The notes under the pieces are model-generated. The model made no database searches. It was not told the origin of the DNA and worked only from the letters and a program-made list of their open reading frames with translations. A program made the position numbers and the translations under genes. Source: Sedimentisphaerales bacterium (GTDB lineage Bacteria > Planctomycetota > Phycisphaerae > Sedimentisphaerales > SM23-30). From it: 64,000 nt of DNA. This document shows positions 1 through 64,000 of this stretch, one piece after another; position 1 is the stretch's first letter; the number at the start of each line of letters is the position of its first letter. The stretch covers positions 1 to 64,000 of the forward strand of contig JANQJS010000012.1 of assembly GCA_028281535.1 (NCBI GenBank), given 5' to 3'.

Positions 1-2823
1 AGTCGTCCAACTGCTACTCACGCCGCTGACCACACCGGTTTCAAGTAAAATATTACTACTGGGAACATCTGGTGTTGTCGCATTACCTGCTGCTGAAGCA
101 GTGGTCGTATTACCAGCAGCATCGCGAGCAGTTACTGTATAAGAATACATGGTTAATGGACTTAATCCAGAATCTGTATAACTCGTCGATGTTTGCCATC
201 CGCTATTACTACCGCCTGGATTACCTGTTAATTCGGTAAAGAAATATTCTACCGTTGTTAACTGTTGGTCCACAGCCGTTGATGCTGTCATGGCAATCGA
301 TGTAGAACTCGTTGCATTTGGTAGAGAAGCAAACGTCATGGGATTTGGTGTGGGGGGATCATTATCTGCACCACCGGTAACGGTAATCGTACCGGAGTGA
401 TTAATGGTACCATGAATATGACAGTGATAGTTATAACTATCAACACCCGCATCACCGGTGGATGTATCTAAAAAGATCTGATCAAAGGTTGCTGAATAAA
501 CGGCACCTTCTGGATTTGTGACAACAGGATCTCCTGTTGATGCAAAGAGAATTTGTGATGGGTTATTATCAAAGAATGCATGAGCACCTGTTGCGCCAGC
601 CCAAACGTTATGACCATCTTGAACAAAAGTCCATTCGATGGTTGTACCTACAGGTATGCTTATATTTTCTGGATAGAAATTGTTACCTGGCCCAACGGTG
701 ATATCGAAAAATCCATCTTCAGGTCCCGTGGTGGCTGCTTGTGAACTTGAGTAACTACCTGTATTACCTAAGGAATCACGAGCACGAACACGATAACTAT
801 ACTGTGTGCCACCTTGTAATTCGTTATCATAGTAAACGGTACTTTGCTGCCATCCACTATCGGTGCTACCAGCATTACCTGTGGTTTCATCAAATTGATA
901 TTCGACAGGAATACTTCCGTCAGCATCGCTCGCAAGGGTCGCCGTCATCTTAACGATTGAATCACCAATCGCCGCCGGAGCAACTGCAAAGGTCATTGGG
1001 TTCGGCGTTGGTGGATCTGTATCTGGACCAACTTGCGTGTTGGCACATTGTGAGCTAGACCAACTGTTGGTATTACCTTGTGAGTCACGAGAGCGAACAC
1101 GATAGCAATATTGAGTACTGGCAGTCAATCCAGTATCAACATGAACGGCAGATGTTTGCCATGGGCTATCGGTTCCACCAGCATTTCCAGTGGTTTCATC
1201 AAAGTCATATTCGACAGGATTACTACCTTCAGCATCGGTTGAGGTTGTTGATGTCGCAGTTAACTGTGAATCGCTATTGGCAACAACAGATGCAATGTTT
1301 GGTTGACTTGGAGGATTGGTATCTGCAGGAGGTCCGCTACCATCAATTAAGATCCATTTAGCTGCCGAAGGAATACGGTTAGATGCTGAACCTCTACTAA
1401 TCATTAAGTAGTAATGTCCAGGAGGAATCAGGTTAGGATTCGATGGAATTGTCACCGTCAAGCTTGAACCTTGATCCGTAAAAATAACTGGTACACCAAT
1501 TTCATTATACGTAAAACCGTGTGTAGAGCTACCTGGGCGACGCAAAACAACTTCTGTGATTGCACCACCTGAAGAACTATACCCCACATTAATGTTCTGG
1601 CCATAACTTGCAGAAGAAGGTGAAGAATTAATCGTAGGTCTGTTCGCTGTATAATAATCAGGAGAATAAAGTTGGACGTTATTAGATTCACCAAATGCAC
1701 CATCACCACCATTATCAATACCAGAAGTAACACATACACGACCATCAGGAATCAACATAGCTGAAGTGTGATAACCACGATTCACACCTATATTGGGTCC
1801 TGGCGACCAAGAGTTTGTTGCAGGATTATACGTTTCACAGGTATCAATATCATTGGAACCAATAACAAACACTTGCCCATTGGCCAAAAGGACTGATGTG
1901 ACATTTGACCGTGCAGTTCCCATACTCGGAAGCGTGGACCATGTAGGCGTTGGGGCTTCTGGATTAATCACTGTAACGTTTGCTACACTTCCGGCACCTT
2001 GTATAGCACCCATGGCCATAACACGTCTATCATAAAGACGTGTATAGGTTCCTTGTGAACGCCCCACGACCCCATCGTCATTTACTGCACCTGGATCTAA
2101 AGGTCCGGCAATTCTCGTTGCGGTATGATTGTCCGTATTAATCGTATAAAATTGTGATTCAACATCCGCACCCGCTTGAAAGATTTCAAAGATATTGGGG
2201 TTAACATTTTGTGTTGATAATAAAAAGAGTCGCGGGTAAGCATCCGCATCTTGTCTTGGCATCAAATTGGCACCATTGTTCAAATATGTACTTGTATCGG
2301 TGGCTGGATCATAAATTTCACCCGACAATGGGTCTGCAGGACCATAATTTGTCGTTCCGCCAAGTGTAAAAGCCTTGCTATTACCTAACATAATGGTCGA
2401 TGGATACCAACGTCCATTGTAACCTACTTGTGTTAGATTTGGAGATATAGTGATGCTTTCCGTTGTTGGGTCAATGAGCCCGATCCGACCATCAGCCTGA
2501 CCATCAATCATCAGAAATCGCCCATCAGCTAATATGGTATGCCCCATACAAAAATGGTTCCAAGGATCCGTTTGGATATTAGCTGTTCCCAAATTGGTAG
2601 GATCAAAAAATGCAAATGGAAAAGGGCCCCCTTGCATGCCATCACCATTTCGATACGAAAAGACAAGAATCTTGCCCGTATGCAAACTGGCCATATGAAT
2701 TCCTTCCACCCCAGTGGCCACCGGCGAAGACCAGGAATCGGCCGACACCTTAGACTGTTCTACCGCAAGCAGCGAAGCTAATACTCCAAGGTAAAGACAT
2801 AACTTAGATCGTAAGTTCATCAT
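1..2823 (-). CDS. Secreted galactose-oxidase-like protein with FN3 and cupredoxin domains (partial, runs off left edge)
   Basis: An open frame runs on the minus strand from ATG at 2823 (a second ATG at 2820) to the window edge, so the C-terminus is missing. A signal peptide is followed by a kelch-type propeller of the copper-radical-oxidase family. The likely copper/cofactor residues are visible: Cys in FCMGH, Tyr in GRWYP, the Tyr-His pair in NRGYHTS and a His in STHGF. DUF1929-like, FN3 and plastocyanin-like (YNYHCHIHG) domains follow, then another FN3 and the start of a beta-rich domain shared with the giant proteins at 36208 and 53831. The cupredoxin lacks an obvious axial Met. A Shine-Dalgarno AAAGGAAGT lies just upstream and is shared with both giant paralogues. 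An in-frame ATG at 2841 contains that site and is a less likely start. The upstream sigma/FecR genes point to ECF control. The substrate is unknown. Confidence 0.85.
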   Translation of the reverse strand, partial: MMNLRSKLCLYLGVLASLLAVEQSKVSADSWSSPVATGVEGIHMASLHTGKILVFSYRNGDGMQGGPFPFAFFDPTNLGTANIQTDPWNHFCMGHTILADGRFLMIDGQADGRIGLIDPTTESITISPNLTQVGYNGRWYPSTIMLGNSKAFTLGGTTNYGPADPLSGEIYDPATDTSTYLNNGANLMPRQDADAYPRLFLLSTQNVNPNIFEIFQAGADVESQFYTINTDNHTATRIAGPLDPGAVNDDGVVGRSQGTYTRLYDRRVMAMGAIQGAGSVANVTVINPEAPTPTWSTLPSMGTARSNVTSVLLANGQVFVIGSNDIDTCETYNPATNSWSPGPNIGVNRGYHTSAMLIPDGRVCVTSGIDNGGDGAFGESNNVQLYSPDYYTANRPTINSSPSSASYGQNINVGYSSSGGAITEVVLRRPGSSTHGFTYNEIGVPVIFTDQGSSLTVTIPSNPNLIPPGHYYLMISRGSASNRIPSAAKWILIDGSGPPADTNPPSQPNIASVVANSDSQLTATSTTSTDAEGSNPVEYDFDETTGNAGGTDSPWQTSAVHVDTGLTASTQYCYRVRSRDSQGNTNSWSSSQCANTQVGPDTDPPTPNPMTFAVAPAAIGDSIVKMTATLASDADGSIPVEYQFDETTGNAGSTDSGWQQSTVYYDNELQGGTQYSYRVRARDSLGNTGSYSSSQAATTGPEDGFFDITVGPGNNFYPENISIPVGTTIEWTFVQDGHNVWAGATGAHAFFDNNPSQILFASTGDPVVTNPEGAVYSATFDQIFLDTSTGDAGVDSYNYHCHIHGTINHSGTITVTGGADNDPPTPNPMTFASLPNATSSTSIAMTASTAVDQQLTTVEYFFTELTGNPGGSNSGWQTSTSYTDSGLSPLTMYSYTVTARDAAGNTTTASAAGNATTPDVPSSNILLETGVVSGVSSSWTT

Positions 2824-2905
2824 TACTTTACTTCCTTTCATAATTTAGATTACAAAAACTCCGTTACACCATACACACACTTGTATCATTTGTAGAATTT
2901 TTATG

Positions 2906-2969
2906 AGGCTTGAAATATACCGGAGAATTGAATAGGAATATGATTCTATTCAAATGGAGTCTCAAGCCT
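2906..2969 (-). repeat. Nested inverted repeats in the leader of the galactose-oxidase-like gene
   Basis: The outer arms AGGCTTGA (2906-2913) and TCAAGCCT (2962-2969) are perfectly complementary. They enclose a second perfect pair, TTGAATAG (2928-2935) and CTATTCAA (2946-2953). The structure lies between the FecR-type gene and the secreted oxidase gene and has no U-tract on the minus strand, so it looks more like a leader or processing structure than a terminator. Function is inferred only. Confidence 0.5.
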
Positions 2970-3007
2970 TATCTGTTGAACCAGGTGAATGAACGGAGAG
3001 GTTCCAA
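2967..3007 (-). repeat. Copy 1 of a ~40-nt dispersed intergenic repeat
   Basis: Read on the minus strand, this stretch resembles the minus strand of 35854-35893 and the plus strand of 53519-53558. The shared core is CCRTTSATTMWCC, then a CAA-rich spacer and ATARG. It is the most diverged of the three copies. All three lie in the non-coding region upstream of a galactose-oxidase-like gene. Confidence 0.45.
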
Positions 3008-3037
3008 TTTTCTATTTATCCACCTGTTTTTATCATG

Positions 3038-4729
3038 CTAATGTTCGGCTAAGCATTTAATCTCTGATTCAGACAAAATCGTTCGACTATAAATTAAATC
3101 ATCGATGATAAAATCTCCCAAAGATAGTATGCCACTATTTGTATCAATACTGCCCAATGAAACTTTTTCTATAATATCACTATTGATTCTCACATCAGCA
3201 TCGAATATTTCTGAGGTCCTTTTTGTGCCATCTACATATAATGAAATCTGTTGCGAATCAAACGTAACGGCAATATGATACCACTCATCGATATCGAGAT
3301 ACCATTCGCTACTTACAGAAGGTTTTGTATGAGACAAGTATTTGTGTTCGTCGGCTATGTTGTCATTAGCATGTTTCAATGAGTAGAAGACTTTTAGCAA
3401 ACCATCATTGTAATCATTTTGAGTGATAAATATTTTAAACCCTTGATTATCCACAATTATCTGATCTTTATTCTCTTCACGCTTTAACCAAAAAGCTAAT
3501 GTCATTCTATTTTTTAAAACATCCACGTCTACATAATCATCTCTTATTGATAATTCAATGCGACTATTTTTTTGATGAAAAAAGGCACTATGATCATTTG
3601 TCTGAGATTGTTCATTTCTATCAGTTAATACATATTGTATACCATGTTGATTAATATCTCCCATTGCCAAGGTGTTATCCATAGTGAAATATAGATTATT
3701 TCCTGTATTTGTTTTTAGGCAACCGTGTTTATCATCAAAATGTTTTTGATCCATATGATGGATACTTTTGGTAAACAAAATGTTAGATTCTTGAGAATCT
3801 ATATCTGTTACCATTTGGTTTCCATAAGCAACCTGTTTGATTTGCCCTGCCTTGATCATCATATTTTCTCCATTATTACCTGCAATAATGGAAACTTTTC
3901 CTTCAAAGACTGCCACGGTACTTGTTTGTTCTTGGTTAACTAGCAATCCGAATGATGTACCTATATCAATAATTTGGGCAGAATTTGTGTTTATAGTAAA
4001 GCCGTGAGCTTGTTGTGGTACGTGTGCCACAAGCTTCCCATGTTTCAAGTAAGCCCCATTAGCCGACTCAAATGTGATTTCGGATGGTCCTTCGAGGATG
4101 ATCTTTGCCCCATCATTAAACTCGATTTCTGCCAAGCCGCTTTTTAATGTATATGTTTTATTTTCAAGAGATGATGCAGGTTCCATTCGCCATATTGCTT
4201 GATATTGATCGGTGATTTTAGCCACATTTTGGTATGCTAGTTTATTAAGTAAGAACCATACGCCACATCCTACGATCAAACAGGCGGCACTAGATAGAAT
4301 CACCCGTAACAGGGTTTTGTTGCTGAGAGCTGATGTTGCCAGGTATGTTCTTTCTACTTTTAAAGGATTCGAGGTGTCCTGTTTTAGGAAGTTGCTGAGC
4401 TGCTCTTCTGCGAGTTTTTTGATTTTTAACTTTTGTGACAATTGGTTCATTGCCGTTTGGGCTGTCGCATCTAGCTCATTTTTAGTAATGATTTCGCGGT
4501 AAACTTTTTCGATATCCAAATTTGGATCTGTTTGGCTTTCATTGCTAAAATATTGGGATCCTTTACGCTTGAGTGCTGAGTGAATCATGACCATATCAAA
4601 ATATTCATCAAATAAATCTTCTTCACTGTTAAGGTATTGATCCAGCAAAGCAAAACGCTGCGGCGAGATATCCCCTTGCAGCGATTCATTAATGAGATCA
4701 TATAAATTATTTGATGGCTCTTGTTTCAT
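3038..4729 (-). CDS. FecR-domain / LamG-like membrane anti-sigma protein
   Basis: This 563-residue protein has a cytoplasmic N-terminal part (about 1-135), one membrane segment (about 139-162), a FecR-type domain (about 195-285, with KSGLAEIEFNDGAKIILEGP-type features) and a C-terminal LamG/concanavalin-like domain (about 375-555). In known FecR systems such proteins hold or activate an ECF sigma factor in response to an outside signal. Here the LamG domain would be the outside sensor, possibly binding a glycan (inference). The gene starts 8 bp after the ECF sigma gene, so the two are almost surely cotranscribed. The same architecture recurs at 34086. Downstream on the same strand is the secreted oxidase gene ending at the left edge, a probable regulatory target. 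Confidence 0.85.
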   Translation of the reverse strand: MKQEPSNNLYDLINESLQGDISPQRFALLDQYLNSEEDLFDEYFDMVMIHSALKRKGSQYFSNESQTDPNLDIEKVYREIITKNELDATAQTAMNQLSQKLKIKKLAEEQLSNFLKQDTSNPLKVERTYLATSALSNKTLLRVILSSAACLIVGCGVWFLLNKLAYQNVAKITDQYQAIWRMEPASSLENKTYTLKSGLAEIEFNDGAKIILEGPSEITFESANGAYLKHGKLVAHVPQQAHGFTINTNSAQIIDIGTSFGLLVNQEQTSTVAVFEGKVSIIAGNNGENMMIKAGQIKQVAYGNQMVTDIDSQESNILFTKSIHHMDQKHFDDKHGCLKTNTGNNLYFTMDNTLAMGDINQHGIQYVLTDRNEQSQTNDHSAFFHQKNSRIELSIRDDYVDVDVLKNRMTLAFWLKREENKDQIIVDNQGFKIFITQNDYNDGLLKVFYSLKHANDNIADEHKYLSHTKPSVSSEWYLDIDEWYHIAVTFDSQQISLYVDGTKRTSEIFDADVRINSDIIEKVSLGSIDTNSGILSLGDFIIDDLIYSRTILSESEIKCLAEH

Positions 4730-4737
4730 TTTTGCCT

Positions 4738-5289
4738 TTATTCACTTACTGAAAGACTGCGAACAATGCAGCTGCGAACATTTTTAATAATTCGGGAAAA
4801 TGAATGATAAATACTTTCGCTAGAGCGATTAATTTTTTGTGAGATGAGCTCTGTTTTTAGTCCCAGGCTATAGCGTAATTTCATGAGCTCTCTATCTTTT
4901 TTGTTTAGTTTTTCGATGCATTTTTCGAGTGCCTGCATCCGATTCTCAACATGTCGGTTTTTCAGTTGACTGGTTCTCTCTATAAGTTTTTGCAAGGTTT
5001 CTGGGCAGAAGTTGGTTTGTTGTTTTTTTTGCTTACGGCGAAAATTCATCACATTTTTTCGGGCAATATTCAGTGACCAGGCCAGAAAATTACTTCCTGG
5101 TTCAAATTCATCGAACTTGCGACACATGATAAAGAGTGTCTCTTGGAAGATGTCGTCAGCATCTGAGAAGTTAGGTACCAGTGACAGGATAAAACTATGT
5201 AAGTAATCCTGGTGAGCGAGAATCAGTGGCGTAAATTTTTCACTGAGTCTGACGATATCATCTGGATGTTCTGTCTGGTTTTGTGCCAT
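4738..5289 (-). CDS. ECF-type RNA polymerase sigma-70 factor
   Basis: A 183-residue protein with sigma region 2 (about 20-90; DADDIFQETLFIMCRKF, then FLAWSLNIARKNVMNFRRK) and region 4 (about 125-180; LNKKDRELMKLRYSLGL and a helix-turn-helix). There is no region 1 or 3, as is usual for ECF factors. It matches the sigma type frequent in planctomycetes and verrucomicrobia, which is typically paired with FecR or LamG proteins. The paired FecR/LamG gene follows 8 bp downstream. It is clearly homologous to the sigma factor at 33562 (shared MCRKF, FLAWSLNIARK, NFRRK). Its target promoters cannot be determined from sequence alone; the adjacent oxidase gene is the best candidate. Confidence 0.9.
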   Translation of the reverse strand: MAQNQTEHPDDIVRLSEKFTPLILAHQDYLHSFILSLVPNFSDADDIFQETLFIMCRKFDEFEPGSNFLAWSLNIARKNVMNFRRKQKKQQTNFCPETLQKLIERTSQLKNRHVENRMQALEKCIEKLNKKDRELMKLRYSLGLKTELISQKINRSSESIYHSFSRIIKNVRSCIVRSLSVSE

Positions 5290-5809
5290 GAGCTTTTTAG
5301 ATTTAGTTAATAAATGACGTTTCTAAGACAATATGTTTGTTGTCCTGAAAACCTGAAGATGAAAATGATTAAAAACCTGGAAAATGAGAAATTTTCTCAT
5401 TATTGAATTATATCGACACATATATATTAAGAAGTTATGGAAATATGGGGCATTATAGGACGCTAAGGTGAAAGCTGTGTAGAACGCTAGATAAAGGGCT
5501 TTTACTAGAAGTGGGGACGCTGACACAAAACAAGTTTGACAAACTGGACTCGGATGTGCACAATATATCCAGCCGGCCTAACGCATGCCTATCACGGCGC
5601 AAGTGCTCCTTGGTGTAATTATGGAAGATGTTGCTGCTGCTGGACTTATGTTTAATTTAGTGGTAGTGATGTTATGGCTCTCTCCCTGTGACGGGGTTCA
5701 AAGATGGGAGATTCGTCCTAAATAAAGAGTATCTTTGGCTGGAAAAATGTCAAAATAGAAAAATAATTGTTAAAAATTTGGTTTTTTAGATATAGAAAGA
5801 CGGTGAATT
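5290..5809. other. Intergenic region between divergent sigma and DUF4914 genes
   Basis: This 520-bp stretch separates the minus-strand sigma gene from the plus-strand DUF4914-type gene and must hold both promoters. A TTGACA at 5535-5540 is a possible -35 box for the plus strand, but no good -10 follows at standard spacing. GACGGTG at about 5798-5804 can serve as ribosome binding site for the GTG start at 5810. Short frames inside lack start signals and are not considered genes. Confidence 0.5.
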
Positions 5810-7684
5810 GTGGATACCTTAGACAAGTTCAAACTGCCCGATGAAGTCAGACAGTTACTTAAAGAAGCATCTTCGATTGTATTTCCTAAGACAAAAGAAG
5901 AGATTGTGGATTTAGCCTTAGGGGGAAAGGATAATGAGCAGTTTGAAGTAACCTATGAAATGCCTGATGGCAGTGTCATGCACGAAGCGACTGTGATGCG
6001 TTGCCGTAATGGTTTAGCAGCCAATTATCCAGATAGCTATATGCGTCGTCGTGATCCTGATACTCTGATTGTGGCTGATGATAATCCTTCAGATAAAACC
6101 CACTTTACAGAACGATTCGAAGGGGACTTTCATAAGTTTCGTGGCGATGTTTTAGAGTGGTTCAAGGGCAAAGACTTGATTGTTTTGCCTTTTTACGCAG
6201 GTACAGAAGAATTGGGTTACAATTCCTTGATGATTGGTCCTAAGAACTCAGCCTTCTTCGCAGGGGCCTTAGCAGACTTGCAAGGGTTTATTCCTCCAAG
6301 TGAGATTCCCAATGGTTTTGAGCCAACCACCTTCATTTATTTAGCCCCGCCTTTCCGTCACACTCACTGTGGTGGTAAACAGGTGGTGATTCATAATCGT
6401 GAAAATGATTGTCACGAACTCTTTTCGCTGAACCTTTATCCTGGCCCGAGTGCGAAAAAGGGTATCTATGGCGTATTGCTTTCTATGGGTGAAAAAGAAG
6501 GCTGGGTTACACTGCACGGTAGTACGGTTCAAATTATTACCCCATACGATAATGAAGTAAACATTGTGCACGAAGGTGCCAGTGGTGGTGGTAAAAGTGA
6601 AATGCTTCAGTACCCACACCGTGAATCAGATGGGCGTTTGATGTTGGGGCAAAATACCGTGACTGGAGAAAAAACACATGTGCCGAACTTTCAAGGGTGC
6701 CAGCTTTTCCCAGTGACGGACGATATGGCGTTGTGCCCACCCAAATTGCAAGAGAAAGATGGCAAGTTGGTGGTTAGTGATGCGGAAGATGGTTGGTTTG
6801 TTCGTGTCAACCATATCAAGCATTATGGTGTGGATACCATTCTGGAAGGATTGTGTACCTGTCCGCCCGAACCGCTGGTCTTTTTAAATATGTATGCGGT
6901 TCCTAATTCAACCTGTTTGATTTGGGAGCATACCGAAGATGAACCAGGCGTGCCATGTCCTAATCCAAGGGTGATTTTGCCACGTCGCATAGTCCCTGAT
7001 ATTCAGAATGATCCTGTTTCAGTAGATATCCGAAGTTTCGGTATTCGCACGCCCCCTTGTACCAGAGAAAATCCTACTTATGGTATTGTGGGTGTGTTGC
7101 ATCTCTTGCCACCAGCGTTGGCTTGGTTATGGCGTATGGTCTCACCTCGTGGTCATGCGAACCCAAGTATTACTGATACTGCGGGCATGAGTAGTGAAGG
7201 GGTCGGTTCTTACTGGCCATTTGCGACCGGGCGTCGTGTGGATCAAGCAAACCTGCTCTTGGAACAAATTTTAAAAACGCCAAGAACGCGTTACGTGCTG
7301 ATTCCAAACCAATACCTGGGTGCCTGGAAAACAGGTTTTGCTCCTCAGTGGATTGCTCGTGAATATTTGGCACGTCGTGGTAGTGCGAAATTCCGAAGAG
7401 ATCACTTGTCTGCTTCCCGTTGTCCTCTGCTGGGTTACTCCATGAAGTCGATGCAGGTAGAAGGCAGCTCGATCCATGAATCCTTCTTGCAAGTTGAAAA
7501 ACAACCTGAGGTTGGCGTTGAAGCGTACGATAAAGGTGCGAAGATTTTAACCGACTTCTTCAAAGAAGAATTGGCAAAATATATGATGGAAGATGACCTG
7601 GACGATTTGGGTCGCAGAATTATCAATTGCTGCATGAACGATGGTGGTTTAGAAGACTACGAAAATCTAACACCACTTGACTGA
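5810..7684 (+). CDS. DUF4914-type protein with PEPCK-like P-loop
   Basis: This 624-residue soluble protein begins with GTG behind GACGGTG. It has no signal peptide or membrane segment. I recognise it as the DUF4914 type, a family of about this length without an assigned reaction. A glycine-rich nucleotide-binding motif GASGGGKSE lies at residues 256-264. It resembles the kinase-1 loop of phosphoenolpyruvate carboxykinases and HPr kinases, and nearby HCGGK and SLNLYPGPSAKKG segments support a PEPCK-like fold (inference). The middle is cysteine-rich (for example LCTCPPEP and GVPCPNP). It is a single-gene unit: a strong terminator follows and the next gene is convergent. A phosphotransfer or nucleotide-dependent role is plausible, but the substrate is unknown. 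Confidence 0.75.
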   Translation: MDTLDKFKLPDEVRQLLKEASSIVFPKTKEEIVDLALGGKDNEQFEVTYEMPDGSVMHEATVMRCRNGLAANYPDSYMRRRDPDTLIVADDNPSDKTHFTERFEGDFHKFRGDVLEWFKGKDLIVLPFYAGTEELGYNSLMIGPKNSAFFAGALADLQGFIPPSEIPNGFEPTTFIYLAPPFRHTHCGGKQVVIHNRENDCHELFSLNLYPGPSAKKGIYGVLLSMGEKEGWVTLHGSTVQIITPYDNEVNIVHEGASGGGKSEMLQYPHRESDGRLMLGQNTVTGEKTHVPNFQGCQLFPVTDDMALCPPKLQEKDGKLVVSDAEDGWFVRVNHIKHYGVDTILEGLCTCPPEPLVFLNMYAVPNSTCLIWEHTEDEPGVPCPNPRVILPRRIVPDIQNDPVSVDIRSFGIRTPPCTRENPTYGIVGVLHLLPPALAWLWRMVSPRGHANPSITDTAGMSSEGVGSYWPFATGRRVDQANLLLEQILKTPRTRYVLIPNQYLGAWKTGFAPQWIAREYLARRGSAKFRRDHLSASRCPLLGYSMKSMQVEGSSIHESFLQVEKQPEVGVEAYDKGAKILTDFFKEELAKYMMEDDLDDLGRRIINCCMNDGGLEDYENLTPLD

Positions 7685-7708
7685 TTCCAGATAAAAAATG
7701 AATATTTA

Positions 7709-7740
7709 AGGTGGGTAGATAATTCTACTCACCTTTTTTT
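7709..7740 (+). terminator. Rho-independent terminator of the DUF4914-type gene
   Basis: The arms AGGTGGGTAG (7709-7718) and CTACTCACCT (7725-7734) form a 10-bp stem with one G-T pair and a 6-nt loop. A run of T residues follows to 7740. It lies 25 bp after the stop codon. Confidence 0.9.
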
Positions 7741-7896
7741 ATGTGTATTTCATTAGAGTGACAGAGTGTGTCAATGTGATTTGGTGATATGCTTTATGCA
7801 TGGGCATGACACCAATTCAAGTCACTCATGCAACGGTGTTGCTTATTACATAATTCTCTGGCAACGCCCCATCAACTATGAGCATATGACTTATTA

Positions 7897-10482
7897 TTAT
7901 ATCAACCAGTTGCTAATAAATGTTTGTAAGTCTAGCAAGTTGACTTCGCCTGATAAATCAATGTCAGTGAGTTGACAGTTGTTGTTGCTGCCGTCACAGC
8001 TGTTGTTGAGCCACCAGGAAGTCAGGATGCCAAAGTCGATCATGTTAACGGAATCTGAGCAATTGAAATCACCGCTGTTAAATGGTTGCCAAGACAAAGT
8101 TGGGTAAGAATTATTTTCGCAGATTCGCCAATGGTCGTCAGGGCCATTGGTCGATTCGCCCACAAAGTCCCAACCTGCATCAGTAAAGGTTTGGCGTAGC
8201 TGTAAATTGGTTGTAATTTCACCAATGGCATCAGCAGGATCAGGGATATTACCTACCCCCACAATACCAGGATTTTTTGTTGTATCCCAAAAGCATTTTG
8301 TGAATGTACTATTTTCTTCATCATAAGCAACTAATCCAAAATTGTTACCAGTTCCTAAGAATGTGCCTGCAAAATAACAATGTCGTAAATTTGTTTGATA
8401 TTGGTATATGGAAATTCCGGCTGCTGTTGATACCGGGTCGCATATGATATTTGCGATGCTATAGGAATTTTCAATCATGCCTTTCTGGTATAGTTCTTCG
8501 TAACTAAAGTTAAATAGAGCTATGCCGGAAATACCTTCTCCTTCAGAAGTGAAACTTCCAATGTCTGTAATCATCCCTTTTGTATAGCAGTTTGATATTG
8601 TACCTGCATTTGATTCAGTGATTCCGGCACCTGCAGCTGTAATGAGAGTGATATCTGTAAAACAATTTTTTACAATACCTTCGATATGATTCCTTGCAAT
8701 CAAGCCGCTGATATAGGTGCGATTATTTTCAGATTCTAAAGTACTATCTTTTACAAAGCAATTTAGGATTTTACCACCAGTTAAGAATAAGTAGGGAGGG
8801 TCATATGGGTCACCATAGCCATTATATCCTACGAGTGGAGCAGCGGAGATATAAGCACTATTCGTTTGTATATTTAAATGTGTATTCGTGAGTCCTAGAT
8901 TTTTGACTACCGCGGTTGTTCCCATCAAGCGAAATAAACCAATGGATGTATCGATATTATCGAAAACACCTGTCATCGTTAGATTATCAATAACATGATT
9001 ATTGCCATCAAAGCTTCCTGTAAAAAATTGTAATGGAAATTCTGGGCTGATATTCTCTCTTGCTGTGGGATCTTCACCAATATGATTAACAGGTTGACCA
9101 TTTAAATGATTCATGTCAATATCATTCATGAGTTTAAAATGTTTGTCCCAATAGTCAGGGTCGGTACCTATTGCATTGAACTGTTTAGCCGTATAAATGC
9201 AGAAAGGGTTATTAGGGTCACCTGTTGTGCTGCAATCATTTCCAAAGGGGCCCGTTGTTATCAGTTCACCAGGAATTTGTTGGTATGTGAACAGAGGTGG
9301 GGTGTTGTAGTTTTCATTAATTATCCAGCATGCTTCTGGCGTGCAGCCCCAAGTCATATAGGTATTGGCTGAATGCATTTCTGAAGAGGTGCGTCCCATT
9401 CCACCATCGCTGATTGTTTGCCCACTGGATTGAATATCCCAGAAGGACCACTTTGTTGTCATTGGATCACCACGACCGACTAGGCCGCCTGTATAGATTG
9501 TTCCAGTGACTTGGCCTGTTGAATAACATCTTTCGATGGTGCCAATTTCATAAGGATAAAAAGTTGTGCGATTTGTGTTTTTTCCAACCAATCCACCAAC
9601 CCCTCCATTGCCGGTTACAATACCCGTTGCATAACAGTCCTTGATATGTGCTTCAAAATCATTTTGGCCTACTAACCCACCTACAGAATTACCTTCAGAA
9701 TAAACACGTCCAGTGCTAAAGCTTTTTTCAATGATGCTGTTTTTTGTGTTATGGCCTACGAGTCCACCTACTCTGCTTGAACCTGTAACGTAGCCTGTCG
9801 CGTAGCAATCTCGAATGATACCGCCATAAGTATTGACTTCGACTAAGCCTCCAGCAGCATGTGACCCTTGTTCTGAGACTCGACATAAACTAACAGAATC
9901 GGTAATCAGGCCGCCATGATTAATACCGACCAGACCTGCTCCCGCAGTTTCGCCAGCTGTCATGCAATCATGAATGGTACCATAGTTTGTGCCAGCGATG
10001 ATACCTGTGCCATCATTTCCGTTTACCACGGTGCAATGATTTATCTGGCCGTAATTTTCGCTAGTCAACGAGCCGTTGAAGTTTATGAGTGTTAGATTAT
10101 TCACTTGCGCAAGATGGTTAATAGATTCAAAAAGAGGTGGTGCAAATGGTTGTCGTTTAGAATTGAAAACAAAGAAATCGTTACCTTCGAAAACACCATT
10201 AAATTCTTGAAAACTAACAAAGCTGATGCCAGATATATTGACATCAATATCACTCATTAATGCGATATGTTTATCCCAAGTACATTCGGATTGAATGATT
10301 TCATGTAAGTGGTGTGCAGTAAAAATCAGATATGGATCATTCGGCTCGCCACTACCGCCGCCAAAAGAATGGATGGGAATGGGGGGAGCGTTAGGGTCGT
10401 TGGGGTCATTTATGCATTGTGCCTGGAGTGTGAATGCAAAATAGAAATTTAGACATAGTATCATTGCGACGGAATGTTTCAT
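7897..10482 (-). CDS. Exported GLUG-repeat protein with C-terminal dockerin-like domain
   Basis: An 861-residue protein starting with ATG behind AGGAGA. A signal peptide spans about residues 1-22 (ends LQAQC). The body carries many GLUG-type repeats, seen as GGLVGHN, GGLVGQN and GGLVGKN between about 190 and 345 with more degenerate copies later. Such repeats form parallel beta-solenoids in surface or adhesin-like proteins. The C-terminal 60 residues (GDFNCSDSVNMIDFGILTSW, later DIDLSGEVNLLDLQTF) look like a dockerin with two Ca-binding loops, implying docking to a cohesin or another surface partner. It follows the M56/beta-helix gene by 87 bp on the same strand and may belong to the BlaI-controlled unit. 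No enzymatic motif was seen. Confidence 0.85.
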   Translation of the reverse strand: MKHSVAMILCLNFYFAFTLQAQCINDPNDPNAPPIPIHSFGGGSGEPNDPYLIFTAHHLHEIIQSECTWDKHIALMSDIDVNISGISFVSFQEFNGVFEGNDFFVFNSKRQPFAPPLFESINHLAQVNNLTLINFNGSLTSENYGQINHCTVVNGNDGTGIIAGTNYGTIHDCMTAGETAGAGLVGINHGGLITDSVSLCRVSEQGSHAAGGLVEVNTYGGIIRDCYATGYVTGSSRVGGLVGHNTKNSIIEKSFSTGRVYSEGNSVGGLVGQNDFEAHIKDCYATGIVTGNGGVGGLVGKNTNRTTFYPYEIGTIERCYSTGQVTGTIYTGGLVGRGDPMTTKWSFWDIQSSGQTISDGGMGRTSSEMHSANTYMTWGCTPEACWIINENYNTPPLFTYQQIPGELITTGPFGNDCSTTGDPNNPFCIYTAKQFNAIGTDPDYWDKHFKLMNDIDMNHLNGQPVNHIGEDPTARENISPEFPLQFFTGSFDGNNHVIDNLTMTGVFDNIDTSIGLFRLMGTTAVVKNLGLTNTHLNIQTNSAYISAAPLVGYNGYGDPYDPPYLFLTGGKILNCFVKDSTLESENNRTYISGLIARNHIEGIVKNCFTDITLITAAGAGITESNAGTISNCYTKGMITDIGSFTSEGEGISGIALFNFSYEELYQKGMIENSYSIANIICDPVSTAAGISIYQYQTNLRHCYFAGTFLGTGNNFGLVAYDEENSTFTKCFWDTTKNPGIVGVGNIPDPADAIGEITTNLQLRQTFTDAGWDFVGESTNGPDDHWRICENNSYPTLSWQPFNSGDFNCSDSVNMIDFGILTSWWLNNSCDGSNNNCQLTDIDLSGEVNLLDLQTFISNWLI

Positions 10483-10569
10483 TTGATTGTCTCCTATGAT
10501 GTAAAATCGTTTTGTTCTCGACTGTTTTTTGGAATACCTGTTGTTTTAACTCAGATTGACTGTTATAAA

Positions 10570-13500
10570 TTATTCTTTTTTATGAGCCCATTCTTTTAAT
10601 TGATCGTGCTTTTGTTGTGTGCCCCAAAGACTGGCATGTAAGTCGCCTAAATTTCGTTTGCTTAGACGCTTAAAGATGCGGCGGGCTGTTGGCTTGTCTT
10701 TATGCAAACAAGCGACAATACAAAAAGCCTGATCATAATATTGTGTATTTGGATAATTTTCTAAAATGTCATCAAAGCCTCTTTTCATACGTTCGTAATC
10801 AAAACCATAGGCGATGAAATCATCTCCGTTGGTGGCATAGTGATATGATAGTGCATAAGTTGCGATACGAGCATAAGCGCCATTCTGATCACCGAGCAGG
10901 TTTGTTGCGTACTCTGCAAAGCTGACCAATTGACCAGGCTCACCACCCCAGCGAGGCAGCAATCCTCTCGCACGTTGCGTATAGAGAGGATAGTAAGTGC
11001 GATGCAGCTCCCATCCGCGATGAAAATAATCTTGAATATCATCTTCAGGTGTCGATGTTTCTGTCCCAATTTTGATTAGCATGTTATAGAGTTCCGGATC
11101 ATGTACTTCCAGGAGCAGTGCTTTTTCCAGTGCCTGCCATGCTTTTTCCTGATAGGTTTCAAATTTTTTCCAGGAGCCCTGGCTGACATCATCTGCATAC
11201 CCTTCGCCTCGCTCTTCCCAACCAAAAATATTATACGCCTTTGCTTCAATGACCAGAGGGGTAATCGATTCAGGAAATTCTTTCTTCCACTGAGCGAGTG
11301 TTTTCATGAGCCAGGGTTCTTTCGAATTTTCGTAGCCAGCCCAATAATCGCCTAGGTATTCATAATACCTATTTAAGTAGGGACGCCCACCGCCCGAATG
11401 CATGGTTTTGTCTTTTCGAAGCCAGGTTGCCATGGCTTCAAGTTCTTCGAATCGTTTTTGTTGGAATATCCGTTTGAGTCGTCCAAAATTAATGCTGCCG
11501 TTTTTCTCAACCTTGTTGACCATTAATTTGACATGAGGCCAATTCGATAAATAGATGCCATCTTTTTGATTGCCGATACATTTATTGTCGACCAGTACCG
11601 CTTGGCAATGATCACCATCAGCACTAATGCCATGCCAAAGATTTTCCTTACAAACATTTGATTCGACCAATGCTTTACCGTAGTTGATCAGATAAATGCC
11701 ATTATAGTTGTTTTGGTAGCAATGGTTAAAGCGGATGGTGGGTATGATCGACTGATTGTTATGCACTGAAATCCCTTGTACACCATTGGCATGGCATTGG
11801 TTGTATTCAAGCAGTGCTTTTTTTGTAATACCAAGGTAGATACCGTCGTTGAGGTTTTTGGTACAATAATTGTCTTTCAAAATAACGGCGTTGGTTGAGT
11901 GGTAGATAGTAATCCCATAATTATTATTGTTGCAGATATTATCTTCTGCAATGAGCGTGGCATGTTTACGCGTTTCAATGCCATTGTATTTATTATGGTG
12001 GACTTGATTTGTCCTGAAGGTAAACTTGGATCCTTCATCCGTGATGCTGATGCCATTCCAGAGATTATGGTGCACTCGACACTGTTGAATGGTACCGCGT
12101 CCATGATCTTCAATGGTAATACCATTGTTTAAACCGTTCTTAATGTCACAGTGGAATAGATGAGCCTGGCTATTCTGAATCAAAACGAGTGGATAGGCAT
12201 CGACGGTGTTGGGGTCATATTTAATATCCGTAGAACCATCAATGGTAAGCCCTTCAATGTGGCAATAGGCCGTTGCGTCGATCCAGACAGCCGGTTCCGT
12301 GGTCGATTTTGTATGTAAAATCGTTTGGGTTGGGTCTTCTGCTTTGATGATAATTGGCTTGTCGATATACAAGGGGTCGCGATAGATGCCTGATGACACG
12401 AGTATGGTGTCATACGCCTCTGCGTAAAGGATCGCATCTGAAATGGAGTCATAGTCGGCTGGAACCGCTATCGTATTGGTGTTAGAGCTGTCATTGCGCC
12501 GAGCTGTGAATTCGGTATCGTCTGATGGACTCGAATTGTTCTTTTCATGCTTCGGTTTTAACGCAATGTTTTTAAATTCGAGCCATTCGTAATCTTGCAC
12601 TTGAAACACAAACGATTGAATTTCTTCGAGGGCCACATGTGCAAAATAGGTGGTCATTTCGCGTTTGTTATTCGAATAATGTTTCATTGTTTTTAGGGGA
12701 TGAATTTCGAGACCTTCATTGTTTAAAGCGATCACGCGGCCTTCTTGATCCATCATCGTGTCGATGGTAGATAGAACCACTTGCGAGACGGAATTGGTGG
12801 TTGCGGTTTGATAGGTCACCGTTTCATCATCTAAGGTTAATTCGCCAGCGGTTTGAGCTGGAATATTTGTCAGAAATTGCCAATCGTCTGACGAAATGCC
12901 AAAACGAAAATCCGTTGTTGCAAGCGAATCAGGAAATATCGCACTGGCATATAACGTGAAATTAAGATAATAACGATTACTCAATGCTCTTGAAGGCATT
13001 GTGAGCTGGATCGCATCATCGCCCCTTAGCGCATAATCGATCATGTGATTGCCTTGCCCAACTCTAAATGCAAACTCCAATGCATGCTGATCTTTATCTG
13101 GATAAAGTTGCGATGTAATTTGATCGTAAGGGGTAATCTTTAATGGCTCACTATTGGGTTGCCACCAGCTATTTTTCTGGCTAGGATGATGGCAAACGCC
13201 TAATAATTCCACAGAGATACCATTGGATAGTTTTTTCAAGTAAGGTTTATGCAGGTCAGGTTGGTCAACCTGTGTCGCTTTGCTTTTTAGTGCTAATGTC
13301 GTGGGTGTAACAATAAATGCGAGAAGACATATGGTTAAAAGTGTGATCTCTGTCGGGCGATGGTAGAATTTTTTCCCTGGGTGCATAATGGTTTTGATGC
13401 GGTCTTCAATATTTTTAACTGGGCCTGCAACCGCAATGGAAGGAAGATTCTTTTCTGTTTTATATTCGACGGTTAAGGTATCAACAATCGCTTTGCTATA

Positions 13501-14406
13501 TTGGGTTGGTTGTGATTCGAGTAGGGCGATCGCCATTTCATCACAACACTTCTCACGTTCTTGACGAATACATTTATTAACAATCCAAATCAATGGGTGG
13601 AAAAAGAAAACTGCTTGTACCAGCAACTGCCAGGTGTTGATTGCCGCGTCCCTCCGCTGAACATGCGCCAGCTCATGTACGATGACATGCTGACGATGTT
13701 CAGTTGTTCCCGTTTTTTCAAATCCGCTGGGTAAATAAATCTCGCCGGCCCCAAGGCCCCAGACAAAAGGTTGTCCAAAACCTGGAATCATCCAAACGTT
13801 GGGTAATGTTTTGATATCAGTGAGTACTTGTAAATTAATGAGTTCTTTATTGATTTGATCTGAGATAGCTTGTCGATTTTTTAAAAGGAATCGGTGCATG
13901 CGCCAACTGCGAAGACAGAGACTGAATAGACTGATGAAAAAACCGAAACACCAGATGTAAGCAGTGCGTTCTTGCCAAGTCATATTTTGAAACAATGATT
14001 TTTCGTTCACCTTTTTTTCTGAGATATCGATAGAGGGTTTTGGTGTTGTTTCAGCCGTGATGGGTGTTGATTTACTTTTTTTGTCAGATGGTTTTGTTTC
14101 CTGGATTTCGATAGGCGACAGTGGGGTTGTAGATTTATTGTTTGTGCTTGTGATATGGTCTGTTTGTCTTTGCTCGGCAGAACTCGGCAAACTTAAATCC
14201 ACGTTTTCAGGTAGTATCGCTAATGAAAATGTCATCAAAGGTGGTATGCAGCATTTTAAGGTGACCAAACACCAAAGCAAATATCGCCAATGCGCACTGG
14301 CGTTTCGCATAAACAAGCAGATCAATAATATCACCACAAATAAAATGGATACCTGCCAGCTTTGTACTAACAAGAATTCCGTGATTGTTATAAGAAGTTT
14401 TTCCAT
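10570..14406 (-). CDS. M56 (BlaR1/MecR1-like) membrane metalloprotease fused to a parallel beta-helix domain
   Basis: This 1,278-residue protein has membrane segments near residues 17-33, 43-65, 150-166, 262-280 and 355-372. The M56 zinc motif HELAH is at 244-248, with a candidate third ligand in EREKCCDE (about 283-290). Instead of the penicillin-binding sensor of BlaR1, the outer part holds a beta-sandwich-like region (about 390-620) and then a right-handed parallel beta-helix of PbH1/NosD-type repeats (about 645-965; recurrent HNxxxGI and NxxxGIY units). The last 300 residues look helical and TPR-like. The BlaI-type repressor gene lies 25 bp upstream, so the known logic of ligand sensing, protease activation and repressor cleavage probably applies. 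The beta-helix suggests a carbohydrate or wall-derived ligand (inference). Confidence 0.85.
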   Translation of the reverse strand: MEKLLITITEFLLVQSWQVSILFVVILLICLFMRNASAHWRYLLWCLVTLKCCIPPLMTFSLAILPENVDLSLPSSAEQRQTDHITSTNNKSTTPLSPIEIQETKPSDKKSKSTPITAETTPKPSIDISEKKVNEKSLFQNMTWQERTAYIWCFGFFISLFSLCLRSWRMHRFLLKNRQAISDQINKELINLQVLTDIKTLPNVWMIPGFGQPFVWGLGAGEIYLPSGFEKTGTTEHRQHVIVHELAHVQRRDAAINTWQLLVQAVFFFHPLIWIVNKCIRQEREKCCDEMAIALLESQPTQYSKAIVDTLTVEYKTEKNLPSIAVAGPVKNIEDRIKTIMHPGKKFYHRPTEITLLTICLLAFIVTPTTLALKSKATQVDQPDLHKPYLKKLSNGISVELLGVCHHPSQKNSWWQPNSEPLKITPYDQITSQLYPDKDQHALEFAFRVGQGNHMIDYALRGDDAIQLTMPSRALSNRYYLNFTLYASAIFPDSLATTDFRFGISSDDWQFLTNIPAQTAGELTLDDETVTYQTATTNSVSQVVLSTIDTMMDQEGRVIALNNEGLEIHPLKTMKHYSNNKREMTTYFAHVALEEIQSFVFQVQDYEWLEFKNIALKPKHEKNNSSPSDDTEFTARRNDSSNTNTIAVPADYDSISDAILYAEAYDTILVSSGIYRDPLYIDKPIIIKAEDPTQTILHTKSTTEPAVWIDATAYCHIEGLTIDGSTDIKYDPNTVDAYPLVLIQNSQAHLFHCDIKNGLNNGITIEDHGRGTIQQCRVHHNLWNGISITDEGSKFTFRTNQVHHNKYNGIETRKHATLIAEDNICNNNNYGITIYHSTNAVILKDNYCTKNLNDGIYLGITKKALLEYNQCHANGVQGISVHNNQSIIPTIRFNHCYQNNYNGIYLINYGKALVESNVCKENLWHGISADGDHCQAVLVDNKCIGNQKDGIYLSNWPHVKLMVNKVEKNGSINFGRLKRIFQQKRFEELEAMATWLRKDKTMHSGGGRPYLNRYYEYLGDYWAGYENSKEPWLMKTLAQWKKEFPESITPLVIEAKAYNIFGWEERGEGYADDVSQGSWKKFETYQEKAWQALEKALLLEVHDPELYNMLIKIGTETSTPEDDIQDYFHRGWELHRTYYPLYTQRARGLLPRWGGEPGQLVSFAEYATNLLGDQNGAYARIATYALSYHYATNGDDFIAYGFDYERMKRGFDDILENYPNTQYYDQAFCIVACLHKDKPTARRIFKRLSKRNLGDLHASLWGTQQKHDQLKEWAHKKE

Positions 14407-14431
14407 CAGTTTAACCTCGACAGTTGATGAA

Positions 14432-14803
14432 TTATTTTTCTTCGTTCAGTAGTGAATTTAAATGATCTAAATCTTTCCGACTGATTTTTCCATGCTTGGC
14501 CATGTGCAGCATCAGGGCAGAGGTATCTCCTCTGAATAGTTTTTTGACCAAATCACTGATTCCCTGATTCGCGACTTCCTCTTGTTCGACGGTCGCTGTA
14601 AAGACATGAGCTTTGCCTTCAGTGGTATGCTCGACGTAGCCTTTTTTCTCAAGCCGTCGCAAGAGTGTTTGCACCGTCGCATAAGTGATATTCCGATCCG
14701 AAGGTAATTCGTCACAAATATTTTGGACGGTGGCTCTTTCGAGTTGCCAGACATAATTTAGAATTTCCGTTTCCGCTGAACTGAGAGCAGCTTGTTTTGT
14801 CAT
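14432..14803 (-). CDS. BlaI/MecI-family transcriptional repressor
   Basis: This 123-residue protein has the winged-helix layout of BlaI/MecI: the LSSAETEILNYVWQ start, the recognition region ITYATVQTLLRRLEKKGYVE and a C-terminal dimerisation half. The start ATG at 14803 has AAGGAG at about 14811-14816. Family members bind TACA-type palindromes as dimers and are cleaved by their partner M56 protease. Two such palindromes lie 13-52 bp upstream of the start, and the M56 gene is 25 bp downstream. The repressor therefore very likely controls its own operon. Confidence 0.92.
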   Translation of the reverse strand: MTKQAALSSAETEILNYVWQLERATVQNICDELPSDRNITYATVQTLLRRLEKKGYVEHTTEGKAHVFTATVEQEEVANQGISDLVKKLFRGDTSALMLHMAKHGKISRKDLDHLNSLLNEEK

Positions 14804-14815
14804 GATTTATTCTCC

Positions 14816-14855
14816 TTGTACATTTGTACAATCAATATATCGTACATTTGTACAA
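14816..14855 (-). promoter_or_regulatory. Twin BlaI-type operators upstream of the repressor gene
   Basis: Two near-identical dyads are present: TTGTACATTTGTACAA at 14816-14831 and TCGTACATTTGTACAA at 14840-14855, with centres 24 bp apart. The TACA/TGTA half sites match the known BlaI/MecI recognition pattern. The proximal operator abuts the ribosome binding site, so bound repressor should block transcription. Confidence 0.85.
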
Positions 14856-14930
14856 CATGTCAATAGCTAAAACGATTCTATTTTATAATTCATATAACTT
14901 TGTATATATCAATAGGATATGGACATGCTT

Positions 14931-15042
14931 GGGTGGCAGCCTCAACTCGCCGCAGGTGTGTTGGGGATGGTGCCTTTTGTTTTCGTCCATAATTCCATTT
15001 TCCCCATCCCCAACTTGATAAGTCAAGTTGAGACTGCCACCC
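14931..15042. repeat. Two inverted copies of a GGGTGGCAG dispersed element forming a large hairpin
   Basis: GGGTGGCAGCCTCAACT at 14931-14947 is mirrored by AGTTGAGACTGCCACCC at 15026-15042. An inner pair, GTTGGGGATGG (14960-14970) and CCATCCCCAAC (15004-15014), continues the match. Each arm is a copy of the same ~40-nt element also seen at 17081 and 63909. The surrounding 14857-15306 stretch has no convincing gene. Confidence 0.7.
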
Positions 15043-15306
15043 GGTCAATAAATTAAGCGTTGGATTAACTTAAATCTTCAAAATTCTCTTTTGAGGTCAT
15101 TGAACAATAGGTTTGAAGAAGGTGGTTCTTGAGTTTCTGGCGCCACTGTGACACGTGACATCAGTCCTATTAACATCCCAGAAAAACCTTCTGTCGTATG
15201 TCAGTGTGTCTTAATAAAACGAGAAGATCTTTGTAGTAAAGATTGGTTGGAATATCACTGGAACTTTGTAAATATCGGTATTATATTTCTGCCAACTACT
15301 GCAATA

Positions 15307-16752
15307 CTATTTTATGTTAGTCGATCTTTTTTGCCTTGGTATGGTGATATTCTTAAATTTTCCCTTATTTATGTTTTGCTTTTGGTTTTTTTGGGCTGGC
15401 ACATAGTATCTCTTAATTCCATCAATGATCATGTGATTTTTAAGCGATATTCCATTTATCCTGGGACCTAGGGATTTATACTTGTCATGTCTATCTTTTA
15501 GGGCACTTTCAGTCATTTCTATTGTACCGTTATTTTTTACGGTAAATTTTGTTCTATAAATTATTGTTGCATCGATTAAATCCGAATCAACTGTCCAAAG
15601 TTTGGTTTTAGAATCATATACCACTTCAGGATCATCTATGCCAAGATAGAATTTTTTGTCGTTGGATAAAAAATTTGAAGACCAGTCAATCAGTATCCGT
15701 ACCTTTTTTGATGATTGGATAGAAGAATTAAAGAATTTAGTGTAGTTAAGAACATTGTTTTTACTTGTCAAATTGATACGATAATATTTATTTGCTTCAA
15801 ATAATACCTTACTTGTGCCGTCAAGCACAAAATGCTTGGGGTCTTTAAGCGAGCCGATGACATATGAAGCCCACTGGTTTTTGCTTCCCATCAATTCGAA
15901 TAAGTATACATCTTTATTTTTTCTAGAATAAAAATCCAGTTTTATCATGCGCATCTTTGTAAGTTCAAAAAAATTACCAATTGGATTTGGCAAATGTTGT
16001 TTTATGATATTCGATGCCCATATAATATTAGTTTTGTTTTTATGATCTAAATCAACCCAAAGGCCATCAACTAATGGTGCCAGTGGAAGTTGGTCCATTT
16101 TATTGTTATAATCTGATACCTTGGGAGGCTTCGTTGCTTTCGGTTTTGTGTTTTCAATTTTCGTATTTTGTTGTTTGTTTTGAAGGCGTTCGTTTTTGGT
16201 TTGCCATGGTATGACTGGATCGGCTAGATTTGCATAGATTGAAATAGTAGCTACCTGGTTTTGAAATACTGCTTTATGATGTGAGCAGTGCAGTTCAAAC
16301 CAATCTTCTCTTCCATTCCATATTGTAGATTTTCGGCCGCTATACTTCCATGGTTTTTTTGTTACTGGAATAATAGACCGATCCGCTGATACCGTAGCGC
16401 CAAAAAAATTCTTTACCGGTTTTGCAATGACTGAACCAAAATTGCCATTCCGATCTTTTTTGGCATATGCAAGATGGACATTGATGTCATAGTGGTGTGA
16501 TCGGATAAGTTCTGAGCGTCCTGGTTTTATAATATGCCAACCATTTGCGTTCATTTTATCTGTCACAGGATTCCATGTATAAGCTCCAACATATAAAGTA
16601 GTATTACCTGTGTTTTTAACATAAAGCTCGGCATCAGTGTCGTATGATATGTTTTTAGTAGATTGTGATAATTTTGCACTAATATCTGCATGAGCATAGT
16701 TGGCAAGAAAAGTGAATAATATTACTGGAACAAGGTTTTTAAAAAGCATCAT
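15307..16752 (-). CDS. Exported protein of unknown function
   Basis: I do not recognise this protein. ATG at 16752 is chosen because CAGGAGC lies 6 nt upstream; a longer frame from 16770 would include that site. The 481 residues begin with a signal peptide (FTFLANYAHA-D). A beta-rich N-terminal part follows (about 30-170, reminiscent of an intracellular proteinase-inhibitor or immunoglobulin-like fold), then a Lys/Pro-rich linker and a C-terminal half with several Trp and Asp residues that could be a jelly-roll domain. There is no catalytic motif. It is AT-rich compared with its neighbours and stands alone between two repeat-bearing spacers, so a horizontally acquired or fast-evolving gene is possible. 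Confidence 0.7.
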   Translation of the reverse strand: MMLFKNLVPVILFTFLANYAHADISAKLSQSTKNISYDTDAELYVKNTGNTTLYVGAYTWNPVTDKMNANGWHIIKPGRSELIRSHHYDINVHLAYAKKDRNGNFGSVIAKPVKNFFGATVSADRSIIPVTKKPWKYSGRKSTIWNGREDWFELHCSHHKAVFQNQVATISIYANLADPVIPWQTKNERLQNKQQNTKIENTKPKATKPPKVSDYNNKMDQLPLAPLVDGLWVDLDHKNKTNIIWASNIIKQHLPNPIGNFFELTKMRMIKLDFYSRKNKDVYLFELMGSKNQWASYVIGSLKDPKHFVLDGTSKVLFEANKYYRINLTSKNNVLNYTKFFNSSIQSSKKVRILIDWSSNFLSNDKKFYLGIDDPEVVYDSKTKLWTVDSDLIDATIIYRTKFTVKNNGTIEMTESALKDRHDKYKSLGPRINGISLKNHMIIDGIKRYYVPAQKNQKQNINKGKFKNITIPRQKRSTNIK

Positions 16753-17450
16753 CACAAGCTCCTGTTTCAAAAAATGAGTGAACCGTACAAGAATTATTCT
16801 TATCTTTTATGTAAGTATATATGAACTTTGATAGTAATAATATTAGAAATTGATTATTCCTCGTAGGAGGGGCGGGTTTCTGCCCGTTTTTTATTGGATT
16901 ATTATTCCATTGCATAGTAGGTAGACCGACAAGCCTTTGGCCCGTAGTTTTTCCAGTTAAAATTGCCAGACAAGTGGCTGCCTGGCTTGCTTCAGTGGGG
17001 CAAGCCTAGCTAGAATCTGTCTATTTGTTACGTGTCACAGTGTCGCTGGGGAATTTCTTTCTATTTGTTTTGTGATGACTGGGTGATAGCCTCAACTCAC
17101 CGTAGGCGTGTTGGAGGCCTGATAAATAAAAGACAGAAAAATCGACTATTCGGTGGGGCAAGTCCCTGTCTCGCCATCAAAGCAGCAACCAACGGGAACG
17201 GATTTTGTGCCAATGGTCGCGTCGAATTTAGAAAGGCGAACGCCTGGGGGGAGGAAGTGGGGAGAAAATTTAACAGTTTTTGCACAAATGACCGATAAAT
17301 GAGATGAGCGAGTATGGCGTGAAAATTTTTTCATAAATTTTTCACCCATATTGTTACATCATATTGATACTGTGCAACTTAGTGTGCACCATATATTGAG
17401 ATCTGAATAAGCCCACGAATCAACACCCTGTTAATCAGGGTAATTTGTTG
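16753..17450. other. Non-coding spacer before the dcw operon
   Basis: About 700 bp without a convincing gene. It holds a small hairpin with a T-run (GGGCGGGTTTCTGCCCG at 16871-16887, then TTTTTT), a diverged copy of the GGGTGGCAG element at 17081 and a GC-richer patch (17140-17275). Frames in the patch are open on both strands, but no start signal or recognisable protein was found. Confidence 0.55.
17081..17118 (+). repeat. Diverged copy of the GGGTGGCAG dispersed element
   Basis: GGGTGATAGCCTCAACTCAC followed by CGTAGGCGTGTTGGAGG matches the left arm at 14931-14970 with a few substitutions. No coding role is apparent. Confidence 0.6.
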
Positions 17451-17502
17451 TTGCATTGGTGGGGAATTGTGGTAAATTTTGTAGAGTAGTGGTTGTTAGT
17501 GG
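17451..17502 (+). promoter_or_regulatory. dcw promoter overlapped by phased GTGG repeats (candidate MraZ boxes)
   Basis: A -35-like TTGCAT (17451-17456) and -10-like TAAATT (17473-17478) are 16 bp apart. GTGG occurs at 17459, 17469, 17489 and 17499, spaced 10, 20 and 10 bp, so all copies lie on one DNA face. MraZ proteins are known to bind short G-rich direct repeats with a 10-bp period upstream of mraZ. The overlap with the promoter suggests autorepression. Confidence 0.65.
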
Positions 17503-17517
17503 CTTAAAGGTTAAAAC

Positions 17518-18051
17518 ATGCTCTTACTTACTGGCGAATTTGACTTAACTATAGATAACAAAAATCGCTTGGCAATACCAGCCAAAGTTCGCGATCAAGT
17601 CTCGCCGGAAGTTCATGGCAACGGTTTTTACCAGATTTTAGGCGCCAACAACATATTGAGCTTATATCCAGATATGTATTATAAGCGCATCGCCCTTGTC
17701 GTAGCCCCACGGATGGCGGCTCCTGACGAATTGTTAGCTCTGGACCGGGTTAATTTTTCGATGGCCAGCAGGGTTGAGTTGGATCGACAGGGACGAGTGC
17801 TACTGAACGAAAAACTTCTGAAGCGTGCAGGTCTCACAGAGCAAGTCACAATGATCGGTGTAAAGGATCACTTGGAAGTTTGGAATCAGGCTCAGTGGGA
17901 GCAGTATCTCGAGCAGCATATGCTCGAACAAGAAAAATACATGCTCCAGGCCAGAGAAGAGCTTTTTCGATTGGAAAAAGAGGCCGAACTGGAACTGATG
18001 AAACCTTATCATCAAGATAGAAAACCGTCACTTGATGAACCATTGGAATAA
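17518..18051 (+). CDS. mraZ: MraZ, transcriptional regulator of the dcw cluster
   Basis: A 177-residue protein with two SpoVT/AbrB-like swapped-hairpin motifs: DNKNRLAIP near residues 14-22 and DRQGRVLLN near 86-94. Family members are usually about 145 residues, so this one has a Glu-rich C-terminal tail of about 30 residues (from about 140) likely to form a helix. It forms ring-shaped oligomers and binds direct repeats upstream of its own gene. AAAGG at 17506-17510 is the ribosome binding site. It opens the wall and division operon. Confidence 0.93.
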   Translation: MLLLTGEFDLTIDNKNRLAIPAKVRDQVSPEVHGNGFYQILGANNILSLYPDMYYKRIALVVAPRMAAPDELLALDRVNFSMASRVELDRQGRVLLNEKLLKRAGLTEQVTMIGVKDHLEVWNQAQWEQYLEQHMLEQEKYMLQAREELFRLEKEAELELMKPYHQDRKPSLDEPLE

Positions 18052-18141
18052 ATAAGGCCAAGGAAGGCCGTCATAGTATAATAGATCACTAGGTAACGGT
18101 CTTTAGACCCTAACTTAAAAGGCAGGAAGTTGAGGTGATAC

Positions 18142-18390
18142 ATGTCGAATGGTAGTGACCCAAAACACAATTCAGAGAATGATTGTGGTGCAGTTGAAGG
18201 TGTGCAACAAGCGATGTTGAAGGGTGCTATCTTGGATGAATCAAGTTTGGAGCATGTCGAAGAGATGCAGAAAAGACTTGATCGTGTCCGTGGATGGGCG
18301 GGAGCCTATAGTCAAATTGAGTTTTCACCTGACATGAAACTGTTGATAAAACAAATGAAGAAGAAACAATCTAAGATGACCTTGTCGTAA
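18142..18390 (+). CDS. Small hypothetical protein between mraZ and rsmH
   Basis: An 82-residue protein starting with ATG behind GGAAGTTGAGGTG. It is hydrophilic, with an acidic N-terminal half (HNSENDCGAVEGVQQ) and a Lys-rich C-terminus (IKQMKKKQSKM). It has no signal peptide or membrane segment, and predicted helices cover LEHVEEMQKRLDRVRG. I do not recognise a family. Its conserved-looking place inside the operon, 90 bp after mraZ and 20 bp before rsmH, suggests a real gene tied to wall synthesis or its control. Confidence 0.65.
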   Translation: MSNGSDPKHNSENDCGAVEGVQQAMLKGAILDESSLEHVEEMQKRLDRVRGWAGAYSQIEFSPDMKLLIKQMKKKQSKMTLS

Positions 18391-18410
18391 AAGGTTGATA
18401 GGATTGATGA

Positions 18411-19355
18411 TTGAAAGAGAAAAGTGAAAAGCACATACCTGTGCTTTGTGAGTTGCTCTTAGAGCACCTTGAGTTTGCCAGCAATGCCGTTATTATAGAT
18501 GCAACACTTGGATTGGCCGGTCATGCGAAAGCACTTGCTAGCCGGTTAGATAAAAGTGGGATTTTGGTTGGGTTGGATGTAGATAGTGACAACCTTGCCG
18601 TGGCTCGTAAGAAGCTGCAGGATTGTGAATGCAAGCTTGAGTTCGTACGAGAAAACTTTAGTCAACTGGATGATGTTCTGGGCAATTTGGGAAATGAAGG
18701 GGCCGATGTCATTTTGGCCGACATTGGCGTGAGCAGTACACAGTTAGACAATGCTGAAAGAGGATTCAGCTTTCAGCAAGATGGTCCACTCGATATGCGA
18801 ATGGATGATCGACTTGCAATCAACGCCGCTGATGTGGTCAACGGATACAAGCAGGACGATATTGCTAATATCCTTTACCAATATGGCCAGGAGCGACGCA
18901 GCCGGCGGATTGCACGAGAAATATTTTCTTATCGTAAGAAAAAGAAAATAGAGCGAACCAGTGAGTTAGCTCAAATTGTATTAGATGCCTTCAATATTAA
19001 GGCGACCACCTGGCGTGGTAAGATTCATCCGGCAACACGAACCTTTCAGGCGTTGCGAATCGCGGTGAATCAGGAATTAGAAAGTTTAGAACGTTTGTTA
19101 GATGTGGCACCGCAGTGCCTGAAGCCGAATGGGCAAATCGCGGTGATCACCTTTCATAGTTTGGAAGATCGATTAGTGAAATTTAATTTTCGTGACAACC
19201 ACAAAGCGGGCCTCTACGAGGTTCAAACCAAAAAGCCTTTGGTTGCTGATGAACAGGAACGGATGTCCAATCCACGCAGCCGCAGTGCAAAATTACGGGT
19301 GGCACGAAGAACAGATAAGCGACTAAATGAGTCAGAATTGCAGGAGGCTTTATGA
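18411..19355 (+). CDS. rsmH: 16S rRNA m4C1402 methyltransferase RsmH
   Basis: A 314-residue protein with the family hallmarks: HIPVLCELLLEHL at the N-terminus, the SAM-binding DATLGLAGHA, ADIGVSSTQLD, RTFQALRIAVNQEL and ITFHSLEDRLVK. It methylates N4 of C1402 in 16S rRNA. The best start is TTG at 18411 behind AGGATTGATGA. The nearby ATG at 18408 is out of frame and stops quickly. The stop overlaps the next ATG by 4 bases, implying translational coupling. Confidence 0.95.
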   Translation: MKEKSEKHIPVLCELLLEHLEFASNAVIIDATLGLAGHAKALASRLDKSGILVGLDVDSDNLAVARKKLQDCECKLEFVRENFSQLDDVLGNLGNEGADVILADIGVSSTQLDNAERGFSFQQDGPLDMRMDDRLAINAADVVNGYKQDDIANILYQYGQERRSRRIAREIFSYRKKKKIERTSELAQIVLDAFNIKATTWRGKIHPATRTFQALRIAVNQELESLERLLDVAPQCLKPNGQIAVITFHSLEDRLVKFNFRDNHKAGLYEVQTKKPLVADEQERMSNPRSRSAKLRVARRTDKRLNESELQEAL

Positions 19356-20269
19356 TGGCACGGGAGGCCAAAGTCGGTTTATTGTTAGGTTTGGTATTTA
19401 TTGTCGCCATAGCGATTGTGCTGAGAGGTGTCCATGAAACCAGTCAGCCGAATATTACTGAGCAACTCGCATTAAAGGAATCTGAGCCTGTCTTAAATGA
19501 TCTGGCAGTGGTCGTCGAAAAGCTCAACACGAAGATGAATCAATCCAAACCAAAACCTGTTACTCTTCCACAGACGCCTCCATCCATTCATCAGCAGCAA
19601 TTTAAGCCTGCCACTCAAATGACGTCGCCTAATGTTACTTATAATAATAAGCCTATTCGTTATGAACAAAGTTTGCCTCAAAAACCAACGGCCTTGACTG
19701 GGGAACCGACCTTAACGGAGAAAATCACTAAAGTCGTTCCGCCTGTAAAACTTCCTGAATCTGTGGAAGAAGCCATAGATAAGGTTGAAGATGTCGAGCC
19801 AGTGACCACAGTGGTGAAGCCGGTTAAAAAGAAGAAAAAGCAAAAGAAAATGATCTATGTGGTCAAAGAAGGGGATGATCTGAGCCGTATCGCCAAAAAA
19901 ATCTATGGCAAAGAAGAGGGAAATCGCTGGGTAAACGTGGAAAAAATATTTGCCGCCAATCGCAAAACGATGTCGACGATTGACGAAATCCGAGTTGGGC
20001 AGCGATTAATGATTCCTATGTTAGAAAAAAGTCAGACGCCAACGACTTCAAGTGAGTCGACGAAAACCTCCAAGCCAAAACAAAAGACAACTTCCAGCCG
20101 ATCAGGTAAAACCTATGTGGTGAAAGATGGTGATTCTCTTTGGAAAATTGCCGCCAAGCAGTTGGGCAATGGGGCCCGTTATGCCGAGATCACTAAATTG
20201 AATAAGAACCTGCTGGAAGATGAAAATGATTTAAAAGTTGGCATGAAAATTCGATTGCCCAAAAAATAA
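19352..20269 (+). CDS. Membrane-anchored protein with two LysM domains
   Basis: A 305-residue protein with one N-terminal membrane segment (about 7-25), a Pro/Thr/Lys-rich linker and two LysM domains (about 167-223 and 252-305; both start YVVKxGDxLxxIA). LysM domains bind N-acetylglucosamine-containing peptidoglycan. The gene overlaps rsmH by 4 bp (ATGA) and precedes the ftsL-like gene by 2 bp. A role in anchoring the division machinery to the wall is a fair inference. This gene is not part of the classical dcw set. Confidence 0.88.
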   Translation: MMAREAKVGLLLGLVFIVAIAIVLRGVHETSQPNITEQLALKESEPVLNDLAVVVEKLNTKMNQSKPKPVTLPQTPPSIHQQQFKPATQMTSPNVTYNNKPIRYEQSLPQKPTALTGEPTLTEKITKVVPPVKLPESVEEAIDKVEDVEPVTTVVKPVKKKKKQKKMIYVVKEGDDLSRIAKKIYGKEEGNRWVNVEKIFAANRKTMSTIDEIRVGQRLMIPMLEKSQTPTTSSESTKTSKPKQKTTSSRSGKTYVVKDGDSLWKIAAKQLGNGARYAEITKLNKNLLEDENDLKVGMKIRLPKK

Positions 20270-20271
20270 AC

Positions 20272-20589
20272 GTGATTTTGATAGGTGTGCTTGTGAAAGG
20301 TATAGCTCGAATTGCCTTTTTGTTTGTTTTGGCATTAGGTATAGGCCTGACGCTGGTTCACCTGAGAACATTACACATTCAAAGCGTTTATGAAATTACA
20401 CAACTCACCGAAGAGCAGCAAAAGTTGCAACAGGATATTTGGATGCAGCAAGCTCAGTTAAGTTTGAAAATACAACGTCCGGCTCACGTGAAAGCAAAAG
20501 TCGAGACCTATGATTTAGATATTCTTCCACCTGGACAACTCCCTCAGGAATTTCAGGTTTGGGAAGTGGTTAAGAACGAAACCAACTAA
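20272..20589 (+). CDS. ftsL: FtsL-like bitopic division protein
   Basis: A 105-residue protein starting with GTG 2 bp after the LysM gene. It has a short cytoplasmic tail, one membrane helix (about 10-30) and a heptad-like segment (QLTEEQQKLQQDIWMQQAQL, about 43-62) typical of the FtsL/DivIC coiled coil. Sequence similarity in this family is always low; the call rests on topology, size and the slot between rsmH and ftsI. FtsL bridges FtsQ and FtsB to FtsW-FtsI. Confidence 0.7.
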   Translation: MILIGVLVKGIARIAFLFVLALGIGLTLVHLRTLHIQSVYEITQLTEEQQKLQQDIWMQQAQLSLKIQRPAHVKAKVETYDLDILPPGQLPQEFQVWEVVKNETN

Positions 20590-20609
20590 CAACAAGATAC
20601 ACAGCAAAC

Positions 20610-22433
20610 ATGTCAACCAAGAGACAAGAATGGTGGAAAGGACAACTTTGCCTGGTTTCACTGGTCATTCTTTTTCTGGTGGTACTCGGTCGGTGCTGGT
20701 ACTTACAAGTCGAGAAAAATGAACATTTCAAAGGGAAAGCTGCTTATCAGCAACTCAAAAAAATTCCTCAAAGCGCACGACGCGGTTTGATTGTCGATCG
20801 TAAAGGTCAAATCATGGCCATCAGTGTGCCTAAACATATGGTGCGATTGGATCCTTCTATTATTGAAGACCCTTCTTATGTTGCGCGAAAATTAGGTACG
20901 GCACTACAAATCAATGCTGATAAACTTCATAAAAAAATCTTAAAACGTAAAAATACGAAATACATGGAGGTGAAACGATTTATTTCAGATCAGCAATTGT
21001 CCCGTGTCAAAGAATTAAAGATCCGTGGGATTGTTATTGAGAGAGAATTTCAGCGGCAATACCCCATGGGACAACTCGCGGCTCATGTTTTAGGGTTTAC
21101 TGATATTTATGGCGAAGGTTTGGAAGGTGTTGAAGCTCGCTATGATCATTATTTGCGTGAGCAGCCAGGGGAATGGCGCATGAAGAGTGATGTACATCGT
21201 CGTCCAATAGATTTACATGCTCCTGCGCAACAACGGGAAAATGGCAAAATTGTTGTATTGACGATTGATTCGGTCATCCAAAATATTCTGGAAGAGCAAT
21301 TGCAGGCAACGGTTGATAAATTTGAAGCCAAAGGTGCAACTGGAATTGTGATGAATCCAAATTCGGGCGAAGTTTTAGCTATGGCAAATTACCCGACCTT
21401 TGATCCGAAGGTTGCAAGGCAAACGGATATAAGTATTCTTCGCAATCGAGCACTTACTGATCCAGTTGAGCCTGGTTCGCTATTCAAGCCGATTACGGTC
21501 GTTTCTGCTTTGGAAGGCGATGTGGTCAAACTGCATCATAAGATTGATTGCTTAGAAGGCCCGTATCGTGGAAAAGGCATTGGAACCATTCGTGAATATA
21601 AATATTATTTTGGAAAAATTCCCGTTACCGATGTGATAGCGAGATCCAGCAATATTGGTACAGCTAAAATTGCTCAGAAGATGGGAAAATCTTATTTTTA
21701 TGACATGTTGGAAAAATTTGGTTTTGGCCAAAAAACAGGTATCGATCTTTATGGCGAAGGCAGAGGGATTTTAAGGCCTTTGTCTGAGTGGAAGTGGGGT
21801 GAGTACGCATTGACTCGAGCCTCTTATGGTCAAGGACCAGTCGCAACCACACCGATTCAAATGATTCATGGTTTTTGTACGCTTTCGAATGGTGGATTAA
21901 AAATCACACCCCGCGTAGTGAAGGGGGTTCTCTCAGGGGATGGTAGTCATGTAGTAAAAAATTTCCTGGTAAAACCAACGAGTTCACCACTAAAAACAGA
22001 TATTACTTACAAAGAACCTGTTCGGATTGTGTCAGAAAAACATGCGAAAGATATTGTGAATAAAGCGCTCACCGCGGTTGTTAATCGACCGAGTGGTACC
22101 GCACACAATGCCTTTCTAGAGCATGTTCAGGTATTTGGAAAAACAGGTACCGCTCAGGTGCCTAAAAAAGATGGGCGTGGTTACGAAGAAAATAAATATG
22201 TGAGCTCTTTCATTGGAGGCGCACCGGCCGAACGTCCGAAAATATGTGTATTGATAATGGTTTATCAACCAGACCGTTCTTTAGGGTTGGGCTATACTGG
22301 AGGAGCTGTCTCAGCCAGTGCTGTTGGACAAGTTATAGAGCAGACGCTGGCCTATCTGGACGTGGAAGAACCTGATCAGGCAATTCAATTGGCAAATCAG
22401 GGGCTGGAGGATGCAAGCCATCTTCATTATTAA
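20610..22433 (+). CDS. ftsI: Septal peptidoglycan transpeptidase (class B PBP, FtsI-like)
   Basis: A 607-residue protein with a membrane anchor (about 14-32), a PBP dimerisation domain (about 55-205) and a transpeptidase domain. The active-site motifs are complete: Ser290-Leu-Phe-Lys293, SSN 346-348 and KTG 511-513. No PASTA domain is present. It cross-links stem peptides in septal wall together with FtsW, encoded later in the operon. The presence of an intact enzyme supports a genuine peptidoglycan wall in this organism. Confidence 0.95.
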   Translation: MSTKRQEWWKGQLCLVSLVILFLVVLGRCWYLQVEKNEHFKGKAAYQQLKKIPQSARRGLIVDRKGQIMAISVPKHMVRLDPSIIEDPSYVARKLGTALQINADKLHKKILKRKNTKYMEVKRFISDQQLSRVKELKIRGIVIEREFQRQYPMGQLAAHVLGFTDIYGEGLEGVEARYDHYLREQPGEWRMKSDVHRRPIDLHAPAQQRENGKIVVLTIDSVIQNILEEQLQATVDKFEAKGATGIVMNPNSGEVLAMANYPTFDPKVARQTDISILRNRALTDPVEPGSLFKPITVVSALEGDVVKLHHKIDCLEGPYRGKGIGTIREYKYYFGKIPVTDVIARSSNIGTAKIAQKMGKSYFYDMLEKFGFGQKTGIDLYGEGRGILRPLSEWKWGEYALTRASYGQGPVATTPIQMIHGFCTLSNGGLKITPRVVKGVLSGDGSHVVKNFLVKPTSSPLKTDITYKEPVRIVSEKHAKDIVNKALTAVVNRPSGTAHNAFLEHVQVFGKTGTAQVPKKDGRGYEENKYVSSFIGGAPAERPKICVLIMVYQPDRSLGLGYTGGAVSASAVGQVIEQTLAYLDVEEPDQAIQLANQGLEDASHLHY

Positions 22434-22463
22434 AATTTTTTTTAATAATGACCGCTAGATTTA

Positions 22464-22491
22464 TTGCATATATAAGGAGTTAGGTTATAAT
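22464..22491 (+). promoter_or_regulatory. Internal promoter before murE
   Basis: TTGCAT (22464-22469) and a perfect TATAAT (22486-22491) are separated by 16 bp in the 103-bp gap between ftsI and murE. The -35 hexamer and spacer length equal those proposed before mraZ. It could give murE-ftsQ expression independent of MraZ. Confidence 0.65.
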
Positions 22492-22536
22492 GCCTGTTGT
22501 AGGGGCACGTAGAATGCAAATAGGTAGGATTAACCA

Positions 22537-24051
22537 ATGGGTCAGCAAATGGACTTAGCAGACCTCAAAAAATTAGTTCAACAATCTAGAACCTCAACAG
22601 GTGATGGGGTTCTCGCATATCAAATTTGCTCAGATAGTCGAGAGGTAAAACCCGGTGATATCTTTGTAGCGATTAAGGGGTTACAATTCGATGGTCATGA
22701 TTTTATCGCACAAGCTGTTGAAAATGGTGCCTCATATATTATAACCGAAAAAGAGGTTGAGCTACCTGGTTCCGCCGAACGGATTCAGGTACAAAATTCT
22801 GCTAAGGCTTTGGCTGAAATTTCACGTGTGGTGTATGATCTTCCCTCCAAAAAAGTAAACAAGTTAGCCGTCACGGGAACCAATGGGAAAACGACTGTTT
22901 CTTATCTAACGCAAGCCATGCTCCGTGCGGGGCAGAAAGATTGTGGTTTGATTGGTACGGTTGAATATGATTTAGGTCCACATGTTTACAAAGCAAAAAA
23001 TACAACGCCCAATGCCTTGGATTTGGCAAAAATGATTTGTCAATTGTCGGATGCTGGGATTGGCCATTTAGTCATGGAATGTTCCAGTCATGGATTGGAT
23101 CAATATCGCAGTGATGGTTTAAGATTTTCTGCCGCGGCGTTTACCAATTTAAGTGGCGATCATCTTGATTATCATGGTAGCAGTGAAGCTTACTTTGAAG
23201 CCAAGTGTCGTTTATTTGAACAACTAGATGAGTCAGCCTTTGCGGTCCTGAATGTTCATGATCCACGCAGTGAAAAAATTGCTCAGCGAACCAAAGCGAA
23301 ATGTCTTTTCTATGGCATTAATCAGCGAGTTGATATTAATGCTGAGATTTTAGATATGTCAATGAGTGGCAGTAGTTTTCGATTATCATGTGGCCAGGAA
23401 AGTATCGATCTGCATTCACCAATGCTGGGTGATTATAATATACTAAATTGTTTGGCAGCATCGGGTTTAGCTCAGGCGATTGGAGTCAGTCTTTATGATG
23501 TTGCATCTGCGATTGAAAATTTCAAAGGTGTGCCTGGTCGAATGCAGCGAGTAGATTTTGAAGATAATTTTGCTGTTTTAGTCGATTATGCACATACGGA
23601 TGATGCTCTGCGTCATGCTTTGCATGCGATAAATCATTTAGAGCCAGAACGATTGATCTTGGTGTTTGGATGTGGGGGCGATCGTGATCGACAAAAACGC
23701 AGCCGTATGGCATGCGTGGCACAACAATTTGCAGATAGAGTTATTTTAACCAATGATAATCCACGTTTTGAAGATCCGGATCAGATTATTGCTGATATTC
23801 AGTCTGGATTTTCTAATGAGTTTATGGCAAATGTGACTGTAGAAAAGAGTCGGTATGCTGCGATAGAATCAGCTTTACAAATTGCCAGGCGTGGAGATGT
23901 TGTACTTATAGCGGGTAAAGGACATGAAGATTATCAGGATATCGAAGGGACACGGTATGTATTTGATGATCGACAAGTCGCACGCGACATTTTGTCGGGC
24001 GGCTCAGGGGCAAAAAGGCCAGAGAATATTTATCTGACGAACAAAGAATAG
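22537..24051 (+). CDS. murE: UDP-MurNAc-tripeptide synthetase MurE
   Basis: A 504-residue Mur ligase with ATP-binding GTNGKTT at 114-120, a central ligase domain and a C-terminal domain with DNPR at 407-410. The DNPR motif is the known marker of enzymes adding meso-diaminopimelate, so a meso-DAP wall is predicted. It adds the third residue to UDP-MurNAc-L-Ala-D-Glu in the cytoplasm. murF follows after 13 bp. ATG at 22537 is used; the ATG at codon 5 is an alternative. Confidence 0.95.
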   Translation: MGQQMDLADLKKLVQQSRTSTGDGVLAYQICSDSREVKPGDIFVAIKGLQFDGHDFIAQAVENGASYIITEKEVELPGSAERIQVQNSAKALAEISRVVYDLPSKKVNKLAVTGTNGKTTVSYLTQAMLRAGQKDCGLIGTVEYDLGPHVYKAKNTTPNALDLAKMICQLSDAGIGHLVMECSSHGLDQYRSDGLRFSAAAFTNLSGDHLDYHGSSEAYFEAKCRLFEQLDESAFAVLNVHDPRSEKIAQRTKAKCLFYGINQRVDINAEILDMSMSGSSFRLSCGQESIDLHSPMLGDYNILNCLAASGLAQAIGVSLYDVASAIENFKGVPGRMQRVDFEDNFAVLVDYAHTDDALRHALHAINHLEPERLILVFGCGGDRDRQKRSRMACVAQQFADRVILTNDNPRFEDPDQIIADIQSGFSNEFMANVTVEKSRYAAIESALQIARRGDVVLIAGKGHEDYQDIEGTRYVFDDRQVARDILSGGSGAKRPENIYLTNKE

Positions 24052-24064
24052 GTGAAACTAAGTC

Positions 24065-25534
24065 ATGAAACCCTTATTGCTGAATGAAATAAAAAATATT
24101 TTACATGCGGAAATGAAAACGCCCATCACCAAAGGATTGGTAACGGGTGTCTCGATTGATTCAAGAACGATTCAACCTGAAGAATTGTTTGTTGCGATTC
24201 GCGGCGATCAATTTGATGGTCATGAATATATAGAAGATGTCATCGCTAGTGGCGTCAAAGCAGTGATTATTGATAGGAGTATTCCTATTCCACAATCATT
24301 TGCTGAGAACGATGTCTGTGTGATGAAAGTGGAGTGTAGTCGAAAAGCACTAGGGCAACTTGCCAGGCATTATCGACGTAGTTTAGGGCATGGTGTCATG
24401 GTAATTGCGGTTACTGGTAGTAATGGCAAGACAACGACACGTGAGATGATCTATCACATTCTCAGTCAGCATAAGAAAGGGCATCGCAGTCCTAAAAATT
24501 TTAACAATGACATTGGCGTGCCTTTATCCATTTTTGGCATTGAGCCTGATCATGATTTTGTTGTGCTTGAAATAGCCAGTAATCAACCCGGTGAAATTGC
24601 TGAGCTTTCCAGGATTGCTGAACCAGATGTTTCAGTGATTACCAGTATTGCTCCTTCGCATTTGGATGGTTTTAAAAATGTGGATGGTGTGATGTCTGAA
24701 AAGATTTCTATTGTTAGCGGTATGCCAGATCGTGGCGTTGTTATTTGTAGCCAGGATGATCCTGTTTTATTGGAGCGATTAAAACCTCAAGATCGTCATT
24801 TGATTACCTTTGGGTTTGATGTTCAGGCAGACATTTCCGTTTTAGAATACGATCGTAGTGATTCAGGTATGACGTTTGTAACCAATGATCATTGCCGTGT
24901 GAACCTGCCCGTTCTAGGCAAGCATAATGTCAGCAATGCTTTGGCGGCGTTGGCAACGGTTCGCAGGATGGGACTAACCAGTCATGATTTTGCTAATGCG
25001 ATGACTAATTTTCAAGGTGTTTCACAGCGCATGGCGGTGAAACAAGCCAATGGTATCTCGGTCATCGATGATTCTTATAATGCGAATCCCAGCAGCATGG
25101 CAGCCGCTTTAAAAGAATTGGCCTATTTGAAAGATGTCAAACGTCGTGTATTAATCATCGGCGATATGGAAGATTTGGGAGCGAATGCGGAAGAGTATCA
25201 TCGCCAGTTGGGAATTGAAATTGCCAATTCAAATGTAGACTTGTTATTAGCGGTTGGCCCGAAAGCTGCCATCGCTGCCAATACCGCTATCGAGCATGGT
25301 ATGGGATTAGGTTCCGTTCAGCGAAGCATCAATAGTAAACGCCTTGCCCGATTGGTCAAAAGCCTGCTTTTGGATGATGATGTGGTTCTGGTTAAAGGCT
25401 CACGTTCTATGGAAATGGAAAAAGTGGTTGAATCCCTGATGAGGTATCGTCGTAAAAATGTCGTGAAATCAGCTGGTATCGTAGGGGTGTCAGAGACTGC
25501 GGCTCAAAAGCGAAAACGTAAAGCGACATCGTAA
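24065..25534 (+). CDS. murF: UDP-MurNAc-pentapeptide synthetase MurF
   Basis: A 489-residue Mur ligase with VTGSNGKTTTREM (ATP loop), NFNNDIGVPL and DDSYNANPSSM, all typical of MurF. It adds D-Ala-D-Ala, the product of the Ddl encoded downstream, to the UDP-MurNAc-tripeptide. The C-terminus has a Lys/Arg-rich extension of about 30 residues. A 74-bp gap leads to mraY. Confidence 0.95.
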   Translation: MKPLLLNEIKNILHAEMKTPITKGLVTGVSIDSRTIQPEELFVAIRGDQFDGHEYIEDVIASGVKAVIIDRSIPIPQSFAENDVCVMKVECSRKALGQLARHYRRSLGHGVMVIAVTGSNGKTTTREMIYHILSQHKKGHRSPKNFNNDIGVPLSIFGIEPDHDFVVLEIASNQPGEIAELSRIAEPDVSVITSIAPSHLDGFKNVDGVMSEKISIVSGMPDRGVVICSQDDPVLLERLKPQDRHLITFGFDVQADISVLEYDRSDSGMTFVTNDHCRVNLPVLGKHNVSNALAALATVRRMGLTSHDFANAMTNFQGVSQRMAVKQANGISVIDDSYNANPSSMAAALKELAYLKDVKRRVLIIGDMEDLGANAEEYHRQLGIEIANSNVDLLLAVGPKAAIAANTAIEHGMGLGSVQRSINSKRLARLVKSLLLDDDVVLVKGSRSMEMEKVVESLMRYRRKNVVKSAGIVGVSETAAQKRKRKATS

Positions 25535-25608
25535 TTTTATTATTGTTCGCCAACCTCTTTTTTAACCAATACCAATTTCAAACGTGCAAGTGGAACAGAT
25601 AGCCTGAC

Positions 25609-26742
25609 ATGATCTATCTTTTATTGAAACATTATCATGAATTTGTTCAAAATAAATTACATTTTTATGCCTGGGAAGATGTTTCCTTTCGCTCAGTTCT
25701 TGCTGTTTTAACCAGCCTTCTAATTTGTTTGATCTGGGGGCCTAAAATTATCCGTTATCTCATTCGTTTAAAGGTAGGTGATCGCCCTGAATTTGACCAT
25801 CTTGCATTGAACGAATTGACTCGCCATAAAACAAATACGCCTACTATGGGTGGATTGATTATGTTGTTGTCTGTTCTTATAAGCACTTTACTTTGGGCAG
25901 ATATTACCAATCCGTTTGTGCAAAAAGGTTTATTTGTCATGATTTGGTTGGGAGGTTTAGGCTATTTTGATGATAGTTTAAAATTAAAACGAAATAAGAC
26001 CAATAATCGACATGGTTTGTATACCTGGGAAAAATTGATTTTTCAGATAGGGCTAGGTGTATTAGTTGCTTTCTTTTTATATGAAGTAGATTTTAAAAAA
26101 ATCGAAGATGGCAAAATGTTCTGGCTCCCATTTTACAAAAATGGATTTGCTGTTGGATTTGTCGGTTTTTGTGTCATTACGGTTTTAGTGATTACGGCGA
26201 CGAGCAATGCTGTGAATTTAACCGATGGCATGGATGGGCTTGCGACAGGTTGTATGGCCATTGTGAGTATGATTTTTATCGTATTGTGTTATGTTGCAAG
26301 TGAGTACCGTTCCATTGGACTGACCTGGGCCAATTATTTGCTGCTACCTCAAATACCCGGTGCGGGCGAATTAGGGATTCTCTGCGCAGCGATCTTTGGG
26401 GCCTGTTTGGGTTTTTTATGGTTTAATTGCCATCCGGCACAGGTTTTTATGGGCGATGTGGGCTCTTTGCCACTAGGAGGGGTGATTGGATATACTGCGA
26501 TTGTGACACGCCATGAATTATTATTATTTATTATTGGTGGCGTTTTTGTGATGGAAGCGATCAGTGTGATTTTACAGGTCGGTTACTTTAAATTCAGTGG
26601 TGGCAAGAGGATATTTCAATGTGCTCCCATCCATCACCATTTTCATTTGAAAGGATGGAGTGAACCACAGGTGGTGGTACGCTTCTGGTTATTAAGTATT
26701 GCCTTCGCTGCACTGGCGCTGGCGACCCTGAAATTACGATAA
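25609..26742 (+). CDS. mraY: Phospho-MurNAc-pentapeptide transferase MraY
   Basis: A 377-residue, multi-spanning membrane protein carrying the family motifs: THxKxxTPTMGG-like KTNTPTMGG, GYFDDSLKLKR, NLTDGMDGLA, FMGDVGSLPLGG and HHHFHLKGW. It transfers phospho-MurNAc-pentapeptide to undecaprenyl phosphate, giving lipid I. In most dcw clusters murD comes next; here ftsW starts 13 bp later. Confidence 0.96.
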   Translation: MIYLLLKHYHEFVQNKLHFYAWEDVSFRSVLAVLTSLLICLIWGPKIIRYLIRLKVGDRPEFDHLALNELTRHKTNTPTMGGLIMLLSVLISTLLWADITNPFVQKGLFVMIWLGGLGYFDDSLKLKRNKTNNRHGLYTWEKLIFQIGLGVLVAFFLYEVDFKKIEDGKMFWLPFYKNGFAVGFVGFCVITVLVITATSNAVNLTDGMDGLATGCMAIVSMIFIVLCYVASEYRSIGLTWANYLLLPQIPGAGELGILCAAIFGACLGFLWFNCHPAQVFMGDVGSLPLGGVIGYTAIVTRHELLLFIIGGVFVMEAISVILQVGYFKFSGGKRIFQCAPIHHHFHLKGWSEPQVVVRFWLLSIAFAALALATLKLR

Positions 26743-26755
26743 TAAATAGTATAAG

Positions 26756-27937
26756 ATGAATACCATAGAACGACAAAATCCACTAATTCTATCTCAGAGC
26801 ACCTGGCTGATGATGATTATTACTGCCTTGCTGTGTTTGGGGGCTCTGATGGTCTATTCCGCGGGTGCCAGTTTGGATCAGAACATTAAATTTAGTCGAT
26901 TCTGGGATTATGCCACGATGCGTCGGGTGGTTTTGGTGCCAGTCGTCTGGGTATTGTTATTGGTAGTTAGTCAGATCAACATGCGTCGTTTGTTGGTCTT
27001 TGAAAAGCATTTTTGGTTATCACCTTGTGTTTTCTTGTTTGCCATTTCTTTAGGCTTAATCATCCTCGTTTTGATTCCTGGTGTGGGGACACAAGTGAAT
27101 GAATCCAGACGGTGGCTTATGCTCGGGCCGGTATCATTTCAACCATCCGAATTGGCAAAATGGACCACCGTGATCTTTTTAGCCGCCTATTGTTGTCACA
27201 TGAAAGAACACATGCGATCATTTACGAAAGGGTTTCTCCCAGCATGTGCCATTTTAGGGGTGGTGCTTGCACTGGTAGGAAAAGAAGATTTTGGTACAGC
27301 CACATTAATCGGCGCAGTGGGAATGATGGTCTTATTGGCGGGTGGTATTCGCTGGTGGCATTTGTTGATATTAATTCCGGTGATTGCGTTAGCATTTTAC
27401 ATTCTCGTATATTGTGATGCCCATCGATGGGGGCGTGTCTTGGCCTTTTTGTATGGTCAGGATCCCGGTGTTGATATGCCCAGTGCCTATCATGCAAAAC
27501 AATCGATCATGGCGATAGGCTCCGGAGGTTTTTGGGGAACAGGGCTTGGTAAAGGAACGGTAAAGCTTGGTTGGCTCCCTGAAGATACGACTGATTTTGT
27601 TTTTGCCGTCATTTGTGAGGAACTTGGTTTTGTTGGGGCATTGATCATTGTTGGGTTATTCGTTTTGATGATGATTAGTTGTATGAGTTTAATCCATTCT
27701 GCTTCAGATCGCTTAACACGATTATTGACCATTGCGATATCGACCATGATTGGTGCGCAAGCTGCGATGAATTTGTGGGTCGTGACAGGATTAGCCCCAA
27801 CCAAAGGCATCGCGTTACCTTTTGTAAGTGCCGGTGGATCGGGATTAGTCATGACGACCATTGCTGCAGGTATATTGATTAATATCGCCAGGCAAAATAC
27901 CCTGAGACTGTCAGAGCAAGGTGGTCATGCCGCCTAA
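26756..27937 (+). CDS. ftsW: SEDS-family septal glycosyltransferase FtsW
   Basis: A 393-residue polytopic membrane protein with SEDS signatures: the N-terminal MVYSAGAS, RRWLMLGPVSFQPSELAK, the extracellular KGTVKLGWLPEDTTDFVFAV loop and GIALPFVSAGGSGLV. It polymerises lipid II at the septum with the FtsI-type PBP. The frame overlaps murG. Confidence 0.95.
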   Translation: MNTIERQNPLILSQSTWLMMIITALLCLGALMVYSAGASLDQNIKFSRFWDYATMRRVVLVPVVWVLLLVVSQINMRRLLVFEKHFWLSPCVFLFAISLGLIILVLIPGVGTQVNESRRWLMLGPVSFQPSELAKWTTVIFLAAYCCHMKEHMRSFTKGFLPACAILGVVLALVGKEDFGTATLIGAVGMMVLLAGGIRWWHLLILIPVIALAFYILVYCDAHRWGRVLAFLYGQDPGVDMPSAYHAKQSIMAIGSGGFWGTGLGKGTVKLGWLPEDTTDFVFAVICEELGFVGALIIVGLFVLMMISCMSLIHSASDRLTRLLTIAISTMIGAQAAMNLWVVTGLAPTKGIALPFVSAGGSGLVMTTIAAGILINIARQNTLRLSEQGGHAA

Positions 27938-29066
27938 AGAAAAGCTTTATATCTTTGCCGGCGGGGGAAGCGGTGGCCATTTATATCCAGGTATATCTGT
28001 GGCACAATGCATTTTAGAACAAGATCCGACTGCTAAAATCGTTTTTTATACAACAAACCGGCAGATCGATAAAGAGATTTTGAGTAAGCATTCCTATGAT
28101 CAAGTCGTTCAGCCTGTTCTGCCCATGAAAAAAAGTGTGGGTGGCATGATCAAATTCTATCGGAATTGGTTAAAATCTATTTGGAATATACGTGAGTTAT
28201 TTGTAAATGAGATGCCAGCAGTTGTGTTGGGGTTGGGTGGTTTTGCATCAGCACCCGCGATGAAGGTCGCTCATGAAAAAGGCATTCCTGTCGCCATGTT
28301 GAATCCAGATGCGATTCCTGGAAAGGCCAATCGATATGCTGCTAAGTTTTCAGATAAAATCTTTCTGCAATGGTCGACGACATCAGAGTCATTTGATGGG
28401 AAATATAAAGAGAATTGTTTGGCAACTGGATGTCCTATTCGTTCCAATTTATTTACCGGTGAACCTAGAAAAGCCTATAAAATGTTAGGGTTAAATCCTG
28501 CAAAAAAAACATTAGTGGTCATGGGTGGCTCGCAAGGTGGTCGTAATGTGAATGAAGCCTTTGTGTTGTGTATCGAAGAAATACTTTCTCAACCTGTGTT
28601 AGCTGAAAAACTATCAGAGTGGCAGGTCGTGCATTTAACGGGTGAAGACGATCAGGATTGGGTTAAACAAAACTACCGACAATGTAAATTTCCTGCTCAG
28701 GTTATAGCTTATACAGAAAAAATGTGGGTCGTATTGATGTGTGCGGATTTAGTGGTAGCGCGGTCGGGAGCTTCAACGTTAGCTGAACTTACTTCTAAGA
28801 AGTTACCGTCCATTTTGATACCCTATCCATATCATAAAGATCAACATCAATTGCGGAATGCAGAAATTCTTGAGCGAACGAACGCGTCCATTATTGTAAA
28901 AGATCAGAAAGATGCTGCAAAGACGGCGCCTTGTTTAGAGGCAGCTTTGTTGAGTTGTTTGGATGATGACCAGCGAGCTAAAATGGCCACAGGATCGGCG
29001 GAAATTGCCAAACCGAATGCAGCCATGACAGTGGCCCAGGAATTGATTATAATGGCCAATCAATAA
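27927..29066 (+). CDS. murG: UDP-GlcNAc transferase MurG (lipid II synthase)
   Basis: A 379-residue GT28-type glycosyltransferase. The first Gly loop GGGSGGH lies at residues 12-18, and MGGSQGGRNVNE plus ARSGASTLAELT mark the UDP-GlcNAc-binding domain. It adds GlcNAc to lipid I on the inner membrane face. ATG at 27927 overlaps the end of ftsW by 11 bp; a GTG two codons upstream is also possible. Confidence 0.95.
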   Translation: MPPKEKLYIFAGGGSGGHLYPGISVAQCILEQDPTAKIVFYTTNRQIDKEILSKHSYDQVVQPVLPMKKSVGGMIKFYRNWLKSIWNIRELFVNEMPAVVLGLGGFASAPAMKVAHEKGIPVAMLNPDAIPGKANRYAAKFSDKIFLQWSTTSESFDGKYKENCLATGCPIRSNLFTGEPRKAYKMLGLNPAKKTLVVMGGSQGGRNVNEAFVLCIEEILSQPVLAEKLSEWQVVHLTGEDDQDWVKQNYRQCKFPAQVIAYTEKMWVVLMCADLVVARSGASTLAELTSKKLPSILIPYPYHKDQHQLRNAEILERTNASIIVKDQKDAAKTAPCLEAALLSCLDDDQRAKMATGSAEIAKPNAAMTVAQELIIMANQ

Positions 29067-29078
29067 TGTGGAGAAACA

Positions 29079-30524
29079 ATGTCTCTTATAAATTCTGAGA
29101 AAAAGAAAAAACCGCAACCTATTGATTATGGGAAGGTTACGCATTTTTCTGTTGGCCAGAAAAATAGCTATCATTTTGTCGGTATAGGTGGTTGCGGGAT
29201 GAGTGCGCTAGCGCAATTGCTCAAACAGCAGGGCCATCAGGTGACAGGAAGTGACCAGCAAAGCTCCGATGTGATTGACAGGTTACAAAATTTGGGAATT
29301 GATGTTACCATTGGGCATCAAGCCGAAAATTTAGATACTCAACTGGATGTACTGGTACTTTCTGCTGCGGTTAAGCCTGAAAATCCAGAATGGATGCAAG
29401 CTCACCAACGCCAGATAAAAATCGTTAAATATGCTCAGCTTCTAGGTGAGTTATCAAAAGAAATTCCCACATTTGCTGTTGCTGGAACACATGGCAAGAG
29501 CACTACCAGTGGATGGTTGACGTACACCTTGCAGCGAGCGGGTTGTGAACCTGGATTTGTGGTTGGGGCTGATGTTGGTCAATTGGGTTGTGCCAGCAGT
29601 GCAGGCCAAGGGCAACACCTGATCGTGGAAGCGTGTGAATATGATCGTTCATTTTTGAATTTACATCCAAGTTGTGCTGGGATATTAAACATCGAACAAG
29701 ACCATATGGATTATTATCGTGATTTGGATGATATCTGTGATGCGTTTGGGGCCTTTATCGATCAACTTGGTAGAGAGGGTGTTTGTGTAGCGAATAAGTC
29801 GGATGCTAATTTGATGCGGACACTTTCTGGCAAACCAACACGTGTGGATACCTATTCCTTACGCGAGCAGGCTGATTGGTCGGCGGGTCAATTAGAGATG
29901 ATAGATGGGTATGCTCATTTTAATTTGATGCATTCTGGATATGATCTGGGAAAAGTAGCATGTAAGTTACCTGGGTGGCATAATGCATCAAATGCATTAG
30001 CCGTTGCTGCAATGGCACATCATGCAGGACTCGTTGAAGATCAGATTATTGACGGATTGAATCATTTTACTGGTGTGCACCGGCGACTGACGTTAAAAGG
30101 GCGGCTAAATGATGTTACGATTTTAGATGATTATGCTCATCATCCAACCGAAATACAGGTAACCTTGGATGCGATTCAAGCGGCCTATCAGCCTAAACGG
30201 CTTTGGTGCATTTTTCAGCCGCATCAACATAGCCGAACTCGATTTCTTCTGGATGATTTTGCGACGAGTTTTCGTCAGGCAGATCGGATTATCTTGCCGG
30301 AAATTTATTTTGTTCGCGATAGTGAAAAAGAGTGCCGCGAGATTAACGCTGAGGCTTTAGCAGAAAAAATACGAGAAAATGGGGGACATTGTGACTTTTT
30401 AAGTGATTTTCAACAGATTTTAGATATGCTTCAAAGAGAGCTTTGTCCCGGAGATATTGTAGTGACCATGGGGGCTGGCGATATATGGAAAATAGCAGAT
30501 GAACTTATTTACCGGCTTAGATGA
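29079..30524 (+). CDS. murC: UDP-MurNAc-L-alanine ligase MurC
   Basis: A 481-residue Mur ligase with the N-terminal HFVGIGGCGMSALA, ATP loop AGTHGKSTT and DDYAHHPTEI, which distinguish MurC from the other Mur ligases. It adds L-Ala to UDP-MurNAc. GTGGAGAAAC precedes the ATG. The 3' end overlaps murB by 26 bp. Confidence 0.95.
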   Translation: MSLINSEKKKKPQPIDYGKVTHFSVGQKNSYHFVGIGGCGMSALAQLLKQQGHQVTGSDQQSSDVIDRLQNLGIDVTIGHQAENLDTQLDVLVLSAAVKPENPEWMQAHQRQIKIVKYAQLLGELSKEIPTFAVAGTHGKSTTSGWLTYTLQRAGCEPGFVVGADVGQLGCASSAGQGQHLIVEACEYDRSFLNLHPSCAGILNIEQDHMDYYRDLDDICDAFGAFIDQLGREGVCVANKSDANLMRTLSGKPTRVDTYSLREQADWSAGQLEMIDGYAHFNLMHSGYDLGKVACKLPGWHNASNALAVAAMAHHAGLVEDQIIDGLNHFTGVHRRLTLKGRLNDVTILDDYAHHPTEIQVTLDAIQAAYQPKRLWCIFQPHQHSRTRFLLDDFATSFRQADRIILPEIYFVRDSEKECREINAEALAEKIRENGGHCDFLSDFQQILDMLQRELCPGDIVVTMGAGDIWKIADELIYRLR

Positions 30525-31380
30525 GATAGTAACAGAAAACGAACCTTTAGCCAGGCACACCTGGTTTAAATTGGGTGGACCGGCAAAGTATTACGTTGAG
30601 CCTCGAAACCAAGAGGATCTTCTTGAGGTTGTTAAACGCTGCCATGAGAATGATGTTGAAATGTACGTGTTGGGCAACGGTTCCAATTTGCTTGTCAGTG
30701 ATGAAGGAGTTGACGGCGTTGTTGTTCATTTAAATTCGGATAAGTTTAAAGAAATAACTTTTGAAGAGAATGTTGTGAAGGCTGCTGCTGGTGTCGATAT
30801 GGGGCAACTCATTGCTGCTTGTGCACGTGAGGGCTTGAGTGGTTTAGAATGTATGGTAGGAATTCCCGGTAGTATTGGCGGTATTATCCAATTGAATGCT
30901 GGTGGAAGTTTTGGTGATATTGGCAGTGTGACACGCTGTGTGCATTTGATGGATCGTAGCGGTTATACTTTTACACGACAGCGTGAAGAAATCTTTTTTG
31001 GTTATCGAACAACGAACATCATGGCACGGTTTATCTTGGGGGCCGAATTTACTTTGACGCCCGATGATCCTGAAAAAATTGGACGTGCGATCAAAGAAGT
31101 ATGGATGTTTAAGAAAAATACTCAGCCGATTAATAGTCGCAACGCGGGGTGTGTTTTTAAGAATCCACGGGCGATGTCGAGTGGTGCATTAATCGAGCGT
31201 GCGGGATTGATGGGTAAGCGTGTAGGTGGCGCTGTTGTCAGTGATCGTCATGCAAACTTTATCATCGCCAATGATGGTGCAACCAGTAATGATGTTTTGA
31301 AACTGATAGAAACCATTCAAGAAACTGTCAAAAATAAATTTGAGGTTGATTTGGAATTAGAAATGCATATATGGCGATAA
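30499..31380 (+). CDS. murB: UDP-N-acetylenolpyruvoylglucosamine reductase MurB
   Basis: A 293-residue FAD enzyme with TWFKLGGPA, VLGNGSNLLVSDEG, GIPGSIGG and the C-terminal NFIIANDGA segment. It reduces UDP-GlcNAc-enolpyruvate to UDP-MurNAc with NADPH. The start lies inside the end of murC, and no better start exists downstream. Confidence 0.95.
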   Translation: MNLFTGLDEIVTENEPLARHTWFKLGGPAKYYVEPRNQEDLLEVVKRCHENDVEMYVLGNGSNLLVSDEGVDGVVVHLNSDKFKEITFEENVVKAAAGVDMGQLIAACAREGLSGLECMVGIPGSIGGIIQLNAGGSFGDIGSVTRCVHLMDRSGYTFTRQREEIFFGYRTTNIMARFILGAEFTLTPDDPEKIGRAIKEVWMFKKNTQPINSRNAGCVFKNPRAMSSGALIERAGLMGKRVGGAVVSDRHANFIIANDGATSNDVLKLIETIQETVKNKFEVDLELEMHIWR

Positions 31381-31426
31381 TGCAACTCAGATTAATAAGG
31401 AGTCATGACACTTTAGGTGAACAGGG

Positions 31427-32371
31427 ATGGCCAAAGAAAATAAACCAACGGTATTAGTTTTAAGTGGTGGGCCTAGCATGGAGCGTGAGGTAAGCCTGGA
31501 AAGCGGCAGAGAAGTTGCTCAGGCGTTGCGTGCCATTGATTACTCCGTTGTTGAGGGAGATATTACTCCGGACAATCTCGAAGCTTTGAGCCAAAATGAG
31601 TTTGATGTGGTTTTTCCTGCATTACATGGTTATTTCGGTGAAGATGGTCAACTTCAAGAGATATTGCAATCTCGCAAAATAAAGTTTACTGGTAGTGATT
31701 CAGATTCAAGTCGATTGGCTATGGATAAATATGAATCTAAGCAAATATTTTCGCGTAATGGTCTTAAAACGGCGAAGTCCGTCTTATTTAAAACGAGTTT
31801 TTCAGCCGAACAGATTGAAGACTCAATTAATAACACCATTGAAACGGTAAAATTCCCCTGCGTTATTAAACCTAATAATAGCGGTAGTTCTGTTGGAGTC
31901 TTTTTTGCCAAAGAAAAGGTCGAACTTTTAGCGAAAGTGCGGCAAGCTCTACAGGATTATGGTGATTGTCTCGTCGAGCGTTATATTCAGGGGCGTGAAT
32001 TTACTGTTGGTATTTTGGGGGATCTGGTTTTACCCGTTATTGAAGTTAAGCCTGCCAATGAATTTTATGACTATGAAGCTAAATATCAATCAGATGATAC
32101 CGAATATATCTTTGAACTGGATATGGATCCGGCAGAACAAAAATTATTGCAAACAGATGCCCGATGTGTTTTTGATGCACTTGGATGTCGAGATTTTGGC
32201 CGTGTTGATTTTATTGTGGACAGTAGTCATAATCATTTTATTCTGGAAGTTAATACTATTCCAGGACTTACAACGCATTCACTCCTTCCGAAAGCGGCTG
32301 CTCGCATCGGGATAAATATGCCTCAATTATGCGAACAAATTGTACAATTTGCCCTCGATCGGCCGATATAG
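31427..32371 (+). CDS. ddl: D-alanine-D-alanine ligase
   Basis: A 314-residue ATP-grasp enzyme with LSGGPSMEREVSLESG, FPALHGYFGEDG, KPNNSGSSVGV, GRVDFIV and LEVNTIPGLTTHS. It makes D-Ala-D-Ala for MurF. It is preceded by AGGTGAACAGGG and followed closely by ftsQ. Confidence 0.95.
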   Translation: MAKENKPTVLVLSGGPSMEREVSLESGREVAQALRAIDYSVVEGDITPDNLEALSQNEFDVVFPALHGYFGEDGQLQEILQSRKIKFTGSDSDSSRLAMDKYESKQIFSRNGLKTAKSVLFKTSFSAEQIEDSINNTIETVKFPCVIKPNNSGSSVGVFFAKEKVELLAKVRQALQDYGDCLVERYIQGREFTVGILGDLVLPVIEVKPANEFYDYEAKYQSDDTEYIFELDMDPAEQKLLQTDARCVFDALGCRDFGRVDFIVDSSHNHFILEVNTIPGLTTHSLLPKAAARIGINMPQLCEQIVQFALDRPI

Positions 32372-32377
32372 GCATGT

Positions 32378-33319
32378 ATGGGTAGAAAGAAAAAGTCAGC
32401 TACCGGCAAGAAGTCTGCATCTACAGCGTCACTTTTTAGCCGAATTTATAATATGTTTAGTACTGAAAATCCCTTCTTTAGTGGGCAACTTGCAGTGCGG
32501 ATCGGATTTTTCGCGCTATTGGCGGTTGGAATAGTCATGTTTTTTAACATGTGCGAAGGGTATGTTCAATCCATCTCTCAAAAGCGGGATCTTTCATTAA
32601 CCGTTGAATTAAAAAATCCTCCTGATTGGTTAAGTCCTGAATTAAATCGCGATATTTGTCTGGCAACAGGTATTAATCGTGATGATTTTTTGTTAGATAA
32701 ATCACTGACGAGTCAATGGCGGAATAATTTGGCTCAAAACCCATGGATTAAAAACGTTAATAATATACATAAGCGTTTTGATGGTCGCGTGGTGCTCGAT
32801 TGTGATATACGTCGTCCATTAGCGATCATAGAAAATCAAGGCCGAAATTTCTATATCGACGTAGAAGGTATGGTCATGCCATATCAACCTACCAATGGTC
32901 ATTTAGTTCGGTTGCGTGGGCATCAATCTGAAAGTCTGAAACCTGGAGAAAGTATTCACACACCAGAATTGATTGCCGGGATTGAAGTCTTGCAGTTGAT
33001 TTTACAAGTGGATGAAAATCTTCCTATGGGTGATCGATTGTGGACCGAATTGGCGATCTTGGATGTTAGTAATTTTCAAGGGCGACAAGATGCTTTGCGA
33101 TCTCAGCTGACCTTGTATACGAAAGGCAATACCGAAGTGCGATGGGGTGCTCCTGTGGGAAATTATATTGCCTTCAAGGAAGCCTCTGATAAATTGAAAT
33201 TGACGACACTTTACCGTGAATTCAAACAAACTGGTTCTTTGGATCATTATCAATATGTAGAACTGCGTAATCATCGCAAAGAAAAAGCCGATCCACTAAG
33301 GCTGCCTCAAAACGGCTAA
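32378..33319 (+). CDS. ftsQ: FtsQ/DivIB-like division protein
   Basis: A 313-residue bitopic protein with a basic cytoplasmic tail (GRKKKSATGKK), one membrane helix (about 43-61), a POTRA-like region (about 70-150) and a beta domain. It sits 6 bp after ddl, the usual place of ftsQ, and links the FtsL/FtsB complex to the septal synthases. The operon ends here: the expected ftsA and ftsZ are not present, and an unrelated sigma gene follows after 240 bp. Confidence 0.85.
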   Translation: MGRKKKSATGKKSASTASLFSRIYNMFSTENPFFSGQLAVRIGFFALLAVGIVMFFNMCEGYVQSISQKRDLSLTVELKNPPDWLSPELNRDICLATGINRDDFLLDKSLTSQWRNNLAQNPWIKNVNNIHKRFDGRVVLDCDIRRPLAIIENQGRNFYIDVEGMVMPYQPTNGHLVRLRGHQSESLKPGESIHTPELIAGIEVLQLILQVDENLPMGDRLWTELAILDVSNFQGRQDALRSQLTLYTKGNTEVRWGAPVGNYIAFKEASDKLKLTTLYREFKQTGSLDHYQYVELRNHRKEKADPLRLPQNG

Positions 33320-33500
33320 AAAAAACGATCAGATATTTTATCGGACATGCATCTCTTGTCATTTATTATGTCTGGACCTTACAAAAGTGGAAACATTTCT
33401 GATGACTAATTCGTAAGTATTTTTAAGGGGTGATTTAGCAATTAGTTACATAATTTTACTAAATTTATTTTTTCCCCTCCAATTCTGTGGTGTGACGACG

Positions 33501-33529
33501 TTGTTGTGATAGCGTAATTAAATTACTAT
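33501..33529 (+). promoter_or_regulatory. Possible promoter of the second ECF sigma gene
   Basis: TTGTTG (33501-33506) and TACTAT (33524-33529) are 17 bp apart, about 30 bp upstream of the start codon. The match to sigma-70 consensus is moderate. Confidence 0.4.
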
Positions 33530-33561
33530 CCAAAACATTATGATCTAAGAAGGTGTTTTAT

Positions 33562-34086
33562 TTGGATTCTTCGCAATTAAATGAACAATTTACCACGCAA
33601 CTCGTTGCCCACCAGAAATATATCTACAGTTTTATTTATACATTGGTCTCCAATCGTGCTGATGCTGAAGATATCTTGCAAAAAACAGCTCTTGTTATGT
33701 GTCGTAAATTTTCAGAAATGAAGTCCGATGAGCATTTTTTGGCCTGGAGTTTGAATATCGCACGCAAAGAGGTTTATAATTTTCGCCGAAAATGCGAACG
33801 ATCCAAAGTGATCTTCAATGATCAAGCATTTGAGATATTAATGAGCCAGTCGGATCAGATTATGAACCAAGTAGATCAACGAAAAGGGGCATTGGATCAG
33901 TGCTTGAAAAAATTGAATACTGAAGATCGTCAATTACTTCAAATGCGATACGAAGCTGGCGTGACTATCAAAACCATTGCTGAAAATCTAGATCGTCCAG
34001 TGCAGGGATTATATAAAGTTTTTGGACGCATCCATGCAAATTTAAAAGAGTGTATCCTAAAATCCCTTTCGAGGACCCAGGCCTGA
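33562..34086 (+). CDS. ECF-type RNA polymerase sigma-70 factor
   Basis: A 174-residue factor with region 2 (ADAEDILQKTALVMCRKF, FLAWSLNIARKEVYNFRRK) and region 4 (LNTEDRQLLQMRYEAGV and a helix-turn-helix). TTG at 33562 is preferred because AGAAGG lies 8 nt upstream; a GTG at 33553 would overlap that site. It is paralogous to the factor at 4738-5289. Its stop TGA overlaps the ATG of the FecR/LamG gene by one base (TGATG), implying strict coupling. Confidence 0.9.
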   Translation: MDSSQLNEQFTTQLVAHQKYIYSFIYTLVSNRADAEDILQKTALVMCRKFSEMKSDEHFLAWSLNIARKEVYNFRRKCERSKVIFNDQAFEILMSQSDQIMNQVDQRKGALDQCLKKLNTEDRQLLQMRYEAGVTIKTIAENLDRPVQGLYKVFGRIHANLKECILKSLSRTQA

Positions 34087-35834
34087 TGAGTCAACACCGT
34101 AACGACATAGAATTTAATGAATTGATCTTGCAATGCCTGGAAGATCCAACGAATCAGCAGGCAAAAGACAAGCTCAATCAAATCATCATCGATCATCCTG
34201 AAAAAGCGGAAGATTATTTTCAATTGATGTTTCAATATATCTCTTTGAGTCAAGAAGATGTAGAATTTGCCAAAGCCACTTCAGTTGATGCGAGTGAGGA
34301 TCCGCAGGCAAAAAATATTTTACTAGAAGCCATCCGTCAAGATGATCTTCTTAGGAAGACGCATCAGCAAGATCAACATGAACGCTATCAAGTGCAATTA
34401 GAAGCACAGGCTCAAGAACGTTTGAAGGCATATTTATCGCAACAGGATCAAATGGGGGCAATAAACACTTATTCTGTTGTGAGTAAGGACGAACGCAAAC
34501 CGAAAAAACGTTTTATCACACCAATCGCTTTGTCTATGGCGGCTTGTGTATTTGTGGGGTTGATGCTATGGCTATTTTTACCTCGTGGGGAAATGAATGC
34601 CGTGGCTACGATCAGAAAGTCAATTCAAACTGAATGGGATAACGTTAGCTTAAGTGTTGATGATCGATTAACGAGTGATGTGTATCGTCTGAAAAGTGGT
34701 TTCGTGGAAATAGAATTTGATCAGGGGGCAGTGATCGTATTGCAAGGGCCAGCTGAGATAAGTAAGTTAATGGCTAATGGGGTCTTTTTACAACAAGGTA
34801 AGCTGGTTGCAAACGTTCCTGATCAGGCATTTGGATTTACTGTGGGGTCGCCTAGTGCTGATTTTGTTGATTATGGCACAGAATTTGGTGTTTATGTCGA
34901 TGCAACAAGTAGTACCTTATCTGTTTTTGAAGGGCAGGTGGTTATTGCACTTCCGAATGCGTCGAAAGAAGATTATATCTCTGTTATGAAAGGGCAGTCG
35001 AAGTTAACCACAATTAATAGCGATGTCATCAAAACCGTAGAGGATACTTTAACCTTTGCACGATCTCTACCTGAAGGTGATTCACCTCTCTATTTTAATT
35101 CAAACGAATGTGAACCTGTGGTTCAACTTTCATTTGACGATTTGTCGGTATTGGCCGATTCAAATGTGATGCTTCAAAGACGACATTTTGAGGCGGTTTC
35201 TGGCCCTCATCTAGTATCCAGAAATAATAATAAAGCCTTATCATTTAATAAAGGGCAGGAATTGATGATCAGGGATGCCGAATACAAAGAATGGCGTGAA
35301 GGTTTTTCGATTTGCTTATGGTTGCAATTTCAAACTGAGAAAAGCCAAGCTATTTTTAAAGTCTTTAATCGGGGTGAACATGTGAAAGCTTCTGATCAAG
35401 ATGAGTCTATGACGGGGGCCTTATATTTAGATATTCAAGATGATAAGAGTGCTCGTTTGAATTATCTACTCGAGCTAGAGGATGCGGATCATGATGAAAT
35501 GAATGATTTAAGACAAAAGTTATCAACGTCATTGCAATGGTCTAAAAACCAATGGTATCATGTCGCTTTTACAATTGGCCAGGACAACGTGGTTCTTTAT
35601 TTAGATGGCAAAGCTGTCGAAACTTATCCGTTTACTGAAAATGACAAAGGTGCCGATTTAAGTAGCGATGTGTTTATATTTGGGCAAGCAATGAAAGCTT
35701 CAAGGTTGACTAAGAAATATTTATATCAAAATATTTATCCAAAATTTGATGGTTGTATTGATGATGTGACTTTGTATCAATGTGAGTTATCTGCCAATAA
35801 TATCCATTGGTTGTACTCTCAGAAAAAAGATTAA
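34086..35834 (+). CDS. FecR-domain / LamG-like membrane anti-sigma protein
   Basis: A 582-residue protein with a cytoplasmic, Gln-rich helical N-terminus (1-140), one membrane segment (about 144-165), a FecR-type domain (about 200-290; RLKSGFVEIEFDQGAVIVLQ) and a C-terminal LamG-like domain (about 380-560). ATG at 34086 overlaps the sigma stop; a longer GTG frame from 34050 would lie inside the sigma gene. It is the counterpart of the 3038-4729 protein. It precedes the first giant oxidase gene, separated by a terminator and a long structured leader. Confidence 0.85.
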   Translation: MSQHRNDIEFNELILQCLEDPTNQQAKDKLNQIIIDHPEKAEDYFQLMFQYISLSQEDVEFAKATSVDASEDPQAKNILLEAIRQDDLLRKTHQQDQHERYQVQLEAQAQERLKAYLSQQDQMGAINTYSVVSKDERKPKKRFITPIALSMAACVFVGLMLWLFLPRGEMNAVATIRKSIQTEWDNVSLSVDDRLTSDVYRLKSGFVEIEFDQGAVIVLQGPAEISKLMANGVFLQQGKLVANVPDQAFGFTVGSPSADFVDYGTEFGVYVDATSSTLSVFEGQVVIALPNASKEDYISVMKGQSKLTTINSDVIKTVEDTLTFARSLPEGDSPLYFNSNECEPVVQLSFDDLSVLADSNVMLQRRHFEAVSGPHLVSRNNNKALSFNKGQELMIRDAEYKEWREGFSICLWLQFQTEKSQAIFKVFNRGEHVKASDQDESMTGALYLDIQDDKSARLNYLLELEDADHDEMNDLRQKLSTSLQWSKNQWYHVAFTIGQDNVVLYLDGKAVETYPFTENDKGADLSSDVFIFGQAMKASRLTKKYLYQNIYPKFDGCIDDVTLYQCELSANNIHWLYSQKKD

Positions 35835-35853
35835 CTTCAAATAGGGGTAAAAT

Positions 35854-35893
35854 CCTTATTTGTTTGCTCGGTGAATCAACGGAAGCGATCAAC
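35854..35893 (-). repeat. Copy 2 of the ~40-nt dispersed intergenic repeat
   Basis: The minus strand of this stretch matches the plus strand of 53519-53558 at roughly 36 of 42 positions, sharing TTGATCGCTTCC, TTGATT and GCAAACAAATA blocks. It overlaps the left arm of the following terminator. Confidence 0.7.
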
Positions 35894-35915
35894 CCCCTTT
35901 TGGTTCACCTTTTTA
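35870..35915 (+). terminator. Terminator after the FecR/LamG gene
   Basis: GGTGAATCAA (35870-35879) pairs with TTGGTTCACC (35900-35909) over 10 bp with one G-T pair; six T residues follow. It separates the sigma/FecR operon from the giant oxidase gene. Confidence 0.75.
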
Positions 35916-35973
35916 AATAAATTAATGACTAGAGGATATAAAGGAAATTACGTGTGTTGATGTCAATTTAGTT

Positions 35974-36016
35974 GGATGAGCTAAAAGAGTTTTAGCTGAG
36001 TTCCATTAGCTCATCC
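35974..36016 (+). repeat. Two mutually exclusive hairpins in the giant-gene leader
   Basis: GGATGAGCTAA (35974-35984) is a perfect complement of TTAGCTCATCC (36006-36016). An internal alternative pairs AGCTAAAA (35979-35986) with TTTTAGCT (35990-35997). Both cannot form at once because they share 35979-35984. The layout is that of a switch, but no known riboswitch core was recognised. Confidence 0.55.
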
Positions 36017-36207
36017 GGTCACTTAACGAGGAAAATTCCCCCATTAAGGTGATTTCATCTTACCTGAAACTCGCCGGGGACTCAAGATCAATTCGTTATG
36101 CGATATCCGTGCGCCTATATCCCAAAATAGTCTTCTAAATATTATTGAAGTGTGAGTGTGTGTGTTATTTCTATTATGAACTAACAAAATTAGAAAGGAA
36201 GTAGAGC

Positions 36208-39200
36208 ATGATTAACCAAATATGTCGGATGTCTGCCATTGCAATGTGTTGTTGCGTCATGGCTATGACAAGTAATTTGGCTCAGGGGCAACCCTCTGCT
36301 GTAGGCCAATGGGGAAGTCAGGTAAATACCACTCTTGATTTTTCTCATACGATTACGTTAAGAACGGGGAAAATTTTATCGATCTCTCATGAAGAGACTA
36401 TTTCGCAATTTATGACCTTTGATCCTGACAACTATGCAGGAACCGTCAATATCCAATCGATGCCGGCGACATTGCAGTGTGGTGGGCACTCAACTTTGGC
36501 CGATGGTCGATTTTTTATGTGTGGTGGTGAGAGCCTATCGATTCCTGATGCGGATGCCTTTGATCCCATCTCCGAAACCTGGAGTAGCTTACAACATATG
36601 AATCGTCCTCGCTGGTATCCACAGGCGATTATTTTAGGTGATGGACGTATTCTGGTTGCAGGGGGGATTAACTTCTCGACGGAACAACCAGAAAATACCG
36701 TCGAAATTTATGATCCGGATGCCAATACCTGGACCTTGCAGCCTGGACAAATGGCCTGGCAAGATGCTGATGAAGCTTATGTTCGTCTGCATTCCATGAT
36801 GGATGGTCGTGTATTTCAGTCGAGCCAGAACAGTCAATCTTATTGGTATACCGTCGGCGGTGGTTGGACACAAGGTCCAGTGAACGCTGTGAATCGTCGT
36901 TGGTATGCACCATCCATTCGTTTGATGAGTGCGACTGAAGATAGAATTATGTTAATTGGTGGTGCGTTAGGCGTCGATGGTGGTGGAGATTCAGCCAACT
37001 GTCAAATTCTTAACGCTGCAGGGACTTCCTGGCAAACCGTTGCTTCATTAAATAACGCTCGTGGTTTTAACCAAGCCATTCTTTTACCCGATGGTCGCAT
37101 TCTGACTGTAGGGGGACGAAATGGAACATCACGAAGTACTCCCGAATTGTATGATCCCGTCGCCAATACCTGGACATCAATGGCTACACATTGGCAAATC
37201 GATCCAGGAGGTGGTGAACACTTAGGTATTTGTATGACCGCAGATGGACGCGTTCTTTTGGGTGATGAAAATAAACCTGGTAAATACCAACTCTTTTCAC
37301 CTCCGAATTTATTTGCAGGCACGCGTCCTGTGATTACAAGTGCACCAACGGATGCCGGCTGGGGTGGCTCTATTAATGTTGGCTATACAACTTCTAATGG
37401 TATTAGTAGTGCCTGTTTGATTCGTCCCAGTGGTTCAACGCACGGTTGGAATTCTAACCAAATTGGTGTTCCTTTAACCATTACCAATGATACAGGCTCA
37501 TCATTAACATTAAGTGTACCCGCTAATAGCAATATGCTTCCTCCAGGTTATTATATGTTATACATTTTGGATAACAGCAATGTTTGGAGTGTATCTAGTT
37601 TTGTTAAAGTATCAGGTGTTGTTGCTGATACCGATCCTCCGACACCGAATCCAGCCACGTTTGCAACAGATCCGTTTGCAACAGGTCAAACATCTATCGA
37701 CATGGTCGCTACGGTTGGTAATGATGCGACAGGACCGGTTGAATATTACTTTGCAACTGGAGGTGGATCTGGTTCTTTGGATAGTGGTTGGCAAACCAGC
37801 ACATCTTATTCTGATACCGGATTGAGTTCAGGTGTTCAATATTGCTATACGGTTCAAATGCGTGATGCCGTGGGTACGCCTAATGTTGGTGGTGTGTCAC
37901 AGCAGAAATGTGCCCAAACTCAACTACCAAATCAAATTCCACCAACACCGAACCCAATGACCTGGGCAACTGTACCGACGGCAGCTGGAACCGATACCAT
38001 TAATATGGTAGCGAGCACAGCTACTGATGATCAAGGTGGAACCGTTACCTATTTCTTTGAAGAAACCACTGGTAATCCTGGTGCTGACAGTAGCATTTGG
38101 CAAACCTCAACGTCTTATAGTGACACTGGCTTACAAGGCGGTACCACGTTTTCCTATCGCGTCAAAGCGCGTGATCCGGAAGGTAACGAAACGGGTTTCT
38201 CAACGACCTTGTCGGCGAAAACAGATTTTGTCAGTGCGACATTAACACCTTATGTAGATGCTCTGCCTATTCCTCCAATCGCAACACCCACATCAGGAAT
38301 AAGTGGTGGGGTGGCTTCTTATACGATTTCCATGCAGGAATTCCAGGCTCAAGTTCACAGTGAACTTCCAGCCAACTCTACCACATTGTGGGGGTATGAT
38401 GGTATGGTGCCTGGTCCAACGATTGAAGCATCTGAAAACAATCAAGTTGATGTGACTTGGGTCAATGATTTGCGTGATACCAGCCAGGGCGGTAGTCCTT
38501 TGCGAACGCAACACTATCTTAGTGTAGATACCTGTACGCATGGTCCTGATATGTTTGGTGTCGCACCATACACGGTGGTTCACTTACATGGTACACACGC
38601 ACAGGCACAGTTTGATGGTTATCCAGAAGATATTTTCTATCCTGGTCAATCATCGATTGTTCATCAATATCCAAACTTACAAAATGATGGTACCCTCTGG
38701 TATCACGATCATGGTTTGGGAATAACTCGCTTAAACGTTTACATGGGATTGGCTGGTTTCTATATTCTTCGTGATCCAGCTCATACCTCTCTAAACTTAC
38801 CTAGCGGTGAATTTGAAGTGCCTCTGATGATGATGGACCGTACGATCAATGTGGATGGTTCTTTGGTCTATCCAGATGAGTGGCAACCACAATTCTTTGG
38901 TGATAAGATGTTGGTCAACGGTAAAGTCTGGCCTTTCATGAATGTGAAAAAAGGTAAATACCGTTTCCGCATGTTGAATGCAAGTGGATCTCGAGTACTT
39001 CGATTATCACTATCGAATGGTCATACATTCCATCAAATCGGTAGCGATGGTGGTTTGTTAGCAGCTCCTGTTGCTATGACCTCATTAACGTTAGGTAATG
39101 CGGAACGTGCCGATGTCGTGATCGATTTCTCTAGTTTCCCGACCGGAACAGAAATTGAACTGACCAACGATGCGGAAGCACCATTCCCAGGTACACCTGG

Positions 39201-42200
39201 TGTGGGTGTGATTCCGCAAGTCATGAAATTCATCGTGACAGCTGATACGGGTCATACTGCAGCTTTGCCATCAACTTTAGATACGTTGATTCCGATTCCA
39301 GAAGCTTCTGCATCGATTACCCGTGAGTTGCGTCTGCAGCAGGATACTAATCCAAGTTGTAGCAACAGTACGATTTTTACGATTAATGGTTTGATGTGGA
39401 ACGATATCACCGAACAGCCAATTCTTGGTGACACAGAAATTTGGAATTTTGTTAATACCACCGGAATGGTTCACCCGATGCACATGCACTTGGTGATGTT
39501 CCAGGTTCTTGACAGGCAAGCATTCTCAATTGTAGATAATGTCGTTGTGCCGCAAGGTTCACCAACGACCTTTGATCTGAACACCACCGGTTTTAAAGAT
39601 ACCGTCATGGTGATGCCAGGTGAGATGGTTCGTGTTATTGCGACCTTTACCGACTACTTAGGTAAGTTCCCATATCACTGTCATAACATCGAACATGAAG
39701 ATCATGAAATGATGCGTCAGTTTGAAGTGATTCCAGCACCGGATACACAAGCACCAACACCTGATCCTGCGACTTGGGCTACAGCTCCAGCACCACAAGG
39801 TGATCGAGTGATTGTGATGACAGCAACGACGGGTACGGATAATACGTCAGGGGTTCAGTATTTCTTTGAAGAAACCACTGGCAATCCTGGTGGAACAAAT
39901 AGCGGTTGGATCTTTAGTCCAACGTACTATGATTTTGATCTACAGCCGAACACGCTGTATTCCTATCGTGTGAAAATGCGTGACACGTCATCAAATTTAA
40001 ATGAAACACAATACTCAGGAGTTCTATCCGCAACCACCGGTGCATCTGATGGCAATATTGATATTGCTGCAGGTCCTGCACTTGCTTTTACTCCTGCAAA
40101 TATTGCGATTAATGTGGGCGAAACCGTTGAATGGACTTTCCAGTCAGGTGGTCATAATGTCATGGCAGGTGTTCCTGGTGTACATACTGGATACTTCCGA
40201 TCTGTGCCTCCAGGTAACAATGATGTCACCAACCCAATTGGTGCTACCTTCCTGGTGACGTTTGATCAAGCCTTCCTGAGTGCGAATCCAGGCGATGGCG
40301 GTGCATCTAATGTTTATAATTATCACTGTCATCCACACGGTGCAACGGCCGGTATGACCGGTACGATTACCGTGAATGGTGGTGCAACAAGTTCGATTAA
40401 ATTAGAAACCGGTGTGGTCAGCGGTGTTAGTAGCGGTTGGACCACTGTAAATTTGGGTAGCAGTTATAACTCTATGGTCGTCGTTACCACACCGAACTAT
40501 TCTAATACATCTTCTCCGGCTCATGTACGTATCCAGAATGCAACTGGCAATAGCTTCCAGGTGCGTGTTGATCCAGCTGGTCCTACGGCTGTCAGCAACA
40601 TTGATGTTTACTACATGGTTGTAGAAGAAGGTACCTACACCCAAGCTCAAGATGGTGTGACCATGGAAGCGGTGAAATACAATTCGACCCTGACGGATAA
40701 TAATAACTCATGGGTCGGTGAAACGCGTACCTATGCGAATACCTATACGTCTCCGGTTGTTTTTGGTCAAGTGATGACTTACAACGATCCTGGTCATGTG
40801 ACTTTCTGGTGTCAAGGTAGCTCGCGTCAGAATCCTCCTTCAGCGTCTGCATTGAAGACCGGTAAAACGGTTAACGAAGATCCTGACAATGCTCATGGTA
40901 ATGAAGTCATCGGTTACATTGTGATCGAATCAGGTAGTGGTGCACTTGACGGTGTTAACTACGTTGCTGGATTGGGTGCGGATACCATTCGTGGTGTGAC
41001 CAATGCTCCACCATATAGCTATAGTATCAGTGGTTTAACCAATGCTTCTAAAGGTATTGCATCGCTGAGTGCGATGGATGGTGGTAACGGTGGTTGGGCA
41101 ATCTTCTATGGCGCTAATCCCGTTTCATCTGGTGCGATCAATTTGGCAATTGATGAAGATCAAATAAATGACACCGAACGTGCACACACCACGGAACAGG
41201 TCGCTTACATCGTCTTTGAAGATGGTAGCGGCGGTGGTGACACCGTACCTCCAAGTGTACCGACGAATTTGGCATCACCTGCTCAATCGGATACGACGAT
41301 TGACTTGGCCTGGACCGCATCAACAGACAACGTGGGTGTGACTGGCTATGATATTCGTGTCGATGGCGGAAGCTCAATTGGTGTGGGGGCAGTGACCTCA
41401 CATACCCTAACCGGTTTAACGGCTAGTACCTCTTACTCGATTGACATTCGCGCGAAAGATGCAGCAGGAAATACCTCTGCTTACAGTAGTGCCATTAATG
41501 TTTCAACGCAAGCAGCAGCTGATACAACACCGCCGAATCCTGATCCTGCAGTGATTCAGTCGATTGTTGTAGATAGCGATACGCAAATTACCGTGACCGC
41601 TCAAACGGGAACCGATCCATCTGGTCCTGTTGAATATTCATTTGTTGTAACGTCAAGTGGTTCGGGTGGTTCGAATAGTGGATGGCAGGCATCAAACCCT
41701 GTTCATATAGATGTCGGTTTAGACCCCGGTACTGAGTATTGCTATACCGTTCAAATGCGTGATTCGGCTGGAGCTCAGAATACAGGTACTGCTTCTGGTC
41801 AATCTTGTGCCACAACAACAGGTGGCGGAGGTGGTTGTACCGTTCCAGATGTTTGTGGACTGACCCAAGCAGCTGCTGAATCAGCGATTACATCCGCTGG
41901 ATTGACATTTACAACGGTAACCTCTGCAAGTGACCTTGTCTTGTCTGGTAAAGTTGCAACGGCGTCACCGAATAGTGGTGCATCCGTGTCTTGTGGCAGT
42001 AATGTAACAATCACTGTTTCAACGGGACCAACCCAATCCTATAACCATACTTGGGTTTCTGGATGGGGTGACTTAAACATCAACTGCTGTTGGTCCAATG
42101 ATTGGTTCCCAGATGATGGTGCATTGTTTGGTGTATTCCAACCACCATTCCCACAACCGGATGATACATTACCGGTTACTGGTGGCAATAGTTTGTTGAT

Positions 42201-44370
42201 CAATGTGCCAAACACAACAGCAAAAACACGCAGCGGTGGTGATCCATTTGGTCAAACCGGTGTGGCTGTGGGTGAAACTTATTGGCGTCTTCCACAAACG
42301 CAAGCTGAATCCAATGCGGAAACAGCCCCTTGGTTCAATATCTCTGCGGATGAATCATCAGCTGGTCAGTTTAATGGTGGTCAAGTATCCATTAATATTA
42401 CGAGTGTAACGTCTCCATCTGGTTCTGGTACTGTTGGGTATTACACGAATCCGTCTACCTTTACCATGGCCTTTACTGAAGGTGTTGGTCAAACAGTTGG
42501 TTCATTCTTTATCTTAACAGGTGAAGCAAATACAGAAAATTATGGCAGCTTTACCTTTAGTGAACCTGGACTGTGGACCGTACAGATTACCATTGGTAAT
42601 CGAACTGGTGGTGGTGCCGATTTTGTGACCGACTTGAAGTTCCTGGTTGAAGCCAATAGCTGTGGTGGTGGATCGCCTCCAGGTGATACAACTCCGCCAA
42701 GTGTGCCAACCAATTTGGCCTCGCCTGCTCAAACGCAGACGACGATTGACTTAACCTGGACGGCATCGACAGATAATGTGGGTGTAACCGGTTATGATAT
42801 TCGCATCGATGGTGGTAGTCCTATCAGTGTGGGTGCTGTGACATCGCATACCTTAACCGGCTTAACCGCAGGTACAAGTTATGCGATAGATATCCGTGCA
42901 AAAGATGCCGCGGGCAATAACTCTGCTTACAGCAGTGCGGTTAATGTCTCAACGCAAGCAGCATCAGATACGACACCTCCGAGTGTGCCAACCAATTTAG
43001 CCTCACCATCTCAAACGCAGACGACGATTGACTTAACCTGGACGGCATCGACAGATAATGTGGGTGTGACCGGTTATGATATTCGTGTGGATGGTGGTAG
43101 TCCTATCAGTGTAGGTGCCGTGACATCACATACCTTAACCGGCTTAACCGCAGGTACAAGTTATGCGATAGATATTCGTGCGAAAGATGCAGCGGGTAAT
43201 AATTCTGCTTACAGCAGTGCAATTAATGTCTCAACGCAAGCTGCTGCGGATACGTCACCTCCGACGCCGAATCCCGCGACCTTCGCTTCGAATCCGGCTT
43301 CGACAGGTACCTCGTCGATTAGTATGACCGCGACGACGGGTAGTGACGCCACCGGGCCAGTTGAGTATTTCTTCACAGAAACCACCGGCAGACCTGGCGG
43401 AAGTAGTAGCATTTGGCAGACGTCGACGAGTTACACGGATACCTTGCTATCACCCAACACGGAATATTGCTATACCGTGACGATGCGTGATTCAGTGGGA
43501 ACGCCTAATGTCGGATCTGCATCTGCAGCATTATGTGCGACAACCGATCCATTGCCGGATACCACTCCACCGAGTGTGCCGACCAATTTGGCATCACCTG
43601 CTCAAACGGAGACGACGATTGATTTAACCTGGACAGCATCGACAGATAATGTAGGTGTGACGGGTTATGATATTCGTGTGGATGGTGGTAGTCCTATCAG
43701 TGTGGGTGCCGTCACATCGCATACTTTAACCGGCTTAACCGCAGGTACCAGTTATGCGATTGATATCCGTGCGAAAGATGCCGCGGGCAATAACTCTGCT
43801 TACAGCAGTGCGATTAATGTCTCGACGCAAGCAAGCAGCGGTTGTGGTACTGGTCAGCCTTACACTAACTTTGTGGGTGCCGGTAACGCACAAAATGTTG
43901 TCGCAACGGCCAGCAGTAATGATGGTTCTGCTAATGCAACGCAGACGATCAATGGCTCAGGTTTGTCAGGCAATACTCATGATGATGAGTGGGGTAATAC
44001 TTGGACCTCTGATGGTGACAATGGTAATCCTAATGCACCAAATCCAAACCCAGCTCGTGGAAATACTAACTGGATTTCTTATGACTTAGGTCATAGCTAT
44101 AAGTTGGGTCAAATGCAGGTTTGGAATGGTAGTGAGATTGCTTCTCGTGGTTTGAATTTGGTTTCAGTTGATTATTCAACCGATGGAACGAATTGGACCA
44201 CCATTGCTAATAATGTGAACTGGCCTCAAGCATCCAGTACCAACAATGGATTTAACGGTCCAGACTTTGCGGGTGTTTGTGCTCGATATGTTGTGATTAC
44301 CGTTCATAGTAATCATGGCAATGGCTTTGCTAATCAGTTAGCTGAGGTCAAGTTTAATATTGTTCCATAA
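36208..44370 (+). CDS. Giant secreted galactose-oxidase-like / multicopper oxidase / cupredoxin fusion
   Basis: This 2,720-residue protein has a signal peptide (to about 27) and a kelch propeller plus DUF1929-like domain (about 30-470) with copper-radical-oxidase residues Cys91, Tyr137 and His412. The usual axial Tyr is Glu337, before His338. Two FN3 domains follow (475-672), then a complete multicopper oxidase (675-1175): HLHGTH 792-797, WYHDH 831-835, HPMHMH 1089-1094 and HCHNIEHEDHEM 1157-1168. Next come FN3, a plastocyanin-like domain (1282-1392; His1316, Cys1374, His1377, Met1383), a beta-rich domain, FN3 repeats, PASTA, a possible surface-anchor-type domain, more FN3 and a C-terminal discoidin-like domain. 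AAAGGAAGTAGAG precedes the ATG. It lies downstream of the second sigma/FecR pair. Extracellular copper-dependent oxidation is likely; the substrate is unknown. Confidence 0.88.
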   Translation: MINQICRMSAIAMCCCVMAMTSNLAQGQPSAVGQWGSQVNTTLDFSHTITLRTGKILSISHEETISQFMTFDPDNYAGTVNIQSMPATLQCGGHSTLADGRFFMCGGESLSIPDADAFDPISETWSSLQHMNRPRWYPQAIILGDGRILVAGGINFSTEQPENTVEIYDPDANTWTLQPGQMAWQDADEAYVRLHSMMDGRVFQSSQNSQSYWYTVGGGWTQGPVNAVNRRWYAPSIRLMSATEDRIMLIGGALGVDGGGDSANCQILNAAGTSWQTVASLNNARGFNQAILLPDGRILTVGGRNGTSRSTPELYDPVANTWTSMATHWQIDPGGGEHLGICMTADGRVLLGDENKPGKYQLFSPPNLFAGTRPVITSAPTDAGWGGSINVGYTTSNGISSACLIRPSGSTHGWNSNQIGVPLTITNDTGSSLTLSVPANSNMLPPGYYMLYILDNSNVWSVSSFVKVSGVVADTDPPTPNPATFATDPFATGQTSIDMVATVGNDATGPVEYYFATGGGSGSLDSGWQTSTSYSDTGLSSGVQYCYTVQMRDAVGTPNVGGVSQQKCAQTQLPNQIPPTPNPMTWATVPTAAGTDTINMVASTATDDQGGTVTYFFEETTGNPGADSSIWQTSTSYSDTGLQGGTTFSYRVKARDPEGNETGFSTTLSAKTDFVSATLTPYVDALPIPPIATPTSGISGGVASYTISMQEFQAQVHSELPANSTTLWGYDGMVPGPTIEASENNQVDVTWVNDLRDTSQGGSPLRTQHYLSVDTCTHGPDMFGVAPYTVVHLHGTHAQAQFDGYPEDIFYPGQSSIVHQYPNLQNDGTLWYHDHGLGITRLNVYMGLAGFYILRDPAHTSLNLPSGEFEVPLMMMDRTINVDGSLVYPDEWQPQFFGDKMLVNGKVWPFMNVKKGKYRFRMLNASGSRVLRLSLSNGHTFHQIGSDGGLLAAPVAMTSLTLGNAERADVVIDFSSFPTGTEIELTNDAEAPFPGTPGVGVIPQVMKFIVTADTGHTAALPSTLDTLIPIPEASASITRELRLQQDTNPSCSNSTIFTINGLMWNDITEQPILGDTEIWNFVNTTGMVHPMHMHLVMFQVLDRQAFSIVDNVVVPQGSPTTFDLNTTGFKDTVMVMPGEMVRVIATFTDYLGKFPYHCHNIEHEDHEMMRQFEVIPAPDTQAPTPDPATWATAPAPQGDRVIVMTATTGTDNTSGVQYFFEETTGNPGGTNSGWIFSPTYYDFDLQPNTLYSYRVKMRDTSSNLNETQYSGVLSATTGASDGNIDIAAGPALAFTPANIAINVGETVEWTFQSGGHNVMAGVPGVHTGYFRSVPPGNNDVTNPIGATFLVTFDQAFLSANPGDGGASNVYNYHCHPHGATAGMTGTITVNGGATSSIKLETGVVSGVSSGWTTVNLGSSYNSMVVVTTPNYSNTSSPAHVRIQNATGNSFQVRVDPAGPTAVSNIDVYYMVVEEGTYTQAQDGVTMEAVKYNSTLTDNNNSWVGETRTYANTYTSPVVFGQVMTYNDPGHVTFWCQGSSRQNPPSASALKTGKTVNEDPDNAHGNEVIGYIVIESGSGALDGVNYVAGLGADTIRGVTNAPPYSYSISGLTNASKGIASLSAMDGGNGGWAIFYGANPVSSGAINLAIDEDQINDTERAHTTEQVAYIVFEDGSGGGDTVPPSVPTNLASPAQSDTTIDLAWTASTDNVGVTGYDIRVDGGSSIGVGAVTSHTLTGLTASTSYSIDIRAKDAAGNTSAYSSAINVSTQAAADTTPPNPDPAVIQSIVVDSDTQITVTAQTGTDPSGPVEYSFVVTSSGSGGSNSGWQASNPVHIDVGLDPGTEYCYTVQMRDSAGAQNTGTASGQSCATTTGGGGGCTVPDVCGLTQAAAESAITSAGLTFTTVTSASDLVLSGKVATASPNSGASVSCGSNVTITVSTGPTQSYNHTWVSGWGDLNINCCWSNDWFPDDGALFGVFQPPFPQPDDTLPVTGGNSLLINVPNTTAKTRSGGDPFGQTGVAVGETYWRLPQTQAESNAETAPWFNISADESSAGQFNGGQVSINITSVTSPSGSGTVGYYTNPSTFTMAFTEGVGQTVGSFFILTGEANTENYGSFTFSEPGLWTVQITIGNRTGGGADFVTDLKFLVEANSCGGGSPPGDTTPPSVPTNLASPAQTQTTIDLTWTASTDNVGVTGYDIRIDGGSPISVGAVTSHTLTGLTAGTSYAIDIRAKDAAGNNSAYSSAVNVSTQAASDTTPPSVPTNLASPSQTQTTIDLTWTASTDNVGVTGYDIRVDGGSPISVGAVTSHTLTGLTAGTSYAIDIRAKDAAGNNSAYSSAINVSTQAAADTSPPTPNPATFASNPASTGTSSISMTATTGSDATGPVEYFFTETTGRPGGSSSIWQTSTSYTDTLLSPNTEYCYTVTMRDSVGTPNVGSASAALCATTDPLPDTTPPSVPTNLASPAQTETTIDLTWTASTDNVGVTGYDIRVDGGSPISVGAVTSHTLTGLTAGTSYAIDIRAKDAAGNNSAYSSAINVSTQASSGCGTGQPYTNFVGAGNAQNVVATASSNDGSANATQTINGSGLSGNTHDDEWGNTWTSDGDNGNPNAPNPNPARGNTNWISYDLGHSYKLGQMQVWNGSEIASRGLNLVSVDYSTDGTNWTTIANNVNWPQASSTNNGFNGPDFAGVCARYVVITVHSNHGNGFANQLAEVKFNIVP
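41250..43830 (+). repeat. Near-identical fibronectin III coding repeats
   Basis: Four copies of a ~255-bp unit begin near 41255, 42700, 42985 and 43570. They share long identical stretches such as GACGATTGACTTAACCTGG and code for the same FN3 sequence (VGVTGYDIRVDGGSPISVGA). Four more copies lie in the 53831 gene (near 58880, 60305, 60590, 61345). The DNA identity points to recent duplication or gene conversion. Confidence 0.8.
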
Positions 44371-44767
44371 CGTTTAAACATACTTTTTTAGTTGCAGGGC
44401 CCTGGGGATCCGGGGCTCTGCATTTTTTATAAAATTAAGTGTCATGATAATGAAGATTAACAAAGTGTTACTAACAGAAAGGAGATACCTATTGGGCAAT
44501 CTGTTTTAGATAAGTGGTAAGCAACTAGGATATAAGAATCGATTAGTGTGTATGTTGATTGATTTTGGCAAGGTTACAATTACTTACCCTTTCATTACGA
44601 AAAGTAATCTTCCTTTACTTGAATCCTACCATGCTCCTTGATGGTCGATGGGGCATACTTTTTCACTTATGACTAATGCTCAGAAGCTACCTAGCAAGAC
44701 AACAATGTATAAGTGCGTTTTTTGAAGTGGTGTAAATATAATTTCAAGTTAACAAGGAATTGTGAGT
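44371..44767. other. Spacer between giant and compact oxidase genes
   Basis: After the terminator at 44393, this stretch has no gene. It contains TTAGTGTGTATG at 44543, one of several such motifs near these genes, and a second hairpin, ATGCTCC (44630-44636) with GGGGCAT (44649-44655), followed by a T-rich run. Confidence 0.5.
44393..44428 (+). terminator. Terminator of the giant oxidase gene
   Basis: TGCAGGGCCCT (44393-44403) pairs with GGGGCTCTGCA (44412-44422) through 11 bp including G-T pairs, then six T residues. The stem resembles the hairpins after the stop codons at 49583 and 62127. Confidence 0.8.
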
Positions 44768-47700
44768 ATGAAAAGTAAAGTGACTATGAAGAAAACTATT
44801 TTATTATTATTAATGAGTCTATGTCTACAGGCAAATGACTTATTGGCTCAAGGCTCATGGACGACATCGGTTCGCACAGGTGTTGAAGCGATCCATATGG
44901 GCTTGTTACCTCCAGCGGGTAGCAATCCTGCTCGTGTGATTGTTTATTCCTATCGGGATCCATTTGCCAGTCCTTCTGAAGGACCCTATCCCGCAGGGAT
45001 TTTTAATCCGAATAGTCCTCTAAGTGGTATTATTCGAACAACAACCGATAGTCATTTTTGTGGTGGTCACACGATGATGGCTGATGGTCGATTTTTTATG
45101 ATTGATGGCGAAACCGCTAATTCAGAGGGGAGCCCAGCCGGTGGTGGAGACATTAATATGTATAATCCTGCAACTGATACATGGGAAAATGGTGGCAAGA
45201 TGGCTTCCAGTAGTATTCGATGGTATCCATCAACCATTTTGTTGGGGAATGGTAAGCTGGTTACTTTCGGTGGAACAACGCACGGTGGTGGTGATTTAGC
45301 TAGCTTTGTCAATGGTGATCGGTCACTTGAAGTCTTTGATCCAGCCACTAATACATCAACTTGCATTAGTGGTTGTTCAAATCTGATGCCTTATCAAGAT
45401 GCCAATGCCTATCCGCGTGTATTTTTGTTAGATGATAATTCAACGACGAATGTTTTTAAAATTCTTATGACGGGTGCGGATGCAGATTCCTACATCTTTA
45501 CCATTAATACCGATACCAACACAGGCTCTGTTATTACAGGACCACAAGATGGTCAGGCACCGGGTAGTGGTAATGGCAAAGGGCGCGCGCAAGGAACTTA
45601 TGCTCGTCTTGATGATGGAAGTATTCTTGCTTTGGGTGGTACTGCTCCTAATTCGGAAGAAGGTGGGGCGAATACCGTTTCCAGAATGTTGAATCCCGAA
45701 TCTAGCTCACGTAGTTGGAGCAACGCAACGAATATGAGCTTTGGCCGAATGAATACATTATGTCAATTAATGGCAGATGGTCAGTTATTAGCATTTGGTG
45801 GTGATGTTTCCGGTACAAGTCAATATACACCTGAAATGTTTAATCCTGTTTCTAATACCTGGACAAGTATGGCGATGATGAATGGTAGCGGAACGGATAC
45901 CGAAGGACGAAACTATCATACATCGGCTGTTTTATTGCCAGATGGTCGTCTTTGTGTTTCTGGTGGCGAAGGTATTGATAACCCACGTACGGCTGGTGGA
46001 ACGCTGGGGGTTGGTGGTGAAACAGATTTAACAACCTTTTATTCACCTCCTTATTTAAGTACGGCAACCGCGCGTCCTGTTATTACAAGTGCACCATCAA
46101 CGGCAAATTATAATCAAAGTATTGCGATTAATTATGATGCAACGAAAGGACCTGTCACTATGGTGAAGTTGCGTCGTACGGGGACATCCACTCACAGTTT
46201 TGCGTATGACATGAGAGGCCATACCCTGTTTACGGGTAGTGATAGTGATGGCACTGTGAATGTGACAATTCCAAATAATAGTAATCAAGTAATTCCAGGG
46301 TATTATTTACTTTTTATATTTAGAGATTCAGGAAATGTAAAAGTTCCATCTGTTGCAACATGGATCAAAATTGATGGCAGTTCGACTCCTGGTGATACGA
46401 ATCCTCCTAGTCAACCTACTATTCAGTCCGTGGTTGCTGATAGTTCGACACAAATTACTGTGACATCCACGATATCAACGGATGCCGAAGGCAGCAATCC
46501 TGTAGAGTATCAATTCGAGGAAACAAGTAATAACACCGGTGGAACTGATAGTGATTGGCAACCTTCAACCATTTATGTTGATGCTAGCTTAAACACTAAC
46601 ACGCAATATTGTTATAAGGTACGTGCCCGTGACGCAGCGGGAACGCCGAATGAAACAGGTTATTCTTCAGTAAACGGTGTTTGTACATTTACTCTTTCGG
46701 TCGATACCACTTCTCCTGCAGCTCCAGTTTGGGCAACCAATGGGCAACCAACGGCAGTAGGCGATACCATGATTACTATGCAAGTCGATGCTGTGTCAGA
46801 TCCTTCTACTCCAGTGATGTATTCATTTGAAGAAACTTCGGGTAATAATGGACCTAATAGTGGCTGGCAAGTGTCACCTAGTTTTGTTGCTTCTGGTTTG
46901 AACGCAGCAACTACATACACGTATCAAGTGCGTGCACGTGATGGAGCTGCTATACCGAATGTCGGTAGCTATTCATCAGCATTATCTGCGATGACGGCTA
47001 TTGAAGATAACAATATTGAAATTACTGTTGGGCTAAATGGTACTAACAGTTTTACTCCTGCTAATGTGACTTTAAATGTTGGTCAAACAGTGGATTGGAA
47101 TTTTGTTTCAAATGGTCATAATGTTTGGTCCGGGTTGTCTGGTGCACATACGGTGTTATTGGGTGATCCAGCATGGACAGGATTACCGGGCGGTGGCACG
47201 ATGTTGTTTAATTCATCATCTGCTCCACCGACAACCAATCCTGCTGGATTTGAGTATTCGGTTACATTCGACCAGAACTTTTTGGACAACTCAACCGGAG
47301 ATGCTGGTGCCACCAATCAGTACAATTATCATTGTCATGTCCATGGTAGTGGTTCTCCGAACTTGATGTTTGGTACGATCACCATTAATGGTGGTAATGA
47401 TGTAAAAGCTCCGATTCCAAATCCGATGACCTTTGCTATGCCTCCGAATGCTACGAGCAGTAGTGCGATTACCATGACAGCTACTACGGCATTGGATGGA
47501 CAAAGTCCTCCGGTGCAATATAACTTTGTGAATACTTCCTCAACGGGAACGGGCGGTAGCAGCTCTGGCTGGCAAAACTCAGCGACCTTTACAGATGTCG
47601 GATTGGAAGCTGGTAAAAACTATTGCTATACGGTACAAGCGCGTGATTTCGCAGGTGCAGGTAGCACGATGAATTCGGGAGTAGCATCTTCTGCGGTTTG

Positions 47701-49549
47701 TGCAGATACCCAAAACGCTCCAACGTGCGGTAGTGGACAACCATTTAGTGATTACCTGGGTGCCGGTCATACGACGGGCATTACAGTAACGCAGAGTAGT
47801 GTGGATGAAACCGCAACAGGTGTAAAAACCATTGATGGTAGCGGTTTATCTGGTAACAATCACGGTGGTACCTGGAATCATTCATGGCAAAGTCCCAGTG
47901 CGTCTGCGAATCCAAATTCTACTCGTGGGACGACTCACTGGATACGTTACGATTTTGGTCATCTTTACACATTAGGTGTGATGCAGGCCTGGAATCATAG
48001 TGAAAGCGGTGTCACGACGCGTGGTTTACAAAGCGTTAGCATTGATTACTCACAAGATGGCACCAACTGGACACAATTGGGTTCAGGGCCATTTACTTTC
48101 CCACAAGCCTCTGACTCAGGAGCTAATAATGGATTTAATGCAGCTGATTTCGGTGGTGTCTGTGCTCGCTATGTCATTCTGACGAGTAATACAAATTATA
48201 GTAATGGGTTTGCACATGCATTAGCAGAAGTTAAATTTAATATAGTTTCTTCCGGTCCTACACAATGTACTGTTCCAAATGTAGTCGGTCAAGCTCAGGC
48301 GACGGCTCAAACGAATATCACTAATGCGAACTTGACAGTGGGTACCGTAACCAACCAGAGTAGTTCAACGGTTGCAGCTGGTAACGTGATTAGTACGAGT
48401 CCTGCGGCAAGTTCTTCAGTGACTTGTGGCAGTGCGGTGAATATCGTTGTTTCGACAGGCCCAGCCTTGTGTACCGTTCCAAATGTAGTTGGTCAAGCTC
48501 AGGCGACAGCTCAAACGAATATCACTAATGCTAATTTGACAGTGGGTACCGTAACCAACCAGAGTAGTTCAACGGTTGCAGTTGGTAACGTGATTAGCAC
48601 GAGTCCCGCGGCAAGTACTTCTGTAACTTGTGGCAGTGCGGTGAATATCTTTGTTTCGACCGGTCCAGCCTTGTGTACCGTTCCAAATGTCGTTGGTCAA
48701 GCTCAGGCGACAGCTCAAACGAATATCACTAATGCTAATTTGACAGTGGGTACCGTAACCAACCAGAGTAGTTCAACGGTTGCAGCTGGTAACGTGATTA
48801 GCACGAGTCCCGCGGCAAGTACTTCTGTAACTTGTGGCAGTGCGGTGAATATCTTTGTTTCGACCGGTCCTGCCTTATGTACTGTTCCAAATGTCGTCGG
48901 TCAAGCGCAAGCAACGGCTCAAACAAATATCACAAACGCGAACTTGACAGTGGGTACCGTAACCAACCAGAGTAGTTCGACGGTTGCAGCTGGTAATGTG
49001 ATTAGCACGAGTCCCGCGGCAAGTTCTTCAGTGACTTGTGGTAGTGCGGTGAATATTTTTGTTTCGACAGGCCCAGGTGGTGGTACCGGCCCCATTACGA
49101 TTACCAATCACAGTTTTGAACAGCCTGGTACAGGTAGTGAAGTTACAAACTTTGGTAATATCCCTGGTTGGAATGGCCCAACAAGTGGTGAATCCGGTAT
49201 CAGTAATGGTGATGGCGGTACCAATGGTAGCTGGTCCATGTTCCTTTGTAACTGTGATAGCTTTGCTACACAAACCACCAGTCATACGATTGCGGCCGGT
49301 ACCTATCAGGTTCAGGTTGATGCCAAAGAAGAAGGGACTCTGCAGGTTGAACTCTTCCATGGCAGTACCATATTAGGATCTCAAAGCTTTGCAATTAGTT
49401 CAGATAGTTTTTCAACGAAGAGTTTTAACGTGATTGTATCAGGAAGTAATCCTGGTATAGGTCAAACACTGGGCATTCGTCTGCAGAATTCAGCTTCAGG
49501 TGAAAGCTGGACTGTTGTGGATAACGTTCGTGTGACTAAGACGAATTAG
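44768..49549 (+). CDS. Secreted copper-radical-oxidase-like protein with cupredoxin, discoidin and four PASTA domains
   Basis: ATG at 44768 is chosen because AAGGAA lies 8 nt upstream; GTG at 44762 is too close. The 1,593 residues start with a signal peptide (ends LLAQ) and a kelch/DUF1929-like unit keeping the full copper-radical-oxidase set: Cys98, Tyr153, Tyr383-His384 and His476. Two FN3 domains follow, then a plastocyanin-like domain (NGHNVWSG; YNYHCHVHG; Met 11 residues after the Cys), another FN3, a discoidin-like domain, four PASTA repeats and a C-terminal beta-sandwich (SFEQPGTGSEV; VVDNVRVTKTN) shared with the 53831 protein. There is no multicopper oxidase. An active oxidase producing hydrogen peroxide on alcohols, aldehydes or glycans is expected from the family. 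Confidence 0.88.
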   Translation: MKSKVTMKKTILLLLMSLCLQANDLLAQGSWTTSVRTGVEAIHMGLLPPAGSNPARVIVYSYRDPFASPSEGPYPAGIFNPNSPLSGIIRTTTDSHFCGGHTMMADGRFFMIDGETANSEGSPAGGGDINMYNPATDTWENGGKMASSSIRWYPSTILLGNGKLVTFGGTTHGGGDLASFVNGDRSLEVFDPATNTSTCISGCSNLMPYQDANAYPRVFLLDDNSTTNVFKILMTGADADSYIFTINTDTNTGSVITGPQDGQAPGSGNGKGRAQGTYARLDDGSILALGGTAPNSEEGGANTVSRMLNPESSSRSWSNATNMSFGRMNTLCQLMADGQLLAFGGDVSGTSQYTPEMFNPVSNTWTSMAMMNGSGTDTEGRNYHTSAVLLPDGRLCVSGGEGIDNPRTAGGTLGVGGETDLTTFYSPPYLSTATARPVITSAPSTANYNQSIAINYDATKGPVTMVKLRRTGTSTHSFAYDMRGHTLFTGSDSDGTVNVTIPNNSNQVIPGYYLLFIFRDSGNVKVPSVATWIKIDGSSTPGDTNPPSQPTIQSVVADSSTQITVTSTISTDAEGSNPVEYQFEETSNNTGGTDSDWQPSTIYVDASLNTNTQYCYKVRARDAAGTPNETGYSSVNGVCTFTLSVDTTSPAAPVWATNGQPTAVGDTMITMQVDAVSDPSTPVMYSFEETSGNNGPNSGWQVSPSFVASGLNAATTYTYQVRARDGAAIPNVGSYSSALSAMTAIEDNNIEITVGLNGTNSFTPANVTLNVGQTVDWNFVSNGHNVWSGLSGAHTVLLGDPAWTGLPGGGTMLFNSSSAPPTTNPAGFEYSVTFDQNFLDNSTGDAGATNQYNYHCHVHGSGSPNLMFGTITINGGNDVKAPIPNPMTFAMPPNATSSSAITMTATTALDGQSPPVQYNFVNTSSTGTGGSSSGWQNSATFTDVGLEAGKNYCYTVQARDFAGAGSTMNSGVASSAVCADTQNAPTCGSGQPFSDYLGAGHTTGITVTQSSVDETATGVKTIDGSGLSGNNHGGTWNHSWQSPSASANPNSTRGTTHWIRYDFGHLYTLGVMQAWNHSESGVTTRGLQSVSIDYSQDGTNWTQLGSGPFTFPQASDSGANNGFNAADFGGVCARYVILTSNTNYSNGFAHALAEVKFNIVSSGPTQCTVPNVVGQAQATAQTNITNANLTVGTVTNQSSSTVAAGNVISTSPAASSSVTCGSAVNIVVSTGPALCTVPNVVGQAQATAQTNITNANLTVGTVTNQSSSTVAVGNVISTSPAASTSVTCGSAVNIFVSTGPALCTVPNVVGQAQATAQTNITNANLTVGTVTNQSSSTVAAGNVISTSPAASTSVTCGSAVNIFVSTGPALCTVPNVVGQAQATAQTNITNANLTVGTVTNQSSSTVAAGNVISTSPAASSSVTCGSAVNIFVSTGPGGGTGPITITNHSFEQPGTGSEVTNFGNIPGWNGPTSGESGISNGDGGTNGSWSMFLCNCDSFATQTTSHTIAAGTYQVQVDAKEEGTLQVELFHGSTILGSQSFAISSDSFSTKSFNVIVSGSNPGIGQTLGIRLQNSASGESWTVVDNVRVTKTN
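48266..49081 (+). repeat. Four tandem 204-bp PASTA-coding repeats
   Basis: Units begin at 48266, 48470, 48674 and 48878, each starting with TGT of CTVPNVVGQAQATAQT. The units are nearly identical in DNA, so the array is recent and may vary in copy number between strains. Confidence 0.9.
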
Positions 49550-49957
49550 TTTATAAAAAATAAAGTTATACACACTTTCTTAATTGGCAGAGTCCTGTTT
49601 TTGCAGGGCTTTGCCAATGCATAAAAAGAAAGTTAAAAATTTAATTAATCATTTAGGTTTTTTGTGCTCTGTCAGGACACACTAGTTTTTTCCTGGCAGA
49701 GCAACTTATACAACTTGGAGAACTGGAGAAAACGAATTTGTCAATCTATATAAAAATAGTGTGTATAGGTCGAAATAATTCAACTCCTTCAAGATAAAAA
49801 TGATAGAGAAATAAACAACGGAATAATGTGTGTGTGTTGTTTATGTTAATTTGGTACCCCTTGATGTTAATCGTAGCATCAAGATCCTTATCTTGATTGG
49901 TCCCTGTAACAATCAGGAGTTTGGAGAAAATGAAATTACAGGACATGGAGAAACATT
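49550..49957. other. Spacer with three stem-loop/inverted-repeat elements
   Basis: It contains TATACACACT (49567-49576) and its inverse AGTGTGTATA (49758-49767). A 15-bp hairpin at 49583-49618 lacks a T-run. An 11-bp hairpin (GCTCTGTCAGG 49666-49676 with CCTGGCAGAGC 49692-49702) has a T-rich loop. ATGTGTGTGTGTTG lies near 49825. No gene is convincing. Confidence 0.6.
49583..49618 (+). terminator. Post-stop hairpin of the compact oxidase gene (no U-tract)
   Basis: ATTGGCAGAGTCCTG (49583-49597) pairs with CAGGGCTTTGCCAAT (49604-49618) over 15 bp with two G-T pairs. The missing T-run makes it an atypical terminator or an RNA-stability element. Confidence 0.55.
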
Positions 49958-51601
49958 ATGAAAAAGTATTTTTTGTTGCTGTGTGCTTCAATATTTACTT
50001 TGAGCACAGCAAACCTCGCGCTAGCCGAAGATGCCTTTCCGCCTAGTTATAAATGTAGTGACCGGGCCTATCGTGTTATCTGGGATTTTGATGATGAAGA
50101 TGGTATTTTTGGCACAGAAACGATTCAAGGGCCTTTAGCTTCAGATGTTCAAGAAGCGGCTTTAGGATCTGAATGTTGTTTTACCGCGGAAGACGATTTC
50201 TTTGGTGAATCGAATGCAACGATTGGTTCACGTACAGGTGTGGTCGTGGATACCTCGAATGGTGGTGATGAAGGTTTAAGTCACGGTCGTTTGGTCTCTA
50301 CCAACCTGGCAAAAACAGGTGAGAACGTTGCCTATCAAGTACAAATTACCTTTAATGGCACGGAAGCAGATTTAGGGCTTGTTATTATGGAAGCGCTTAG
50401 TGGTGCTGTTCCAGAAACACCAACCCCTATTACCGGTTGTGCTGGTTCTTCAAATGATCCGGAAGAAGAACCTTCATTGACAACTGTAGGAACGGCTGAT
50501 CATGGAGATGGGTTTATCACCGTTGCTTATGAATTGGTGACGAATGGTGATGATTTAACCAATTGCACTAATTTACATCTGGCATTTGAAGGCATGACGA
50601 ATGGTATCGTGATTGATCAAATTACCATCGATGTGGCCTATTTTACGGGTGAAACATTGCCAGATGGTGGTTCATGTTTTCCACCTGTTTTATCTGAAGG
50701 TGAAGTTTCATTGAGTGAAAATGATGTTTTAACCACCGGTGCATTCACCGTTGTTATGGATACCTCTACCGAAGCTCAAGCGAATCCAGGTAGTGCTGTT
50801 GTTACTGTAACGATCGACCCAAATTCTGGGGACCCAACAACAACTAGCTTAACCGATTATTCATTAGCAACCGCATTAGGTGTATCAGCTGCAGGTGTAC
50901 CCGTGACACTGACGTTTGATGTGGGTAACTGGCATATTCCGCAAACAGTAACGGTGACAGCGATCGATGATGCTGTTCTTGAACCTAATATCATTTGTGT
51001 GGAATCGTTTGGTGTTGGGTTTTCTGTCTCTTTGAGTGAGCCCAATGAAAATCCTTCATTGGATGGAAGTGTCTCTCGATCCAGTGGCGAATTGATTTCT
51101 ATTCTGGATAACGAAGCAGGTTGTGTGATCATTGAAGAATCTTCCATTCAAGTAAATGAATTAGATCCTAATGAACCAAATAGCTGTGGTGTCATTTCAT
51201 ATTCGTTATCACGTTCACCTGCAACACCTGTGATTGTTACAGCTGAATCTGAAGATACAACGATTACATTTTCACCATCTACATTAACCTTTGACAACAC
51301 CGATTGGGCAGATCCTCAAGAGATTGTTGTTAAAGCGGTTCCTGATGATGAATTTGTAGGTGGTGAACCTGGATTAACAGCAGCGATCTCATCGAGTTCA
51401 AATGGTGAATCTGGTGATCTTAGTTTCTTTAATCCAATTGAGGGTGTCACCGTCACGATTATTCAGGACGAATGTGGAGAACTTCCATTCTTGTCTAAAG
51501 ATTTAAATGAAGATTGTTTTGTTAACTTATTGGATTTTTCAATTTTTAGTACTCAGTGGTTTCAATGTACAGAACCTGATTCAGCAAATTGTCCAAACTA
51601 A
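49958..51601 (+). CDS. Exported protein with Calx-beta-like domains and C-terminal dockerin-like domain
   Basis: A 547-residue protein with a signal peptide (ends LALAEDAF). The N-terminal part (30-230) is a beta-rich domain with conserved Cys residues. Two later units resemble bacterial Calx-beta/cadherin-like repeats (LTFDVGNWHIPQTVTVTAID and LTFDNTDWADPQEIVVKAV). The end, KDLNEDCFVNLLDFSIFSTQ, resembles one dockerin half. GGAGA precedes the ATG. The next gene is a diverged tandem paralogue. A structural, surface-attached role is inferred; no catalytic residues were seen. Confidence 0.8.
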   Translation: MKKYFLLLCASIFTLSTANLALAEDAFPPSYKCSDRAYRVIWDFDDEDGIFGTETIQGPLASDVQEAALGSECCFTAEDDFFGESNATIGSRTGVVVDTSNGGDEGLSHGRLVSTNLAKTGENVAYQVQITFNGTEADLGLVIMEALSGAVPETPTPITGCAGSSNDPEEEPSLTTVGTADHGDGFITVAYELVTNGDDLTNCTNLHLAFEGMTNGIVIDQITIDVAYFTGETLPDGGSCFPPVLSEGEVSLSENDVLTTGAFTVVMDTSTEAQANPGSAVVTVTIDPNSGDPTTTSLTDYSLATALGVSAAGVPVTLTFDVGNWHIPQTVTVTAIDDAVLEPNIICVESFGVGFSVSLSEPNENPSLDGSVSRSSGELISILDNEAGCVIIEESSIQVNELDPNEPNSCGVISYSLSRSPATPVIVTAESEDTTITFSPSTLTFDNTDWADPQEIVVKAVPDDEFVGGEPGLTAAISSSSNGESGDLSFFNPIEGVTVTIIQDECGELPFLSKDLNEDCFVNLLDFSIFSTQWFQCTEPDSANCPN

Positions 51602-51709
51602 TTTCATTTTTATTTAAATAATAATGAAGAATTAAAATGTCATAATCTCATCCATGTTCGGCAAAGCTGAACAGGTGAGAGGAGAAAATATAAATTGGAG
51701 ATACATAAC

Positions 51710-53239
51710 ATGAAAAAAATGACAATATTTTTAGGTCTGGCATTATTGTTTGTCAGCCCGATGTATGCAAACGATGACTTCGCTCCATTTTGGCGAGGCA
51801 GTGCTGGTACAGCGAAAGTTGTATTTGATTTTAGTGATCCTAACACGTTTAACGATGGTGACGTTGATCCAACAAGTCCTGATTTCGCATTGATCGAAAC
51901 CGCTACGGCTCAAGCTGGGCAGGAATTTGGAACAGATGCTTGCTCTGTTGTCGGACCACCTGCACGGGCTGGTGTATTAGTTGCCTCAGAAGTTCGTGCA
52001 CTTGTTACGAATCTAGCGGCAGAAGGTGAAACGGTTGTTGTCCGAGTTCAAATTACATCTACGGCTGCAGAACTACCTTTTACTGGTATTGAATCAGCAA
52101 ATTCAACGTTTGATCAGCCTGATTTTGAATTGTGTGAAGGCGCAGAAGATTTACAATTAGAACCTGTCGGACCAGCTGTTGATCATGGCGATGGTTATTC
52201 AACCTCTGCCATCGAAGCTGTACTACCTGCAGGTGCGGGATGTGGACTGATTCAGGTCTTTTTTGAAGGATTTGAAGAAGGTACCTGTGTAGATGAAATC
52301 ATTATTGATATTCAACATAGTACAAACCCTGGTCAAATAGCGGTTGCTACAGCCACGCCTGCAAGTGTTCAAGTTCAAGAATTTCAAGGTGGTAGCGGTA
52401 TAACCCAGGACATGGTTATTGCATTAGATCCTAATGTTGGTAGCGTATCAGCTTCTGGATCTGTTGTGGTTACCTTAGATCCGAATACAACACAAGTGAC
52501 ATTAAATGGTGTTTCATCATTAAAATTAACATTTACAGATACCGACTGGACAACACCTCAAACTGTCACCGTTGCTGGTGTAGAAGATACGAATTTTGAA
52601 GCATGTGTTTCATCTTTTGTTTTTCAGGCTGCCGTTGAATCCTCATCGGATGCACATTTTGATCAAGGAGCAGCACAAGTACCATTACAAATTGATCTCA
52701 TCGATGAAGATAATGGATGTGTCTTTGTGGAAGCTGAAGATACGGAATTAAATGAGTTGCTTTCTGAAGCAGATACAGGCTCGTTGGTTTACTCACTTAA
52801 TCGTGCTCCAAGTTCAGGATCTGTTTTCATTGCTGTTGATGATAGTTTTGAAGATCCTAACAGCCCATACTTTAAAGCAGATCCAAACGTATTAACGTTT
52901 ACGACCAGTAACTGGGCCATTCCTCAGACCGTGACATTAAATCCTCAGCAAGATGATGAGCTTCGTGGCACAGCGCCTGGTTCAGGCGAACCCTCTGTAA
53001 CGACAGCTATATCTACTGTGTCAGTTTCAAGTCCTGGTGATAATTTCTTTGTCAATCCAGATCCAGAAACACAAGAGAATTTAAATGCCCCTGCAGCAGT
53101 GGAAATTTCTATCACCGAAGATGAATGTGGTGCACAAGAATTTGGCAGTGTTGACTTTAATCAAGATTGTTTTGTAGATATATCAGATCTATCTAGTTTT
53201 GTTGAAGAGTGGTTAGGATGTTCTACTCCTGGCTGCTAA
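51710..53239 (+). CDS. Exported dockerin-ended protein, tandem paralogue of the preceding gene
   Basis: A 509-residue protein beginning MKKMTIFLGL with a signal peptide (ends MYANDDF); GGAGA lies upstream. It shares layout with the previous gene: an N-terminal Cys-bearing beta domain (30-215), Calx-beta-like units (LTFTDTDWTTPQTVTVAG; LTFTTSNWAIPQTVTLN) and a dockerin-like end (SVDFNQDCFVDISDLSSF). An in-frame TTG at 51695 is a less likely start. A hairpin GTTCGGC/GCTGAAC lies just upstream (about 51655-51674). The pair may be cotranscribed between two oxidase genes. Confidence 0.8.
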   Translation: MKKMTIFLGLALLFVSPMYANDDFAPFWRGSAGTAKVVFDFSDPNTFNDGDVDPTSPDFALIETATAQAGQEFGTDACSVVGPPARAGVLVASEVRALVTNLAAEGETVVVRVQITSTAAELPFTGIESANSTFDQPDFELCEGAEDLQLEPVGPAVDHGDGYSTSAIEAVLPAGAGCGLIQVFFEGFEEGTCVDEIIIDIQHSTNPGQIAVATATPASVQVQEFQGGSGITQDMVIALDPNVGSVSASGSVVVTLDPNTTQVTLNGVSSLKLTFTDTDWTTPQTVTVAGVEDTNFEACVSSFVFQAAVESSSDAHFDQGAAQVPLQIDLIDEDNGCVFVEAEDTELNELLSEADTGSLVYSLNRAPSSGSVFIAVDDSFEDPNSPYFKADPNVLTFTTSNWAIPQTVTLNPQQDDELRGTAPGSGEPSVTTAISTVSVSSPGDNFFVNPDPETQENLNAPAAVEISITEDECGAQEFGSVDFNQDCFVDISDLSSFVEEWLGCSTPGC

Positions 53240-53267
53240 GTTTATTATTTTAAGAATCTTTTATTTG

Positions 53268-53301
53268 GGATGTCGCAATAATTTTGCGACATCCTTTTTT
53301 T
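53268..53301 (+). terminator. Strong rho-independent terminator
   Basis: GGATGTCGCAA (53268-53278) and TTGCGACATCC (53284-53294) are perfectly complementary with a 5-nt loop, followed by a T-run. It lies 28 bp after the tandem dockerin genes. Confidence 0.92.
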
Positions 53302-53518
53302 ATATACTTTTATTTTACAAGGTATTACGGCAATCTTGACTGCGGGGTAATAAAATATTTAAAAAATTTTTTCCAATTTATTGTCTAGCTAACGAACCCT
53401 TTGTAAGTAGACTTTGTGGTCTATTAATAGTTGTTTTGTCGATTATTTTAGGCTGTGTCGTTTTAAGTTAAAACATCTACAGTGATGTTATAAATCGATA
53501 AGGATAATTCAATTTGAT

Positions 53519-53558
53519 GTTTGATCGCTTCCATTGATTATCCTGGCAAACAAATAGG
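53519..53558 (+). repeat. Copy 3 of the ~40-nt dispersed intergenic repeat
   Basis: TTGATCGCTTCCATTGATT and GCAAACAAATAGG match the complementary strand of 35854-35893. It lies about 270 bp upstream of the second giant gene. Confidence 0.7.
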
Positions 53559-53830
53559 TATGACTGAAATCATTTTAATTTTAGAACAAACAATTTCTTA
53601 AATATCAACTGCAGCCAAGCAGTGCGATAGTGTGTGATGTATGTGGAAATTTTATCAACAATTCTATTTAAGTTTTGGGAGATCGGTATGACATTAAATT
53701 AGTGTTAATGTGAACTGTGTTTTTTTTATCAACATAAAAGACAAAAAGGTCTGTTTATCTTGATAGAAGCGGAAGTGGTGTTTAAAAAGTTAGAAGTGTT
53801 AGTCATTGAATTTATGAAAGGAAGTAGAGT

Positions 53831-56800
53831 ATGAATCACTTTATAAAACAAAAGATATTTATCACTCTGTTGTTATGTTGCATGTTTATTTCAGGCAAAT
53901 ATGCTATGGGACAACCATCAGTTGTTGGCCAATGGGATCCCGTTCAAAATACAAGTTTGGATTTTTCGCATACCGTGCAATTGAAGTCTGAAAGAGTTCT
54001 AACGTTATCTCATAACGGTGCTCAATACATGACGTTTCATCCAAGTAATTTTAGTGGAACCGTTCAAATCAGCTCAGTTCCTAAATTTTTTATGTGTGGT
54101 GGTCATTCCACGATGGCTGATGGAAAATTCTTCCTCTGTGGTGGTGAAGATCCCACTGATGATCACAATGATGCTGGTTACTTTGATCCCGACACAGAAA
54201 CTTGGCATCTTCTACCTTCAATGACTCAACATCGATGGTATCCTCAGACCATTATTCTGGGTGACGGGCGGCTTTTAATTTATGGCGGATACAATTTTAG
54301 CGCTGAAAGAAATGAAAATGTTGAAATTTATGATCCTGTTGCCAATACTTTTACTGCGTTACCTGGAAACATTCCTTGGCAGCATGAAGAATCCTATCTT
54401 CGTATCCACTCTATGATGGATGGCCGTATTTTTCAATCATCCCAGATCAATCAATCATACTGGTATACTGTCGGTGGGGGCTGGACACAAGGTCCTGTTA
54501 ACGCGGTAAGTACGCGTTGGTATGCACCTTCCGTTCGCTTAATGAGTGCGACAGAAGATAGAATCATATTGATTGGTGGTGCTTCAGGGGTCGATGGTGG
54601 TTCAGGCAGTTCAAATTGTCAAATTCTAAATGCAGCTGGTACTGCATGGGATACTGTTGCTTCATTGAATCATGCTCGTGGATTTAATCAAGGTATTCTT
54701 CTACCTGATGGAAAAGTCATTACCATTGCCGGTCATAGCGGAACTGCAAAAACAACACCTGAATTGTATGATCCTGTCAATAATAACTGGACCGTGTTAC
54801 CACCACATCAAGGTAGCTCAGGTACAGGTGATCACTTGGGTATGGTCTTGTTATATGATGGTCGTGTCCTGTATGGTTCAGATCAAACGACTGGTGGAAG
54901 CGGAACCAATTCATTTTTCCAAATTTACAATCCAGCTTATCTTTATACTGGTTCTCGCCCAACGATTGACAGTGTTCCTGCCGATGCTGGATGGGGTAGC
55001 TCAATTAATGTGGGTTACACATCAGCCAATGGCATTAGCTCAGCAGTACTTTTAAGGCCTTCCGGTTCAACCCACAGTTGGCATGCTAACCAGATTGGTG
55101 TACCTTTAACGATTACCAATGATACTGGAAGCAACTTGACATTGAGCGTACCAGCTAACAGCAACATGCTGCCTCCAGGGTATTATATGCTTTTCATTTT
55201 GGATAATAATGGAGCACCTAGTGTCTCTAAATTCGTTAGAGTCTCTGCTGCTGTTGCTGATACGACTGCTCCAACACCGAATCCAGCACAATTCTCAACA
55301 GTACCATTTGCGACTGGTCAAACCACAATCGATATGGTGGCAGATGCCGGTAGCGACGCAACACCTCCAATTGAATATCTCTTTACTCGTGATGGTGGAG
55401 CAGCTACAAGTAATTGGATTCAAACACCCTCATGGCAAGATACTGGTTTAAGTCCAGGAGTGCAATATTGCTACACTGTACAAATGCGTGATTCTGCTGG
55501 TACCCCAAACGTTGGTGGAGTATCTTTGCAAAGTTGTGCAACGACAAATTTACCAAACCAAAACCCACCCACGCCTAACCCAATGACTTGGGCAAGTGTT
55601 CCCGTCGTAAATACAGCAGGTAATCCAACATCAGAAATTACCATGCAGGCTTCTCTGGCAACCGATGATCAAGGTGGTCAGGTCCAATATTTCTTTGATG
55701 AAACCACCAGTGGTACCACATTCGATAGTGGTTGGCAAACGGGTACAACGTATACGGCAACTGGTTTAACACCTGGAACGACCTATACATTCCAAGTCAA
55801 AGCGCGTGACCCCGAACTGAATGAAACGGGGTTATCAGCTCCTGGATCTGCTAAAACGGATTGGGTGAGTGCGACCTTGACACCTTACTTGGATGCACTG
55901 CCGATTCCACCGATTGCAACACCAACCAGTGGTACAAGTGGTGGTGTCGCCAGCTATACGATTACCATGCAGGAAGTCCAGGCTCAGGTACATAGTCAAC
56001 TGCCTGCAACGACCCTGTGGGGATATGATGGTATGGTCCCTGGTCCTACTATTGAAGCTTCCGAAAATAATCAAGTGGATGTTACTTGGGTCAATGACCT
56101 GCGTGATACGAGCCAAACGGGTTCACCACTTCGTTTAAATCACTATTTGAATGTTGATACCTGTACTCATGGACCGAATATTTATGGTACCGCACCTTAT
56201 ACAGTGGTTCACTTACATGGTACCCATGCTCAAGCACAGTTTGATGGTTATCCTGAAGATATTTTCTATCCAGGGCAATCCTCGATTGTTCACCAATATC
56301 CTAACTTACAGAATGATGGTACCCTTTGGTATCATGATCACGGTTTAGGTATAACACGTTTGAACGTTTATATGGGACTGGCTGGTTTTTATATCCTTCG
56401 TGATCCTGCTCATGCAGCATTGAACCTACCGAGTGGTGAATATGAAGTACCTTTGATGATGATGGATAGAACATTTAATGTGGATGGTTCTTTGGTGTAT
56501 CCAGATCAATGGACGCCACAATTCTTTGGTGACAAAATGTTGGTTAACGGTAAAGTTTGGCCTTTCATGAATGTCAAGAAAGGTAAATACCGTTTCCGTA
56601 TGTTGAATGCCAGTGGTTCTCGTGTGCTTCGATTATCATTGTCGAATGGCCATACGTTCCATCAAATTGGTAGTGATGGAGGTTTATTAGCTGCACCTGT
56701 ACCGATGACACAAATTACTTTAGGTAATGCTGAACGTGGGGATGTTGTTATTGACTTCTCTAGTTTTGCAACCGGTACGGAAATCCTATTGACCAATGAT

Positions 56801-59800
56801 GCCGAAGCACCATTCCCTGGTACACCAGGTGTAGGCGCGATTCCGCAAGTCATGAAATTTATCGTGACCGCCGATACCGGTCATACAGCCGCTTTACCTT
56901 CTACGTTAGATACTTTAGTACCCATTCCAGAAGCGTCTGCGTCGATTACACGTGAGTTGCGTTTGCAGCAGGATACGAATGCGTCTTGTAGCAATAATAC
57001 CATTTTTACGATCAACGGTTTGATGTGGAATGATATTACTGAGCAGCCTATTCTTGGCGATACTGAAATCTGGAATTTTGTGAATACCACCGGTATGGTT
57101 CATCCAATGCACATGCATCTGGTGATGTTCCAAGTGCTTGACAGGCAGGCATTTTCAATTGTGGATAATGTTATTGTTCCACAAGGATCACCAACAACCT
57201 ATGATTTGAATACCACAGGTTTCAAAGATACTGTGATGGTGATGCCGGGCGAGATGGTACGTGTGATTGCAACCTTTACCGATTATCTCGGTAGATTCCC
57301 TTATCACTGCCATGTTATCGAACATGAAGATCATGAAATGATGCGTCAATTCGAAGTGGTACCTGCTCCTGATACACAAGCTCCGACACCTGATCCGGCA
57401 ACATGGGCAGTTAATCCAGCAGCACATACAGATACATCGATAGTGATGACCGCATCAACCGGAACGGATAATACAGCCGGTGTTCAATACATGTTTGAAA
57501 ACATCACAGCAGGAACCAACAGTGGTTGGGTCTTTGATCCCGTTTACTATGATTTCAATTTACAACCTAGTACGATGTATACCTATCGAGTCAAGATGCG
57601 TGACACCTCATCTAATCTCAATGAAACAGCTTGGTCAACGACGACGCCATCTGCTACAACTTTGGCTTCAGATGGTAATATCGAAGTTAACGTAGGTGGA
57701 ACCGGGATTAATTTTACACCTGCTGATCTTCAGATTAATGTGGGTGAAACCGTTGAATGGGTGTTCCAGTTCCCTGGCCATAATGTGATGGCAGGGCTGC
57801 CAGGTGTGCATACCGGTTACTTCATGTCGATTCCTATGGGCAATCCGGATGTGACCAACCCGGTTGGGCATGTGTTTACGCATACCTTTGATCAGGCCTT
57901 TTTGAGTTCAAGTCCTGGCGATGCGGGTGCTCCAAACGTTTATAATTACCATTGTCACCCACACGGCCAATCCGCGGGTATGGTAGGTACGATTACCGTC
58001 AATGGTGGTATCACGAGTACCATTAAATTGGCGAAAGGTGTTGTTTCGAATGTCAGCAGCACAGGCTGGACAACCGTGAACTTGCCTTACACTTATACCT
58101 CGATGGTGGTTGTCGCGACACCTAGTTATGATAACACTTCAGCACCGGGTCACGTACGTATCCAAAATTCAACCGGCAGCAGCTTTGATGTTCGTCTTGA
58201 CGGATCAGCAGCCGCGCCAAGTGCATCTGATGTTTACTACATGGTCGTTGAAGAAGGCGTTTATACACAAGCTAGCGATGGTGTTACCATGGAAGCTGTG
58301 AAGTATAACTCGACCTTGACAGATAATAACAATTCCTGGGTTGGTGAAACGCGAGCCTATGCGAATAGCTATACGAGTCCTGTTGTTCTTGGCCAAGTGA
58401 TGACTTACAACGATGCAGGGCATGTGACTTTCTGGAGTCAAGGTACTGCACGTACCAATCCTCCGATTAGCTCAGCATTGAAAACAGGTAAAACGGTTAA
58501 CGAAGATCCTGACAATTCACATGCCAATGAAACGATTGGTTATATTGTGATTGAAGCAGGAAGTGGCAGCTTAGATGGCGTTGGTTATGTTGCTGCCGTC
58601 GGTGCAGATATCGTTGCAGGGGTGACCAATGCACCACCATATGCTTATAGTCTATCTGGTTTAACGAGTGCTTCAGTTGGTGTTGTTACGTTGACTGCTA
58701 TGGATGGTAACAATGGTGGTTGGGCTGTTCTCTATGGCGCTAGTCCTGTATCTGCTTCAACATTGAACCTTGTTATTGATGAAGATCAACTAGGTGATAC
58801 TGAACGTAGTCATACAGCTGAACAAGTCGCTTATATTGTCTTTGAAGACGCTGGCGGTGGTGGTGACACTGAGGCACCTAGTGTACCAGCTAATTTGGCA
58901 TCGCCATCACAAACACAAACGACGATTGACTTAACCTGGACCGTATCGACAGACAACGTGGGTGTGACTGGTTATGATATTCGTGTCGATGGTGGAAGTC
59001 CAATTGGTGTGGGGGCCGTGACATCTCATACCTTAACCAGTTTGACGGCCAGCACGTCTTACGCGATTGATATTCGCGCGAAAGATGCAGCAGGAAATAA
59101 TTCTGCCTATAGCAGTGTGATTAATGTCGCAACGGATGCAGATGCGACACCTCCGAATCCTGATCCTGCAGTGATTCAGTTGATTGTCGTGGATAGCGAT
59201 ACGCAAATTACAGTGACGGCTCAAACGGGAACCGATCCATCTGGTCCTGTTGAATATTCATTTGTTGTAACGTCAAGTGGTTCAGGTGGTACGAATAGTG
59301 GATGGCAGGTATCTAACCCCGTTCACGTCGATTCCGGCTTAACCCCTGGCACTGAGTATTGCTATACCGTTCAAATGCGTGATTCAGCTGGAGCTCAGAA
59401 TACGGGTACCGCATCTGCTCCGTCCTGTGTGACAACCACAGGTGGCGGTGGCGGTTGCACCGTTCCAGATGTTTGTGGATTGACCCAGGCAGCTGCTGAA
59501 GCGGCGATTACATCCGCTGGTTTGACATTTACAACAGTGACGGCTGCGAATGATATGGTACTAGCTGGTAAAGTAGCAACAGTTTCACCAAATGCAGGTG
59601 ATTCGGTTTCTTGTGGTAGTAATGTGATATTGACTGTTTCGACAGGCCCAACGCAATCTTACAGTCATACATGGGTATCTGGCTGGGGTGATTTGAACAT
59701 TATCTGCTGCTGGGGTAATTCCTGGTATCCAGATGATGGCACCAATGCTGGTGTCTTCAATCCCCCATTCCCTGGTGGTGAATTACCAGTAACAGGTGGC

Positions 59801-62089
59801 AATAGTCTCTTGATTAATGTACCAAACACTACTGGTCAAGTACGCATAGCTGGCGATGCATTTGGTCAAACCGGTGTTGCAGTGGGTGAAACGTTCTGGA
59901 GATTACCTAATAACGCTACCGATGCTACAGCTGAGAGTGCACCATGGATGAATATCTCTGCGGATGAATCTTCTGCAGGTCAATTTGTCGGTGGTCAGGT
60001 CTCTATTAATATCACGTCTGTCACCTCACCTTCAGGTTCTGGTACCTGTTCTGTCTACTCGAGTCCTTCGACCTTTATCAATGCTTTCACTGAAGGTGTT
60101 GGTCAGACGGTAGGACCATACTTTATCCTGACGGGTGAAGCCAATGGCGAAAATTATAATCACTTTGCCTTCAGCGAACCTGGTCTGTGGACTGTTCAGC
60201 TTACCATAGGTAATCGATCAGGTGGCGGTGCAGATTTTGTAACTGACTTGAAATTCCTGGTTGAAGCCAATAGTTGCGGTACTGGCAGCGGTGGTGATAC
60301 CACACCTCCAAGTGTACCAACCAGTTTGGCATCACCGTCTCAAACGCAAACGACGATTGACTTAACCTGGACCGCATCTACAGATAATGTGGGTGTGACC
60401 GGTTATGACATTCGTGTGGATGGTGGTAGTCCAATTAGTGTGGGTGCCGTGACGTCTCATACTTTAACCGGATTGACGGCGGGTACTTCTTACGCGATTG
60501 ATATCCGTGCGAAGGATGCGGCGGGCAATAACTCTGCTTACAGCAGTGCGATTAATGTCTCAACGCAATCCGTGCCGGATACCACGCCTCCAAGTATACC
60601 AACCAATCTGGCATCACCGTCTCAAACACAAACGACGATTGATTTAACCTGGACCGCATCTACAGATAACGTCGGTGTGACTGGATATGACATTCGTGTG
60701 GATGGTGGTAGTCCAATTGGTGTGGGTGTCGTGACGTCTCATACCTTAACCGGTTTGACAGCCAGTACCTCTTACTTGATTGACATTCGTGCCAAAGATG
60801 CAGCGGGTAATAACTCTGCTTACAGTAGTACGATTAATGTTTCAACACAGTCAGGTGGTGGCGGTTGTGATGTGATTATTAGCGATGATTTCGAAGCCGG
60901 TAACTTTGGTAATTGGGTCGATGGCGGTACGGATTGTGTCTTGCATAATGGAGTTAACTCACCACAAGGTAGTTACTCGGTTGATCTGCAGGACGATACG
61001 GCAACATCACATACCCGAACCAACAACTTGAATCTATCGTCCTATCAAAATGTTCAGGTTGACTTTAGTTATAATCCGATCAGCTTTGAAGGTAGTGAAG
61101 ATTTCTTCCTTGAAGTCTCAACGAATGGTGGCGGTAGTTGGATCGTTCTTAAACAGTATGTCAACGATGTTGATTTTGTAGATACCGCAGGGCCACAGAC
61201 AGATTCTGTTACCTCTTCTGGTGTGAGTTTAACCAGTACGACGCAAGTTCGTTTCCGTTGCGATGCTTCAGGTAATGGTGATGATGTCTACATTGATGCC
61301 ATTACGGTGTCAGGTTGCGGCAGTGGTGGCGGTGGTGGTGACACCACACCTCCAAGTGTACCAACTAATCTGGCATCACCGTCTCAAACACAAACGACGA
61401 TTGATTTAACCTGGACCGCATCTACGGATAACGTCGGCGTGACCGGTTATGATATTCGTGTCGATGGCGGTAGCCCAATCGGTGTCGGAGCAGTGACATC
61501 TCATACCTTGACTGGTTTAACCGCAGGCAGCTCATACTCGATTGAAATTCGTGCCAAAGATGCTGCAGGTAATAACTCTGCTTACAGTGGTGCGATTGTT
61601 GTTTCAACGCAATCCGGTGGCGGTGGTACTGGGCCAATTACTATTACGAACTTTAGTTTCGAACAGCCAGGTACTGGTTCTGAAGTGACTAATTGGAATA
61701 ACATTCCTGGTTGGAGCCTCTCTCCAGCAACGGATTCAGGTATTAGTAGCAATGATGGTGGTACCAATGGGACATGGACGGCATTCATCGCGAATGCTGA
61801 TGGGTTTGTAACCCAAACCACGGGTCATACGATTTCTGCAGGAACCTACCAAGTGCAGATTGATGCTAAAGAGTCAGGAACGCTGCAAATAGAATTATTC
61901 TATGGTAGTACGACCATTGGCAGCCAGTCATTTTCAGTGAGTTCTGGGTTTACAACGAAAACACTCAACGTCACGGTGAATGGTGGTGACCCTGCGATTG
62001 GCCAAACGTTAGGTGTGCGTTTCCAGAATTCGGCATCTGGTGAAACCTGGACCGTTGTTGATAATGTACGTGTAACGAAAACCAATTAG
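53831..62089 (+). CDS. Second giant galactose-oxidase-like / multicopper oxidase / cupredoxin fusion
   Basis: This 2,752-residue paralogue of the 36208 protein is highly similar up to about residue 2,100. The signal peptide is followed by the propeller unit with Cys89, Tyr137 and His415; the axial Tyr position holds Asp334 before His335. Two FN3 domains, a full multicopper oxidase (HLHGTH 794-799, WYHDH 833-837, HPMHMH and HCHVIEHEDHEM), FN3 and a plastocyanin-like domain (GHNVMAG; YHCHPHGQSAGM) come next. The tail differs: FN3, PASTA, the same possible anchor-type domain, FN3, a MAM/jelly-roll-like domain (ISDDFEAGNFGNW), FN3 and the C-terminal beta-sandwich of the 44768 protein. AAAGGAAGTAGAG precedes the ATG. 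Swapped tails indicate domain shuffling between neighbours. Confidence 0.88.
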   Translation: MNHFIKQKIFITLLLCCMFISGKYAMGQPSVVGQWDPVQNTSLDFSHTVQLKSERVLTLSHNGAQYMTFHPSNFSGTVQISSVPKFFMCGGHSTMADGKFFLCGGEDPTDDHNDAGYFDPDTETWHLLPSMTQHRWYPQTIILGDGRLLIYGGYNFSAERNENVEIYDPVANTFTALPGNIPWQHEESYLRIHSMMDGRIFQSSQINQSYWYTVGGGWTQGPVNAVSTRWYAPSVRLMSATEDRIILIGGASGVDGGSGSSNCQILNAAGTAWDTVASLNHARGFNQGILLPDGKVITIAGHSGTAKTTPELYDPVNNNWTVLPPHQGSSGTGDHLGMVLLYDGRVLYGSDQTTGGSGTNSFFQIYNPAYLYTGSRPTIDSVPADAGWGSSINVGYTSANGISSAVLLRPSGSTHSWHANQIGVPLTITNDTGSNLTLSVPANSNMLPPGYYMLFILDNNGAPSVSKFVRVSAAVADTTAPTPNPAQFSTVPFATGQTTIDMVADAGSDATPPIEYLFTRDGGAATSNWIQTPSWQDTGLSPGVQYCYTVQMRDSAGTPNVGGVSLQSCATTNLPNQNPPTPNPMTWASVPVVNTAGNPTSEITMQASLATDDQGGQVQYFFDETTSGTTFDSGWQTGTTYTATGLTPGTTYTFQVKARDPELNETGLSAPGSAKTDWVSATLTPYLDALPIPPIATPTSGTSGGVASYTITMQEVQAQVHSQLPATTLWGYDGMVPGPTIEASENNQVDVTWVNDLRDTSQTGSPLRLNHYLNVDTCTHGPNIYGTAPYTVVHLHGTHAQAQFDGYPEDIFYPGQSSIVHQYPNLQNDGTLWYHDHGLGITRLNVYMGLAGFYILRDPAHAALNLPSGEYEVPLMMMDRTFNVDGSLVYPDQWTPQFFGDKMLVNGKVWPFMNVKKGKYRFRMLNASGSRVLRLSLSNGHTFHQIGSDGGLLAAPVPMTQITLGNAERGDVVIDFSSFATGTEILLTNDAEAPFPGTPGVGAIPQVMKFIVTADTGHTAALPSTLDTLVPIPEASASITRELRLQQDTNASCSNNTIFTINGLMWNDITEQPILGDTEIWNFVNTTGMVHPMHMHLVMFQVLDRQAFSIVDNVIVPQGSPTTYDLNTTGFKDTVMVMPGEMVRVIATFTDYLGRFPYHCHVIEHEDHEMMRQFEVVPAPDTQAPTPDPATWAVNPAAHTDTSIVMTASTGTDNTAGVQYMFENITAGTNSGWVFDPVYYDFNLQPSTMYTYRVKMRDTSSNLNETAWSTTTPSATTLASDGNIEVNVGGTGINFTPADLQINVGETVEWVFQFPGHNVMAGLPGVHTGYFMSIPMGNPDVTNPVGHVFTHTFDQAFLSSSPGDAGAPNVYNYHCHPHGQSAGMVGTITVNGGITSTIKLAKGVVSNVSSTGWTTVNLPYTYTSMVVVATPSYDNTSAPGHVRIQNSTGSSFDVRLDGSAAAPSASDVYYMVVEEGVYTQASDGVTMEAVKYNSTLTDNNNSWVGETRAYANSYTSPVVLGQVMTYNDAGHVTFWSQGTARTNPPISSALKTGKTVNEDPDNSHANETIGYIVIEAGSGSLDGVGYVAAVGADIVAGVTNAPPYAYSLSGLTSASVGVVTLTAMDGNNGGWAVLYGASPVSASTLNLVIDEDQLGDTERSHTAEQVAYIVFEDAGGGGDTEAPSVPANLASPSQTQTTIDLTWTVSTDNVGVTGYDIRVDGGSPIGVGAVTSHTLTSLTASTSYAIDIRAKDAAGNNSAYSSVINVATDADATPPNPDPAVIQLIVVDSDTQITVTAQTGTDPSGPVEYSFVVTSSGSGGTNSGWQVSNPVHVDSGLTPGTEYCYTVQMRDSAGAQNTGTASAPSCVTTTGGGGGCTVPDVCGLTQAAAEAAITSAGLTFTTVTAANDMVLAGKVATVSPNAGDSVSCGSNVILTVSTGPTQSYSHTWVSGWGDLNIICCWGNSWYPDDGTNAGVFNPPFPGGELPVTGGNSLLINVPNTTGQVRIAGDAFGQTGVAVGETFWRLPNNATDATAESAPWMNISADESSAGQFVGGQVSINITSVTSPSGSGTCSVYSSPSTFINAFTEGVGQTVGPYFILTGEANGENYNHFAFSEPGLWTVQLTIGNRSGGGADFVTDLKFLVEANSCGTGSGGDTTPPSVPTSLASPSQTQTTIDLTWTASTDNVGVTGYDIRVDGGSPISVGAVTSHTLTGLTAGTSYAIDIRAKDAAGNNSAYSSAINVSTQSVPDTTPPSIPTNLASPSQTQTTIDLTWTASTDNVGVTGYDIRVDGGSPIGVGVVTSHTLTGLTASTSYLIDIRAKDAAGNNSAYSSTINVSTQSGGGGCDVIISDDFEAGNFGNWVDGGTDCVLHNGVNSPQGSYSVDLQDDTATSHTRTNNLNLSSYQNVQVDFSYNPISFEGSEDFFLEVSTNGGGSWIVLKQYVNDVDFVDTAGPQTDSVTSSGVSLTSTTQVRFRCDASGNGDDVYIDAITVSGCGSGGGGGDTTPPSVPTNLASPSQTQTTIDLTWTASTDNVGVTGYDIRVDGGSPIGVGAVTSHTLTGLTAGSSYSIEIRAKDAAGNNSAYSGAIVVSTQSGGGGTGPITITNFSFEQPGTGSEVTNWNNIPGWSLSPATDSGISSNDGGTNGTWTAFIANADGFVTQTTGHTISAGTYQVQIDAKESGTLQIELFYGSTTIGSQSFSVSSGFTTKTLNVTVNGGDPAIGQTLGVRFQNSASGETWTVVDNVRVTKTN

Positions 62090-62126
62090 GATTCGTTATT
62101 CATGAATTGATTATACACACTTTTTC

Positions 62127-62160
62127 ATGGCAGGGGCCTGAGCCTTCAGGTCCTTGCCAT
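62127..62160 (+). terminator. Post-stop hairpin of the second giant gene (no U-tract)
   Basis: ATGGCAGGGGCCTGA (62127-62141) pairs with TCAGGTCCTTGCCAT (62146-62160) with G-T pairs. Like the hairpin at 49583 it follows TATACACACTTT and has no T-run. Confidence 0.55.
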
Positions 62161-62208
62161 ACACAACACAATTACTTTATGTATCTGTCAATCAGATACA
62201 CCACTTTG

Positions 62209-62240
62209 ATGTGGCGGAACTCCACCCGCCACATTTTTTA
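62209..62240 (+). terminator. Rho-independent terminator
   Basis: ATGTGGCGG (62209-62217) and CCGCCACAT (62226-62234) form a perfect 9-bp stem followed by six T residues. Confidence 0.85.
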
Positions 62241-62253
62241 TTCCCACTATGAT

Positions 62254-62281
62254 TTGCTTTTGTCAAAAACTGTGGTATAAT
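62254..62281 (+). promoter_or_regulatory. Candidate promoter of the pseudopilin gene
   Basis: TTGCTT (62254-62259) and TATAAT (62276-62281) are 16 bp apart, the spacing seen before mraZ and murE. The start codon is about 340 bp away, so a long leader or a small RNA is possible. Confidence 0.5.
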
Positions 62282-62629
62282 TAAGATGTGAACTATCTGT
62301 ATAATCCTTAAATAGCTCATATGCTTGAAAGGAGGTGCTGTCGAGGTAAATTAAAATCCAGAATAATCAGATCTGAAAAGATTAAGGTTACCATGTAGCG
62401 AGCAGTCTTTTTTATATTTTTATCGCCATTATTTTATATTATACCTTTCTTTTTAAGCTGCTAAACTTCATTTCTAATCCCTCTTAATCTTTTTATCATG
62501 ATTCTTTTAAGTCGTAGTGTCAATCGTAGTAAACGTCTGCGCGCATAAAGGATATCAATGACAATTTTTTACCCTTGCGCAGGTGTTTGTGGAGAATGTA
62601 CATCTTGTTTTTAAAGAAAGGGTGATGAA

Positions 62630-63667
62630 ATGAATCATCAGAAAGGATTTACGGTATTTGAATTGGTTGTAGTTCTATTAGCTATTGGTTTTCTCGCATT
62701 TATATTGTTACCTATCTTTTCTCGACATGGTCATAGAGACGTGTCGAAAAGAGTTAAATGTGCAGCGAATTTACGATCTATTGGGCAATCGTTAAATATT
62801 TATGCTAATGATTACAATGATTATTTTCCAGTGGTAGGGATGCAAAATAATCATAAAGCGAGTAATTTTGGATTAGGAGGATATGGTGATGAAGATGGAG
62901 ATTTAACTCAGCGGCAAAAGGCGAGAATTTACAATTTGGACAATTATCGTAATGGTCAAACATATTCGCAAACTAGTCATTTAGAAAACACCCGGGTTGG
63001 GGCAAGCTTATATCTATTGGTTAAATATCAAGATCAACCTCCATTTTTGTTTCAATGTCCCAGTGATAAAAAATATAGAGAAATGGATTTGCAGGAGGCT
63101 ATTGAAATCAATCCAAATATTGAACGTTGGCAAGATTTGAATGATTTTTCAGGAAGAAGGGCACTCAGTTATTCATTTTGGGATATGTTTAATCATTCAG
63201 CAAATGTTAATGATTGGGGTAGCAGGGTCGTTGCTGCAGATATCAATCCCGCTTGCGATTCACTGAACTTCGAATTCAAAAATACTGAGGTGGGTTCAGA
63301 AAATATTATGCAACCAGGCTTAGGGCCATATATTCAGGAGTTTATACCAGAAAATATCATTTGGGATGATTCAACAGATCAGACCAAAATAGGGCATGGG
63401 AATTCCAGTAATCATCAAACAGAGATGCAAAATGTACTTTATGGCGATTCCCATGTAGAAAAGCATGAGACTCCTTTAGCTGGTGCGCAAAGCGATAATA
63501 TTTATACACATTGGACTGACATTGATCCTTTACCTGAAAATCCAGATGAAACAACCAAACAACAATGGTTACTTCAAGGGCAATGGGATACAGGGAGGTT
63601 GGGAACTCCAGGTAAAAACAATCCGGCCGGTTCGAGAGATTTATATGATATATTTTTAGGTAATTAA
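62630..63667 (+). CDS. Type II secretion pseudopilin-like protein
   Basis: A 345-residue protein with a class III prepilin signal: HQKG followed by FTVFELVVVLLAIGFLAFIL, cleaved after Gly by a prepilin peptidase. After the helix comes the planctomycete/verrucomicrobial-type segment KCAANLRSIGQSLNIYANDY and a long soluble domain ending with a YGDSHVEKHE-type motif common in these proteins. Members are abundant in planctomycetes and probably form or decorate pseudopili. AAAGGGTGATGAA precedes the ATG. Confidence 0.88.
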   Translation: MNHQKGFTVFELVVVLLAIGFLAFILLPIFSRHGHRDVSKRVKCAANLRSIGQSLNIYANDYNDYFPVVGMQNNHKASNFGLGGYGDEDGDLTQRQKARIYNLDNYRNGQTYSQTSHLENTRVGASLYLLVKYQDQPPFLFQCPSDKKYREMDLQEAIEINPNIERWQDLNDFSGRRALSYSFWDMFNHSANVNDWGSRVVAADINPACDSLNFEFKNTEVGSENIMQPGLGPYIQEFIPENIIWDDSTDQTKIGHGNSSNHQTEMQNVLYGDSHVEKHETPLAGAQSDNIYTHWTDIDPLPENPDETTKQQWLLQGQWDTGRLGTPGKNNPAGSRDLYDIFLGN

Positions 63668-63866
63668 TGATGATAACTTAACCCTTTAAGATTTGCTGGA
63701 CGTGGGATTTGCTATTTTGTTGTGATAGCAATGAGGGAAAAATACTAGTGTTTCGATGTTTGTTTAAGCAAATAATCGAGCATGCAGAGATTTGATTGAA
63801 TGGAGGTGATGCGTGTGAACAATAACGGATAGGACTTATAATTAGGTAGATTATTTAGGTATGACT

Positions 63867-63897
63867 GGGCGCGGCTTTATCCACCGCGCCCTATTTT
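63867..63897 (+). terminator. Rho-independent terminator
   Basis: GGGCGCGG (63867-63874) and CCGCGCCC (63884-63891) are perfectly complementary with a 9-nt loop, followed by TATTTTT. Confidence 0.8.
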
Positions 63898-63908
63898 TAG
63901 TAGATTTT

Positions 63909-63952
63909 GGGTGGCAGCCTCAAATTGATTTATCAAGTTTGAGATGGAGAAT
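63909..63952 (+). repeat. Copy of the GGGTGGCAG dispersed element
   Basis: GGGTGGCAGCCTCAAATTGA followed by TTTATCAAGTTTGAGATGGAG closely matches the minus strand of 15000-15042, including the internal TTGA/TCAA palindrome. Confidence 0.7.
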
Positions 63953-63964
63953 GATGAAAACACA

Positions 63965-64000
63965 TTAACGTTTACCTTCTTTTAGTTTCTCAGCTTTACG
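63965..64000 (-). CDS. Possible C-terminal end of a minus-strand gene (partial)
   Basis: On the minus strand the last 36 bases read RKAEKLKEGKR and a TAA stop at 63965-63967. The basic, helical composition looks like a real protein end, but 11 residues are too few to identify it. Confidence 0.3.
   Translation of the reverse strand, partial: RKAEKLKEGKR

Follow-up and report, generated by a model that had tools for sequence, protein, structure and literature searches.

Giant secreted proteins of a planctomycete that join an altered galactose-oxidase-like unit, a laccase-type multicopper oxidase and a cupredoxin

Here we report two giant proteins, P0001 and P0002, encoded in the window (the whole 64,000-nucleotide stretch of Sedimentisphaerales DNA that was analysed), each of which carries in one chain a galactose-oxidase-like (GO) unit, a complete CotA-type multicopper oxidase (MCO) and a plastocyanin-like cupredoxin. 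They belong to a set of four such fusions, a derived clade in a family of about 31 paralogs, of which nearly all have GO and cupredoxin modules but no MCO. The axial tyrosine of the GO copper site is replaced by aspartate or glutamate in the MCO-bearing copies only. Each module was already known and it is their combination that is new. Our preferred reading, held tentatively and given slightly less than an even chance, is that a laccase-type MCO was grafted onto an older GO-cupredoxin chassis, giving secreted oxidases that are probably bound to carbohydrate and in which the MCO now forms the centre of an electron relay.

Results

Architecture of the fusion proteins

The reading frames of P0001 and P0002 are intact (Table 1), and every catalytic module that the initial annotation had proposed from the letters of the sequence scores above its curated Pfam cut-off in both proteins (GO-like_E_set, Kelch, Cu-oxidase_2/_3 and Copper-bind), as do fn3 and PASTA. 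The Pfam order is kelch repeats with GO-like_E_set, FN3, Cu-oxidase_3/_2, FN3 and Copper-bind, followed by further FN3 domains, one PASTA domain and a terminal domain that is of the F5/8 type C in P0001 and HpiC1-like in P0002. The adhesive modules described earlier are therefore largely in place, namely FN3, PASTA and the discoidin (F5/8 type C) domain of P0001, but the P0002 tail that had been called MAM-like scores as HpiC1-like. Domains, fold and ligand residues together support a secreted single chain with several copper sites. A module of ∼290 aa follows the cupredoxin in both proteins (window 40387-41274 and 58013-58899); it has no Pfam match, similar stretches occur in loci L171 and L020, and the AlphaFold model of the first copy, built from three sequences only, has a pLDDT of 37.

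Table 1. Features of the window discussed in the text (window positions; aa, residues of the encoded protein).
Feature	Position	Strand	Residues or length	Remarks
P0004	1..2841	-		runs off window; canonical GO site and cupredoxin, no MCO in covered part
FecR/LamG protein, directly upstream of P0004	3038..4729	-
ECF sigma factor, P0004 locus	4738..5289	-
ECF sigma factor (TIGR02989), upstream of P0001	33553..34086	+
FecR/LamG protein, directly upstream of P0001	34050..35834	+		one membrane segment, aa 159-177
P0001	36208..44370	+	2720 aa	signal-peptide-like N terminus, GO unit, FN3 x2, MCO, FN3, cupredoxin, FN3/PASTA/F5-8C
P0001 GO unit	36280..37617	+	aa 25-470	C91, W136, Y137, H338, H412 kept; axial Tyr replaced by E337
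P0001 FN3-like linkers, two	37618..38247	+	aa 471-680
P0001 CotA-type MCO, complete	38248..39762	+	aa 681-1185	H792/794, H833/835, H1089/1092/1094, H1157-C1158-H1159, H1163, M1168
P0001 plastocyanin-like cupredoxin	40042..40389	+	aa 1279-1394	H1316, C1374, H1377, M1383
P0001 PASTA domain	41839..42024	+	aa 1878-1939
P0001 F5/8 type C (discoidin) domain	43903..44331	+	aa 2566-2708
P0003	44762..49549	+	1595 aa	canonical GO site and cupredoxin, no MCO, four PASTA
P0002	53831..62089	+	2752 aa	module order as in P0001; C-terminal HpiC1-like (MAM-like) domain
P0002 GO unit	53903..55246	+	aa 25-472	C89, W136, Y137, H335, H415 kept; axial Tyr replaced by D334
P0002 CotA-type MCO, complete	55883..57391	+	aa 685-1187
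P0002 cupredoxin	57665..58015	+	aa 1279-1395	H1317, C1375, H1378, M1384

The multicopper oxidase and the cupredoxin

CotA-type laccases match the MCO of P0001 from end to end (1.9e-105 for 7z5p and 1.3e-104 for CotA, 1gsk). The ten His and the single Cys of the four copper motifs are present in P0001, P0002 and both other fusions, the type-1 axial Met is M1168 in P0001 and M1170 in P0002, and the module has full three-domain length, aligned over 3-496 to CotA-type chains; the copper motifs claimed for both proteins were thus found in full. The module has the length, the copper ligands and the axial Met of laccases of the CotA and bilirubin oxidase type; CotA itself is a separate protein, whereas the fusion MCO is embedded in a 2700-aa chain. 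Against the PhsA and CueO equivalog models the fusion MCOs do not reach the cut-off. MCOs of the CotA/laccase type reduce O2 to water with four electrons, which they take up at the type-1 site.

The cupredoxin of P0001 aligns with plastocyanin on its Cys, second His and Met ligands, with the first His present too, and the complete His, Cys, His, Met set occurs in all four fusions, in agreement with the type I site assigned to both proteins at the outset. For the photosynthetic plastocyanin equivalog TIGR02656 the two proteins score 34.4 and 37.8 bits, below its cut-off of 87.85. In several paralogs without an MCO, for example P0004, the alignment places His at the axial Met position or shows the Met to be missing, and the potential of their type-1 sites may therefore differ.

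Between the four fusions the MCO is the most conserved module (88-93% protein identity, dN/dS 0.04-0.07) and the GO unit the most changed (55-72%, 0.14-0.22), the cupredoxin showing 68-84% identity and a dN/dS of 0.05-0.23; all of these dN/dS values are rough, as synonymous sites are near saturation.

The galactose-oxidase-like unit and its axial tyrosine

In sequence searches, the P0001 GO unit hits GlxA (4unm) at 2.6e-36, with galactose oxidase following at about 1e-30. Its AlphaFold model (pLDDT 91.7, pTM 0.92, with 33 sequences in the alignment) superposes on galactose oxidase (1gof) with a Z of 48.2 and an rmsd of 2.0 over 432 residues, and on 4unm with a Z of 47.3. Pfam and the 1gof superposition agree on a seven-bladed kelch propeller with an E-set, so that structure prediction recovered the galactose-oxidase fold. 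The initial annotation had described this unit as a kelch/DUF1929 copper radical oxidase: the fold holds, with GlxA match and model behind it, but the canonical site does not, the axial Tyr being Glu337 in P0001 and Asp334 in P0002.

In galactose oxidase, Tyr272 is cross-linked to Cys228. The copper ligands of that enzyme are Tyr272, the axial Tyr495, His496 and His581 (PMC4513209), and, according to a recent structural paper, AA5_1 and AA5_2 share the same conserved first-shell residues (PMC13094651). Judged by residues, the cross-link Cys and Tyr, the stacking Trp and the two His ligands are kept in all four fusions. The counterpart of Tyr495 is absent from each of them (Asp in three, Glu in one), in contrast to its presence in 27/27 GO domains of the same genome without an MCO and in 38/38 GO domains from outside. 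The complete set of Cys, Trp, Tyr, axial Tyr and two His is found in 26 of these 27 paralogs; in a truncated copy (L030:6992-8401) the stretch with the Cys is missing. Only 18 columns are invariant among 33 aligned GO sequences; the Cys, Trp, Tyr and both His, which make up five of the six residues of the site, fall in these columns. The alignment also shows the cofactor Cys in GO domains L200-L203.

GlxA of Streptomyces lividans (PDB 4UNM) is the closest sequence match of the GO unit and shares its fold. The Trp-Tyr pair of the fusion sites is that of GlxA and of fungal glyoxal oxidase, with W288 of GlxA standing directly before the Cys-linked Tyr (PMC13094651). The GlxA chain has, as far as known, neither an MCO nor a cupredoxin, whereas the fusions have both, together with Asp or Glu in place of the axial Tyr, and the GO units score 138.9 and 136.6 bits against a cut-off of 800 for the GlxA equivalog NF052501. 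Because the axial Tyr is replaced, the four fusions are, on their residues, not to be filed as canonical copper radical oxidases of the AA5/GlxA kind, and we conclude from the same residues that their GO site would no longer work as a canonical peroxide-forming radical oxidase. The loss of the Tyr is a single event in one clade, and its tie to the MCO rests on at most two independent fusions.

These observations bear on two further readings of the GO unit. The initial annotation allowed for peroxide passing between the copper sites, which would call for a canonical copper radical oxidase producing H2O2 for the MCO or for the polymer. The GO fold, the Cys, the Tyr and the two His are indeed present, but the axial Tyr of such an H2O2-forming site is lost in exactly the MCO-bearing copies, and to our knowledge H2O2 is not a normal substrate of MCOs, which leaves this cascade very improbable. 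Alternatively, the propeller may be a dead enzyme kept as a glycan- or copper-binding scaffold, with the MCO acting alone as a laccase or metal oxidase on outside donors and the cupredoxin a relic of the chassis. Loss of the axial Tyr in all four fusions, faster evolution of the GO unit than of the MCO and the carbohydrate-binding-like tails would all fit such a scaffold, which we nonetheless consider unlikely, since five site residues and the full cupredoxin ligands survive in every fusion despite the low GO identity, and these same five residues are among so few invariant columns.

The paralog family and its neighbouring genes

The genome (4.44 Mb, 67 contigs, 99% complete), which the nearest relatives of the MCO place in the Planctomycetota and probably in the Phycisphaerae, holds 31 GO-like E-sets. 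This count may be off by a few, given several copies cut by contig ends and some pairs that hardly differ. Four of them sit in GO-MCO-cupredoxin fusions, so the two giant proteins first described are both real and the number was too low; the other two are on contigs C17 (2947 aa) and C39, the latter cut by the contig end. The same cupredoxin is carried by nearly all 31 GO frames, the exceptions being L039:6435-10139, where none was detected, and L030, a GO-cupredoxin paralog that is itself split over two frames. This last paralog (L030:5169-8401, minus strand) lies in two overlapping frames; it is either a pseudogene, or its frameshift is an error of sequencing. Contig C6 encodes a stand-alone MCO of the fusion type.

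Contig ends cut several paralogs and one carries a frameshift, so the family does trouble the assembler, and the fusions might have arisen by artefactual joining of separate genes. This explanation was rejected, and its probability is negligible: the same open architecture recurs at four loci on three contigs, with 88-93% identity in the MCO and strongly diverged, nearly saturated synonymous sites.

For most GO genes (22/31), the gene directly upstream encodes a FecR/LamG protein or a form of it that includes an ECF domain, in most cases itself preceded by an ECF sigma gene, so each GO copy may have its own surface-signalling switch. FecR matches number 29 in the genome, and not every one adjoins a GO gene. 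The single membrane segment in the FecR/LamG protein upstream of P0001 makes a sugar-sensing anti-sigma role a reasonable assignment for it. At L039 and L046 the ECF domain is found inside a protein of ∼760 aa. The stretch separating P0003 from P0002 (49958-53239) encodes two secreted proteins that are Calx-beta-like and have dockerin-like C termini. The window also contains an mra/mur/fts cell-wall gene cluster (17518-32371) that adjoins the GO genes, cluster and GO genes being probably chance neighbours.

Origin of the fusions

In a quick tree of GO domains, the 30 domains analysed from this genome form one clade (SH-aLRT 96), within which the four MCO-bearing domains form a nested clade with a support of 100. 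Paralogs of the same genome that have GO and cupredoxin but no MCO (L025 and L028) branch outside this nested clade, and a single MCO insertion into a GO-cupredoxin ancestor is therefore the simplest reading of the tree. The MCO tree places the stand-alone MCO of the same genome as sister to the four fusion MCOs (100), next to mostly Phycisphaerae sequences, and a distant donor was rejected on this ground. The stand-alone MCO is 66% identical to that of P0001. MCOs of Phycisphaerae and Myxococcota (about 800-1100 aa) belong to the same subfamily, with up to 59% identity, but have an N-terminal region of about 300-400 aa and lack a GO unit or the family cupredoxin. The simplest history would thus run from a GO-cupredoxin ancestor through expansion in the lineage and insertion of the host's own MCO to duplication of the fusion.

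Distribution and parallels in other genomes

A GO-like E-set is absent from all 12 other genomes of the family, and any such domain occurs in only 27 of 392 sampled genomes of the phylum, mostly as one or two copies. No frame joining GO to an MCO or to a cupredoxin was found in 20 GO loci of the phylum, in 80 GTDB loci with the closest MCOs, which were reached via two MCO peptide patterns, or in 26 of the closest-MCO genomes searched whole. For 347 genomes of the class, with two candidates scored in each and FN3 matches crowding the results, the query genome alone gave an end-to-end match to the GO-to-cupredoxin profile among the matches listed. Additional Bacteroidota GO genes yielded no further MCO fusion. 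The survey for the same domain order proposed in the initial annotation therefore came back empty, and a widespread GO-MCO-cupredoxin architecture was rejected for the phylum GO loci, GTDB MCO loci, whole genomes and class genomes sampled. What these searches establish is rarity and not uniqueness, because they sample genomes and are limited by their patterns. Among the open-access papers searched we found none describing GO-MCO, GO-cupredoxin or GO-MauG fusions, which is weak evidence of absence, and the main text of two Planctomycetota CAZyme/genome surveys makes no mention of AA5 or galactose oxidase.

That such copper enzymes normally act as separate proteins, as the initial annotation had it, holds for nearly everything sampled, with two kinds of exception. 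The first is a Lewinellaceae MAG in which a 1110-aa frame (L183:3-3332, minus strand), reaching the contig end, places a different MCO in front of a GO unit. The MCO motifs read from its sequence are HSFHTH, WPFHDH, HNFHPH and HCHVHHHMKNGM, with Pfam Cu-oxidase_3 and _2, and in its GO unit the cofactor Cys aligns with Ser, the sole such change in 38 outside domains, with the axial Tyr kept. It resembles the four fusions in that a complete set of MCO motifs shares its frame with a GO unit whose site is altered; it differs in its reverse order, its other type of MCO, the loss of the Cys instead of the axial Tyr and its position outside the 31-copy clade. The two MCO fusions now known, the second of them a single frame in one MAG, have, to judge from alignment, each lost one radical-site residue.

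The second kind joins a GO unit with a canonical site to a downstream CCP_MauG domain, in L171:3543-9986 of a planctomycete and L175:5207-13078 of a verrucomicrobium, both on the plus strand. By their domain matches, these proteins join a copper radical oxidase covalently to a partner that resembles a haem peroxidase. A Bacteroidota GO protein (L185:6820-14322, plus strand), with a 2501-aa frame and two CxxCH motifs, is probably also a GO-MauG or di-haem fusion. Like the four fusions, the proteins of L171 and L175 tie a GO unit to a one-electron redox domain in one chain; unlike them, they have haem instead of copper in the partner and a canonical GO site, and no cupredoxin motif was found in them. 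Together with the Lewinellaceae protein they mean that GO units have been joined to one-electron redox partners more than once. Loci L176-L179 are also among the giant GO proteins of Planctomycetota, Verrucomicrobiota and Bacteroidota.

Discussion

Copper radical oxidases have an inactive, non-radical resting state, from which a one-electron oxidant is needed to bring them into action; a fungal tandem peroxidase activates its partner oxidase by close contact (PMC9770985), and glyoxal oxidase is reactivated by peroxidase and ABTS (PMC10928124). The fungal pair of AlcOx and tandem peroxidase, in which a copper radical oxidase likewise has a dedicated one-electron partner, differs from the fusions in its canonical oxidase site and in having as partner a haem peroxidase that is a protein of its own, whereas the fusions carry copper partners in the same chain (PMC9770985). 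In the 27 paralogs without an MCO, the cupredoxin is probably a built-in one-electron partner that would switch on the Tyr radical or keep it on, as the peroxidase does in the fungal system.

For the four fusions, an inserted MCO and a GO site without its key tyrosine suggest that the laccase took over the reaction with oxygen. In our preferred reading, an electron relay centred on the MCO, that module would be the oxygen-reducing end, with four electrons going to water. The altered GO site would still bind copper without running the canonical two-electron, H2O2-forming radical cycle, and would either feed electrons out one at a time or have become a copper- or glycan-binding scaffold. The cupredoxin would link the type-1 copper of the MCO to the GO site, or to outside donors, by carrying one electron at a time. 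Several lines of evidence argue for this relay: the full ligand sets of MCO and cupredoxin, the GO fold with five of six site residues kept, the loss of the axial Tyr only where an MCO is present, the strong constraint on the MCO, both trees, the lost radical-site residue (the cofactor Cys) in the only other MCO-GO fusion found, and the need of copper radical oxidases for a one-electron activator in vitro (PMC9770985, PMC10928124). Against it, the flexible FN3 linkers may keep the copper sites far apart, when electron transfer calls for distances of about 15 angstroms or less, and the Asp or Glu might still serve as base and ligand. A more specific form, in which the host's own MCO entered one of about 30 GO-cupredoxin proteins and the carboxylate-bearing GO site became a dehydrogenase that hands single electrons through the cupredoxin to the laccase and on to water, oxidising glycans or alcohols without peroxide release, is unlikely as a complete scheme.

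The linkers can also be taken to mean that no electrons are exchanged at all. Independent modules acting on one polymer are found in many multimodular carbohydrate-active enzymes, and the fusions might similarly hold an altered copper enzyme and a laccase on one anchor, each working on a different part of the polymer. The length of the FN3 linkers, the several adhesive domains and the existence of stand-alone relatives of each module are consistent with this arrangement; the cupredoxin, however, is no carbohydrate module, keeps its full ligands in all four fusions and accompanies the GO unit in nearly all paralogs, and we regard independent action as distinctly unlikely. The MCO-centred relay is accordingly favoured over both independent modules and a dead GO scaffold, with a peroxide cascade disfavoured.

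Little is settled about how copper radical oxidases become active in nature and which one-electron partner activates them, the separate peroxidase of fungi being one answer. Chains that combine a GO unit with a cupredoxin, an MCO or, in other genomes, a di-haem MauG domain make this question testable by separating the domains. The exchange of the axial Tyr for a carboxylate in MCO-bearing copies only amounts to a natural experiment on a position that has been reported to be conserved throughout the characterised AA5 enzymes. Should the dehydrogenase form of the relay prove true, glycans or alcohols would be oxidised without the release of peroxide, in a one-chain extracellular electron relay. 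More broadly, about 31 copies, most of them behind their own FecR/LamG and ECF genes, point to a large unexplored oxidative system in one planctomycete.
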